DNA from: Gymnothorax reevesii
Taxonomy: Eukaryota; Chordata; Actinopteri; Anguilliformes; Muraenidae
Direction: 5' to 3'
DNA length: 64,000 nt
Assembly (NCBI GenBank): GCA_029721435.1
Contig: CM056577.1
Coordinates: forward strand, 113,148,219-113,212,218
Numbering within the stretch: position 1 is the first letter of the stretch; each line of letters starts with the position of its first letter. This document shows positions 1 to 64,000 of the stretch, one piece after another. The position numbers and the translations under genes are program-made. The notes under the pieces are model-generated. The model was not told the DNA's origin, searched no databases, and saw nothing but the letters and a program-made list of their open reading frames with translations.

Positions 1-418
1 CGGAAATAAAGGTGAGGGTTCCACCTTTGTGTGGAGCCACCGGTCCTTCACTGCTTCCGATTTACACTCCCGGGCACATTTCCTGAAAAATACTGATTCA
101 GCAGTATGTAGGCTACTATCCAATTGCATAGTCAGTTCAAACATTAAAATTTACTACAATTGGATTTGTGATGATAAGAATTGCATGTCTCCGAAGAGAA
201 ATAGCAAAAATCATAGGTGCTTCATTCAACGTATGACTCAAATCCCTGCACCATTCATAATAAGGGATCAATGGCCTTCATTCTCACGACCACCAGGCAT
301 TCACACCAACTGCAGGAGGAGGCTAGATCCCTTTGGGAATGCACAACGTGTATCCATTATTCTGAAAGAATACAAATGCGATAGTAGCCTATCTTAAACT
401 CAATCATTCGCGGTTCAG
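1..418. repeat. Degraded edge piece of the 2.2-kb U4 repeat unit
   Basis: This stretch aligns with the unit segment at about 16394-16811, starting just inside the distal promoter region upstream of U4. It has many more substitutions than interior units, for example 'gtggagccaccggtcc' for 'gtggaaccaccggccc' and an extra 'gccta' near 385. The match stops abruptly after 'cggttcagt' near 418, where a LINE fragment begins. A U4 copy controlled by this segment would lie just outside the window to the left. No coding potential is seen. Confidence 0.9.
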
Positions 419-1249
419 TTTAACACCTTGCTGTCGAGATTATCTGTGCCTACACTTCCACATTTAGAAAGAGTCTTCAACAGTATCTTAATATTTCTGG
501 CCTCAACATCACAGAATTGAAACCAACATTTTTTACCATCCATTTTTTCACCACTTATCAGTTTACCAGGATTGGAACCATTGCTTTCTAGGCACTGCCT
601 CAGGTTGTTCACCTTATTTATAAAAAAATCATTAAAATAATTACCAATATCTTGGGACTTTGTACGGAGCACTCCATTTGATTATAAAAATGAGGCACAT
701 GGACTATTTTTTTACTCGCAATTTCATTCAAAACTTTCCAAAGTTTTTTCCCCGTCATGTTTAACACAATCAATTCTTTCCCTGTAATATTCCTTCTTCT
801 TCCTTTTGTTCAGTTTAGTCACTTGGTTTCTAAATTTACAATATTTCCGTCTGTCCTCCAATAAACCAGATGTAGCAGCTACCATTTTAGCTTCATCTCT
901 CTGCTGCATTAAATTTTTAAGTGGTAAATCAATCCATTGGGCCATATTAGTTTTAACTGTGAACTTCTTCATGGGTGCATGCCTGTCAACAATTTCCATA
1001 AATATATTCATGAAAGCAGTTAAGGAAACCTCTGGATCGTCAGCACTATACACACCACTCCAGTCAACCTTTCTAAGATCTTCTACAAAACTATCATTGA
1101 CAAATCTTTTATAAGACCTACTATATATAACTTTAGCTCTTGCCTTTGGAATTTTAGCCTTTCAACTGAAAGCATCCACATTATGGTCACTGAAACCAAC
1201 TGGTATGGAAATCTTATTTGAGCATTGCTCAGGTACATTTATATATATA

Positions 1250-2845
1250 CAAAACCCAAAACCAGTGAAGTTGGCACGTCATGTAAATTGTAGATAAAAA
1301 CAGAATACAATGATTTGCAAATCCTTTTCAACTTATATTCAATTGAATACATTGCAAAGACAAGATGTTTAATGTTCAAACTGAGAAACTTTTTTTTTCT
1401 TTGCAAATAATCATTAACTTAGAATTTAAAGGCAGCAACACATTGCAAAAAAGTTGGCACAGGGGCCTTTTTACTACTGTGTTACATCGCCTTTCCTTTT
1501 AACGACACTCAGTAAACGTTTGGGAACTGAGGAGACCAATTTTTGAAGCTTTTCAGGTGGAACTCTTTCCCATTCTTGCTTCATGTACAGCTTAAGTTGT
1601 TCAACAGTTCGGGGTCTCCGTTGTCGTATTTTACTCTTCATAATGTGCCACACATTTTCAATGGGAGACAGGTCTGGACTACAGGCAGGCCAGTCTAGTA
1701 CCCGCACTCTTTTACTAGGGAGCCATGCTGTTGTAACACGTGCATAATGTGGTTTGGCATTGTCTTCCTGAAATAAGCTGGGGCGTCCATGAAAAAGACG
1801 TTGCTTGGATGGCAACATATGTTGCTCCGAAACCTGTATGTACCTTTCAGCATTAATGGTGCCTTCACATATGTGTAAGTTTCCCATGCCTTGGGCACTA
1901 ATAAACCCCCATACCATCACAGATGCTGGCTTTTGAACTTTGCGCCTATAACAGTCCGGATGTTTCTTTTCCTCTTTGGTCCGGAGGACACAACGTCCGC
2001 AGTTTCCAAAAACAATTTGAAATGTGGACTCGTGAGATCACAGAACACTTTTCAACTTTGGATCAGTCCATCTTAGATGAGCTTGGGCCCTGCAAAGCCG
2101 GCGGCGTTTCTGGGTGCTGTTGATAAATGGCTTTCGCTTTGCATTGTAGAGTTTTAACTTGCACTTGCAGATGTAGCGACGAACTGTAGTTACTGACAGT
2201 GGTTATCTGAAGTGTTCCTGAGCCCATGTGGTGATGTCTTTTACACACTGATGTCGGTTTTTGATGCAGTACCGCCTGAGGGATCGAAGCTCAAGGGCAT
2301 TCAATATTGTTCTTCGGCCTTGTCGCTCACGTGCAGTGATTTCTCCAGATTCTCTGAACCTTTTGACGATATTACGGACCGTAGATGATGAAATCCCTAA
2401 ATTTCTTGCAATAGCTTGTTGTTTTTAAACTGTTCGACAATCAGCTCACGCATTTATGCACTAAGTGGTGACCCTCGCCCCATCCTTGTTTGTGAATAAC
2501 TGAGCATTTCAGGGAAGCTGCTTTTATACCCAATCATGGCACCCACCTGTTCCCAATTAGCCCGTTCACCAGTGGGATGTTCCAAATAAGTGTTTGATGA
2601 GCATTCCTCAACTCTCTCAGTCTTTTTTGCCACTTGTGCCAGCTTTTTTGAAACATGCTGCAGGCAACAAATTCCAAATGAGCTTATATTTGCAAAAAAT
2701 TACAAAGTTTACCTGTTCGAACATTAAGTAACTTGTCTTTGCAGTGTATTCAGTTGAATATAGGTTGAAAAGGATTTGCAAATCATTGTATTCTGTTTTT
2801 ATTTACGATTTACACGACGTGCCAACTTCACTGGTTTTGGGTTTG
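1250..2845 (-). mobile_element. Tc1-like DNA transposon with IR/DR ends and TA duplication
   Basis: The element is flanked by TA on both sides (1248-1249 and 2846-2847), the Tc1/mariner target duplication. The ends are inverted repeats of about 210 bp (1250-1462 and 2636-2845) starting CAAA(A)CCCAAAACCAGTG. Each arm carries an outer 'AGTTGGCACG' and an inner 'AAGTTGGCACA' or 'AAGCTGGCACA' direct repeat, an IR/DR arrangement like that of Sleeping Beauty-type elements. The arms differ at a number of positions, so the copy is old. It is inserted in the endonuclease of the flanking LINE, so it is younger than the LINE insertion. Confidence 0.92.
1474..2460 (-). pseudogene. Tc1-like transposase, inactivated
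   Basis: The C-terminal 148 residues (1920-1474) are open and typical of a Tc1 transposase: 'MVWGFIS', 'FQEDNAKPH' (second catalytic Asp) and 'DLSPIENVWHIMK' (third catalytic acid, Glu, of the DDE triad). Upstream, toward 2460, the first catalytic Asp region and the paired HTH DNA-binding domain are recognisable but broken by stops and frameshifts. The family role is cut-and-paste transposition acting on the IR/DR ends; this copy cannot make a full protein. Confidence 0.85.
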
Positions 2846-3491
2846 TATGATCAATACATGTTGAGAAAAGATGACCAGCTTGATTGATGAAAATTCTTGT
2901 TGGTGAGGAAACAATTTGCGATAAATTACACACATCAATAAATGATATCTTTTTCTTCCTCGAACAATTATCAGCTAACCAGTCTATATTCATATCCCCA
3001 AGCAAATACACTTCACTGTACACATCGGAGACTGTGTCAATCATTTTACATATTTGAGTAAGAGACTCAGTTTCAGCATTGGGAGGTCTGTAGCAACAGT
3101 CCACCAATATAGGTTTCAAATAGGGTACATGCAACTGAACCCACAAAGCCTCAACATCATTCAGCATAAAATCAGCACGTAGTTTAACAGGAAGGTGACT
3201 TTGCACAAAGATGGCCACCCCCCCCCACCATGTATATTTCTATCCCTCCGAAAGAGGAAGAAACCAGAAATCAGTAACTCAGAATCATTAATAGTTGAAT
3301 CCAAATGAGTCTCAGATACTGCCAATATATGAATGGTATGAGCACACACCAGACTGTTCAAGTCATAAATCTTGTTCCTGATACTACAGATGTTCACATG
3401 TGCAATTACCAGACCATTGTTTGGGAGCTTAAAAGGACTCTGTGCCATTATCTAAGAAAACTACCAGGAACTAAAATCAAATATGCAAATT

Positions 3492-4238
3492 TCAGGTAGT
3501 TTTCCTGGGTCTGATGATCAGCTTGTCATACCTCAGCACTGCTGAATCACCCCTCTCCCAGGCAGCTCGCAACTCAGGCATGAACTCCTTCCTTTTCTTT
3601 TTAACAATGTCAGAGTAATCGTCATTAATGTAAATCATTGTTCCTTTAAGCCTTTTGGCCCGTGATTGAATCATCAGCTTATTCTTATAACGCAAGAGTT
3701 TTACGGCAATCGGCCTTGGCCTGCTTTCATCAAACTTCCCAACCCTATGGGCCTGTTCTATTTCAATGTCCTTCACATTCAGACCCAATTTGTTACCTAG
3801 TATTTCTTGTACTCTCTTTTCTGACATCTCCCAGTTCTCAAACTTTTCCTCAGGGACACCATCAATAATAATATTACTCCTCCGTGATTGATTTTCCAAA
3901 TAGTCCATCTTCTTCTCAGTCTCATGAATTATTTCCGAAGATTTTGCCAGATCCACTTCCAGCTGTTTCAATTTTTGTCCACTCTCACGCAGCTCATTGT
4001 CCTGATTCTCCAATTCACCACGAGCAAACTCTAGACCTGTCTTAAGTTCCTGTATCTCTTTAAGTGCACTATCCACTCTCTTATGCACACCATCAGAGAT
4101 GATTTCATCAAAGGTTTTGAAATTCTTACTTTGTTGCTCCAGCAGCTCTCGATACAAGTTCTTTTGTTGCTCCATCATAAATTGCAGGGTAGACATTGTC
4201 ACCAGTTCGTCCTCGTGAATTTTTGTACTTTGGGAGGC
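3492..4238 (-). pseudogene. LINE ORF1 (coiled coil plus L1-ORF1-like RNA-binding region), frameshifted
   Basis: The probable start is the ATG at 4238 ('MPPKVQKFTRTNW'). A one-base frameshift near 4200 then leads into a frame of about 235 residues open to 3492. It has a heptad-like acidic/basic coiled coil ('ELENQDNELRESGQKLKQLE') followed by 'NIIIDGVPEE', 'QAHRVGK' and 'RPRPIAVKLL'. These are typical of ORF1 proteins with an L1-like RRM/C-terminal domain that coat LINE RNA. It lies 44 bp upstream of ORF2 in the LINE direction. Only the N-terminal frameshift is obvious, so this is the best-preserved part of the LINE. Confidence 0.75.
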
Positions 4239-4390
4239 ATCTTGTCCGAGACACTTAGAGGCTCCACATCAATGCGTAAATTAGCAGCACACAGTGGTAG
4301 GCCCCAATTCCCATAGAAACGGTTTAAAATCTCTCTGCATCCAAGTTTCTTTATTCCATTAAGAGGCTTACAATGCCATACTTGACTCAC

Positions 4391-4869
4391 AAAAATGAGT
4401 GTTTAACTTTAAAGAAGTTTCAAGGATATGTTTTTTTAAAAAATACAAAAATGCGAGTAGCAAACAGATGAGATCACTGACAAACAGGAAACAGGAAATT
4501 CATGTGTATCTAATGCCTGAGTGAATTTGCGATATATGGTCTGATTGAACAATGGGATGATTGAACCATTTGGATTTGAATAATTGCCTGCAACTGCAAT
4601 TTGTGCACTGTGGAAATTATATATTCTAGCCATGTTTCATTCATTCATTTCATTTCACTCTGACGAAGGCTTGATTCAGCCGAAACGCATTAGCACTTTT
4701 TTAGTGTTTGCCGACAATAAAGTTATATCTATATTCCGTCTTGATTTGTTTATTTGGATGTGCGACCATTCTCTGCGTTGAGAGTATCACATTATTTGTT
4801 CCCTTTTGAGGTCGGCACTCCCTGTGGAACTCCTTTTTGTTGCAGCGCAACTTTTTTTCCCCTTTTTTC
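4391..4869. other. Unassigned stretch between LINE 5' end and resumed repeat unit
   Basis: No credible ORF. The stretch contains 'ctctgacgaaggc' and 'gccgaaacgc' around a short GGC/GCC dyad (4660-4686), followed by an AATAAA at about 4719 within 'acaataaagtt'. This pattern occurs in many vertebrate retroelement 3' regions, so part may be the tail of a different plus-strand element. It ends at about 4870, where the U4 repeat unit resumes at 'gtgttctaatattt'. Confidence 0.4.
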
Positions 4870-5590
4870 AGTGTTCTAATATTTGTTTAAATGTTTGCTT
4901 TTCTTTTGACAGATATTGGACAGCTTGGAGCGCTTTGTCTCTGGCGACAGGAAATTCAATTCAAGACAAATGTATAGCTCCAGAATATATTTTACCATTG
5001 AGTAAGGGGCACTTCAATTAAATAGGCGCCACATTGTATCGGGCATTTTAATAAGATAAAGTTTATACTTGCATTTCTAAGACATTGAAATAAGTAAGCA
5101 AATAAATAAATAAAGTGATAGTGCTGCTGACGGCAAATTTCCTCAATCAATTTTTCATCATTAGTCGGAGCATACTATAACGTTGCAATTTGCTTATACT
5201 TCAGGAAACTTTGCACAATGTCAGTCAGTTCAATTTCAACTGATACTTTTTATATGTAGGCTACTGCCTAAGAACAATGGATACTTGACAATTAAAGCTA
5301 GGAATTTGAGCAAGCGTTTGTCTATGCGCCCATATTATTTGCCTTTAAATTAGAACATACATGCCTTTAACTGATAATGTCTCATTAAATAAATGTCTGA
5401 ATCAATCATTTTGCAACTGCGCAAAAATAGATTTAGTCATTTCGGATCTGAAAGGTCCAAGACGACATTTCAATACTTGGAAAATGGTAAGCTTGGCAAA
5501 AACAAGAAAGTTTTGAATTTATGCTGTGATGACTTTGTCAGTCATTTTGTTCCATTATGTAATTATCATCAGAGAATGGTTAATTTCTGG
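4870..5590. repeat. Degraded U4-repeat spacer segment
   Basis: This segment corresponds to about 17170-17890 of a regular unit (spacer only, no U4). Relative to 418 it resumes about 360 bp further into the unit, so the foreign block 419-4869 replaced unit sequence rather than merely inserting. It carries edge-specific substitutions. The right end is cut by the LTR retrotransposon, and its last four bases CTGG are duplicated at 14461-14464. Confidence 0.92.
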
Positions 5591-6076
5591 TTTTATGGCC
5601 CCAATTAGCTCCGACATATAAGACAGCAAGGGATGACAGACAAAATTTAAAAACTCAAACAGATTTAATTAAACAAAGACCAACACTAACCTACAATGTA
5701 TACTCCTGACCATTATTTATAATATACAAGAAAAAAAATATTTACAGTCCCTTTGAGATGGGGTTGCTTGGTGATGTCCTGGGACATAAAAATGCTCCAA
5801 CACAGGCAAAAATTCGCAAAAAAACTTCACAGGTCTTGAAAAGAGTGATAGGTCTGGTCAAATGTATCCTTCTCCTTGCAATTTTTTTTTACTACTTTAC
5901 TGTCTCAATTTCTCTCCTTATATTATCTTTTGCAGCCCTCTCCCACATTTTAGACTTTAGACTTTTTAATTATCTTCCATCTCAGACATGCCCAGAACAT
6001 GCCCAAACCTAGCTTCAGACTGGGCTTCACAAAAAAAGGTCAATATTTCCATTTAGTGGCTTTTTTCCACATTACA
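5591..6076 (-). repeat. 3' LTR of the Gmr1-like element
   Basis: 486 bp. It is homologous along its whole length to 13968-14460. Read on the minus strand it starts TGTAATGTGG and ends GGGGCCATAA(A/C)A. The outermost TG...CA is intact in the other LTR and changed by one base here. The two LTRs differ by scattered substitutions and small indels, so the insertion is not recent. Confidence 0.88.
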
Positions 6077-6086
6077 CCTCCATTCC
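6077..6086 (-). other. Polypurine tract of the Gmr1-like element
   Basis: On the minus strand GGAATGGAGG lies directly upstream of the 3' LTR start (TGTAATG). This is the expected place and composition for a plus-strand priming tract. Confidence 0.6.
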
Positions 6087-6329
6087 AAAAGGGAAAAATT
6101 TTGACTCATAAATGCAAAATTTTTCTTTTCAAGACAAAAATGGTGAAGTAGACACCTGTGTATATATATGTACATATAATACAATCCGCTAATAAACACA
6201 TGTAATATATATACACATACTCAAACACGGCATTAGCAATCAGCAATTAAATTGTCAGTACCCTTTACATGCTTAATTTCCAAGTCAAACTTCCTGTAAA
6301 ATCAAACTCCATTTCAACAATCTCATATT

Positions 6330-7764
6330 CTAGTTTTTCATCTTACTCAAAAACATTAACGGATTGTGGTCAGTATTTACAATCATTGGCTTTTGCCCTG
6401 TACAAACATAAACCTCAAAGTGTTGTAAGGATAGAAGCAGAACCAACAGCTCCTTCTCTATTGTGGAATAGTTCTTTTGGTGGTGATTGAACTTCCTGGA
6501 GAAGTATGCCACAGGATGCTCAATGGCATCAGAGTCACTTCTCTGTAGGAGCACAGACCCACCAGCTTGGTCGCTAGCATCGACCGCGATGGAGAACGGT
6601 TTGTTGAAGTCAGGAGATTTGAGCACGGGGAAGTGACACAGCAGAGACTTCAGGCGATCGAAGGCTCTTTGGCATGCTTCATCCCAAGTGAACTTTACGC
6701 CTTTCTTGAGTTGGTTGGTGAGACTTATGTGCAATCTCAGCAAAGTTCTTGGAGAACTTGCAGTAGTACCCGATCATTCCAGGGAAGCGGCACAAAGCTT
6801 TTTGGTTGTCAGGAACTGGAAAGTCCATGATGGCTTGGACTTTAGCATTTATGGGTGCCACCTTACCCTGGCCTATGACGTAGCCAAGATACGTGGCAGA
6901 AGCACAACCAAAGTCAGTCTTGTTCAGGTCAACAGTCAGGTTAGCCTGGGTCAAGCGCTGGATCAACGTCTCTACATCTTTCAGATGTTCTTCCCAGGAG
7001 TCACTCCATGTGATCAGGTCGTCGATGTACGCACTCGTGTGTGGCAATCTGGCGATTGTAGACTGTATCATCCTTTGGAACGTGGCTGGGGCATTTTTCA
7101 TGCCAAAGGGTAGGACTTCATACTGTTACAACCCAGATAATGTGGCAAAAGCAGAGATGCTCTTGGCCCTCTCAGTTAAAGGCACACACTAATAACCCTT
7201 CAATAAATCAATCTTGGCCAGAAACTTTGCTTGCCCTACTCTATGAATACAATCATCAATCCTAGGTATTGGAAACACATCAGTTCTAGTTACAGCATTG
7301 ACTTTGCGATAATCTGTACAGAATGTAGTACTTCCATCAGGTTTTGGAACTAGCACACAGGGTGAACTCCAGACTGAGTTGGAGGGTCTGATAATATCAT
7401 GTTCTACCATGTACTCAACCTCTTTCTCAGCAATCTTTCTCTTTTCAGGATTCATCCGGTACGGATGCTGTTTTATTGGTTTGGCATCACCAACATCTAC
7501 ATCATGAGAGGTTATAGAAACTCTCTTTGGAACATCTGGAAATAGATCTTTATATTTCTTGATTAACCTCTCAAACTGATCTTTCTGTGAGGGTTCTAAG
7601 TGCTGGAGTTTTACATCAAGATCTTCACACGTCTTGACCATAGGAGAATCTGAAGTGACAGCTGCAACCCGAGCATTTCTGTCATGATAAGGCTTCAGCA
7701 TGTTAATGTGACACAACTGTTTTGGCTTTCTCCTATCTGGAGTCTTCAATGTAATTGAGATCAT
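6330..7764 (-). pseudogene. Reverse transcriptase and RNase H of the Gmr1-like element
   Basis: The RT N-terminal part is open from 7764 to 7189: 'YRMNPEKRK', 'SPCVLVPKPDGS' and 'FCTDYRKVNAVT'. The frame then breaks near 7189 and resumes at about 7101 with 'PFGMKNAPATFQ' immediately upstream and the catalytic 'YIDD' box. RNase H follows in an overlapping frame (6743-6330): 'IAVDASDQAGG', 'YSTIEKELL' and 'NTDHNPL' keep the catalytic Asp/Glu/Asp. At least two frameshifts plus stops make it non-functional. The end of RNase H toward 6090 is degenerate. Confidence 0.88.
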
Positions 7765-8203
7765 TGAGTTTTGTCAGAATTTCATAAGGACCATGAAATC
7801 TAGCCTGCAATGGATTGGACTGCAAGGGAAACAACACAAGAACCTTGTCTCCTGGTTTAAACTCACTGCTTCTAGCCTTATGATCATACCAAGTTTTCAT
7901 TTTTCCCTGACTTAATTTCAAGTTCTCTTTGGCTAGGTTACAAGCTGCACGTAGTCTTTCTTTGAACTTGCTAACATAGTCTAACAGTCTGATATGCGGC
8001 CCTTTCTCTTGCCATTGTTCACTCAACAGTAGCAAAGGTCCTCTCACTTAATGGCCAAACACTAGCTCAAACGGACTGAATCCAGTAGACTCCTGCACTT
8101 CCTATCTAGCTGCAAACAACAGCAAATGAACACCCGCATCCCAGTCTTTCTCATGGTCATAACAATAAGTCCTCATCATTGTCTTTAGAGTGAAATGAAA
8201 CTG
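7733..8203 (-). pseudogene. Integrase C-terminal part of the Gmr1-like element
   Basis: The minus-strand frame reads 'TMMRTYCYDHEKDWDAG', 'STGFSPFELVFGH' and 'EFKPGDKVLVLFPL' (GPF/GPY-like region). Internal stops occur near 8105 and 8048. It connects directly in sequence to the integrase core at 9905 if the 8210-9898 insert is removed. Just beyond the junction the catalytic Glu position ('GALE' in relatives) reads Gln here, so this copy has apparently also lost its third catalytic residue. Confidence 0.8.
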
Positions 8204-8209
8204 TAAGGC

Positions 8210-9898
8210 CTCACGAAACAAGACCAAACGAAGGACATAGCTGTGGGTGAAGGAACCACGTGTTCTCTTTGTCTAATTTTAATTAGAGCATTCTCCTGAC
8301 TAGCGTGAATCACAATATAATGGATAAAATTCACCGTCCATTGACAAAGTATAGAAACTCAACGGTTACAATCAATCTGACTCCATTAAACAGTTAGCAT
8401 ACCAAATTTAGTCGTATCCTCGTTAAATATCTGACTCCAAATTAGAATTAGAATTGATAGTTCTAGTACAGCATGCTTGAATCTCAAGACAGTGATAACC
8501 AGTTACCCAGACTCTAAGGAAAAACATGAAGTGATTATACCTTGAATTCCTAGCAGACAACCACCGCTGCTACATCAATGTTCCCGGGAATTAAAACCAT
8601 GTCCGAATCCTAGGTTCGTTGATTAGATTAGAGGTTGGAAGTCAACCATCACTGCAATAGCCTTTGCTGGCATATATACAATGAACCCAGATTATTTGTA
8701 AGCCCATGGGTTCCTTTAGAGTATTTCAATGGATAACCGACTTTATCGAGTCCATGGATTTCCTATATGTTAAAATCTTAGAACCAGCATACATAAATCC
8801 TTACAGTAGGTAGGTCATGGTCGCTTAAACCAACTTAATCAACCAATTCCCACACCGGGCCGCTGGCCAGTCGTTCCTCAGTGGGGATATTACCCCTAGG
8901 TATCCGCCGAAACGGGGCTAGGAAGAATAAAAAGATTAAAAGACACGGAGACCACTCAGGCTAGAAAAGGAATAACAATAATTTAATTACCAGGTAGGCA
9001 CAAACTTGAATTAAACAAATCAACGTTAAGCCAGTTACCAGTTCCATGTAATTTAGATTATATTTTCATACCTGGAGAAGATAATGGCCACATGGAACCA
9101 AAGCCGTCCCACGTGGCCGGGGAGAATTCAGATGCTCCCTCGCTCCACAGAGCAAGGCGTCATGTGACTTTCCCCAACTCACCTACGCTCGTCAGATGTT
9201 GACAAAGAAGAGAGAGAAAGAAGAGAGCCCCCCCCGGTTAGGATCTCATACCTTAAAAGACCCAAGACCACGCCTCCAAACAAGGTAGAGGCTGAATTAG
9301 AGTTGCACTCGAGAAGGTGATCAGAGTATTTTGCATAGAGAAGTAAGCAGGAATTGACCAATACAAGATCTTCACAAACAGGATTATCCATAATTTCAAA
9401 GGAAATGAAACATGTTCCATTCAATTCCTGAGATTTCCCCGAGAATAAAAAGACCAAACATGATAGGAATATGTGCTAAAATGATGCAGTTGTCATGGAA
9501 AGCCTTAAAATGGAGTATTATAGTCCAATTGTGTTGTAAATATGTAAAGGGTTTCTTTATAGTATATTGAACATAAACATGTTATGAATTTGACAGAGAT
9601 TTAGATTGTTTTCAGCAGATTAATGTAACTGGGCTTAAATTTCAATGGGACCAGTGGGGTGAGTTTCAGGAGAAGTTGGGCCTGCTCGAACAAATGGCTC
9701 CAACCCTCTGCGGGGTAGAACAAAGAGGATTCTACCCCCGCAGCCAGGCAGCCCAGCATCCAGGTTGTAAAAGCTAACTGCTAGATCAACCAAACATTCA
9801 GATTTTACACGCCTAATGAGCACGTGTTCCAACAATATGATTTTTGACATGTTTTGAGCCAAATCAAATATTCAGGTTCTACAAAACCGCACCCTGAC
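8210..9898. mobile_element. Unidentified 1.7-kb insertion with 6-bp duplication TAAGGC
   Basis: The insert interrupts the integrase frame. The sequence TAAGGC occurs at both junctions (8204-8209 and 9899-9904), and removing the insert restores the continuous integrase reading. The ends (CTCACGAAAC...CACCCTGAC) show no convincing inverted repeats and no TG...CA. On the minus strand a TTTTAAGG box near 9260 precedes pyrimidine-rich tracts, so a large solo LTR is possible but unproven. The longest ORFs inside (92 and 75 aa, minus) look like no family I know. Confidence 0.55.
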
Positions 9899-9904
9899 TA
9901 AGGC

Positions 9905-10380
9905 ACCCTGACTCTCTGGATGATAGGCACTGGAAAGAATCTGCTTCACACCAAGTTCATACACAACCTGCTGAAACAATCCGGAAGTGAAATTGCTACC
10001 TTAGTCTGACTGAATTTCCCTGGCAAGGCAAAACAATGTGAAGAACTTTATCAAAGCCTTTGAGATTGCAGTTGCCTTGATATTACGTAGAGGTATGGCT
10101 TCAGGGAGTCTGGTAGATGCACACATGATTGTCAACAAGTACTGATTTCCAGATCTAGTCTTGGGTAATGGACCAACAGAATCAAAAATGACCTTGGAGG
10201 AGGGCTCCCCAAATGCTGGGATAGGCTGCAATGGAGCTACAGCTGGGTCTAACTGGTGTTTTCCAACTACCTGACAAGTCTGACAGGTTTTGCAAAAGTT
10301 GGAAACGTCTTTCCGAAGCTCAGGCCAGAAGAAGTCACTGGAGATGTATCCTAATAAGTACATGCCCTGGCTACCTTGCC
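9905..10380 (-). pseudogene. Integrase zinc-finger tail and catalytic core of the Gmr1-like element
   Basis: The minus strand reads 'FFWPELRKDVSNFCKTCQTC' (second half of the HHCC zinc-binding domain). It continues with 'DSVGPLPKTRSGNQYLLTIM' (first catalytic Asp), 'REIQSD' followed by a stop, then 'GSNFTSGLF' (second Asp region) and 'AYHPESQGAL', where the 1.7-kb insert cuts the frame. The family role is joining the element's cDNA to host DNA. A stop and the insertion inactivate it. Confidence 0.85.
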
Positions 10381-10389
10381 AATAAGCCT

Positions 10390-10463
10390 GGCTCTTTGGC
10401 GATGTGGTCAGCGCGCATGACTCTTACCCGGGAGTCTGGAGGTTCAAGTCCCCGCCTGGGCCC
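10390..10463 (+). pseudogene. tRNA-like sequence inserted in the integrase zinc-binding domain
   Basis: 74 nt with a plausible A box ('TGGTCAGCGCGC') and a B box ('GGTTCAAGTCC'). A 5-bp anticodon-like stem GACTC/GAGTC encloses an 8-nt loop TTACCCGG. The acceptor ends pair only partly. It sits exactly between the HH half (10464-10560, 'HSLPLGGHLGVNKTV') and the CC half of the integrase zinc-binding domain, so it is an insertion. The oversized loop and mismatches argue for a tRNA pseudogene or SINE head rather than a working tRNA. Confidence 0.5.
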
Positions 10464-10957
10464 TCTTTCGGCCTGCTACATTATCAACAGTCTTGTTAAC
10501 ACCAAGATGACCTCCTAAAGGTAAACTATGAGCCATTGTTAAGATCTCATTCCTGTAGACAATTTGCCGAACCACTTCTCAATCTGCATTGGCAGGGATA
10601 TCAGGAGGGTGCCACTTCTGCATCAACACACCATCCTTGAGATAATTCCCAACTGGAACTGCATCTATTTCTTTATCAGGAAGGGCTCTCCTCTTTAGTA
10701 CACTAATTTCAGGATCATTAATTTGCTCCTGAATTAACCGCTTTCTGGACAGAGACAAGTCTCCAGGCACATCAGAATCACCAGACCCATCTGGCTGGCT
10801 GAACAGAGAACTGATAAAAGTATCTGATAAGTCCTCAAACAGAGAAACCATAGTAGGCCGAACAGAGTCATGAGGCGAACCACCTGAGTCATGACTATTC
10901 AATGTGCTGGACGGCACCACATCATTTTCTTCTTGAGCCTTCTTAGCCATAGCACGG
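10464..10957 (-). pseudogene. Protease-integrase linker and integrase N-terminal half-finger
   Basis: An open minus-strand stretch of 127 residues (10962-10579) starts 'TRAMAKKAQEEN', then runs acidic/serine-rich into 'EQINDPEISVLKRRAL' and 'GVLMQKWHPP'. After a stop the frame continues with 'HSLPLGGHLGVNKTV', the HH part of the integrase zinc-binding domain. It joins the protease ORF ('...LYPS', 12109) once the L2 insert is removed. Confidence 0.7.
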
Positions 10958-12100
10958 GTCAAGTCAAGTCAAGTCAAGTTTATTTATAAAGCACATTTAA
11001 AACAACAGAGTTGAACCAAAGTGCTGTACAGTGGCAATTGGCAAAAAAAAAAAAAAAAAAAAAAAAAGGGAAAACTAAAACAATTATAAAATCAATAAAC
11101 AGTTAAACGAAGTCAACATAAAAGAATACACATATAAAACAGACAGAAGCAGATAAATTAATAAATAAAGATAAAAATGCACACAATTAATGGGACAGTC
11201 AAAAGACAAGCATAGAACTGCAACAGGAAAATGGTACACAAAAAAAAAAAACTTGACATGACAAAGACAGATAAACAAGCGGATTAAAAAGAAAGAGAAT
11301 AAAAATAAGTTTTCAGACGCGATTTAAAAATGGCAAGAGAAGGTGAGGACCTGATGTCTAGAGGTAGTTTATTCCACAGTTGAGGAGCCGCGACTGAAAA
11401 GGCGCGGTCACCTTTGGTTTTCAGGTTTGACCGAGGAACCGACAAGAGCAGTTTATTGGATGATCTTAGGGACCGTGCAGTGGAGTAGGGCGAGACAAGA
11501 TCTGATATATACCCTGGAGCCAAGCCATGGAGAGCTTTAAAAACAAATAATAAAACTTTGAAATCAACACGAAATTTAACTGGTAGCCAATGCAGGGCTG
11601 CCAAGACAGGGGAGATGTGGTCCCTCTTTCTTGACCCAGTTAAGAGGTGAGCTGCAGCGTTCTGAACTAACTGAAGTCGGGAGAGGCAGGACTGTGAGAT
11701 ACCCAAGTATAGAGAATTACAATAATCCAACCGACATGTGATAAAAGCATGGATAACAGTCTCCAGGTCTGCTTGGGAGAGCAGAGGTTTTAATTTAGAA
11801 ATACGTCGGAGTTGAAAAAAGCTGCTCTTAACCACTGCACTAATTTGATTTTCAAAATTGAGAGAAGAATCAAAGAAGACACCGAGATTTTTTATTACAG
11901 AGTGTGTGTTGACAGAGAGGGGACCAAATTTTCCTTTAGTGATTTCAGACAAGCCAGGGGGCCCAAAAATAATAACTTCTGTTTTTCCCTCATTTAATTG
12001 AAGAAAATTGTTGTTCATCCAAGTTTTGACATCATTTAAACAATTGACTAAGGGCTGCAAGCAGGAGGTTTGATCAGGTCTTAGGGAAAGGTACAGCTGA
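10958..12100 (-). mobile_element. 5'-truncated L2-type LINE inserted in the Gmr1-like element
   Basis: A C-terminal ORF2 fragment is followed by a 3' end with 'tttataaataaacttgac' and a short TTGAC repeat tail (10958-10979), the usual termination of teleost L2-type LINEs. An A-rich run of about 25 nt lies in the 3' UTR (11044-11067). Only the last ~1.1 kb of the element is present, the usual result of incomplete reverse transcription. It splits the LTR element between protease and integrase ('AVT' / 'TRAMAKK') and is therefore younger than it. Confidence 0.88.
11284..12100 (-). pseudogene. L2-type LINE ORF2 C-terminus (end of RT and tail)
   Basis: About 270 open residues run to a natural stop at 11284. 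Typical motifs are 'WMNNNFLQLNEGKTEVIIFG', 'LGVFFDSSLNF', 'CRLDYCNSLYLGI', 'LLTGSRKRDHISPVLAALHW', 'GDRAFSVAAPQLWNKLPLDI' and 'FKSRLKTYFYSLSF'. This is the late RT/thumb and C-terminal tail of the L2 group found throughout teleost genomes. No frameshift is seen, so the insertion is fairly young. The fragment lacks endonuclease and RT palm and is not autonomous. Confidence 0.88.
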
Positions 12101-12108
12101 GTCACTGC

Positions 12109-12600
12109 TCAGGAAGGATACAGAGATGGGTCTTCATCGCCATCTTCAGTGCTCGGCTGTGAAGTAAGATGAACGGGGGGAACTACTTTGCCCCCAGCCA
12201 GGTCATTGCCTAGCAACAGAGAAACATCCTTGATTGGTAGACTTGACAAAAGTCCCACCTTTACCTGTCCTGTAACTAAATCTGACTTCAAGAATATAGA
12301 GCGCAGGGGTACAGATACAGTCCTCCCTTCAATACCTTGTACAAGTATGAAATCCCCAGAAGCGGACTCACCACGTAACTCCAAGGAGTCCATCAACAAA
12401 AGTGACTGAGAAGCTCCGGTATCCCTTAGGATATATATGGGGACAGGAGTAGTATGCTCATTCAGAGCCACAAATCCCTCTGACACAAATGGAAGAAACT
12501 CCTTCCTCACAAAGTCAGCAGTATCAGGCCTTTTAGCCCCACAAGGAGCAGGCAATTTAGCAGATTGGTCATCTATTACAGGGGTTTCTCACCTTGTTTT
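12109..12600 (-). pseudogene. Aspartic protease region of the Gmr1-like element
   Basis: The minus strand reads 'IYILRDTGASQSLLL', the retroviral-type active site D-T/S-G, then 'VPLRSIFLKSDLVTG' and 'SLLLGNDLAGGKVVPP', the second conserved protease region. It is open for 148 residues (12555-12109) and ends at the L2 insertion. The family role is cleavage of the Gag-Pol polyprotein. Confidence 0.8.
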
Positions 12601-12639
12601 CACAAAGGCATTGGGTTTGGTATCCTTTTCTTTTTCTTT

Positions 12640-13834
12640 CTAAGCTTTAAGGAACCAACAGTTAGTTGTAACATGACCAGATTTCTTGCAATAATTGCAA
12701 ACTAGACCACTTTTGTCACTGTCAGCTTTCATAATTTGATCAGACCTGTGACTGGATTTCTGAGCACCATCATCAGATTTGTCTTTGTCTTTGGGTGAGG
12801 AATCTTGGGTGTCACCATTACCTTTATTGTGAAATTGGGACCATCTATTGTTACTGCTAGACTGAAATTTGGACTTATGTGTGAGAACATATTCGTCTGC
12901 AAATTTGGCAGCTGATTGCAAATTCAGTGCTTGCTTCTCATTAAGGTAGGTCTTAATATCATCCTTAACACAGTTCTTGAATTCTTCAACTACCACCATC
13001 TCTTTTAGTGTGTTGAAATTATCCTTGACCTCCATAGAAGTACACCAGCGCTCAAAGCAAAACTTCTTCTCATTCGCAAATTCCACAATTCCTCATAAGA
13101 CTGATTATCAGATTTCTAAAGACCTCTGAATTTCTGTTGGTAAGCCTCTGGAACCAACCCACCAAGCTCTCAAAATAACCTTTTTGACAACCTCATAATC
13201 AGAGGAATCAACTGTTGGCAAAGCCGAAAAGGCTTGTTGAGCTTTACCCTTGAGGACAGTTTGCAACATCAGAGGCCAGTGTTCCTTTGGCCACTGATAA
13301 CTTTTTGCTACCTCTTCAAAGCACTGGAAATAGTTATCAACGTCCTTCTCCAAGAATGGAGGCACCAGTTTTACCTCCTGGCTAGCACAAAATTTATTTT
13401 CAGCATCTATTTTTATTTTTAGGAGCTCCATTTGGAGCCTTTCTTCTCTATCGAATTTCTGTAAATCGAAATCTCTCTGTCTTGCTAATTTTTCTAACTC
13501 AAATCCTTTGTTTTTCCTTTTCCTCCCTCTCAAATTCTTTGTTTTTCTTCTCTTGCTAATTGTTCTTACTCAAACTGCCTTAGTTTTTCTTTTTCCTCCC
13601 TTTCTCTTTCTGCCCTCTCAAATTCTCTTTGTTTTTCTCTTTCCCCCCCTCCAGATCTCCTGGTGCAAACACATTTTCATCAATGTAATATTCAACAATT
13701 TCTCTAGCCAGTTTTGCTTTTCGCATGGCTTGTTTTACCCCTATCAGCTCTAAATGTCTGCATATTTCTAGCAGTTCTGTCTTTTTAAAAGACTTCAAAA
13801 CCTCTATGGCTGGTGATGCCAAGAAATCATCCAT
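12640..13834 (-). pseudogene. Gag of the Gmr1-like element
   Basis: Three successive minus-strand frames (13834-13580, 13533-13108, 13086-12640) make up a Gag of about 390 residues with two frameshifts. The start 'MDDFLASPAIEVL' is followed by a SAP-like helical region and a Lys/Glu-rich stretch. Next comes a capsid-like domain ('VPPFLEKDVDNYFQCFEEVA', 'WPLMLQTVLKGKAQQAF') and a C-terminal zinc knuckle 'CNYCKKSGHVTTNC' (CX2CX4HX4C). It would package the element RNA. Confidence 0.85.
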
Positions 13835-13850
13835 TGCTGTTGATCTGTCT

Positions 13851-13873
13851 ATATATATATATATATATATATA
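13851..13873. repeat. (TA)n microsatellite in the retroelement leader
   Basis: A pure alternating TA run of about 22 bp between the gag start and the 5' LTR. No function inferred. Confidence 0.9.
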
Positions 13874-13950
13874 AAGGAAAATTGAAAAAACAATTTTACA
13901 ATATGAAATGTTAGATTTTCAATAAATGACTCAGACAATAGTCTATCCCA

Positions 13951-13964
13951 GACTTCAGCCCCCA
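13951..13964 (-). other. Candidate primer binding site of the Gmr1-like element
   Basis: On the minus strand TGGGGGCTGAAGTC starts three bases after the 5' LTR end. The leading TGG would pair with the CCA end of a tRNA. I cannot name the tRNA. Confidence 0.4.
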
Positions 13965-13967
13965 GTT

Positions 13968-14460
13968 TGTTATGGCCCCAATTAGCTACGTCATATAAGA
14001 CAGCAAGGGACGACAGACAAAATTTTAAAACTCAAACAGATTTAATTAAACAAAGACCAACACTAACCTACAATTTATACTCCTGACCAAGATTGATAAT
14101 ATACAAGAAAAAAAATATTTACAGTCTCTTTGAGATGGGGTTGCTTGGTGATATCCTGGGACAGGAAAATGCTCCAACAAAGGCAAAAATGCACAAAAAA
14201 ACTATGCAGGTCTTGAAAAGAGTGACAGGTCTGGATAAATGTATCCTTCCCCATGCAATTTCACCTACTGCTTTACTGTCGCAATTTCTCTCCTCATATA
14301 CTCTCTTGCAGCCCCCTCACACATTTTAGACTTTTTTTTTTAATTCTTTGGGACCCTCCGTCTCAGACATGCCCAGGACATGCCCAAACAGAGCTCCAGA
14401 CTGGGCCTAACAAAAAAAAATCAATACTGCCATCTAGTGGCTTTTTTCCTCCACATTACA
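13968..14460 (-). repeat. 5' LTR of the Gmr1-like element
   Basis: 493 bp. On the minus strand it begins TGTAATGTGG and ends GGGGCCATAACA (TG...CA ends intact). It is the partner of 5591-6076. It is directly followed on the plus strand by CTGG, the duplicated target, and then by repeat-unit sequence. Confidence 0.88.
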
Positions 14461-14549
14461 CTGGTTATATCTGGATGTGCCTAAGCAGATGACGTTTAAC
14501 ATCAAGAGAGATGATGAAAATCCACGGGGGTCCGCTTTTGACCCCTGTC
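14461..14549. repeat. Remnant of an edge repeat unit ending at a ~1-kb deletion
   Basis: The unit sequence 'tatctggatgtgcctaagca' resumes after the LTR element and runs to 'tgtcattg' at 14549. It then jumps directly to 'atagtatcttag', which in a complete unit lies about 1,016 bp further on (15760-16775 is the missing equivalent). The deletion removed the U4 gene and its promoter from this unit. It also has edge-specific differences such as 'agagagatgatgaaaatcc'. Confidence 0.88.
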
Positions 14550-16022
14550 ATTGATAGTATCTTAGACTCAATCATTCGCGATTCAGTCACAAGTCACCAA
14601 ACTGTCACATTGGCCCCTGAAAAGATGAGCAACTCGCGCGGTATCACAGTCGAGAAGACTCGATTTTGCTTCCGAGAGCCACCCGGTGTATTGCTAAAGA
14701 GAAAATATCACCAATATATGAAAAGCCGCAGTACCCATCTCAGACTATTAGTGAGCATTATTCAGAAGTCTCCAAATTAAAGATTAACACCGAGACAGGA
14801 AAGACAAGCGCGAAGATTCTTCTGCGCAAGCATTAATTTATAACGGATACCAGCGGTGCTGTCAGAAAGCGCATCCCTTTAAACCTAGCTACTACACCTT
14901 GTCTGCAGGTGCATGGTATACAGTAGACAGATTTTGCTGTGTTGCAATGTGTTCTAATACTTGTTTAAATGTTTGCTTTTCTTTTGACAGATATTGGACA
15001 GCTTGGAGCGCTTTGTCTCTGGCGACAGGAAATTCAATTCAAGACAAATGTGTAGCTCCAGAATATATTTTACCATTGAGTAAGGGGAACTTTAATTAAA
15101 TAGGCGCCACATTGTATCGGACATTTTAATAATATAAAGTTTATACTTGCATTTCTAAGACATTGAAATAAGTAAGCAAATAAATAAATAAAGTGATAAT
15201 GCTGCTGACGGCAAATTTCCTCAATCAATTTTTCATCATTAGTTGGAGCATACTATAACGTTGCAATTTGCTTATACTTCAGGAAACTTTGCACAATGTC
15301 AGTCAGTTCAATTTCAACTGATACTTTTTATATGTAGGCTACTGCCTAAGAACAATGGATACTTGACAATAAAAGCTAGGAATTTGAGCAAGCGTTTTTG
15401 TCTATGCGCCCGTATTATTTGCCTTTAAATTTGAACATACATGCCTTTAATTGATAATGTCTCATTAGATAAATGTCTGAATCAATCATTTTGCAACTGC
15501 GCAAAAATAGATTTAGTCATTTCGGAACTGAAAGGTCCAAGACGACACTTCAGCACTTGGAAAATGGTAAGCTTGGCAAAAACAAGACAGTTGTGAATTT
15601 CAGCTGTGACGACTTTGTCAGTCATTTTGTTCCGTTATGTAATTATTATCAGAGAATGGTTAATTGATGGTAATATCTGGATGTGCCTAAGCAGATAACG
15701 CTTAACATAAAGAGCATTGCTGAAAATCCACAGGGGTCCGCTTTTGACCCGTGTCATTGCCCCGAGTGTTAAAGACAAGAACAATCAGTTGTGAAGGTTC
15801 GGCTGCGTGTGGAACCGTACGCAGCTCTTGGTCCATCATTTTTCAAAGACCTCTCCCAGGTAATTCTGCAATTTTTAAGGCCTGTTACCAAATTGTTTCA
15901 CAGATTCATTATATTTGCTATGCATTCATTTGCCTGTATTTAAACAACCAGAAAAAACTGATTAGTAGTCATTGCTAAATCCAGAAGGACAATTCTTCAT
16001 TAATTTAATACGACATATATAG

Positions 16023-16166
16023 CAGTCCCCGAAGAGACTGTCAAAAATTGCCAAATCTGCTGATATTTCAAGCTGATCCAGCGGGGTATTGGGTTAAGTT
16101 TTCAACCAGCAATAATCGCGCCTCGGTTACACCTCATGGGCTACGATACTGCCACTGCGCAAAGAT
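16023..16166 (-). ncRNA. rnu4: U4 snRNA copy 1 (consensus)
   Basis: U4 pairs with U6 in the U4/U6.U5 tri-snRNP and is released on spliceosome activation. On the minus strand the copy begins AUCUUUGCGCAG (nt 1-12, U6 stem II partner). The 5' stem-loop follows (nt about 20-52, k-turn AUGAGG...CCGAGG), then GCUGGU (nt 57-62, stem I partner), the conserved GAAAAC, AAUACCCCGC, the Sm site AAUUUUUGA (118-126) and the 3' hairpin CAGUCUC-UUCG-GGGACUG (127-144). Its length of 144 nt matches vertebrate U4. Relative to human U4 as I remember it there are changes at nt 2, 29, 37, 40, 60, 61, 72, 73 and in the central stem. The PSE and distal element are intact, so it is probably transcribed. Confidence 0.93.
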
Positions 16167-18244
16167 AAGTTCGATTAATTAAAAGGGAATGGCCCAGCCG
16201 AGCCCATCAATTTTTTCAAAATGGTAATCTTTTTTGCAAAATTTGTTAAAAATATATGTCACCTATCTAGTGACTACACAACAAAACCATGCAACCCTTA
16301 ACATATGATTTTTGAAGCAATCAATTTCATTTCAAAAGTGGAACGGTAGCCTCGCCAACTATTTAAAAAAAAAATTGGAAACACGGAGCATTCTGGGTAA
16401 TAAAGGTGAGGGTTCCACCTTTGTGTGGAACCACCGGCCCTTTACTGCTCCCGATTTACACACCCGGGCACATTTCCTGAAAAATACTGATTCAGCAGTA
16501 TGTAGGCTACTATCCAATTGCATAGTCAGTTCAAACATTGAAAATGTACTCACTTTGGATTTGTGATGATAAGAATTCCACATTTCCGAAAAGAAATAGA
16601 AAAATCATCGGTGCTTCATTCAACTTATGACTCAAATCCCCGCACCATTCATTATAAGGGATCAATGGCCTTCATTCTCACGACCACCAAGACATTCACA
16701 CCAACTGCAGGAGGAGGCTAGATCCCTTTGGGAATGCACAACGTGTATCCATTATTCTGAAAGAATACAAATGCGATAGTATCTTAGACTCAATCATTCG
16801 CGATTCAGTCACAAGTTACCAAACTGTCACATTGGCCCCTGAAAAGATGAGCAACTCGCGCGGTATCACAGTCGAGAAGACTCGATTTTGCTTCCGAGAG
16901 CCACCCGGTGTATTGCTAAAGAGAAAATATCAGCGATATATGAAAAGCCGCAGTACCCATCTCAGACTAATAGTGAGCATTATTCAGAAGTCTCCAAATT
17001 AAAGATTAACACCGAGACAGGAAAGACAAGCGCGAAGATTCTTCTGCGCAAGCATTAATTTATAACGGATACCAGCGGTGCTGTCAGAAAGCGCATCCCT
17101 TTAAACCTAGCTACTACACCTTGTCTGCAGGTGCATGGTATACAGTAGACAGATTTTGCTGTGTTGCAATGTGTTCTAATATTTGTTTAAATGTTTGCTT
17201 TTCTTTTGACAGATATTGGACAGCTTGGAGCGCTTTGTCTCTGGCGACAGGAAATTCAATTCAAGACAAATGTATAGCTCCAGAATATATTTTACCATTG
17301 AGTAAGGGGAACTTTAATTAAATAGGCGCCACATTGTATCGGACATTTTAATAATATAAAGTTTATACTTGCATTTCTAAGACATTGAAATAAGTAAGCA
17401 AATAAATAAATAAAGTGATAATGCTGCTGACGGCAAATTTCCTCAATCAATTTTTCATCATTAGTTGGAGCATACTATAACGTTGCAATTTGCTTATACT
17501 TCAGGAAACTTTGCACAATGTCAGTCAGTTCAATTTCAACTGATACTTTTTATATGTAGGCTACTGCCTAAGAACAATGGATACTTGACAATAAAAGCTA
17601 GGAATTTGAGCAAGCGTTTTTGTCTATGCGCCCATATTATTTGCCTTTAAATTTGAACATACATGCCTTTAATTGATAATGTCTCATTAGATAAATGTCT
17701 GAATCAATCATTTTGCAACTGCGCAAAAATAGATTTAGTCATTTTGGAACTGAAAGGTCCAAGACGACACTTCAGCACTTGGAAAATGGTAAGCTTGGCA
17801 AAAACAAGACAGTTGTGAATTTCAGCTGTGACGACTTTGTCAGTCATTTTGTTCCATTATGTAATTATTATCAGAGAATGGTTAATTGATGGTAATATCT
17901 GGATGTGCCTAAGCAGATAACGCTTAACATAAAGAGCATTGCTGAAAATCCACAGGGGTCCGCTTTTGACCCCTGTCATTGCCCCGAGTGTTAAAGACAA
18001 GAACAATCAGTTGTGAAGGTTCGGCTGCGTGTGGAACCGTACGCGGCTCTTGGTCCATCATTTTTCAAAGACCTCTCCCAGGTTATTCTGCAATTTTTAA
18101 GGCCTGTTACCAAATTGTTTCACAGATTCATTACATTTGCTATGCATTCATTTGCCTGTATTTAAACAACCAGAAAAAATTGATCAGTAGTCACTGCTAA
18201 ATCCAGAAGGACAGTTCTTCATTAATTTAATACGACATATATAG

Positions 18245-18388
18245 CAGTCCCCGAAGAGACTGTCAGAAATTGCCAAATCTTCTGATATTTCAAGCTGATC
18301 CAGCGGGGTATTGGGTTAAGTTTTCAACCAACAATAATCGCGCCTCGGTTACACCTCATGGGCTACGATACTGCCACTGCGCAAAGAT
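18245..18388 (-). ncRNA. rnu4: U4 snRNA copy 2, Sm site altered, likely inactive
   Basis: 144 nt, three differences from consensus. One changes the Sm site to AAUUUCUGA, which breaks the U tract needed for Sm core assembly; another changes C58 in the U6 stem I segment. The distal element upstream is also altered ('attctgtgtaa', 18611-18621), and a 3-kb transposon sits 382 bp upstream at 18770. It is the second U4 from the decayed left side of the array. Confidence 0.9.
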
Positions 18389-19542
18389 AAGTTCGATTAA
18401 TTAAAAGGGAATGGCCCAGCCGAGCCCATCAATTTTTTCAAAATGGTAATCTTTTTTGCAAAATTTGTTAAAAATATATGTCACCTATCTAGTGACTACA
18501 CAACAAAACCATGCAACCCTTAATATATGATTTTTGAAGCAATCAATTTCATTTCAAAAGTGGAACGGTAGCCTCGCCAACTATTTAAAAAAAAATTGGA
18601 AACACGGAGCATTCTGTGTAATAAAGGTGAGGGTTCCACCTTTGTGTGGAACCACCGGCCCTTTACTGCTCCCGATTTACACACCCGGGCACATTTCCTG
18701 AAAAATACTGATTCAGCAGTATGTAGGCTACTATCCAATTGCATAGTCAGTTCAAACATTGAAAATGTACACACTAAAAAATGCTGGGTGAATTTCATGA
18801 CTCAATCGTTGGGTCGTTGAAAACAGACCCAGATTGGGTGACTAATTTAGTCTTGGGTGAAATATCTTTGGGTCTTTTATTGTTGTTGCACAAATATTAA
18901 CCACAACCTGGGTCACCGCAACGGACTACACTGCACAATACCCAGGTCCTGGTCATCAAGTACTAATTGCTGGGTGAACTGAAGGACCCATTTGATGGGT
19001 CCGTTAATATTGGGTGATTAATTTAATCTTGGATTAAATATCTGTGGGTCTTTTTTGTTGCGGCGCGAACATTGACCTCAAACTGGGTAACCACAACGCT
19101 GGGTCCCATTCCCGCTGCACCATACCCATTTAATGGGTCAATTTTCCCGCTGCTGTGGATTGCCGACAGGGGCAAGGGACGATCCTCGGACCTTGGAAGT
19201 AAGTGGCTTTATTTCATATTAATATTATTCAGCCTTGCCAATATTCACGACATAGCACGGCTCATACATGCTAACTTTACCGCCTTTGCGGCTTTTTTTA
19301 TTCAGAATGAATGAAAAAATTATTGTCTATAGCGGTACAGTTGGAATGTATAACGTACACGGCATCTTGTGTGTTAGGCTATTGCTTACGTTAGCTGTTG
19401 TCTGTTAGGCTACCGAGCTAAGCCTTCTGGCTACGGAGCCAGTGCTACTGATACTGTAGGCTGGTCGGATTAACGTAAATAGAAAACTGAGTTTAAACTA
19501 GGCTGGAGGCTGGCGGTACGGAGCCCACCGGCCAGACCCCAA

Positions 19543-19664
19543 CGAGTCGTTATATTTACTTGCCAGGTGTTCCGTCGATTTCTCCTACCTATAGACCGAT
19601 TCAACGGTCAAAAAACTAAAAGGAGAAATCGAAAGAACACCAGGCAAGTAAACCTAGCGACTCG
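19543..19664. repeat. Long imperfect inverted repeat inside the transposon
   Basis: The arms at about 19543-19585 and 19620-19664 (CGAGTCG...TTTACTTGCC...TCGATTTCTCCT and its complement) form a ~43-bp imperfect stem. A smaller GACCG/CGGTC hairpin lies in the loop. Confidence 0.75.
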
Positions 19665-20588
19665 CTAGCCTGTTCGGGCAAGTTGCTAAAAATAGTAAAA
19701 GTATACGTCCTCCGCTGGCCGTGAAGCTGTGGGGTAACGTTACGGGGCTGTGGGTGTGGAGCTGTGGGGGTGCAGAGCGATGTGGGGCGGAGGCTGGCTA
19801 ACCACAGCACGATACAATAGCTTTCTATGATGCTGAGCTGATGCCACGAACTGCATTTATAAAATAGGCAGAGGAATAGCTTAACATAAGACGTACTGAG
19901 CAAGAGACCGCAACAGAGAGGGAGAAGCCATCACTAATTGTAAAGCTAAGTAACTAGCAGTTTGGTAAAATAACTAGCTGACTGCTAACCGCTAAGCAAA
20001 TGTAAGTACCATTTCTGAGTAGAGCGTAAAAAACAGCAAGACACTCGCGAATAAAGAGAGCTATTTTCTCTGCTGCCGAGCCTCGCTTCTCCCCCCCCCC
20101 TCCCCCAACTGTCGGTTTATTTCGTGAAACGAGTGAGGAACATCAGAGCTGTATACGTTAAAGGACTACAGCTCCCATGATCCCACGCTACTCCATGACG
20201 TCATACAGCTTCGTTTTTTGACTGTTCAGAAAATAACCATGGACCTTGAAAATTACACATTCAACTAAATTTTCTTCAGATTTTTTTTTTATCTTGTATG
20301 TGTGAATTTGTGATAACGTCAAGACGTCAAGCCTATATTAAAAATTGATGTCAATAAGTTATTTATAGTTGTCAAAACTATAAAAAAGGAGTGTCACATT
20401 GGCCTTTTATTATAGCCTATAACAGACTAAGACTAAGCATAAAAATGGATGGTCATCTTTGTTGACATTTGATAGCTGCTTAAATTAAACAATTTGTATT
20501 TGGGTGTAACTAAAAACTGACAACTTGCCTGACTGAGCTAGTGGGGGAAAAAAAAAAACCTTAACCTTGAACCCTGTTGTTGTCGCAG

Positions 20589-20746
20589 CCTGGCCTATAT
20601 GTTTCATCTGAGCATTTATGGAGATATAAATGTAATGTTGATAACTGATTGCTGTCTCTTTGGTCTCATTTCCTACTCCATGGCTGAGTACGTAAAAGAG
20701 CGACTCAGATCACGGAATCTTGAAGAACTCATCCCGAAATTTGAAG
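20589..20746 (+). pseudogene. Exon-like segment with SAM-like coding start inside the transposon
   Basis: A strong acceptor (pyrimidine-rich ...gtcgcag, AG at 20587-20588) opens the segment. An ATG at 20680 starts 'MAEYVKERLRSRNLEELIPKFE', resembling the first helices of a SAM domain. The segment ends at a donor GAAG|GTATAG (20747). A preceding GTAAGT donor at 19199 and a following acceptor at 21136 (ttgttcacag) suggest three exons. Joining the coding frame to 21137 gives a stop after about 10 residues, so any product would be a short fragment. Probably captured host gene pieces, or the remnant of an element-encoded gene. Confidence 0.45.
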
Positions 20747-20801
20747 GTATAGTAAATCTGTCTTTTGCCTCACTCTGTGTTGGGGCTCTCTGTCATTAAG
20801 T

Positions 20802-20848
20802 GTGTGCGCACGTGTGTGTGCCTGTGTGTGCGTTTGTGTGCGTACAGA
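20802..20848. repeat. Imperfect (GT)n microsatellite
   Basis: GTGT-rich tract with interruptions (gtgtgtgcgcacgtgtgtgt...) in the presumed intron of the captured cassette. Confidence 0.85.
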
Positions 20849-21136
20849 AAGGACGCTGGCTGCTTCTCCATGTGTGTGAATGAGAAGAGTCAGGTGCTTT
20901 GGCTGTCATGAAAAGTGCCATAGAAATGCAGTGAATCATTATAAATATTGAACTGTTCGTGAAATGTGAGGGACACTTGAAGGCAATATTCTACTTTCCC
21001 CATGTAGTCCATGTCAAAATAACAACGATTCTGTACCACTGTAAGGAGTATTAAACTTCCCCCATTTGACTTAACATTTATTTCAGTAAAATTATGAAAG
21101 TTCCTCATTCCTGAATGGAATCTTTTTTGTTCACAG

Positions 21137-21370
21137 ATTGGAACCAACATGCCAGAGTATCTCAGTGAAGCCGATGCTGCTCATGAAGCTGTCTGCCAGA
21201 GAGGATGGCAGTCTGAGGGCCAAACGCTCCATCAGCCCCAACCAGCAGCACCCTCTGTCCACCTCTCGCTTTCTCACATTTGTATTTTTAATGGTTTTGT
21301 ACTGTTTAAAATATGTATCAAATATATACAATGTAAATAAGCAGTTTCTGTGTTGTCTGTTATTTATTTA
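21137..21370 (+). pseudogene. Candidate last exon of the captured cassette
   Basis: It begins after a good acceptor (tttttgttcacag). It contains two overlapping open frames of about 60-75 residues, neither resembling a known domain. In phase with the preceding exon it stops quickly. It ends in an AT-rich stretch before the right subterminal repeats. Support is only the splice-site pattern. Confidence 0.3.
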
Positions 21371-23468
21371 GAACCGAATAAGAAAAGGCCATACAAAGTA
21401 TCAAATTAACAAATGGGTAAGAAATGCCCAGCACTGGGTAAAGAATTTCAGAGTTAACTAAATAACATCAACCCAACAAAAGGGTAAAAATTAACCAATG
21501 CTGGGTAAGAAATGCCCAGCATTGGGTAAAGAATTTCAACATTAACTAAATAACATTGACCCAGCAAAAGGTGAAGAGTGACCCACACTACTGGCTCAAA
21601 GTCACCCATTTTTGGGTGAAATAGGTTGACCCAGTATGTTGGGTCAAAATTGTGACCCAAGTGCCTTGGGTCCTTTTGACCCAGTGCCCAGTAGGTGATA
21701 TAGTGACTACCCATTGGGTCACTGAAATTACCCAATTTGGGTGATTATTGACCCAGCAGTTTTTAGAGTGTACTCACTTTGGATTTGTGATGATAAGAAT
21801 TCCACATTTCCGAAAAGAAATAGAAAAATCATCGGTGCTTCACTCAACTTATGACTCAAATCCCCGCACCATTCATTATAAGGGATCAATGGCCTTCATT
21901 CTCACGACCACCAAGACATTCACACCAACTGCAGGAGGAGGCTAGATCCCTTTGGGAAAGCACAACGTGTATCCATTATTCTGAAAGAATACAAATGCGA
22001 TAGTATCTTAGACTCAATCATTCGCGATTCAGTCACAAGTCACCAAACTGTCACATTGGCCCCTGAAAAGATGAGCAACTCGCGCGGTATCACAGTCGAG
22101 AAGACTCGATTTTGCTTCCGAGAGCCACCCGGTGTATTGCTAAAGAGAAAATATCAGCGATATATGAAAAGCCGCAGTACCCATCTCAGACTAATAGTGA
22201 GCATTATTCAGAAGTCTCCAAATTAAAGATTAACACCGAGACAGGAAAGACAAGCGCGAAGATTCTTCTGCGCAAGCATTAATTTATAATGGATACCAGC
22301 GGTGCTGTCAGAAAGCGCATCCCTTTAAACCTAGCTACTACACCTTGTCTGCAGGTGCATGGTATACAGTAGACAGATTTTGCTGTGTTGCAATGTGTTC
22401 TAATATTTGTTTAAATGTTTGCTTTTCTTTTGACAGATATTGTACAGCTTGGAGCGCTTTGTCTCTGGCGACAGGAAATTCAATTCAAGACAAATGTATA
22501 GCTCCAGAATATATTTTACCATTGAGTAAGGGGAACTTTAATTAAATAGGCGCCACATTGTATCGGACATTTTAATAATATAAAGTTTATACTTGCATTT
22601 CTAAGACATTGAAATAAGTAAGCAAATAAATAAATAAAGTGATAATGCTGCTGATGGCAAATTTCCTCAATCAATTTTTCATCATTAGTTGGAGCATACT
22701 ATAACGTTGCAATTTGCTTATACTTCAGGAAACTTTGCACAATGTCAGTCAGTTCAATTTCAACTGATACTTTTTATATGTAGGCTACTGCCTAAGAACA
22801 ATGGATACTTGACAATAAAAGCTAGGAATTTGAGCAAGCGTTTTTGTCTATGCGCCCATATTATTTGCCTTTAAATTTGAACATACATGCCTTTAATTGA
22901 TAATGTCTCATTAGATAAATGTCTGAATCAATCATTTTGCAACTGCGCAAAAATAGATTTAGTCATTTCGGAACTGAAAGGTCCAAGACGACACTTCAGC
23001 ACTTGGAAAATGGTAAGCTTGGCAAAAACAAGACAGTTGTGATTTTCAGCTGTGACGACTTTGTCAGTCATTTTGTTCCATTATGTAATTATTATCAGAG
23101 AATGGTTAATTGATGGTAATATCTGGATGTGCCTAAGCAGATAACGCTTAACATAAAGAGCATTGCTGAAAATCCACAGGGGTCCGCTTTTGACCCCTGT
23201 CATTGCCCCGAGTGTTAAAGACAAGAACAATCAGTTGTGAAGGTTCGGCTGCGTGTGGAACCGTACGCGGCTCTTGATCCATCATTTTTCAAAGACCTCT
23301 CCCAGGTTATTCTGCAATTTTTAAGGCCTGTTACCAAATTGTTTCACAGATTCATTACATTTGCTATGCATTCATTTGCCTGTATTTTAACAACCAGAAA
23401 AAATTGATCAGTAGTCACTGCTAAATCCAGAAGGACAATTCTTCATTAATTTAATACGACATATATAG

Positions 23469-23612
23469 CAGTCCCCGAAGAGACTGTCAAAAATTGCCAA
23501 ATCTGCTGATATTTCAAGCTGATCCAGCGGGGTATTGGGTTAAGTTTTCAACCAGCAATAATCGCGCCTCGGTTACACCTCGTGGGCTACGATACTGCCA
23601 CTGCGCAAAGAT
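23469..23612 (-). ncRNA. rnu4: U4 snRNA copy 3
   Basis: 144 nt, one difference from consensus, in the k-turn region (plus 'cctcgtggg' for 'cctcatggg', nt 31). The base pattern just upstream of +1 also differs ('atatgttcg'). Sm site and U6-pairing segments are intact. The change falls in the U of AUGA, next to the 15.5K-protein binding site, so function is uncertain. Confidence 0.91.
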
Positions 23613-25690
23613 ATGTTCGATTAATTAAAAGGGAATGGCCCAGCCGAGCCCATCAATTTTTTCAAAATGGTAATCTTTTTTGCAAAATTTGTTAAAAATA
23701 TATGTCACCTATCTAGTGACTACACAACAAAACCATGCAACCCTTAACATATGATTTTTGAAGCAATCAATTTCATTTCAAAAGTGGAACGGTAGCCTCG
23801 CCAACTATTTAAAAAAAAATTGGAAACACGGAGCATTCTGGGTAATAAAGGTGAGGGTTCCACCTTTGTGTGGAACCACCGGCCCTTTACTGCTCCCGAT
23901 TTACACACCCGGGCACATTTCCTGAAAAATACTGATTCAGCAGTATGTAGGCTACTATCCAATTGCATAGTCAGTTCAAACATTGAAAATGTACTCACTT
24001 TGGATTTGTGATGATAAGAATTCCACATTTCCGAAAAGAAATAGAAAAATCATCGGTGCTTCATTCAACTTATGACTCAAATCCCCGCACCATTCATTAT
24101 AAGGGATCAATGGCCTTCATTCTCACGACCACCAAGACATTCACACCAACTGCAGGAGGAGGCTAGATCCCTTTGGGAATGCACAACGTGTATCCATTAT
24201 TCTGAAAGAATACAAATGCGATAGTATCTTAGACTCAATCATTCGCGATTCAGTCACAAGTCACCAAACTGTCACATTGGCCCCTGAAAAGATGAGCAAC
24301 TCGCGCGGTATCACAGTCGAGAAGACTCGATTTTGCTTCCGAGAGCCACCCGGTGTATTGCTAAAGAGAAAATATCAGCGATATATGAAAAGCCGCAGTA
24401 CCCATCTCAGACTAATAGTGAGCATTATTCAGAAGTCTCCAAATTAAAGATTAACACCGAGACAGGAAAGACAAGCGCGAAGATTCTTCTGCGCAAGCAT
24501 TAATTTATAACGGATACCAGCGGTGCTGTCAGAAAGCGCATCCCTTTAAACCTAGCTACTACACCTTGTCTGCAGGTGCATGGTATACAGTAGACAGATT
24601 TTGCTGTGTTGCAATGTGTTCTAATATTTGTTTAAATGTTTGCTTTTCTTTTGACAGATATTGTACAGCTTGGAGCGCTTTGTCTCTGGCGACAGGAAAT
24701 TCAATTCAAGACAAATGTATAGCTCCAGAATATATTTTACCATTGAGTAAGGGGAACTTTAATTAAATAGGCGCCACATTGTATCGGACATTTTAATAAT
24801 ATAAAGTTTATACTTGCATTTCTAAGACATTGAAATAAGTAAGCAAATAAATAAATAAAGTGATAATGCTGCTGACGGCAAATTTCCTCAATCAATTTTT
24901 CATCATTAGTTGGAGCATACTATAACGTTGCAATTTGCTTATACTTCAGGAAACTTTGCACAATGTCAGTCAGTTCAATTTCAACTGATACTTTTTATAT
25001 GTAGGCTACTGCCTAAGAACAATGGATACTTGACAATAAAAGCTAGGAATTTGAGCAAGCGTTTTTGTCTATGCGCCCATATTATTTGCCTTTAAATTTG
25101 AACATACATGCCTTTAATTGATAATGTCTCATTAGATAAATGTCTGAATCAATCATTTTGCAACTGCGCAAAAATAGATTTAGTCATTTCGGAACTGAAA
25201 GGTCCAAGACGACACTTCAGCACTTGGAAAATGGTAAGCTTGGCAAAAACAAGACAGTTGTGAATTTCAGCTGTGACGACTTTGTCAGTCATTTTGTTCC
25301 ATTATGTAATTATTATCAGAGAATGGTTAATTGATGGTAATATCTGGATGTGCCTAAGCAGATAACGCTTAACATAAAGAGCATTGCTGAAAATCCACAG
25401 GGGTCCGCTTTTGACCCCTGTCATTGCCCCGAGTGTTAAAGACAAGAACAATCAGTTGTGAAGGTTCGGCTGCGTGTGGAACCGTACGCGGCTCTTGGTC
25501 CATCATTTTTCAAAGACCTCTCCCAGGTTATTCTGCAATTTTTAAGGCCTGTTACCAAATTGTTTCACAGATTCATTACATTTGCTATGCATTCATTTGC
25601 CTGTATTTAAACAACCAGAAAAAAAATGACCAGTAGTCACTGTTAAATCCAGAAGGACAATTCTTCATTAATTTAATACGATATATATAG

Positions 25691-25834
25691 CAGTCCCCGA
25701 AGAGGCTGTCAAACATTGCCAAATCTGCTGATATTCCAAGCTGATCCAGCGGGGTATTGGGTTAAGTTTTCAACCAGCAATTATCGCGCCTCGGTTACAC
25801 CTCATGGGCTACGATACTGCCACTGCGCAAAGAT
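25691..25834 (-). ncRNA. rnu4: U4 snRNA copy 4, Sm site altered, likely inactive
   Basis: 144 nt, four differences. The Sm site reads AAUGUUUGA, the 3' hairpin has one changed base ('agaggctg'), the central region has 'attcc', and the 5' stem base has 'caattatcg'. The broken Sm tract makes a stable snRNP unlikely. The 3' flank is also variant ('acgatatatat'). Confidence 0.9.
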
Positions 25835-27619
25835 AAGTTCGATTAATTAAAAGGGAATGGCCCAGCCGAGCCCATCAATTTTTTCAAAATGGTAATCTTT
25901 TTTGCAAAATTTGTTAAAAATATATGTCACCTATCTAGTGACTACACAACAAAACCATGCAACCCTTAACATATGATTTTTGAAGCAATCAATTTCATTT
26001 CAAAAGTGGAACGGTAGCCTCGCCAACTATTTAAAAAAAAATTGGAAACACGGAGCATTCTGGGTAATAAAGGTGAGGGTTCCACCTTTGTGTGGAACCA
26101 CCGGCCCTTTACTGCTCCCGATTTACACACCCGGGCACATTTCCTGAAAAATACTGATTCAGCAGTATGTAGGCTACTATCCAATTGCATAGTCAGTTCA
26201 AACATTGAAAATGTACTCACTTTGGATTTGTGATGATAAGAATTCCACATTTCCGAAAAGAAATAGAAAAATCATCGGTGCTTCATTCAACTTATGACTC
26301 AAATCCCCGCACCATTCATTATAAGGGATCAATGGCCTTCATTCTCACGACCACCAAGACATTCACACCAACTGCAGGAGGAGGCTAGATCCCTTTGGGA
26401 ATGCACAACGTGTATCCATTATTCTGAAAGAATACAAATGCGATAGTATCTTAGACTCTATCATTCGAGATTCAGTCACAAGTCACCAAACTGTCACATT
26501 GGCCCCTGAAAAGATGAGCAACTCGCGCGGTATCACAGTCGAGAAGACTCGATTTTGCTTCCGAGAGCCACCCGGTGTATTGCTAAAGAGAAAATATCAG
26601 CGATATATGAAAAGCCGCAGTACCCATCTCAGACTAATAGTGAGCATTATTCAGAAGTCTCCAAATTAAAGATTAACACCGAGACAGGAAAGACAAGCGC
26701 GAAGATTCTTCTGCGCAAGCATTAATTTATAACGGATACCAGCGGTGCTGTCAGAAAGCGCATCCCTTTAAACCTAGCTACTGCACCTTGTCTGCAGGTG
26801 CATGGTATACAGTAGACAGATTTTGCTGTGTTGCAATGTGTTCTAATATTTGTTTAAATGTTTGCTTTTCTTTTGACAGATATTGTACAGCTTGGAGCGC
26901 TTTGTCTCTGGCGACAGGAAATTCAATTCAAGACAAATGTATAGCTCCAGAATATATTTTACCATTGAGTAAGGGGAACTTTAATTAAATAGGCGCCACA
27001 TTGTATCGGACATTTTAATAATATAAAGTTTATACTTGCATTTCTAAGACATTGAAATAAGTAAGCAAATAAATAAATAAAGTGATAATGCTGCTGACGG
27101 CAAATTTCCTCAATCAATTTTTCATCATTAGTTGGAGCATACTATAACGTTGCAATTTGCTTATACTTCAGGAAACTTTGCACAATGTCAGTCAGTTCAA
27201 TTTCAACTGATACTTTTTATATGTAGGCTACTGCCTAAGAACAATGGATACTTGACAATAAAAGCTAGGAATTTGAGCAAGCGTTTTTGTCTATGCGCCC
27301 ATATTATTTGCCTTTAAATTTGAACATACATGCCTTTAATTGATAATGTCTCATTAGATAAATGTCTGAATCAATCATTTTGCAACTGCGCAAAAATAGA
27401 TTTAGTCATTTCGGAACTGAAAGGTCCAAGACGACACTTCAGCACTTGGAAAATGGTAAGCTTGGCAAAAACAAGACAGTTGTGAATTTCAGCTGTGACG
27501 ACTTTGTCAGTCATTTTGTTCCATTATGTAATTATTATCAGAGAATGGTTAATTGATGGTAATATCTGGATGTGCCTAAGCAGATAACGCTTAACATAAA
27601 GAGCATTGCTGAAAATCCA

Positions 27620-27642
27620 CAGGGGTCCGCTTTTGACCCCTG
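27620..27642. other. Perfect 8-bp spacer hairpin CAGGGGTC/GACCCCTG (representative)
   Basis: Stem of 8 bp with a 7-nt loop CGCTTTT, about 270 bp downstream of the U4 3' end. It is conserved in all units; the first regular unit has one arm mutation ('gacccgtg', 15745-15753). No snRNA, tRNA or histone stem-loop match was recognised. Confidence 0.55.
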
Positions 27643-27885
27643 TCATTGCCCCGAGTGTTAAAGACAAGAACAATCAGTTGTGAAGGTTCGGCTGCGTGTG
27701 GAACCGTACGCGGCTCTTGGTCCATCATTTTTCAAAGACCTCTCCCAGGTTATTCTGCAATTTTTAAGGCCTGTTACCAAATTGTTTCACAGATTCGTTA
27801 CATTTGCTATGCATTCATTTGCCTGTATTTAAACAACCAGAAAAAATTGACCAGTAGTTACTACTGAATCCAGAAGAACAATTCT

Positions 27886-27900
27886 TCATTAATTTAATAC
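27886..27900 (-). terminator. Candidate snRNA 3' box
   Basis: On the minus strand GTATTAAATTAATGA followed by AGA begins about 12 nt downstream of the U4 3' end. This resembles the vertebrate 3' box (GTTTn0-3AAArnnAGA) that directs Integrator-dependent 3' end formation. It is present in all units with few changes; the match is loose. Confidence 0.5.
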
Positions 27901-27911
27901 GACATATATAG

Positions 27912-28055
27912 CAGTCCCCGAAGAGACTGTCAAAAATTGCCAAATCTGCTGATATTTCAAGCTGATCCAGCGGGGTATTGGGTTAAGTTTTCAACCAGCA
28001 ATAATCGCGCCTCGGTTACACCTCATGGGCTACGATACTGCCACTGCGCAAAGAT
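27912..28055 (-). ncRNA. rnu4: U4 snRNA copy 5 (consensus)
   Basis: Identical to the consensus over all 144 nt. Promoter elements are intact: PSE 28097-28116, distal element 28269-28287. The 3' flank carries private changes ('agtagttactactgaatcc'). It is a good candidate for an expressed gene. Confidence 0.93.
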
Positions 28056-28096
28056 AAGTTCGATTAATTAAAAGGGAATGGCCCAGCCGAGCCCAT

Positions 28097-28116
28097 CAAT
28101 TTTTTCAAAATGGTAA
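28097..28116 (-). promoter_or_regulatory. Proximal sequence element (PSE) of U4, canonical unit
   Basis: The minus strand reads TTACCATTTTGAAAAAATTG at -42 to -61 from U4 +1. It fits the vertebrate snRNA PSE (TCACCnTnA..nnnAAAnnG) that recruits SNAPc. The same sequence occurs at the same distance in every unit. No TATA box is seen at -24 to -31 (only an AT tract at about -8 to -18), consistent with RNA polymerase II rather than III. The U5 tract in the Sm site would also stop polymerase III. Confidence 0.8.
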
Positions 28117-28268
28117 TCTTTTTTGCAAAATTTGTTAAAAATATATGTCACCTATCTAGTGACTACACAACAAAACCATGCAACCCTTAACATATGATTT
28201 TTGAAGCAATCAATTTCATTTCAAAAGTGGAACGGTAGCCTCGCCAACTATTTAAAAAAAAATTGGAA

Positions 28269-28287
28269 ACACGGAGCATTCTGGGTA
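28269..28287 (-). promoter_or_regulatory. ZNF143/SPH-like distal sequence element of U4, canonical unit
   Basis: The minus strand reads TTACCCAGAATGCTCCGTG at about -214 to -232. It resembles the ZNF143 (Staf) site CCCAnmATGCmnyGCG of vertebrate snRNA enhancers and lies at the usual distance. No octamer ATGCAAAT is seen nearby. The element is intact in most units. It is changed to 'ttcggggtaa' upstream of copies 6, 8 and 10, and to 'ttctgtgtaa' upstream of copy 2. Confidence 0.7.
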
Positions 28288-28298
28288 ATAAAGGTGAG

Positions 28299-28320
28299 GG
28301 TTCCACCTTTGTGTGGAACC
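28299..28320. other. Perfect 8-bp hairpin next to the distal element (representative)
   Basis: GGTTCCAC and GTGGAACC separated by CTTTGT, 11 bp beyond the ZNF143-like site. It is conserved in every unit, including the degraded edge piece, where the right arm has one change. Role unknown; it could be a protein site or a cruciform. Confidence 0.6.
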
Positions 28321-30130
28321 ACCGGCCCTTTACTGCTCCCGATTTACACACCCGGGCACATTTCCTGAAAAATACTGATTCAGCAGTATGTAGGCTACTA
28401 TCCAATTGCATAGTCAGTTCAAACATTGAAAATGTACTCACTTTGGATTTGTGATGATAAGAATTCCACATTTCCGAAAAGAAATAGAAAAATCATCGGT
28501 GCTTCATTCAACTTATGACTCAAATCCCCGCACCATTCATTATAAGGGATCAATGGCCTTCATTCTCACGACCACCAAGACATTCACACCAACTGCAGGA
28601 GGAGGCTAGATCCCTTTGGGAATGCACAACGTGTATCCATTATTCTGAAAGAATACAAATGCGATAGTATCTTAGACTCAATCATTCGCGATTCAGTCAC
28701 AAGTCACCAAACTGTCACATTGGCCCCTGAAAAGATGAGCAACTCGCGCGGTATCACAGTCGAGAAGACTCGATTTTGCTTCCGAGAGCCACCCGGTGTA
28801 TTGCTAAAGAGAAAATATCAGCGATATATGAAAAGCCGCAGTACCCATCTCAGACTAATAGTGAGCATTATTCAGAAGTCTCCAAATTAAAGATTAACAC
28901 CGAGACAGGAAAGACAAGCGCGAAGATTCTTCTGCGCAAGCATTAATTTATAACGGATACCAGCGGTGCTGTCAGAAAGCGCATCCCTTTAAACCTAGCT
29001 ACTGCACCTTGTCTGCAGGTGCATGGTATACAGTAGACAGATTTTGCTGTGTTGCAATGTGTTCTAATATTTGTTTAAATGTTTGCTTTTCTTTTGACAG
29101 ATATTGTACAGCTTGGAGCGCTTTGTCTCTGGCGACAGGAAATTCAATTCAAGACATGTATAGCTCCAAAATATATTTTACCATTGAGTAAGGGGAACTT
29201 TAATTAAATAGGCGCCACATTGTATCGGACATTTTAATAATATAAAGTTTATACTTGCATTTCTAAGACATTGAAATAAGTAAGCAAATAAATAAATAAA
29301 GTGATAATGCTGCTGACGGCAAATTTCCTCAATCAATTTTTCATCATTAGTTGGAGCATACTATAACGTTGCAATTTGCTTATACTTCAGGAAACTTTGC
29401 ACAATGTCAGTCAGTTCAATTTCAACTGATACTTTTTATATGTAGGCTACTGCCTAAGAACAATGGATACTTGACAATAAAAGCTAGGAATTTGAGCAAG
29501 CGTTTTTGTCTATGCGCCCATATTATTTGCCTTTAAATTTGAACATACATGCCTTTAATTGATAATGTCTCATTAGATAAATGTCTGAATCAATCATTTT
29601 GCAACTGCGCAAAAATAGATTTAGTCATTTCGGAACTGAAAGGTCCAAGACGACACTTCAGCACTTGGAAAATGGTAAGCTTGGCAAAAACAAGACAGTT
29701 GTGAATTTCAGCTGTGACGACTTTGTCAGTCATTTTGTTCCATTATGTAATTATTATCAGAGGATGGTTAATTGATGGTAATATCTGGATGTGCCTAAGC
29801 AGATAACGCTTAACATAAAGAGCATTGCTGAAAATCCACAGGGGTCCGCTTTTGACCCCTGTCATTGCCCCGAGTGTTAAAGACAAGAACAATCAGTTGT
29901 GAAGGTTCGGCTGCGTGTGGAACCGTACGCGGCTCTTGGTCCATCATTTTTCAAAGTCCTCTCCCAGGTTATTCTGCAATTTTTAAGGCCTGTTACCAAA
30001 TTGTTTCACAGATTCGTTACATTTGCTATGCATTCATTTGCCTGTATTTAAACAACCAGAAAAAATTGACCAGTAGTCACTGCTAAATCCAGAAGGACAA
30101 TTCTTCATTAATTTAATACGACATATATAG

Positions 30131-30274
30131 CAGTCCCCGAAGAGACTGTCAAAAATTGCCAAATCTGCTGATATTTCAAGCTGATCCAGCGGGGTATTGG
30201 GTTAAGTTTTCAACCAGCAATAATCGCGCCTCGGTTACACCTCATGGGCTACGATACTGCCACTGCGCAAAGAT
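30131..30274 (-). ncRNA. rnu4: U4 snRNA copy 6 (consensus)
   Basis: Identical to consensus. The distal element has a one-base variant ('gcattcggggtaa') shared with copies 8 and 10. The AT-rich stretch just upstream of +1 reads 'gattatttaa', shared with copy 10. Confidence 0.93.
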
Positions 30275-32351
30275 AAGTTCGATTATTTAAAAGGGAATGG
30301 CCCAGCCGAGCCCATCAATTTTTTCAAAATGGTAATCTTTTTTGCAAAATTTGTTAAAAATATATGTCACCTATCTAGTGACTACACAACAAAACCATGC
30401 AACCCTTAACATATGATTTTTGAAGCAATCAATTTCATTTCAAAAGTGGAACGGTAGCCTCGCCAACTATTTAAAAAAAAATTGGAAACACGGAGCATTC
30501 GGGGTAATAAAGGTGAGGGTTCCACCTTTGTGTGGAACCACCGGCCCTTTACTGCTCCCGATTTACACACCCGGGCACATTTCCTGAAAAATACTGATTC
30601 AGCAGTATGTAGGCTACTATCCAATTGCATAGTCAGTTCAAACATTGAAAATGTACTCACTTTGGATTTGTGATGATAAGAATTCCACATTTCCGAAAAG
30701 AAATAGAAAAATCATCGGTGCTTCATTCAACTTATGACTCAAATCCCCGCACCATTCATTATAAGGGATCAATGGCCTTCATTCTCACGACCACCAAGAC
30801 ATTCACACCAACTGCAGGAGGAGGCTAGATCCCTTTGGGAATGCACAACGTGTATCCATTATTCTGAAAGAATACAAATGCGATAGTATCTTAGACTCAA
30901 TCATTCGCGATTCAGTCACAAGTCACCAAACTGTCACATTGGCCCCTGAAAAGATGAGCAACTCGCGCGGTATCACAGTCGAGAAGACTCGATTTTGCTT
31001 CCGAGAGCCACCCGGTGTATTGCTAAAGAGAAAATATCAGCGATATATGAAAAGCCGCAGTACCCATCTCAGACTAATAGTGAGCATTATTCAGAAGTCT
31101 CCAAATTAAAGATTAACACCGAGACAGGAAAGACAAGCGCGAAGATTCTTCTGCGCAAGCATTAATTTATAACGGATACCAGCGGTGCTGTCAGAAAGCG
31201 CATCCCTTTAAACCTAGCTACTGCACCTTGTCTGCAGGTGCATGGTATACAGTAGACAGATTTTGCTGTGTTGCAATGTGTTCTAATATTTGTTTAAATG
31301 TTTGCTTTTCTTTTGACAGATATTGTACAGCTTGGAGCGCTTTGTCTCTGGCGACAGGAAATTCAATTCAAGACAAATGTATAGCTCCAGAATATATTTT
31401 ACCATTGAGTAAGGGGAACTTTAATTAAATAGGCGCCACATTGTATCGGACATTTTAATAATATAAAGTTTATACTTGCATTTCTAAGACATTGAAATAA
31501 GTAAGCAAATAAATAAATAAAGTGATAATGCTGCTGACGGCAAATTTCCTCAATCAATTTTTCATCATTAGTTGGAGCATACTATAATGTTGCAATTTGC
31601 TTATACTTCAGGAAACTTTGCACAATGTCAGTCAGTTCAATTTCAACTGATACTTTTTATATGTAGGCTACTGCCTAAGAACAATGGATACTTGACAATA
31701 AAAGCTAGGAATTTGAGCAAGCGTTTTTGTCTATGCGCCCATATTATTTGCCTTTAAATTTGAACATACATGCCTTTAATTGATAATGTCTCATTAGATA
31801 AATGTCTGAATCAATCATTTTGCAACTGCGCAAAAATAGATTTAGTCATTTCGGAACTGAAAGGTCCAAGACGACACTTCAGCACTTGGAAAATGGTAAG
31901 CTTGGCAAAAACAAGACAGTTGTGAATTTCAGCTGTGACGACTTTGTCAGTCATTTTGTTCCATTATGTAATTATTATCAGAGGATGGTTAATTGATGGT
32001 AATATCTGGATGTGCCTAAGCAGATAACGCTTAACATAAAGAGCATTGCTGAAAATCCACAGGGGTCCGCTTTTGACCCCTGTCATTGCCCCGAGTGTTA
32101 AAGACAAGAACAATCAGTTGTGAAGGTTCGGCTGCGTGTGGAACCGTACGCGGCTCTTGGTCCATCATTTTTCAAAGACCTCTCCCAGGTTATTCTGCAA
32201 TTTTTAAGGCCTGTTACCAAATTGTTTCACAGATTCATTACATTTGCTATGCATTCATTTGCCTGTATTTAAACAACCAGAAAAAATTGACCAGTAGTCA
32301 CTGCTAAATCCAGAAGGACAATTCTTCATTAATTTAATACGACATATATAG

Positions 32352-32495
32352 CAGTCCCCGAAGAGACTGTCAAAAATTGCCAAATCTGCTGATATTTCAA
32401 GCTGATCCAGCGGGGTATTGGGTTAAGTTTTCAACCAGCAATAATCGCGCTTCGGTTACACGTCATGGGCTACGATACTGCCACTGCGCAAAGAT
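32352..32495 (-). ncRNA. rnu4: U4 snRNA copy 7, 5' stem-loop altered
   Basis: Two differences, both in the k-turn/5' stem-loop (plus 'cgcttcggttacacgtcat'). They change the CCGAGG side to CCGAAG and one G of AUGAGG to C. Binding of the 15.5K/PRPF31 proteins would probably suffer. Sm site and U6 pairing are intact. Confidence 0.91.
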
Positions 32496-34572
32496 AAGTT
32501 CGATTAATTAAAAGGGAATGGCCCAGCCGAGCCCATCAATTTTTTCAAAATGGTAATCTTTCTTGCAAAATTTGTTAAAAATATATGTCACCTATCTAGT
32601 GACTACACAACAAAACCATGCAACCCTTAACATATGATTTTTGAAGCAATCAATTTCATTTCAAAAGTGGAACGGTAGCCTCGCCAACTATTTAAAAAAA
32701 AATTGGAAACACGGAGCATTCTGGGTAATAAAGGTGAGGGTTCCACCTTTGTGTGGAACCACCGGCCCTTTACTGCTCCCGATTTACACACCCGGGCACA
32801 TTTCCTGAAAAATACTGATTCAGCAGTATGTAGGCTACTATCCAATTGCATAGTCAGTTCAAACATTGAAAACGTACTCACTTTGGATTTGTGATGATAA
32901 GAATTCCACATTTCCGAAAAGAAATAGAAAAATCATCGGTGCTTCATTCAACTTATGACTCAAATCCCCGCACCATTCATTATAAGGGATCAATGGCCTT
33001 CATTCTCACGACCACCAAGACATTCACACCAACTGCAGGAGGAGGCTAGATCCCTTTGGGAATGCACAACGTGTATCCATTATTCTGAAAGAATACAAAT
33101 GCGATAGTATCTTAGACTCAATCATTCGCGATTCAGTCACAAGTCACCAAACTGTCACATTGGCCCCTGAAAAGATGAGCAACTCGCGCGGTATCACAGT
33201 CGAGAAGACTCGATTTTGCTTCCGAGAGCCACCCGGTGTATTGCTAAAGAGAAAATATCAGCGATATATGAAAAGCCGCAGTACCCATCTCAGACTAATA
33301 GTGAGCATTATTCAGAAGTCTCCAAATTAAAGATTAACACCGAGACAGGAAAGACAAGCGCGAAGATTCTTCTGCGCAAGCATTAATTTATAACGGATAC
33401 CAGCGGTGCTGTCAGAAAGCGCATCCCTTTAAACCTAGCTACTACACCTTGTCTGCAGGTGCATGGTATACAGTAGACAGATTTTGCTGTGTTGCAATGT
33501 GTTCTAATATTTGTTTAAATGTTTGCTTTTCTTTTGACAGATATTGGACAGCTTGGAGCGCTTTGTCTCTGGCGACAGGAAATTCAATTCAAGACAAATG
33601 TATAGCTCCAGAATATATTTTACCATTGAGTAAGGGGAACTTTAATTAAATAGGCGCCACATTGTATCGGACATTTTAATAATATAAAGTTTATACTTGC
33701 ATTTCTAAGACATTGAAATAAGTAAGCAAATAAATAAATAAAGTGATAATGCTGCTGACGGCAAATTTCCTCAATCAATTTTTCATCATTAGTTGGAGCA
33801 TACTATAACGTTGCAATTTGCTTATACTTCAGGAAACTTTGCACAATGTCAGTCAGTTCAATTTCAACTGATATAAAAAGTATGTAGGCTACTGCCTAAG
33901 AACAATGGATACTTGACAATAAAAGCTAGGAATTTGAGCAAGCGTTTTTGTCTATGCGCCCATATTATTTGCCTTTAAATTTGAACATACATGCCTTTAA
34001 TTGATAATGTCTCATTAGATAAATGTCTGAATCAATCATTTTGCAACTGCGCAAAAATAGATTTAGTCATTTCGGAACTGAAAGGTCCAAGACGACACTT
34101 CAGCACTTGGAAAATGGTAAGCTTGGCAAAAACAAGACAGTTGTGAATTTCAGCTGTGACGACTTTGTCAGTCATTTTGTTCCTTTATGTAATTATTATC
34201 AGAGAATGGTTAATTGATGGTAATATCTGGATGTGCCTAAGCAGATAACGCTTAACATAAAGAGCATTGCTGAAAATCCACAGGGGTCCGCTTTTGACCC
34301 CTGTCATTGCCCCGAGTGTTAAAGACAAGAACAATCAGTTGTGAAGGTTCGGCTGCATGTGGAACTGTACGCGGCTCTTGGTCCATCATTTTTCAAAGAC
34401 CTCTCCCAGGTTATTCTGCAATTTTTAAGGCCTGTTACCAAATTGTTTCACAGATTCGTTACATTTGCTATGCATTCATTTGCCTGTATTTAAACAACCA
34501 GAAAAAATTGACCAGTAGTCACTGCTAAATCCAGAAGGACAATTCTTCATTAATTTAATACGACATATATAG

Positions 34573-34716
34573 CAGTCCCCGAAGAGACTGTCAAAAATTG
34601 CCAAATCTGCTGATATTTCAAGCTGATCCAGCGGGGTATTGGGTTAAGTTTTCAACCAGCAATAATCGCGCCTCGGTTACACCTCATGGGCTACGATACT
34701 GCCACTGCGCAAAGAT
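34573..34716 (-). ncRNA. rnu4: U4 snRNA copy 8 (consensus)
   Basis: Identical to consensus. The upstream flank reads 'gattagttaaaag' and the distal element carries the 'ttcggggtaa' variant. Confidence 0.93.
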
Positions 34717-36778
34717 AAGTTCGATTAGTTAAAAGGGAATGGCCCAGCCGAGCCCATCAATTTTTTCAAAATGGTAATCTTTTTTGCAAAATTTGTTAAA
34801 AATATATGTCACCTATCTAGTGACTACACAACAAAACCATGCAACCCTTAACATATGATTTTTGAAGCAATCAATTTCATTTCAAAAGTGGAACGGTAGC
34901 CTCGCCAACTATTTAAAAAAAAATTAGAAACACGGAGCATTCGGGGTAATAAAGGTGAGGGTTCCACCTTTGTGTGGAACCACCGGCCCTTTACTGCTCC
35001 CGATTTACACACCCGGGCACATTTCCTGAAAAATACTGATTCAGCAGTATGTAGGCTACTATCCAATTGCATAGTCAGTTCAAACATTGAAAATGTACTC
35101 ACTTTGGATTTGTGATGATAAGAATTCCACATTTCCGAAAAGAAATAGAAAAATCATCGGTGCTTCATTCAACTTATGACTCAAATCCCCGCACCATTCA
35201 TTATAAGGGATCAATGGCCTTCATTCTCACGACCACCAAGACATTCACACCAACTGCAGGAGGAGGCTAGATCCCTTTGGGAATGCACAACGTGTATCCA
35301 TTATTCTGAAAGAATACAAATGCGATAGTATCTTAGACTCAATCATTCGCGATTCAGTCACAAGTCACCAAACTGTCACATTGGCCCCTGAAAAGATGAG
35401 CAACTCGCGCGGTATCACAGTCGAGAAGACTCGATTTTGCTTCCGAGAGCCACCCGGTGTATTGCTAAAGAGAAAATATCAGCGATATATGAAAAGCCGC
35501 AGTACCCATCTCAGACTAATAGTGAGCATTATTCAGAAGTCTCCAAATTAAAGATTAACACCGAGACAGGAAAGACAAGCGCGAAGATTCTTCTGCGCAA
35601 GCATTAATTTATAACGGATACCAGCGGTGCTGTCAGAAAGCGCATCCCTTTAAACCTAGCTACTGCACCTTGTCTGCAGGTGCATGGTATACAGTAGACA
35701 GATTTTGCTGTGTTGCAATGTGTTCTAATATTTGTTTAAATGTTTGCTTTTCTTTTGACAGATATTGTACAGCTTGGAGCGCTTTGTCTCTGGCGACAGG
35801 AAATTCAATTCAAGACAAATGTATAGCTCCAGAATATATTTTACCATTGAGTAAGGGGAACTTTAATTAAATAGGCGCCACATTGTATCGGACATTTTAA
35901 TAATATAAAGTTTATACTTGCATTTCTAAGACATTGAAATAAGTAAGCAAATAAATAAATAAAGTGATAATGCTGCTGACGGCAAATTTCCTCAATCAAT
36001 TTTTCATCATTAGTTGGAGCATACTATAATGTTGCAATTTGCTTATACTTCAGGAAACTTTGCACAATGTCAGTCAGTTCAATTTCAACTGATACTTTTT
36101 ATATGTAGGCTACTGCCTAAGAACAATGGATACTTGACAATAAAAGCTAGGAATTTGAGCAAGCGTTTTTGTCTATGCGCCCATATTATTTGCCTTTAAA
36201 TTTGAACATACATGCCTTTAATTGATAATGTCTCATTAGATAAATGTCTGAATCAATCATTTTGCAACTGCGCAAAAATAGATTTAGTCATTTCGGAACT
36301 GAAAGGTCCAAGACGACACTTCAGCACTTGGAAAATGGTAAGCTTGGCAAAAACAAGACAGTTGTGAATTTCAGCTGTGACGACTTTGTCAGTCATTTTG
36401 TTCCATTATGTAATTATTATCAGAGGATGGTTAATTGATGGTAATATCTGGATGTGCCTAAGCAGATAACGCTTAACATAAAGAGCATTGCTGAAAATCC
36501 ACAGGGGTCCGCTTTTGACCCCTGTCATTTCCCCGAGTGTTAAAGACAAGAACAATCAGTTGTGAAGGTTCGGCTGCGTGTGGAACCGTACGCGGCTCTT
36601 GGTCCATCATTTTTCAAAGACCTCTCCCAGGTTATTCTGCAATTTTTAAGGCCTGTTACCAAATTGTTTCACAGATTCATTACATTTGCCTGTATTTAAA
36701 CAACCAGAAAAAATTGACCAGTAGTCACTGCTAAATCCAGAAGGACAATTCTTCATTAATTTAATACGACATATATAG

Positions 36779-36922
36779 CAGTCCCCGAAGAGACTGTCAA
36801 AAATTGCCAAATCTGCTGATATTTCAAGCTGATCCAGCGGGGTATTGGGTTAAGTTTTCAACCAGCAATAATCGCGCCTCGGTTACACCTCATGGGCAAC
36901 GATACTGCCACTGCGCAAAGAT
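36779..36922 (-). ncRNA. rnu4: U4 snRNA copy 9
   Basis: One difference (plus 'gggcaacgat' for 'gggctacgat', A25 to U) in the lower 5' stem-loop. The unit has a 15-bp deletion about 90 bp beyond the U4 3' end. Sm and U6-pairing segments are intact. Confidence 0.92.
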
Positions 36923-38999
36923 AAGTTTGATTAATTAAAAGGGAATGGCCCAGCCGAGCCCATCAATTTTTTCAAAATGGTAATCTTTTTTGCAAAATTT
37001 GTTAAAAATATATGTCACCTATCTAGTGACTACACAACAAAACCATGCAACCCTTAACATATGATTTTTGAAGCAATCAATTTCATTTCAAAAGTGGAAC
37101 GGTAGCCTCGCCAACTATTTAAAAAAAAATTGGAAACACGGAGCATTCTGGGTAATAAAGGTGAGGGTTCCACCTTTGTGTGGAACCACCGGCCCTTTAC
37201 TGCTCCCGATTTACACACCCGGGCACATTTCCTGAAAAATACTGATTCAGCAGTATGTAGGCTACTATCCAATTGCATAGTCAGTTCAAACATTGAAAAC
37301 GTACTCACTTTGGATTTGTGATGATAAGAATTCCACATTTCCGAAAAGAAATAGAAAAATCATCGGTGCTTCATTCAACTTATGACTCAAATCCCCGCAC
37401 CATTCATTATAAGGGATCAATGGCCTTCATTCTCACGACCACCAAGACATTCACACCAACTGCAGGAGGAGGCTAGATCCCTTTGGGAATGCACAACGTG
37501 TATCCATTATTCTGAAAGAATACAAATGCGATAGTATCTTAGACTCAATCATTCGCGATTCAGTCACAAGTCACCAAACTGTCACATTGGCCCCTGAAAA
37601 GATGAGCAACTCGCGCGGTATCACAGTCGAGAAGACTCGATTTTGCTTCCGAGAGCCACCCGGTGTATTGCTAAAGAGAAAATATCAGCGATATATGAAA
37701 AGCCGCAGTACCCATCTCAGACTAATAGTGAGCATTATTCAGAAGTCTCCAAATTAAAGATTAACACCGAGACAGGAAAGACAAACGCGAAGATTCTTCT
37801 GCGCAAGCATTAATTTATAACGGATACCAGCGGTGCTGTCAGAAAGCGCATCCCTTTAAACCTAGCTACTACACCTTGTCTGCAGGTGCATGGTATACAG
37901 TAGACAGATTTTGCTGTGTTGCAATGTGTTCTAATATTTGTTTAAATGTTTGCTTTTCTTTTGACAGATATTGGACAGCTTGGAGCGCTTTGTCTCTGGC
38001 GACAGGAAATTCAATTCAAGACAAATGTATAGCTCCAGAATATATTTTACCATTGAGTAAGGGGAACTTTAATTAAATAGGCGCCACATTGTATCGGACA
38101 TTTTAATAATATAAAGTTTATACTTGCATTTCTAAGACATTGAAATAAGTAAGCAAATAAATAAATAAAGTGATAATGCTGCTGACGGCAAATTTCCTCA
38201 ATCAATTTTTCATCATTAGTTGGAGCATACTATAACGTTGCAATTTGCTTATACTTCAGGAAACTTTGCACAATGTCAGTCAGTTCAATTTCAACTGATA
38301 CTTTATATATGTAGGCTACTGCCTAAGAACAATGGATACTTGACAATAAAAGCTAGGAATTTGAGCAAGTGTTTTTGTCTATGCGCCCATATTATTTGCC
38401 TTTAAATTTGAACATACATGCCTTTAATTGATAATGTCTCATTAGATAAATGTCTGAATCAATCATTTTGCAACTGCGCAAAAATAGATTTAGTCATTTC
38501 GGAACTGAAAGGTCCAAGACGACACTTCAGCACTTGGAAAATGGTAAGCTTGGCAAAAACAAGACAGTTGTGAATTTCAGCTGTGACGACTTTGTCAGTC
38601 ATTTTGTTCCATTATGTAATTATTATCAGAGAATGGTTAATTGATGGTAATATCTGGATGTGCCTAAGCAGATAACGCTTAACATAAAGAGCATTGCTGA
38701 AAATCCACAGGGGTCCGCTTTTGACCCCTGTCATTGCCCCGAGTGTTAAAGACAAGAACAATCAGTTGTGAAGGTTCGGCTGCATGTGGAACTGTACGCG
38801 GCTCTTGGTCCATCATTTTTCAAAGACCTCTCCCAGGTTATTCTGCAATTTTTAAGGCCTGTTACCAAATTGTTTCACAGATTCATTACATTTGCTATGC
38901 ATTCATTTGCCTGTATTTAAACAACCAGAAAAAATTGACCAGTAGTCACTGCTAAATCCAGAAGGACAATTCTTCATTAATTTAATACGACATATATAG

Positions 39000-39143
39000 C
39001 AGTCCCCGAAGAGACTGTCAAAAATTGCCAAATCTGCTGATATTTCAAGCTGATCCAGCGGGGTATTGGGTTAAGTTTTCAACCAGCAATAATCACGCCT
39101 CGGTTACACCTCATGGGCTACGATACTGCCACTGCGCAAAGAT
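39000..39143 (-). ncRNA. rnu4: U4 snRNA copy 10
   Basis: One difference (plus 'aatcacgcct' for 'aatcgcgcct') in the 3' strand of the 5' stem. The upstream flank 'gattatttaa' is shared with copy 6. All other functional segments are intact. Confidence 0.92.
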
Positions 39144-41220
39144 AAGTTCGATTATTTAAAAGGGAATGGCCCAGCCGAGCCCATCAATTTTTTCAAAATG
39201 GTAATCTTTTTTGCAAAATTTGTTAAAAATATATGTCACCTATCTAGTGACTACACAACAAAACCATGCAACCCTTAACATATGATTTTTGAAGCAATCA
39301 ATTTCATTTCAAAAGTGGAACGGTAGCCTCGCCAACTATTTAAAAAAAAATTGGAAACACGGAGCATTCGGGGTAATAAAGGTGAGGGTTCCACCTTTGT
39401 GTGGAACCACCGGCCCTTTACTGCTCCCGATTTACACACCCGGGCACATTTCCTGAAAAATACTGATTCAGCAGTATGTAGGCTACTATCCAATTGCATA
39501 GTCAGTTCAAACATTGAAAATGTACTCACTTTGGATTTGTGATGATAAGAATTCCACATTTCCGAAAAGAAATAGAAAAATCATCGGTGCTTCATTCAAC
39601 TTATGACTCAAATCCCCGCACCATTCATTATAAGGGATCAATGGCCTTCATTCTCACGACCACCAAGACATTCACACCAACTGCAGGAGGAGGCTAGATC
39701 CCTTTGGGAATGCACAACGTGTATCCATTATTCTGAAAGAATACAAATGCGATAGTATCTTAGACTCAATCATTCGCGATTCAGTCACAAGTCACCAAAC
39801 TGTCACATTGGCCCCTGAAAAGATGAGCAACTCGCGCGGTATCACAGTCGAGAAGACTCGATTTTGCTTCCGAGAGCCACCCGGTGTATTGCTAAAGAGA
39901 AAATATCAGCGATATATGAAAAGCCGCAGTACCCATCTCAGACTAATAGTGAGCATTATTCAGAAGTCTCCAAATTAAAGATTAACACCGAGACAGGAAA
40001 GACAAGCGCGAAGATTCTTCTGCGCAAGCATTAATTTATAACGGATACCAGCGGTGCTGTCAGAAAGCGCATCCCTTTAAACCTAGCTACTACACCTTGT
40101 CTGCAGGTGCATGGTATACAGTAGACAGATTTTGCTGTGTTGCAATGTGTTCTAATATTTGTTTAAATGTTTGCTTTTCTTTTGACAGATATTGTACAGC
40201 TTGGAGCGCTTTGTCTCTGGCGACAGGAAATTCAATTCAAGACAAATGTATAGCTCCAGAATATATTTTACCATTGAGTAAGGGGAACTTTAATTAAATA
40301 GGCGCCACATTGTATCGGACATTTTAATAATATGAAGTTTATACTTGCATTTCTAAGACATTGAAATAAGTAAGCAAATAAATAAATAAAGTGATAATGC
40401 TGCTGACGGCAAATTTCCTCAATCAATTTTTCATCATTAGTTGGAGCATACTATAACGTTGCAATTTGCTTATACTTCAGGAAACTTTGCACAATGTCAG
40501 TCAGTTCAATTTCAACTGATACTTTTTATATGTAAGCTACTGCCTAAGAACAATGGATACTTGACAATAAAAGCTAGGAATTTGAGCAAGCGTTTTTGTC
40601 TATGCGCCCATATTATTTGCCTTTAAATTTGAACATACATGCCTTTAATTGATAATGTCTCATTAGATAAATGTCTGAATCAATCATTTTGCAACTGCGC
40701 AAAAATAGATTTAGTCATTTCGGAACTGAAAGGTCCAAGACGACACTTCAGCACTTGGAAAATGGTAAGCTTGGCAAAAACAAGACAGTTGTGAATTTCA
40801 GCTGTGACGACTTTGTCAGTCATTTTGTTCCATTATGTAATTATTATCAGAGAATGGTTAATTGATGGTAATATCTGGATGTGCCTAAGCAGATAACGCT
40901 TAACATAAAGAGCATTGCTGAAAATCCACAGGGGTCCGCTTTTGACCCCTGTCATTGCCCCGAGTGTTAAAGACAAGAACAATCAGTTGTGAAGGTTCGG
41001 CTGCGTGTGGAACCGTACGCGGCTCTTGGTCCATCATTTTTCAAAGACCTCTCCCAGGTTATTCTGCAATTTTTAAGGCCTGTTACCAAATTGTTTCACA
41101 GATTCATTACATTTGCTATGCATTCATTTGCCTGTATTTAAACAACCAGAAAAAAATGACCAGTAGTCACTGCTAAATCCAGAAGGACAATTCTTCATTA
41201 ATTTAATACGACATATATAG

Positions 41221-41364
41221 CAGTCCCCGAAGAGACTGTCAAAAATTGCCAAATTTGCTGGTATTTCAAGCTGATCCAGCGGGGTATTGGGTCAAGTTTT
41301 CAACCAGCAATAATCGCGCCTCGGTTACATCTCATGGGCTACGATACTGCCACTGTGCAAAGAT
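41221..41364 (-). ncRNA. rnu4: U4 snRNA copy 11, five changes
   Basis: Five differences. One in the U6 stem II segment makes UUUGCACAG (G9 to A) and one falls beside the conserved GAAAAC ('gtcaag'). Two lie in the central stem ('aaatttgctggtatttc') and one in the 5' loop ('tacatctc', shared with copy 16). Probably a pseudogene or impaired copy, although the Sm site is intact. Confidence 0.9.
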
Positions 41365-43440
41365 AAGTTCGATTAATTAAAAGGGAATGGCCCAGCCGAG
41401 CCCATCAATTTTTTCAAAATGGTAATCTTTTTTGCAAAATTTGTTAAAAATATATGTCACCTATCTAGTGACTACACAACAAAACCATGCAACCCTTAAC
41501 ATATGATTTTTGAAGCAATCAATTTCATTTCAAAAGTGGAACGGTAGCCTCGCCAACTATTTAAAAAAAATTGGAAACACGGAGCATTCTGGGTAATAAA
41601 GGTGAGGGTTCCACCTTTGTGTGGAACCACCGGCCCTTTACTGCTCCCGATTTACACACCCGGGCACATTTCCTGAAAAATACTGATTCAGCAGTATGTA
41701 GGCTACTAGCCAATTGCATAGTCAGTTCAAACATTGAAAATGTACTCACTTTGGATTTGTGATGATAAGAATTCCACATTTCCGAAAAGAAATAGAAAAA
41801 TCATCGGTGCTTCATTCAACTTATGACTCAAATCCCCGCACCATTCATTATAAGGGATCAATGGCCTTCATTCTCACGACCACCAAGACATTCACACCAA
41901 CTGCAGGAGGAGGCTAGATCCCTTTGGGAATGCACAACGTGTATCCATTATTCTGAAAGAATACAAATGCGATAGTATCTTAGACTCAATCATTCGCGAT
42001 TCAGTCACAAGTCACCAAACTGTCACATTGGCCCCTGAAAAGATGAGCAACTCGCGCGGTATCACAGTCGAGAAGACTCGATTTTGCTTCCGAGAGCCAC
42101 CCGGTGTATTGCTAAAGAGAAAATATCAGCGATATATGAAAAGCCGCAGTACCCATCTCAGACTAATAGTGAGCATTATTCAGAAGTCTCCAAATTAAAG
42201 ATTAACACCGAGACAGGAAAGACAAGCGCGAAGATTCTTCTGCGCAAGCATTAATTTATAACGGATACCAGCGGTGCTGTCAGAAAGCGCATCCCTTTAA
42301 ACCTAGCTACTACACCTTGTCTGCAGGTGCATGGTATACAGTAGACAGATTTTGCTGTGTTGCAATGTGTTCTAATATTTGTTTAAATGTTTGCTTTTCT
42401 TTTGACAGATATTGTACAGCTTGGAGCGCTTTGTCTCTGGCGACAGGAAATTCAATTCAAGACAAATGTATAGCTCCAGAATATATTTTACCATTGAGTA
42501 AGGGGAACTTTAATTAAATAGGCGCCACATTGTATCGGACATTTTAATAATATAAAGTTTATACTTGCATTTCTAAGACATTGAAATAAGTAAGCAAATA
42601 AATAAATAAAGTGATAATGCTGCTGACGGCAAATTTCCTCAATCAATTTTTCATCATTAGTTGGAGCATACTATAACGTTGCAATTTGCTTATACTTCAG
42701 GAAACTTTGCACAATGTCAGTCAGTTCAATTTCAACTGATACTTTTTATATGTAGGCTACTGCCTAAGAACAATGGATACTTGACAATAAAAGCTAGGAA
42801 TTTGAGCAAGCGTTTTTGTCTATGCGCCCATATTATTTGCCTTTAAATTTGAACACACATGCCTTTAATTGATAATGTCTCATTAGATAAATGTCTGAAT
42901 CAATCATTTTGCAACTGCGCAAAAATAGATTAAGTCATTTCGGAACTGAAAGGTCCAAGACGACACTTCAGCACTTGGAAAATGGTAAGCTTGGCAAAAA
43001 CAAGACAGTTGTGAATTTCAGCTGTGACGACTTTGTCAGTCATTTTGTTCCATTATGTAATTATTATCAGAGAATGGTTAATTGATGGTAATATCTGGAT
43101 GTGCCTAAGCAGATAACGCTTAACATAAAGAGCATTGCTGAAAATCCACAGGGGTCCGCTTTTGACCCCTGTCATTGCCCCGAGTGTTAAAGACAAGAAC
43201 AATCAGTTGTGAAGGTTCGGCTGCGTGTGGAACCGTACGCGGCTCTTGGTCCATCATTTTTCAAAGACCTCTCCCAGGTTATTCTGCAATTTTTAAGGCC
43301 TGTTACCAAATTGTTTCACAGATTCATTACATTTGCTATGCATTCATTTGCCTGTATTTAAACAACCAGAAAAAATTGACCAGTAGTCACTGCTAAATAC
43401 AGAAGGACAATTATTCATTAATTTAATACGACATATATAG

Positions 43441-43584
43441 CAGTCCCCGAAGAGTCTGTCAAAAATTGCCAAATCTGCTGCTATTTCAAGCTGATCCAGC
43501 GGGGTATTGGGTTAAGTTTTCAACCAGCAATAATCGCGCCTCGGTTACACCTCATGGGCTACGATATTGCCACTGCCCAAAGAT
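43441..43584 (-). ncRNA. rnu4: U4 snRNA copy 12, four changes (same haplotype as copy 14)
   Basis: Four differences, including C8 to G in the U6 stem II segment (plus 'ctgcccaaag'), 'gatattgcc' near nt 19, 'tgctgctatt' in the central stem, and U130 to A in the 3' hairpin ('agagtctg'). All four recur in copy 14, 4,442 bp away. Confidence 0.9.
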
Positions 43585-45661
43585 AAGTTCGATTAATTAA
43601 AAGGGAATGGCCCAGCCGAGCCCATCAATTTTTTCAAAATGGTAATCTTTTTTGCAAAATTTGTTAAAAATATATGTCACCTATCTAGTGACTACACAAC
43701 AAAACCATGCAACCCTTGACATATGATTTTTGAAGCAATCAATTTCATTTCAAAAGTGGAACGGTAGCCTCGCCAACTATTTAAAAAAAAATTGGAAACA
43801 CGGAGCATTCTGGGTAATAAAGGTGAGGGTTCCACCTTTGTGTGGAACCACCGGCCCTTTACTGCTCCCGATTTACACACCCGGGCACATTTCCTGAAAA
43901 ATACTGATTCAGCAGTATGTAGGCTACTATCCAATTGCATAGTCAGTTCAAACATTGAAAATGTACTCACTTTGGATTTGTGATGATAAGAATTCCACAT
44001 TTCCGAAAAGAAATAGAAAAATCATCGGTGCTTCATTCAACTTATGACTCAAATCCCCGCACCATTCATTATAAGGGATCAATGGCCTTCATTCTCACGA
44101 CCACCAAGACATTCACACCAACTGCAGGAGGAGGCTAGATCCCTTTGGGAATGCACAACGTGTATCCATTATTCTGAAAGAATACAAATGCGATAGTATC
44201 TTAGACTCAATCATTCGCGATTCAGTCACAAGTCACCAAACTGTCACATTGGCCCCTGAAAAGATGAGCAACTCGCGCGGTATCACAGTCGAGAAGACTC
44301 GATTTTGCTTCCGAGAGCCACCCGGTGTATTGCTAAAGAGAAAATATCAGCGATATATGAAAAGCCGCAGTACCCATCTCAGACTAATAGTGAGCATTAT
44401 TCAGAAGTCTCCAAATTAAAGATTAACACCGAGACAGGAAAGACAAGCGCGAAGATTCTTCTGCGCAAGCATTAATTTATAACGGATACCAGCGGTGCTG
44501 TCAGAAAGCGCATCCCTTTAAACCTAGCTACTACACCTTGTCTGCAGGTGCATGGTATACAGTAGACAGATTTTGCTGTGTTGCAATGTGTTCTAATATT
44601 TGTTTAAATGTTTGCTTTTCTTTTGACAGATATTGTACAGCTTGGAGCGCTTTGTCTCTGGCGACAGGAAATTCAATTCAAGACAAATGTATAGCTCCAG
44701 AATATATTTTACCATTGAGTAAGGGGAACTTTAATTAAATAGGCGCCACATTGTATCGGACATTTTAATAATATAAAGTTTATACTTGCATTTCTAAGAC
44801 ATTGAAATAAGTAAGCAAATAAATAAATAAAGTGATAATGCTGCTGACGGCAAATTTCCTCAATCAATTTTTCATCATTAGTTGGAGCATACTATAACGT
44901 TGCAATTTGCTTATACTTCAGGAAACTTTGCACAATGTCAGTCAGTTCAATTTCAACTGATACTTTTTATATGTAGGCTACTGCCTAAGAACAATGGATA
45001 CTTGACAATAAAAGCTAGGAATTTGAGCAAGCGTTTTTGTCTATGCGCCCATATTATTTGCCTTTAAATTTGAACATACATGCCTTTAATTGATAATGTC
45101 TCATTAGATAAATGTCTGAATCAATCATTTTGCAACTGCGCAAAAATAGATTTAGTCATTTCGGAACTGAAAGGTCCAAGACGACACTTCAGCACTTGGA
45201 AAATGGTAAGCTTGGCAAAAACAAGACAGTTGTGAATTTCAGCTGTGACGACTTTGTCAGTCATTTTGTTCCATTATGTAATTATTATCAGAGAATGGTT
45301 AATTGATGGTAATATCTGGATGTGCCTAAGCAGATAACGCTTAACATAAAGAGCATTGCTGAAAATCCACAGGGGTCCGCTTTTGACCCCTGTCATTGCC
45401 CCGAGTGTTAAAGACAAGAACAATCAGTTGTGAAGGTTCGGCTGCGTGTGGAACCGTACGCGGCTCTTGGTCCATCATTTTTCAAAGACCTCTCCCAGGT
45501 TATTCTGCAATTTTTAAGGCCTGTTACCAAATTGCTTCACAGATTCATTACATTTGCTATGCATTCATTTGCCTGTATTTAAACAACCAGAAAAAATTGA
45601 CCAGTAGTTACTGCTAAATCCAGAAGGACAATTCTTCATTAATTTAATACGACATATATAG

Positions 45662-45805
45662 CAGTCCCCGAAGAGACTGTCAAAAATTGCCAAATCTGCT
45701 GATATTTCAAGCTGATCCAGCGGGGTATTGGGTTAAGTTTTCAACCAGCAATAATCGCGCCTCGGTTACACCTCATGGGATACGATACTGCCACTGCGCA
45801 AAGAA
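45662..45805 (-). ncRNA. rnu4: U4 snRNA copy 13
   Basis: Two differences: the first nucleotide (plus 'aagaaatg' for 'aagataag', shared with copy 15) and 'gggatacg' in the 5' stem-loop (private). Sm and 3' hairpin are intact. The changed +1 base may shift initiation. Confidence 0.91.
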
Positions 45806-47882
45806 ATGTTCGATTAATTAAAAGGGAATGGCCCAGCCGAGCCCATCAATTTTTTCAAAATGGTAATCTTTTTTGCAAAATTTGTTAAAAATATATGTCA
45901 CCTATCTAGTGACTACACAACAAAACCATGCAACCCTTAACATATGATTTTTGAAGCAATCAATTTCATTTCAAAAGTGGAACGGTAGCCTCGCCAACTA
46001 TTTAAAAAAAAATTGGAAACACGGAGCATTCTGGGTAATAAAGGTGAGGGTTCCACCTTTGTGTGGAACCACCGGCCCTTTACTGCTCCCGATTTACACA
46101 CCCGGGCACATTTCCTGAAAAATACTGATTCAGCAGTATGTAGGCTACTATCCAATTGCATAGTCAGTTCAAACATTGAAAATGTACTCACTTTGGATTT
46201 GTGATGATAAGAATTCCACATTTCCGAAGAGAAATAGAAAAATCATCGGTGCTTCATTCAACTTATGACTCAAATCCCCGCACCATTCATTATAAGGGAT
46301 CAATGGCCTTCATTCTCACGACCACCAAGACATTCACACCAACTGCAGGAGGAGGCTAGATCCCTTTGGGAATGCACAACGTGTATCCATTATTCTGAAA
46401 GAATACAAATGCGATAGTATCTTAGACTCAATCATTCGCGATTCAGTCACAAGTCACCAAACTGTCACATTGGCCCCTGAAAAGATGAGCAACTCGCGCG
46501 GTATCACAGTCGAGAAGACTCGATTTTGCTTCCGAGAGCCACCCGGTGTATTGCTAAAGAGAAAATATCAGCGATATATGAAAAGCCGCAGTACCCATCT
46601 CAGACTAATAGTGAGCATTATTCAGAAGTCTCCAAATTAAAGATTAACACCGAGACAGGAAAGACAAGCGCGAAGATTCTTCTGCGCAAGCATTAATTTA
46701 TAACGGATACCAGCGGTGCTGTCAGAAAGCGCATCCCTTTAAACCTAGCTACTACACCTTGTCTGCAGGTGCATGGTATACAGTAGACAGATTTTGCTGT
46801 GTTGCAATGTGTTCTAATATTTGTTTAAATGTTTGCTTTTCTTTTGACAGATATTGTACAGCTTGGAGCGCTTTGTCTCTGGCGACAGGAAATTCAATTC
46901 AAGACAAATGTATAGCTCCAGAATATATTTTACCATTGAGTAAGGGGAACTTTAATTAAATAGGCGCCACATTGTATCGGACATTTTAATAATATAAAGT
47001 TTATACTTGCATTTCTAAGACATTGAAATAAGTAAGCAAATAAATAAATAAAGTGATAATGCTGCTGACGGCAAATTTCCTCAATCAATTTTTCATCATT
47101 AGTTGGAGCATACTATAACGTTGCAATTTGCTTATACTTCAGGAAACTTTGCACAATGTCAGTCAGTTCAATTTCAACTGATACTTTTTATATGTAGGCT
47201 ACTGCCTAAGAACAATGGATACTTGACAATAAAAGCTAGGAATTTGAGCAAGCGTTTTTGTCTATGCGCCCATATTATTTGCCTTTAAATTTGAACACAC
47301 ATGCCTTTAATTGATAATGTCTCATTAGATAAATGTCTGAATCAATCATTTTGCAACTGCGCAAAAATAGATTAAGTCATTTCGGAACTGAAAGGTCCAA
47401 GACGACACTTCAGCACTTGGAAAATGGTAAGCTTGGCAAAAACAAGACAGTTGTGAATTTCAGCTGTGACGACTTTGTCAGTCATTTTGTTCCATTATGT
47501 AATTATTATCAGAGAATGGTTAATTGATGGTAATATCTGGATGTGCCTAAGCAGATAACGCTTAACATAAAGAGCATTGCTGAAAATCCACAGGGGTCCG
47601 CTTTTGACCCCTGTCATTGCCCCGAGTGTTAAAGACAAGAACAATCAGTTGTGAAGGTTCGGCTGCGTGTGGAACCGTACGCGGCTCTTGGTCCATCATT
47701 TTTCAAAGACCTCTCCCAGGTTATTCTGCAATTTTTAAGGCCTGTTACCAAATTGTTTCACAGATTCATTACATTTGCTATGCATTCATTTGCCTGTATT
47801 TAAACAACCAGAAAAAATTGACCAGTAGTCACTGCTAAATACAGAAGGACAATTATTCATTAATTTAATACGACATATATAG

Positions 47883-48026
47883 CAGTCCCCGAAGAGTCTG
47901 TCAAAAATTGCCAAATCTGCTGCTATTTCAAGCTGATCCAGCGGGGTATTGGGTTAAGTTTTCAACCAGCAATAATCGCGCCTCGGTTACACCTCATGGG
48001 CTACGATATTGCCACTGCCCAAAGAT
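47883..48026 (-). ncRNA. rnu4: U4 snRNA copy 14 (duplicate of copy 12)
   Basis: Carries the same four differences as copy 12, plus the same 3'-flank variants ('aaatacagaagg', 'aattattc'). This marks it as part of a dimer duplication. The U6 stem II change argues against normal function. Confidence 0.9.
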
Positions 48027-50103
48027 AAGTTCGATTAATTAAAAGGGAATGGCCCAGCCGAGCCCATCAATTTTTTCAAAATGGTAATCTTTTTTGCAAA
48101 ATTTGTTAAAAATATATGTCACCTATCTAGTGACTACACAACAAAACCATGCAACCCTTGACATATGATTTTTGAAGCAATCAATTTCATTTCAAAAGTG
48201 GAACGGTAGCCTCGCCAACTATTTAAAAAAAAATTGGAAACACGGAGCATTCTGGGTAATAAAGGTGAGGGTTCCACCTTTGTGTGGAACCACCGGCCCT
48301 TTACTGCTCCCGATTTACACACCCGGGCACATTTCCTGAAAAATACTGATTCAGCAGTATGTAGGCTACTATCCAATTGCATAGTCAGTTCAAACATTGA
48401 AAATGTACTCACTTTGGATTTGTGATGATAAGAATTCCACATTTCCGAAAAGAAATAGAAAAATCATCGGTGCTTCATTCAACTTATGACTCAAATCCCC
48501 GCACCATTCATTATAAGGGATCAATGGCCTTCATTCTCACGACCACCAAGACATTCACACCAACTGCAGGAGGAGGCTAGATCCCTTTGGGAATGCACAA
48601 CGTGTATCCATTATTCTGAAAGAATACAAATGCGATAGTATCTTAGACTCAATCATTCGCGATTCAGTCACAAGTCACCAAACTGTCACATTGGCCCCTG
48701 AAAAGATGAGCAACTCGCGCGGTATCACAGTCGAGAAGACTCGATTTTGCTTCCGAGAGCCACCCGGTGTATTGCTAAAGAGAAAATATCAGCGATATAT
48801 GAAAAGCCGCAGTACCCATCTCAGACTAATAGTGAGCATTATTCAGAAGTCTCCAAATTAAAGATTAACACCGAGACAGGAAAGACAAGCGCGAAGATTC
48901 TTCTGCGCAAGCATTAATTTATAACGGATACCAGCGGTGCTGTCAGAAAGCGCATCCCTTTAAACCTAGCTACTACACCTTGTCTGCAGGTGCATGGTAT
49001 ACAGTAGACAGATTTTGCTGTGTTGCAATGTGTTCTAATATTTGTTTAAATGTTTGCTTTTCTTTTGACAGATATTGTACAGCTTGGAGCGCTTTGTCTC
49101 TGGCGACAGGAAATTCAATTCAAGACAAATGTATAGCTCCAGAATATATTTTACCATTGAGTAAGGGGAACTTTAATTAAATAGGCGCCACATTGTATCG
49201 GACATTTTAATAATATAAAGTTTATACTTGCATTTCTAAGACATTGAAATAAGTAAGCAAATAAATAAATAAAGTGATAATGCTGCTGACGGCAAATTTC
49301 CTCAATCAATTTTTCATCATTAGTTGGAGCATACTATAACGTTGCAATTTGCTTATACTTCAGGAAACTTTGCACAATGTCAGTCAGTTCAATTTCAACT
49401 GATACTTTTTATATGTAGGCTACTGCCTAAGAACAATGGATACTTGACAATAAAAGCTAGGAATTTGAGCAAGCGTTTTTGTCTATGCGCCCATATTATT
49501 TGCCTTTAAATTTGAACATACATGCCTTTAATTGATAATGTCTCATTAGATAAATGTCTGAATCAATCATTTTGCAACTGCGCAAAAATAGATTTAGTCA
49601 TTTCGGAACTGAAAGGTCCAAGACGACACTTCAGCACTTGGAAAATGGTAAGCTTGGCAAAAACAAGACAGTTGTGAATTTCAGCTGTGACGACTTTGTC
49701 AGTCATTTTGTTCCATTATGTAATTATTATCAGAGAATGGTTAATTGATGGTAATATCTGGATGTGCCTAAGCAGATAACGCTTAACATAAAGAGCATTG
49801 CTGAAAATCCACAGGGGTCCGCTTTTGACCCCTGTCATTGCCCCGAGTGTTAAAGACAAGAACAATCAGTTGTGAAGGTTCGGCTGCGTGTGGAACCGTA
49901 CGCGGCTCTTGGTCCATCATTTTTCAAAGACCTCTCCCAGGTTATTCTGCAATTTTTAAGGCCTGTTACCAAATTGCTTCACAGATTCATTACATTTGCT
50001 ATGCATTCATTTGCCTGTATTTAAACAACCAGAAAAAATTGACCAGTAGTTACTGCTAAATCCAGAAGGACAATTCTTCATTAATTTAATACGACATATA
50101 TAG

Positions 50104-50247
50104 CAGTCCCCGAAGAGACTGTCAAAAATTGCCAAATCTGCTGATATTTCAAGCTGATCCAGCGGGGTATTGGGTTAAGTTTTCAACCAGCAATAATCGC
50201 GCCTCGGTTACACCTCATGGGCTACGATACTGCCACTGCGCAAAGAA
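50104..50247 (-). ncRNA. rnu4: U4 snRNA copy 15 (duplicate of copy 13)
   Basis: One difference, at the +1 position, shared with copy 13. It lacks copy 13's private 5' stem-loop change, so that change arose after the duplication. Confidence 0.92.
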
Positions 50248-52189
50248 ATGTTCGATTAATTAAAAGGGAATGGCCCAGCCGAGCCCATCAATTTTTTCAA
50301 AATGGTAATCTTTTTTGCAAAATTTGTTAAAAATATATGTCACCTATCTAGTGACTACACAACAAAACCATGCAACCCTTAACATATGATTTTTGAAGCA
50401 ATCAATTTCATTTCAAAAGTGGAACGGTAGCCTCGCCAACTATTTAAAAAAAAATTGGAAACACGGAGCATTCTGGGTAATAAAGGTGAGGGTTCCACCT
50501 TTGTGTGGAACCACCGGCCCTTTACTGCTCCCGATTTACACACCCGGGCACATTTCCTGAAAAATACTGATTCAGCAGTATGTAGGCTACTATCCAATTG
50601 CATAGTCAGTTCAAACATTGAAAATGTACTCACTTTGGATTTGTGATGATAAGAATTCCACATTTCCGAAAAGAAATAGAAAAATCATCGGTGCTTCATT
50701 CAACTTATGACTCAAATCCCCGCACCATTCATTATAAGGGATCAATGGCCTTCATTCTCACGACCACCAAGACATTCACACCAACTGCAGGAGGAGGCTA
50801 GATCCCTTTGGGAATGCACAACGTGTATCCATTATTCTGAAAGAATACAAATGCGATAGTATCTTAGACTCAATCATTCGCGATTCAGTCACAAGTCACC
50901 AAACTGTCACATTGGCCCCTGAAAAGATGAGCAACTCGCGCGGTATCACAGTCGAGAAGACTCGATTTTGCTTCCGAGAGCCACCCGGTGTATTGCTAAA
51001 GAGAAAATATCAGCGATATATGAAAAGCCGCAGTACCCATCTCAGACTAATAGTGAGCATTATTCAGAAGTCTCCAAATTAAAGATTAACACCGAGACAG
51101 GAAAGACAAGCGCGAAGATTCTTCTGCGCAAGCATTAATTTATAACGGATACCAGCGGTGCTGTCAGAAAGCGCATCCCTTTAAACCTAGCTACTACACC
51201 TTGTCTGCAGGTGCATGGTATACAGTAGACAGATTTTGCTGTGTTGCAATGTGTTCTAATATTTGTTTAAATGTTTGCTTTTCTTTTGACAGATATTGTA
51301 CAGCTTGGAGCGCTTTGTCTCTGGCGACAGGAAATTCAATTCAAGACAAATGTATAGCTCCAGAATATATTTTACCATTGAGTAAGGGGAACTTTAATTA
51401 AATAGGCGCCACATTGTATCGGACATTTTAATAATATAAAGTTTATACTTGCATTTCTAAGACATTGAAATAAGTAAGCAAATAAATAAATAAAGTGATA
51501 ATGCTGCTGACGGCAAATTTCCTCAATCAATTTTTCATCATTAGTTGGAGCATACTATAACGTTGCAATTTGCTTATACTTCAGGAAACTTTGCACAATG
51601 TCAGTCAGTTCAATTTCAACTGATACTTTTTATATGTAGGCTACTGCCTAAGAACAATGGATACTTGACAATAAAAGCTAGGAATTTGAGCAAGCGTTTT
51701 TGTCTATGCGCCCATATTATTTGCCTTTAAATTTGAACATACATGCCTTTAATTGATAATGTCTCATTAGATAAATGTCTGAATCAATCATTTTGCAACT
51801 GCGCAAAAATAGATTTAGTCATTTCGGAACTGAAAGGTCCAAGACGACACTTCAGCACTTGGAAAATGGTAAGCTTGGCAAAAACAAGACAGTTGTGAAT
51901 TTCAGCTGTGACGACTTTGTCAGTCATTTTGTTCCATTATGTAATTATTATCAGAGAATGGTTAATTGATGGTAATATCTGGATGTGCCTAAGCAGATAA
52001 CGCTTAACATAAAGAGCATTGCTGAAAATCCACAGGGGTCCGCTTTTGACCCCTGTCATTGCCCCGAGTGTTAAAGACAAGAACAATCAGTTGTGAAGGT
52101 TCGGCTGCGTGTGGAACCGTACGCGGCTCTTGGTCCATCATTTTTCAAAGACCTCTCCCAGGTTATTCTGCAAGTTTTAAGGCCTGTTA

Positions 52190-52337
52190 CCAAATTGTTT
52201 CACAGATTCATTACATTTGCTATGCATTCATTTGCCTGTATTTAAACAACCAGAAAAAATTGACCAAATTGTTTCACAGATTCATTACATTTGCTATGCA
52301 TTCATTTGCCTGTATTTAAACAACCAGAAAAAATTGA
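52190..52337. repeat. 74-bp tandem duplication in the unit of copy 16
   Basis: Two direct copies of a 74-bp segment ('ccaaattgtttcacag' to 'gaaaaaattga') lie end to end 61 bp beyond the U4 3' end. This lengthens the unit to 2,295 bp. Confidence 0.97.
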
Positions 52338-52398
52338 CCAGTAGTCACTGCTAAATCCAGAAGAACAATTCTTCATTAATTTAATACGACATATATAG

Positions 52399-52542
52399 CA
52401 GTCCCCGAAGAGTCTGTCAAAAATTGCCAAATCTGCTGATATTTCAAGCTGATCCAGCGGGGTATTGGGTTAAGTTTTCAACCAGCAATAATCGCGCCTC
52501 GGTTACATCTCATGGGCTACGATACTGCCACTGCGCAAAGAT
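52399..52542 (-). ncRNA. rnu4: U4 snRNA copy 16
   Basis: Two differences: U130 to A in the 3' hairpin ('agagtctg'), which replaces a pair with an A-A mismatch, and 'tacatctc' in the 5' loop, shared with copy 11. A 74-bp tandem duplication lies 61 bp beyond its 3' end. Confidence 0.91.
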
Positions 52543-54619
52543 AAGTTCGATTAATTAAAAGGGAATGGCCCAGCCGAGCCCATCAATTTTTTCAAAATGG
52601 TAATCTTTTTTGCAAAATTTGTTAAAAATATATGTCACCTATCTAGTGACTACACAACAAAACCATGCAACCCTTAACATATGATTTTTGAAGCAATCAA
52701 TTTCATTTCAAAAGTGGAACGGTAGCCTCGCCAACTATTTAAAAAAAAATTGGAAACACGGAGCATTCTGGGTAATAAAGGTGAGGGTTCCACCTTTGTG
52801 TGGAACCACCGGCCCTTTACTGCTCCCGATTTACACACCCGGGCACATTTCCTGAAAAATACTGATTCAGCAGTATGTAGGCTACTATCCAATTGCATAG
52901 TCAGTTCAAACATTGAAAATGTACTCACTTTGGATTTGTGATGATAAGAATTCCACATTTCCGAAAAGAAATAGAAAAATCATCGGTGCTTCATTCAACT
53001 TATGACTCAAATCCCCGCACCATTCATTATAAGGGATCAATGGCCTTCATTCTCACGACCACCAAGACATTCACACCAACTGCAGGAGGAGGCTAGATCC
53101 CTTTGGGAATGCACAACGTGTATCCATTATTCTGAAAGAATACAAATGCGATAGTATCTTAGACTCAATCATTCGCGATTCAGTCACAAGTCACCAAACT
53201 GTCACATTGGCCCCTGAAAAGATGAGCAACTCGCGCGGTATCACAGTCGAGAAGACTCGATTTTGCTTCCGAGAGCCACCCGGTGTATTGCTAAAGAGAA
53301 AATATCAGCGATATATGAAAAGCCGCAGTACCCATCTCAGACTAATAGTGAGCATTATTCAGAAGTCTCCAAATTAAAGATTAACACCGAGACAGGAAAG
53401 ACAAGCGCGAAGATTCTTCTGCGCAAGCATTAATTTATAACGGATACCAGCGGTGCTGTCAGAAAGCGCATCCCTTTAAACCTAGCTACTACACCTTGTC
53501 TGCAGGTGCATGGTATACAGTAGACAGATTTTGCTGTGTTGCAATGTGTTCTAATATTTGTTTAAATGTTTGCTTTTCTTTTGACAGATATTGTACAGCT
53601 TGGAGCGCTTTGTCTCTGGCGACAGGAAATTCAATTCAAGACAAATGTATAGCTCCAGAATATATTTTACCATTGAGTAAGGGGAACTTTAATTAAATAG
53701 GCGCCACATTGTATCGGACATTTTAATAATATAAAGTTTATACTTGCATTTCTAAGACATTGAAATAAGTAAGCAAATAAATAAATAAAGTGATAATGCT
53801 GCTGACGGCAAATTTCCTCAATCAATTTTTCATCATTAGTTGGAGCATACTATAACGTTGCAATTTGCTTATACTTCAGGAAACTTTGCACAATGTCAGT
53901 CAGTTCAATTTCAACTGATACTTTTTATATGTAGGCTACTGCCTAAGAACAATGGATACTTGACAATAAAAGCTAGGAATTTGAGCAAGCGTTTTTGTCT
54001 ATGCGCCCATATTATTTGCCTTTAAATTTGAACATACATGCCTTTAATTGATAATGTCTCATTAGATAAATGTCTGAATCAATCATTTTGCAACTGCGCA
54101 AAAATAGATTTAGTCATTTCGGAACTGAAAGGTCCAAGACGACACTTCAGCACTTGGAAAATGGTAAGCTTGGCAAAAACAAGACAGTTGTGAATTTCAG
54201 CTGTGACGACTTTGTCAGTCATTTTGTTCCATTATGTAATTATTATCAGAGAATGGTTAATTGATGGTAATATCTGGATGTGCCTAAGCAGATAACGCTT
54301 AACATAAAGAGCATTGCTGAAAATCCACAGGGGTCCGCTTTTGACCCCTGTCATTGCCCCGAGTGTTAAAGACAAGAACAATCAGTTGTGAAGGTTCGGC
54401 TGCGTGTGGAACCGTACGCGGCTCTTGGTCCATCATTTTTCAAAGACCTCTCCCAGGTTATTCTGCAATTTTTAAGGCCTGTTACCAAATTGTTTCACAG
54501 ATTCATTACATTTGCTATGCATTCATTTGCCTGTATTTAAACAACCAGAAAAAATTGATCAGTAATCACTGCTTAATCCAGAAGGACAGTTCTTCATTAA
54601 TTTAATACGACATATATAG

Positions 54620-54763
54620 CAGTTCCCGAAGAGACTGTCAAAAATTGCCAAATCTTCTGATATTTCAAGCTGATTCAGCGGGGTATTGGGTTAAATTTTC
54701 AACCAGCAACAATCGCGCCTCGGTTACTCCTCATGGGCTACGATACTGCCACTGCGCAAAGAT
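54620..54763 (-). ncRNA. rnu4: U4 snRNA copy 17, most divergent
   Basis: Six differences, in the 3' hairpin ('agttcccg'), central stem ('atcttctg', shared with copy 2; 'tgattcagc'), beside GAAAAC ('ttaaatttt'), near U6 stem I ('gcaacaatcg') and in the 5' loop ('ttactcctc'). The Sm site is intact. Likely a pseudogene in the middle of an otherwise homogeneous array. Confidence 0.9.
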
Positions 54764-56840
54764 AAGTTCGATTAATTAAAAGGGAATGGCCCAGCCGAGC
54801 CCATCAATTTTTTCAAAATGGTAATCTTTTTTGCAAAATTTGTTAAAAATATATGTCACCTATCTAGTGACTACACAACAAAACCATGCAACCCTTAACA
54901 TATGATTTTTGAAGCAATCAATTTCATTTCAAAAGTGGAACGGTAGCCTCGCCAACTATTTAAAAAAAAATTGGAAACACGGAGCATTCTGGGTAATAAA
55001 GGTGAGGGTTCCACCTTTGTGTGGAACCACCGGCGCTTTACTGCTCCCGATTTACACACCCGGGCACATTACCTGAAAAATACTGATTCAGCAGTATGTA
55101 GGCTACTATCCAATTGCATAGTCAGTTCAAACATTGAAAATGTACTCACTTTGGATTTGTGATGATAAGAATTCCACATTTCCGAAAAGAAATAGAAAAA
55201 TCATCGGTGCTTCATTCAACTTATGACTCAAATCCCCGCACCATTCATTATAAGGGATCAATGGCCTTCATTCTCACGACCACCAAGACATTCACACCAA
55301 CTGCAGGAGGAGGCTAGATCCCTTTGGGAATGCACAACGTGTATCCATTATTCTGAAAGAATACAAATGCGATAGTATCTTAGACTCAATCATTCGCGAT
55401 TCAGTCACAAGTCACCAAACTGTCACATTGGCCCCTGAAAAGATGAGCAACTCGCGCGGTATCACAGTCGAGAAGACTCGATTTTGCTTCCGAGAGCCAC
55501 CCGGTGTATTGCTAAAGAGAAAATATCAGCGATATATGAAAAGCCGCAGTACCCATCTCAGACTAATAGTGAGCATTATTCAGAAGTCTCCAAATTAAAG
55601 ATTAACACCGAGACAGGAAAGACAAGCGCGAAGATTCTGCTGCGCAAGCATTAATTTATAACGGATACCAGCGGTGCTGTCAGAAAGCGCATCCCTTTAA
55701 ACCTAGCTACTACACCTTGTCTGCAGGTGCATGGTATACAGTAGACAGATTTTGCTGTGTTGCAATGTGTTCTAATATTTGTTTAAATGTTTGCTTTTCT
55801 TTTGACAGATATTGTACAGCTTGGAGCGCTTTGTCTCTGGCGACAGGAAATTCAATTCAAGACAAATGTATAGCTCCAGAATATATTTTACCATTGAGTA
55901 AGGGGAACTTTAATTAAATAGGCGCCACATTGTATCGGACATTTTAATAATATAAAGTTTATACTTGCATTTCTAAGACATTGAAATAAGTAAGCAAATA
56001 AATAAATAAAGTGATAATGCTGCTGACGGCAAATTTCCTCAATCAATTTTTCATCATTAGTTGGAGCATACTATAACGTTGCAATTTGCTTATACTTCAG
56101 GAAACTTTGCACAATGTCAGTCAGTTCAATTTCAACTGATACTTTTTATATGTAGGCTACTGCCTAAGAACAATGGATACTTGACAATAAAAGCTAGGAA
56201 TTTGAGCAAGCGTTTTTGTCTATGCGCCCATATTATTTGCCTTTAAATTTGAACACACATGCCTTTAATTGATAATGTCTCATTAGATAAATGTCTGAAT
56301 CAATCATTTTGCAACTGCGCAAAAATAGATTTAGTCATTTCGGAACTGAAAGGTCCAAGACGACACTTCAGCACTTGGAAAATGGTAAGCTTGGCAAAAA
56401 CAAGACAGTTGTGAATTTCAGCTGTGACGACTTTGTCAGTCATTTTGTTCCATTATGTAATTATTATCAGAGAATGGTTAATTGATGGTAATATCTGGAT
56501 GTGCCTAAGCAGATAACGCTTAACATAAAGAGCATTGCTGAAAATCCACAGGGGTCCGCTTTTGACCCCTGTCATTGCCCCGAGTGTTAAAGACAAGAAC
56601 AATCAGTTGTGAAGGTTCGGCTGCGTGTGGAACCGTACGCGGCTCTTGGTCCATCATTTTTCAAAGACCTCTCCCAGGTTATTCTGCAATTTTTAAGGCC
56701 TGTTACCAAATTGTTTCACAGATTCATTACATTTGCTATGCATTCATTTGCCTGTATTTAAACAACCAGAAAAAATTGACCAGTAGTTACTGCTAAATCC
56801 AGAAGGTCAATTCTTCATTAATTTAATACGACATATATAG

Positions 56841-56984
56841 CAGTCCCCGAAGAGTCTGTCAATAATTGCCAAATCTGCTGATATTTCAAGCTGATCCAGC
56901 GGGGTATTGGGTTAAGTTTTCAACCAGCAATAATCGCGCCTCGGTTACACCTCATGGGCTACGATACTGCCACTGCGCAAAGAT
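56841..56984 (-). ncRNA. rnu4: U4 snRNA copy 18, Sm site altered
   Basis: Two differences. The Sm site becomes AAUUAUUGA, interrupting the U tract, and the 3' hairpin has U130 to A. Stable Sm core assembly is doubtful. Confidence 0.9.
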
Positions 56985-58926
56985 AAGTTCGATTAATTAA
57001 AAGGGAATGGCCCAGCCGAGCCCATCAATTTTTTCAAAATGGTAATCTTTTTTGCAAAATTTGTTAAAAATATATCTCACCTATCTAGTGACTACACAAC
57101 AAAACCATGCAACCCTTAACATATGATTTTTGAAGCAATCAATTTCATTTCAAAAGTGGAACGGTAGCCTCGCCAACTATTTAAAAAAAAATTGGAAACA
57201 CGGAGCATTCTGGGTAATAAAGGTGAGGGTTCCACCTTTGTGTGGAACCACCGGCCCTTTACTGCTCCCGATTTACACACCCGGGCACATTTCCTGAAAA
57301 ATACTGATTCAGCAGTATGTAGGCTACTATCCAATTGCATAGTCAGTTCAAACATTGAAAATGTACTCACTTTGGATTTGTGATGATAAGAATTCCACAT
57401 TTCCGAAAAGAAATAGAAAAATCATCGGTGCTTCATTCAACTTATGACTCAAATCCCCGCACCATTCATTATAAGGGATCAATGGCCTTCATTCTCACGA
57501 CCACCAAGACATTCACACCAACTGCAGGAGGAGGCTAGATCCCTTTGGGAATGCACAACGTGTATCCATTATTCTGAAAGAATACAAATGCGATAGTATC
57601 TTAGACTCAATCATTCGCGATTCAGTCACAAGTCACCAAACTGTCACATTGGCCCCTGAAAAGATGAGCAACTCGCGCGGTATCACAGTCGAGAAGACTC
57701 GATTTTGCTTCCGAGAGCCACCCGGTGTATTGCTAAAGAGAAAATATCAGCGATATATGAAAAGCCGCAGTACCCATCTCAGACTAATAGTGAGCATTAT
57801 TCAGAAGTCTCCAAATTAAAGATTAACACCGAGACAGGAAAGACAAGCGCGAAGATTCTTCTGCGCAAGCATTAATTTATAACGGATACCAGCGGTGCTG
57901 TCAGAAAGCGCATCCCTTTAAACCTAGCTACTACACCTTGTCTGCAGGTGCATGGTATACAGTAGACAGATTTTGCTGTGTTGCAATGTGTTCTAATATT
58001 TGTTTAAATGTTTGCTTTTCTTTTGACAGATATTGGACAGCTTGGAGCGCTTTGTCTCTGGCGACAGGAAATTCAATTCAAGACTAATGTATAGCTCCAG
58101 AATATATTTTACCATTGAGTAAGGGGAACTTTAATTAAATAGGCGCCACATTGTATCGGACATTTTAATAATATAAAGTTTATACTTGCATTTCTAAGAC
58201 ATTGAAATAAGAAAGCAGATAAAAAAATAAAGTGATAATGCTGCTGACGGGAAATTTCCTCAATCAATTTTTCATCATTAGTTGGAGCATACTATAACGT
58301 TGCAATTTGCTTATACTTCAGGAAACTTTGCACAATGTCAGTCAGTTCAATTTCAACTGATACTTTTTATATGTAGGCTACTGCCTAAGAACAATGGATA
58401 CTTGACAATAAAAGCTAGGAATTTGAGCAAGCGTTTTTGTCTATGCGCCCATATTATTTGCCTTTAAATTTGAACATACATGCCTTTAATTGATAATGTC
58501 TCATTAGATAAATGTCTGAATCAATCATTTTGCAACTGCGCAAAAATAGATTTAGTCATTTCGGAACTGAAAGGTCCAAGACGACACTTCAGCACTTGGA
58601 AAATGGTAAGCTTGGCAAAAACAAGACAGTTGTGAATTTCAGCTGTGACGACTTTGTCAGTCATTTTGTTCCATTATGTAATTATTATCAGAGAATGGTT
58701 AATTGATGGTAATATCTGGATGTGCCTAAGCAGATAACGCTTAACATAAAGAGCATTGCTGAAAATCCACAGGGGTCCGCTTTTGACCCCTGTCATTGCC
58801 CCGAGTGTTAAAGACAAGAACAATCAGTTGTGAAGGTTCGGCTGCGTGTGGAACCGTACGCGGCTCTTGGTCCATCATTTTTCAAAGACCTCTCCCAGGT
58901 TATTCTGCAATTTTTAAGGCCTGTTA

Positions 58927-59074
58927 CCAAATTGTTTCACAGATTCATTACATTTGCTATGCATTCATTTGCCTGTATTTAAACAACCAGAAAAAATTGA
59001 CCAAATTGTTTCACAGATTCATTACATTTGCTATGCATTCATTTGCCTGTATTTAAACAACCAGAAAAAATTGA
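58927..59074. repeat. 74-bp tandem duplication in the unit of copy 19
   Basis: Same breakpoints as at 52190, so identical by descent rather than an independent event. Confidence 0.97.
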
Positions 59075-59135
59075 CCAGTAGTCACTGCTAAATCCAGAAG
59101 AACAATTCTTCATTAATTTAATACGACATATATAG

Positions 59136-59279
59136 CAGTCCCCGAAGAGTCTGTCAAAAATTGCCAAATCTGCTGATATTTCAAGCTGATCCAGCGGGGT
59201 ATTGGGTTAAGTTTTCAACCAGCAATAATCGCGCCTCGGTTACACCTCATGGGCTACGATACTGCCACTGCGCAAAGAT
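59136..59279 (-). ncRNA. rnu4: U4 snRNA copy 19
   Basis: One difference (U130 to A in the 3' hairpin). It is followed on the downstream side by the 74-bp duplication (58927-59074), the combination also seen at copies 16 and 21. Confidence 0.92.
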
Positions 59280-61356
59280 AAGTTCGATTAATTAAAAGGG
59301 AATGGCCCAGCCGAGCCCATCAATTTTTTCAAAATGGTAATCTTTTTTGCAAAATTTGTTAAAAATATATGTCACCTATCTAGTGACTACACAACAAAAC
59401 CATGCAACCCTTAACATATGATTTTTGAAGCAATCAATTTCATTTCAAAAGTGGAACGGTAGCCTCGCCAACTATTTAAAAAAAAATTGGAAACACGGAG
59501 CATTCTGGGTAATAAAGGTGAGGGTTCCACCTTTGTGTGGAACCACCGGCCCTTTACTGCTCCCGATTTACACACCCGGGCACATTTCCTGAAAAATACT
59601 GATTCAGCAGTATGTAGGCTACTATCCAATTGCATAGTCAGTTCAAACATTGAAAATGTACTCACTTTGGATTTGTGATGATAAGAATTCCACATTTCCG
59701 AAAAGAAATAGAAAAATCATCGGTGCTTCATTCAACTTATGACTCAAATCCCCGCACCATTCATTATAAGGGATCAATGGCCTTCATTCTCACGACCACC
59801 AAGACATTCACACCAACTGCAGGAGGAGGCTAGATCCCTTTGGGAATGCACAACGTGTATCCATTATTCTGAAAGAATACAAATGCGATAGTATCTTAGA
59901 CTCAATCATTCGCGATTCAGTCACAAGTCACCAAACTGTCACATTGGCCCCTGAAAAGATGAGCAACTCGCGCGGTATCACAGTCGAGAAGACTCGATTT
60001 TGCTTCCGAGAGCCACCCGGTGTATTGCTAAAGAGAAAATATCAGCGATATATGAAAAGCCGCAGTACCCATCTCAGACTAATAGTGAGCATTATTCAGA
60101 AGTCTCCAAATTAAAGATTAACACCGAGACAGGAAAGACAAGCGCGAAGATTCTTCTGCGCAAGCATTAATTTATAACGGATACCAGCGGTGCTGTCAGA
60201 AAGCGCATCCCTTTAAACCTAGCTACTACACCTTGTCTGCAGGTGCATGGTATACAGTAGACAGATTTTGCTGTGTTGCAATGTGTTCTAATATTTGTTT
60301 AAATGTTTGCTTTTCTTTTGACAGATATTGGACAGCTTGGAGCGCTTTGTCTCTGGCGACAGGAAATTCAATTCAAGACTAATGTATAGCTCCAGAATAT
60401 ATTTTACCATTGAGTAAGGGGAACTTTAATTAAATAGGCGCCACATTGTATCGGACATTTTAATAATATAAAGTTTATACTTGCATTTCTAAGACATTGA
60501 AATAAGAAAGCAGATAAAAAAATAAAGTGATAATGCTGCTGACGGGAAATTTCCTCAATCAATTTTTCATCATTAGTTGGAGCATACTATAACGTTGCAA
60601 TTTGCTTATACTTCAGGAAACTTTGCACAATGTCAGTCAGTTCAATTTCAACTGATACTTTTTATATGTAGGCTACTGCCTAAGAACAATGGATACTTGA
60701 CAATAAAAGCTAGGAATTTGAGCAAGCGTTTTTGTCTATGCGCCCATATTATTTGCCTTTAAATTTGAACATACATGCCTTTAATTGATAATGTCTCATT
60801 AGATAAATGTCTGAATCAATCATTTTGCAACTGCGCAAAAATAGATTTAGTCATTTCGGAACTGAAAGGTCCAAGACGACACTTCAGCACTTGGAAAATG
60901 GTAAGCTTGGCAAAAACAAGACAGTTGTGAATTTCAGCTGTGACGACTTTGTCAGTCATTTTGTTCCTTTATGTAATTATTATCAGAGAATGGTTAATTG
61001 ATGGTAATATCTGGATGTGCCTAAGCAGATAACGCTTAACATAAAGAGCATTGCTGAAAATCCACAGGGGTCCGCTTTTGACCCCTGTCATTGCCCCGAG
61101 TGTTAAAGACAAGAACAATCAGTTGTGAAGGTTCGGCTGCGTGTGGAACCGTACGCGGCTCTTGGTCCATCATTTTTCAAAGTCCTCTCCCAGGTTATTC
61201 TGCAATTTTTAAGGCCTGTTACCAAATTGTTTCACAGATTCGTTACATTTGCTATGCATTCATTTGCCTGTATTTAAACAACCAGAAAAAATTGACCAGT
61301 AGTCACTGCTAAATCCAGAAGGACAATTCTTCATTAATTTAATACGACATATATAG

Positions 61357-61500
61357 CAGTCCCCGAAGAGACTGTCAAAAATTGCCAAATCTGCTGATAT
61401 TTCAAGCTGATCCAGCGGGGTATTGGGTTAAGTTTTCAACCAGCAATAATCGCGCCTCGGTTACACCTCATGGGCTACGATACTGCCACTGCGCAATGAT
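61357..61500 (-). ncRNA. rnu4: U4 snRNA copy 20
   Basis: One difference in the 5' terminal U6-pairing segment (plus 'gcgcaatgat', giving AUCAUUGCGC). The rest is consensus, including the Sm site. Confidence 0.92.
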
Positions 61501-63442
61501 AAGTTCGATTAATTAAAAGGGAATGGCCCAGCCGAGCCCATCAATTTTTTCAAAATGGTAATCTTTTTTGCAAAATTTGTTAAAAATATATCTCACCTAT
61601 CTAGTGACTACACAACAAAACCATGCAACCCTTAACATATGATTTTTGAAGCAATCAATTTCATTTCAAAAGTGGAACGGTAGCCTCGCCAACTATTTAA
61701 AAAAAAATTGGAAACACGGAGCATTCTGGGTAATAAAGGTGAGGGTTCCACCTTTGTGTGGAACCACCGGCCCTTTACTGCTCCCGATTTACACACCCGG
61801 GCACATTTCCTGAAAAATACTGATTCAGCAGTATGTAGGCTACTATCCAATTGCATAGTCAGTTCAAACATTGAAAATGTACTCACTTTGGATTTGTGAT
61901 GATAAGAATTCCACATTTCCGAAAAGAAATAGAAAAATCATCGGTGCTTCATTCAACTTATGACTCAAATCCCCGCACCATTCATTATAAGGGATCAATG
62001 GCCTTCATTCTCACGACCACCAAGACATTCACACCAACTGCAGGAGGAGGCTAGATCCCTTTGGGAATGCACAACGTGTATCCATTATTCTGAAAGAATA
62101 CAAATGCGATAGTATCTTAGACTCTATCATTCGAGATTCAGTCACAAGTCACCAAACTGTCACATTGGCCCCTGAAAAGATGAGCAACTCGCGCGGTATC
62201 ACAGTCGAGAAGACTCGATTTTGCTTCCGAGAGCCACCCGGTGTATTGCTAAAGAGAAAATATCAGCGATATATGAAAAGCCGCAGTACCCATCTCAGAC
62301 TAATAGTGAGCATTATTCAGAAGTCTCCAAATTAAAGATTAACACCGAGACAGGAAAGACAAACGCGAAGATTCTTCTGCGCAAGCATTAATTTATAACG
62401 GATACCAGCGGTGCTGTCAGAAAGCGCATCCCTTTAAACCTAGCTACTACACCTTGTCTGCAGGTGCATGGTATACAGTAGACAGATTTTGCTGTGTTGC
62501 AATGTGTTCTAATATTTGTTTAAATGTTTGCTTTTCTTTTGACAGATATTGGACAGCTTGGAGCGCTTTGTCTCTGGCGACAGGAAATTCAATTCAAGAC
62601 TAATGTATAGCTCCAGAATATATTTTACCATTGAGTAAGGGGAACTTTAATTAAATAGGCGCCACATTGTATCGGACATTTTAATAATATAAAGTTTATA
62701 CTTGCATTTCTAAGACATTGAAATAAGAAAGCAGATAAAAAAATAAAGTGATAATGCTGCTGACGGGAAATTTCCTCAATCAATTTTTCATCATTAGTTG
62801 GAGCATACTATAACGTTGCAATTTGCTTATACTTCAGGAAACTTTGCACAATGTCAGTCAGTTCAATTTCAACTGATACTTTTTATATGTAGGCTACTGC
62901 CTAAGAACAATGGATACTTGACAATAAAAGCTAGGAATTTGAGCAAGCGTTTTTGTCTATGCGCCCATATTATTTGCCTTTAAATTTGAACATACATGCC
63001 TTTAATTGATAATGTCTCATTAGATAAATGTCTGAATCAATCATTTTGCAACTGCGCAAAAATAGATTTAGTCATTTCGGAACTGAAAGGTCCAAGACGA
63101 CACTTCAGCACTTGGAAAATGGTAAGCTTGGCAAAAACAAGACAGTTGTGAATTTCAGCTGTGACGACTTTGTCAGTCATTTTGTTCCATTATGTAATTA
63201 TTATCAGAGAATGGTTAATTGATGGTAATATCTGGATGTGCCTAAGCAGATAACGCTTAACATAAAGAGCATTGCTGAAAATCCACAGGGGTCCGCTTTT
63301 GACCCCTGTCATTGCCCCGAGTGTTAAAGACAAGAACAATCAGTTGTGAAGGTTCGGCTGCGTGTGGAACCGTACGCGGCTCTTGGTCCATCATTTTTCA
63401 AAGACCTCTCCCAGGTTATTCTGCAATTTTTAAGGCCTGTTA

Positions 63443-63590
63443 CCAAATTGTTTCACAGATTCATTACATTTGCTATGCATTCATTTGCCTGTATTTAAAC
63501 AACCAGAAAAAATTGACCAAATTGTTTCACAGATTCGTTACATTTGCTATGCATTCATTTGCCTGTATTTAAACAACCAGAAAAAATTGA
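63443..63590. repeat. 74-bp tandem duplication in the unit of copy 21
   Basis: Same breakpoints as the other two. The second copy has 'agattcgttac', a variant found elsewhere only in non-duplicated units (for example 27795 and 61238), suggesting later conversion. Confidence 0.97.
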
Positions 63591-63651
63591 CCAGTAGTCA
63601 CTGCTAAATCCAGAAGAACAATTCTTCATTAATTTAATACGACATATATAG

Positions 63652-63795
63652 CAGTCCCCGAAGAGTCTGTCAAAAATTGCCAAATCTGCTGATATTTCAA
63701 GCTGATCCAGCGGGGTATTGGGTTAAGTTTTCAACCAGCAATAATCGCGCCTCGGTTACACCTCATGGGCTACGATACTGCCACTGCGCAAAGAT
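63652..63795 (-). ncRNA. rnu4: U4 snRNA copy 21
   Basis: One difference (U130 to A in the 3' hairpin). The last copy visible; its PSE is present (63837-63856), but its distal element lies beyond the window edge. Confidence 0.92.
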
Positions 63796-64000
63796 AAGTT
63801 CGATTAATTAAAAGGGAATGGCCCAGCCGAGCCCATCAATTTTTTCAAAATGGTAATCTTTTTTGCAAAATTTGTTAAAAATATATGTCACCTATCTAGT
63901 GACTACACAACAAAACCATGCAACCCTTAACATATGATTTTTGAAGCAATCAATTTCATTTCAAAAGTGGAACGGTAGCCTCGCCAACTATTTAAAAAAA

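Follow-up and report, generated by a model that had tools for sequence, protein, structure and literature searches.

The window analysed here, a 64,000-nt stretch of the Gymnothorax reevesii genome with zero N content, holds U4 genes, at least 21 of them and all full-length, in a tandem array dedicated to them; its 2.2-kb units are nearly identical and exchange sequence with one another. Within these units, a stretch that fits the U4 transcription unit is about seven times as variable as the rest. We read the locus, with a probability of roughly 0.6, as an array that serves U4 dosage and is homogenised by exchange; transcription in the germline would raise mutation in each transcription unit, and redundancy would retain the damage.

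Array layout and U4 identity

A first-pass annotation had proposed at least 21 minus-strand U4 genes in 2.2-kb tandem units and named a search with the Rfam U4 model as the way to check them. A cmscan of the 64-kb window against Rfam 15 returned 21 matches at the gathering threshold, all to RF00015 (U4) and none to any other family. Every match lies on the minus strand, spans model positions 1-138 of 138 and scores between 102.2 and 116.3 bits (gathering score 46; E 5e-22 or better), which places all 21 copies in the U4 family as full-length members. Together with U4-to-U4 spacings of 2206-2295 bp, this bears the proposal out. The single exception, a spacing of 5224 bp, is due to an insertion of about 3 kb within unit 2.

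14553..64000, minus: tandem array made up of a remnant lacking U4 and 21 U4-bearing units, 2206-2295 bp long except for the longer unit 2 (cmscan, spacings, blastn, alignment)
14553-16025, minus: remnant unit without U4 (blastn)
18769..21768, unstranded: insertion of about 3 kb interrupting the U2 spacer, its ends inverted and CACTAAAAAATGCTGGGT-like, limits approximate (blastn break, sequence reading)
52189..52340, unstranded: tandem duplication of 74 bp within the 3' flank, U16 copy (TRF)
58926-59077, unstranded: the same duplication, U19 copy (TRF)
63442-63593, unstranded: the same duplication, U21 copy (TRF)

With one unit (34576-36781) as blastn query, the U4-bearing units were 98.3-99.2% identical to it, the last unit, which is cut by the window edge, 99.4% and the remnant lacking U4 97.7%; at the site of the 74-bp duplication, additional short alignments of about 88% identity appeared. 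This identity, the sharing of unit-specific variants and the U12/U14 pair, whose units (2221 bp) show no substitution difference in the alignment, indicate head-to-tail units that are kept alike by exchange, i.e. concerted evolution.

As the first-pass annotation had supposed, the array runs on past the right edge of the window, its last unit being cut at position 64000 in both cmscan and blastn. Its description of the array as pure did not hold, given the insertion that splits unit 2 and the transposons that break the left side. Nor does the array begin at 14550, since unit fragments of the same orientation extend leftward to position 2, in unit order and with transposon sequence between them.

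2..419, minus: diverged unit fragment (unit 370-783, 92.6%; blastn)
4871..5591, minus: diverged unit fragment (unit 1145-1867, 96.3%; blastn)
5593..14461, minus: LTR-retrotransposon-like insertion within a unit (self-blastn, Pfam domains)
14462..14552, minus: diverged unit fragment collinear with 4871-5591 (unit 1864-1954, 90.1%; blastn)

The terminal repeats of the LTR-like insertion (5593-6077 and 13970-14461) are 87% identical by self-blastn. It carries RVT_1 (6679-7125) and Integrase_H2C2 (10001-10423) domains, and a further reverse-transcriptase-like ORF at 11284-12108 suggests that it may be composite. One transposon ORF had 15 matches, the best of the named ones in Anguilla rostrata (79% over 58%) and others in Epinephelus, Knipowitschia and Branchiostoma; for a second, the named matches among the 120 listed of 1603 are from bony fishes and a skate. 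These matches suit a probable ray-finned fish. Judged from its sequence, the insertion in unit 2 resembles a DNA transposon, though no transposase was recognised in it. One of its ORFs had no Pfam match, and no curated RNA was found in it, only four sub-threshold matches to miRNA families.

The search for a second non-coding RNA in the unit, across 2801 bases including a full unit and at relaxed thresholds, found none; beyond two U4 genes it gave two sub-threshold matches to a Listeria sRNA (E 3.5). A bacterial-code scan found no tRNAs in the 64-kb window. As a side observation, the U4 pattern also matched in one 2-kb viral contig.

State of the individual copies

The copies are listed below with cmscan coordinates and with the changes seen when they were realigned to their consensus.

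16026..16166, minus: U4 copy U1, identical to consensus
18248..18388, minus: U4 copy U2, C58T, C108A, Sm-site T123C
23472..23612, minus: U4 copy U3, T31C
25694..25834, minus: U4 copy U4, T53A, A99G, Sm-site T121G, T130C
27915..28055, minus: U4 copy U5, identical to consensus
30134..30274, minus: U4 copy U6, identical to consensus
32355..32495, minus: U4 copy U7, G34C, G45A, 5' stem-loop region
34576..34716, minus: U4 copy U8, identical to consensus
36782..36922, minus: U4 copy U9, A25T
39003..39143, minus: U4 copy U10, C49T
41224..41364, minus: U4 copy U11, 5 changes
43444..43584, minus: U4 copy U12, 4 changes
45665..45805, minus: U4 copy U13, A1T, G26T
47886..48026, minus: U4 copy U14, 4 changes, identical to those in U12
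50107..50247, minus: U4 copy U15, A1T
52402..52542, minus: U4 copy U16, G35A, T130A
54624..54763, minus: U4 copy U17, 6 changes, more than in any other copy
56844..56984, minus: U4 copy U18, Sm-site T122A, T130A
59139..59279, minus: U4 copy U19, T130A
61360..61500, minus: U4 copy U20, T4A
63655..63795, minus: U4 copy U21 (unit cut by the window edge), T130A

The earlier description of a full U4 in every unit thus stands as to length (21/21) and falls short as to sequence: only four copies (U1, U5, U6 and U8) match the consensus, 17 of the 21 are altered, and the Sm site AAUUUUUG, unchanged in 18 copies, is changed in U2, U4 and U18. T130A is present in six of the 21. A 1-bp deletion in copy U17 was rejected, being without support in the realignment; the 1-base indels at U16 and U17 in the alignment are cut-point effects.

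Promoter-like elements and 3' end

Vertebrate U4 is transcribed by Pol II, and a Pol II-type snRNA gene has a PSE near -60, a DSE (SBS/ZNF143, octamer) near -220 and a 3' box downstream. Pattern matching recovered the PSE-like and ZNF143-like elements of the first-pass annotation at -61 and -230, which we label as such by their likeness to the consensus sequences.

34758..34777, minus: PSE-like element TTACCATTTTGAAAAAATTG, starting at -61, shown on copy U8 (pattern match)
37143..37152, minus: ZNF143/SBS-like core CCCAGAATGC, starting at -230, shown on copy U9 (pattern match)

The PSE-like element is invariant in 21/21 units; the ZNF143/SBS-like core is altered in four (U2, U6, U8 and U10) of the 20 units that extend far enough. 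The pattern search found no octamer upstream of U4. The 3' box that had been called plausible found no support: its best match reaches 7 of 11 positions, and 93% of 70-nt windows of upstream spacer reach that score too, so that downstream of U4 nothing rises above chance with the degenerate 11-position consensus. With no 3' box supported and the element degenerate, we do not file these genes in the Pol II-type snRNA class on sequence.

Variation concentrates on U4 and its immediate flanks

Comparison of the 20 complete units showed polymorphism at 43 of 220 sites in U4 and its immediate flanks and at 56 of 2001 elsewhere, a density ratio of 6.98 (bootstrap 4.79-10.13) and an odds ratio of 8.4 for this zone against the remainder of the unit. 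The first-pass annotation had not remarked on this concentration. These statistics come from one array in one window. A maximum-likelihood change-point fit placed the zone between -12 and +209, counted from the start of U4 (support -22 to -6 for the start, +205 to +230 for the end); the limits were picked from the data being tested, which is partly offset by this fit and by a permutation scan, where the richest 220-nt window held 43 polymorphic sites against a maximum of 25 across 2000 permutations. The excess is confined to what would be the transcribed window, as placed from the U4 model.

34508..34728, minus: hypervariable zone with copy U8 as the example, covering U4 and roughly 65 nt of 3' flank (change-point fit, site counts)

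Private variants are 9.4 times as frequent in the zone as in the rest, and 31 of 46 variants inside it occur in a single unit versus 31 of 57 outside. In the complete units, all four triallelic sites fall inside, one of them at the edge; one in the spacer (position 533) appears once the remnant's flank is counted. Other zone variants are common to several units (U12/U14, U13/U15 and U16/U19/U21), and some co-occur with spacer variants (U12/U14).

No purifying selection was visible in U4: the gene (28/141 polymorphic sites) varies as much as its 3' flank (13/68), and conserved model positions (11/54) are not visibly spared when set against the others (17/87). CpG mutability was rejected as the cause of the zone, since non-CpG sites show the same excess (39/202 inside versus 48/1899 outside). 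The sense-strand counts, 12 G>A across 50 G sites and 6 C>T across 43 C sites, with 8 T>A across 68 T sites and 3 A>T across 59 A sites, show no clear asymmetry between the strands. Aligned to the consensus, the 20 complete units yielded 11 indel calls, of which 3 arose from cut points.

Discussion

In the reading that we favour, the array would provide bulk U4, most plausibly for the oocyte or early embryo, and Pol II would transcribe its copies in the germline. Transcription, through exposed single strand, R-loops or paused polymerase, would increase the mutation rate between -12 and +209. Redundancy would leave selection on any single copy weak; altered copies could then persist until removed by unequal crossing-over or gene conversion, with a few consensus copies maintained alongside a larger altered set. 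Several results count against this reading: strand asymmetry is not clear, one triallelic site falls in the spacer once the remnant's flank is counted, and the 3' box was not found. In addition, units differ in the zone's share of private changes (permutation p 0.0064), and a single constant rate ratio predicts otherwise. A 7-base change in one unit, counted per base, may contribute to this unevenness.

A similar variation map would also result if homogenisation were locally weaker, or from conversion by other U4 loci. Under the latter, gene conversion from dispersed, diverged U4 copies would import variants only where these are homologous, i.e. in U4 itself. The zone does cover the entire U4, and some variants, such as T130A, recur in several units. 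However, the raised density continues for about 65 nt past the gene, where retropseudogenes would have no homology, and two thirds of the zone's variants (31/46) are confined to one unit, including some at conserved positions like the Sm site. We consider this origin improbable.

Homogenisation might instead be suppressed locally over the transcription unit, so that ordinary mutations outlast those in the spacer. This predicts an identical map and is in line with the uneven ratio among units, yet the zone variants common to units imply that exchange crosses the zone, and the placing of all four triallelic sites within it also speaks against suppression, which we likewise regard as unlikely.

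A decaying, silent relic, with all copies neutral and none supplying U4, would account for the 17 non-consensus copies, the three changed Sm sites, the lack of constraint at conserved positions and a left side broken by transposons. Silence predicts that the gene varies as the spacer does, contrary to the counts, and four copies match the consensus exactly while the PSE-like element is invariant in all units; we accordingly think it doubtful that the array is a relic.

Least likely of all is an assembly or polishing artefact, in which U4 reads from other loci were misassigned and wrote false variants into U4. In its favour, the excess is limited to the part likely to be repeated elsewhere. Against it, the zone reaches beyond U4, the 11 indel calls are unlike a noisy assembly, and in U12/U14 some variants of the zone are linked to variants of the spacer.

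Returning to germline transcription and mutation, we propose more tentatively, at slightly less than even odds, that the array is a base-resolution record of transcription-associated mutagenesis in the germline, and that amplification and exchange buffer the mutation load created by expression. The mutated window would follow the path of the polymerase, beginning shortly before +1 and ending about 65 nt beyond the gene, and the little-mutated spacer of each unit would serve as its own control.

snRNA clusters are usually described for U1, U2, U5 and U6. The human RNU2 macrosatellite is reportedly a tandem snRNA gene array, and clusters of U1 and U2 are said to occur in fish, for example in hake. 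Like these, the present array repeats one snRNA gene plus spacer, homogenised by exchange; it differs in that its gene is U4 only. In the open-licence literature searched, as far as its texts were available, we found no description of a U4-only tandem array or of such a variation pattern in an snRNA array. Hypermutability of short non-coding RNA genes has reportedly been seen for tRNA and Pol III-transcribed genes in two studies.

On zebrafish chromosome 4, a repeat-rich region holds an amplified block of maternal, oocyte-expressed snRNA and 5S genes; the available part of that report names U1 and U6 as the maternal snRNAs and gives two U4 sequences there as somatic (PMC11075544). The likeness lies in the amplification of snRNA genes within a repeat-rich part of a fish chromosome, and would extend to oocyte expression if the present array is active there; the maternal snRNAs of the zebrafish block are U1 and U6, the genes of the present array U4. 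Developmental switching of U4 isoforms is described, in the sections available, for fly, Xenopus and chicken (PMC4291461), with early-development types distinct from later ones; our array would resemble the early types if it supplies the early embryo, as we suppose.

Human RNU4-2 has, according to the accessible text, a high variant density throughout the gene, its variants are described as under strong negative selection, and for a recurrent variant a high mutation rate is discussed beside germline selection (PMC11338827). The array would share with RNU4-2 a variant excess in a highly transcribed small-RNA gene, if it is transcribed as we suppose. There, variants differ between people at one locus, whereas here they differ among copies of one genome, with a spacer control and with constraint not visible. 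An excess of de novo variants in R-loop regions has also been reported, with enrichment in snRNA genes only in rare-disease cohorts, in the part of the paper available (PMC12165836). We take this report and that on RNU4-2 as precedents for the favoured reading.

In summary, the locus raises the question of how an essential splicing RNA stays functional when 17 of the 21 copies in an array are altered. For multicopy RNA genes, the usual expectation is that the spacer differs more between copies than the gene does; here this is sharply reversed, and the boundaries of the variable zone fit the transcription unit. If the more tentative proposal above is true, U4 function would be kept by turnover of copies and not by selection on each of them. 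If germline mutation is the cause, such arrays would offer many replicates and an internal control for the study of transcription-linked mutagenesis, and would bear on the high mutability that the accessible text discusses for human RNU4-2 (PMC11338827).

Identity and extent of the array

Scanned from end to end with the Rfam 15 covariance models, the window returned 21 matches above the gathering threshold, all to U4 (RF00015) and to no other family. Each is full-length, lies on the minus strand and scores 102–116 bits, so that all the genes claimed by the first-pass annotation are recognised as U4. The array is real; it is one of the tandem snRNA arrays, a class already known, and contains no recognised gene other than U4. 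The repeated units, each one U4 copy plus spacer, are nearly identical: with one unit as blastn query, identity was 98.3–99.2% for U4-bearing units, 99.4% for the last piece, which is cut by the window edge, and 97.7% for a U4-less remnant. The window holds no N bases. Spacing is 2206–2295 bp with a single exception of 5224 bp, for which a ∼3-kb insertion accounts, and the earlier description of a "pure" array therefore has to be dropped. The non-U4 features, from left to right, are:

2–419, array orientation, diverged unit fragment (92.6%, blastn)
1474–2037, ORF with a DDE_3 transposase domain, between array fragments
4871–5591, array orientation, diverged unit fragment (96.3%, blastn)
5593–6077 and 13970–14461, LTR-like repeats, 87% identical to each other
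14462–14552, array orientation, diverged unit fragment (90.1%, blastn)
14553–16025, unit remnant without U4 (blastn)
18769–21768, ∼3-kb insertion in unit 2 only, its ends inverted and CACTAAAAAATGCTGGGT-like, its sequence carrying GGGT-rich repeats

The three left fragments keep the orientation and unit order of the array and, since they start at position 2, array-derived sequence lies at the left window edge as well as the right. The second and third are collinear, interrupted by an LTR-retrotransposon-like insertion whose ORFs match reverse transcriptase and integrase zinc-binding domains; the divergence of its repeats suggests that the array may not be young. The DDE_3 ORF we label Tc1/mariner-like. 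One transposon ORF had 15 matches, of which the top named one, covering 58% of the query at 79%, came from Anguilla rostrata, and a second had 1603, the named ones among the 120 listed coming from bony fishes and a skate. These matches make a ray-finned fish the probable host. In the ∼3-kb insertion, the one ORF tried (20542–20799) had no Pfam match, and an inverted repeat (19544–19660) gave three overlapping miRNA-family matches, all sub-threshold.

Exchange between units

Array units exchange sequence. An identical 74-bp tandem duplication, which begins close to where the variable zone described below ends on its 3′ side, is common to three non-adjacent units (52189–52340, 58926–59077 and 63442–63593) and marks unit-to-unit exchange. 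Units 43444–45664 and 47886–50106, those of the twelfth and fourteenth U4 copies, show zero substitution differences, and the intervening unit has 8 relative to its own counterpart, that of the fifteenth copy, a pattern such as conversion, or the duplication of part of a dimer, would leave. One unit carries a micro-inversion: at 33874–33880, in the 3′ spacer of the eighth copy, the consensus TAAAAAG (minus strand) is replaced by CTTTTTA, its exact reverse complement.

Variation concentrated on the gene

Across the 20 complete units (the ∼3-kb insertion omitted from unit 2), 28 of 141 U4 sites are polymorphic, as are 43 of 220 once 68 nt of 3′ flank and 11 nt upstream are included, versus 56 of 2001 in the rest of the unit (odds ratio 8.4). 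The densest 220-nt window holds 43 polymorphic sites, the permutation maximum being 25 (n = 2000). A change-point fit placed the zone at −12 to +209 relative to the U4 start (support ranges −22 to −6 and +205 to +230) with a zone-to-outside density ratio of 6.98 (bootstrap 4.79–10.13), limits and test resting on the same data. Private variants per site are 9.4-fold commoner in the zone, and all four triallelic sites lie within it, one at its edge; adding the remnant's flank brings two more, at 209 (zone) and 533 (spacer). As a 7-base change in one unit was counted as seven spacer sites, the contrast is understated rather than inflated. Units differ, beyond a constant-ratio expectation (p = 0.0064), in how much of their private variation falls inside the zone, and this 7-base change may contribute to the unevenness. 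CpG mutability was ruled out as the source of the excess (non-CpG sites, 39/202 versus 48/1899). No clear strand asymmetry is evident in the zone: on the sense strand the per-site rate is higher for G>A than for C>T and higher for T>A than for A>T, but the counts behind both differences are small.

Neither U4 relative to its 3′ flank (28/141 versus 13/68 polymorphic) nor its Rfam-conserved positions (11/54 altered versus 17/87 elsewhere in U4) appeared spared. Four of the 21 copies equal the array consensus and two more differ by T130A alone; the Sm site is altered in three and the 5′ stem-loop region in nine, with region limits that we set from U4 anatomy. Single-strand folding gave a local hairpin (GGUUGA/UUAACC, 34642–34657, U4 positions 60–75 in the central region), and the overall U4 fold was no better than shuffles (z −1.31; 21/200 as good).

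Judged by motif consensus, a PSE-like and a ZNF143-like element are present, in line with the first-pass annotation: the former begins at −61 and is invariant in all 21 units, and the core of the latter (SBS/ZNF143-like) begins at −230 and is altered in 4 of the 20 units extending that far. The pattern search found no octamer. The 3′ box considered plausible before lacks support, its best match covering 7/11 positions and being equalled by 93% of 70-nt spacer windows. Vertebrate U4 is a Pol II product; with the 3′ box unsupported, we do not class these genes as Pol II-type from their own sequence.

Possible origin and meaning of the pattern

For the array, exchange and zone observed here, we favour, at a probability of roughly 60%, a dosage array supplying U4, in which we infer germline transcription as a cause: it would raise the mutation rate inside each transcription unit, redundancy would leave selection on any single copy weak, and exchange between units would renew the consensus. 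Three points count against this account: the limits of the zone were drawn from the data in which it was then measured, its spectrum lacks a clear strand asymmetry, and units are uneven in their private zone variation beyond what one fixed ratio would give. Homogenisation might instead be lowered locally over the zone, which we consider unlikely, and it is equally doubtful that conversion from other U4 loci imports the variants; the zone runs past the gene end and some of its variants are shared between units, both of which count in part against either account. The same two observations weigh in part against false U4 variants from mis-assigned reads, the least probable source.

There are precedents for parts of this picture. 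Human RNU4-2 has a high variant density, a high mutation rate being discussed alongside germline selection (PMC11338827), and R-loop regions carry an excess of de novo variants, with snRNA-gene enrichment limited to rare-disease cohorts (PMC12165836). U4 isoforms are reported to switch during development in fly, Xenopus and chicken (PMC4291461). On zebrafish chromosome 4, U1 and U6 genes are expressed in oocytes, and a somatic role is reported for both U4 sequences found there (PMC11075544), which speaks against transferring a maternal reading to this array untested. Within the available portions of the open-licence literature examined, we found no description of such an inverted pattern, with the gene more variable than its spacer, in an snRNA array, and it is this pattern that makes up the part of the array worth following.
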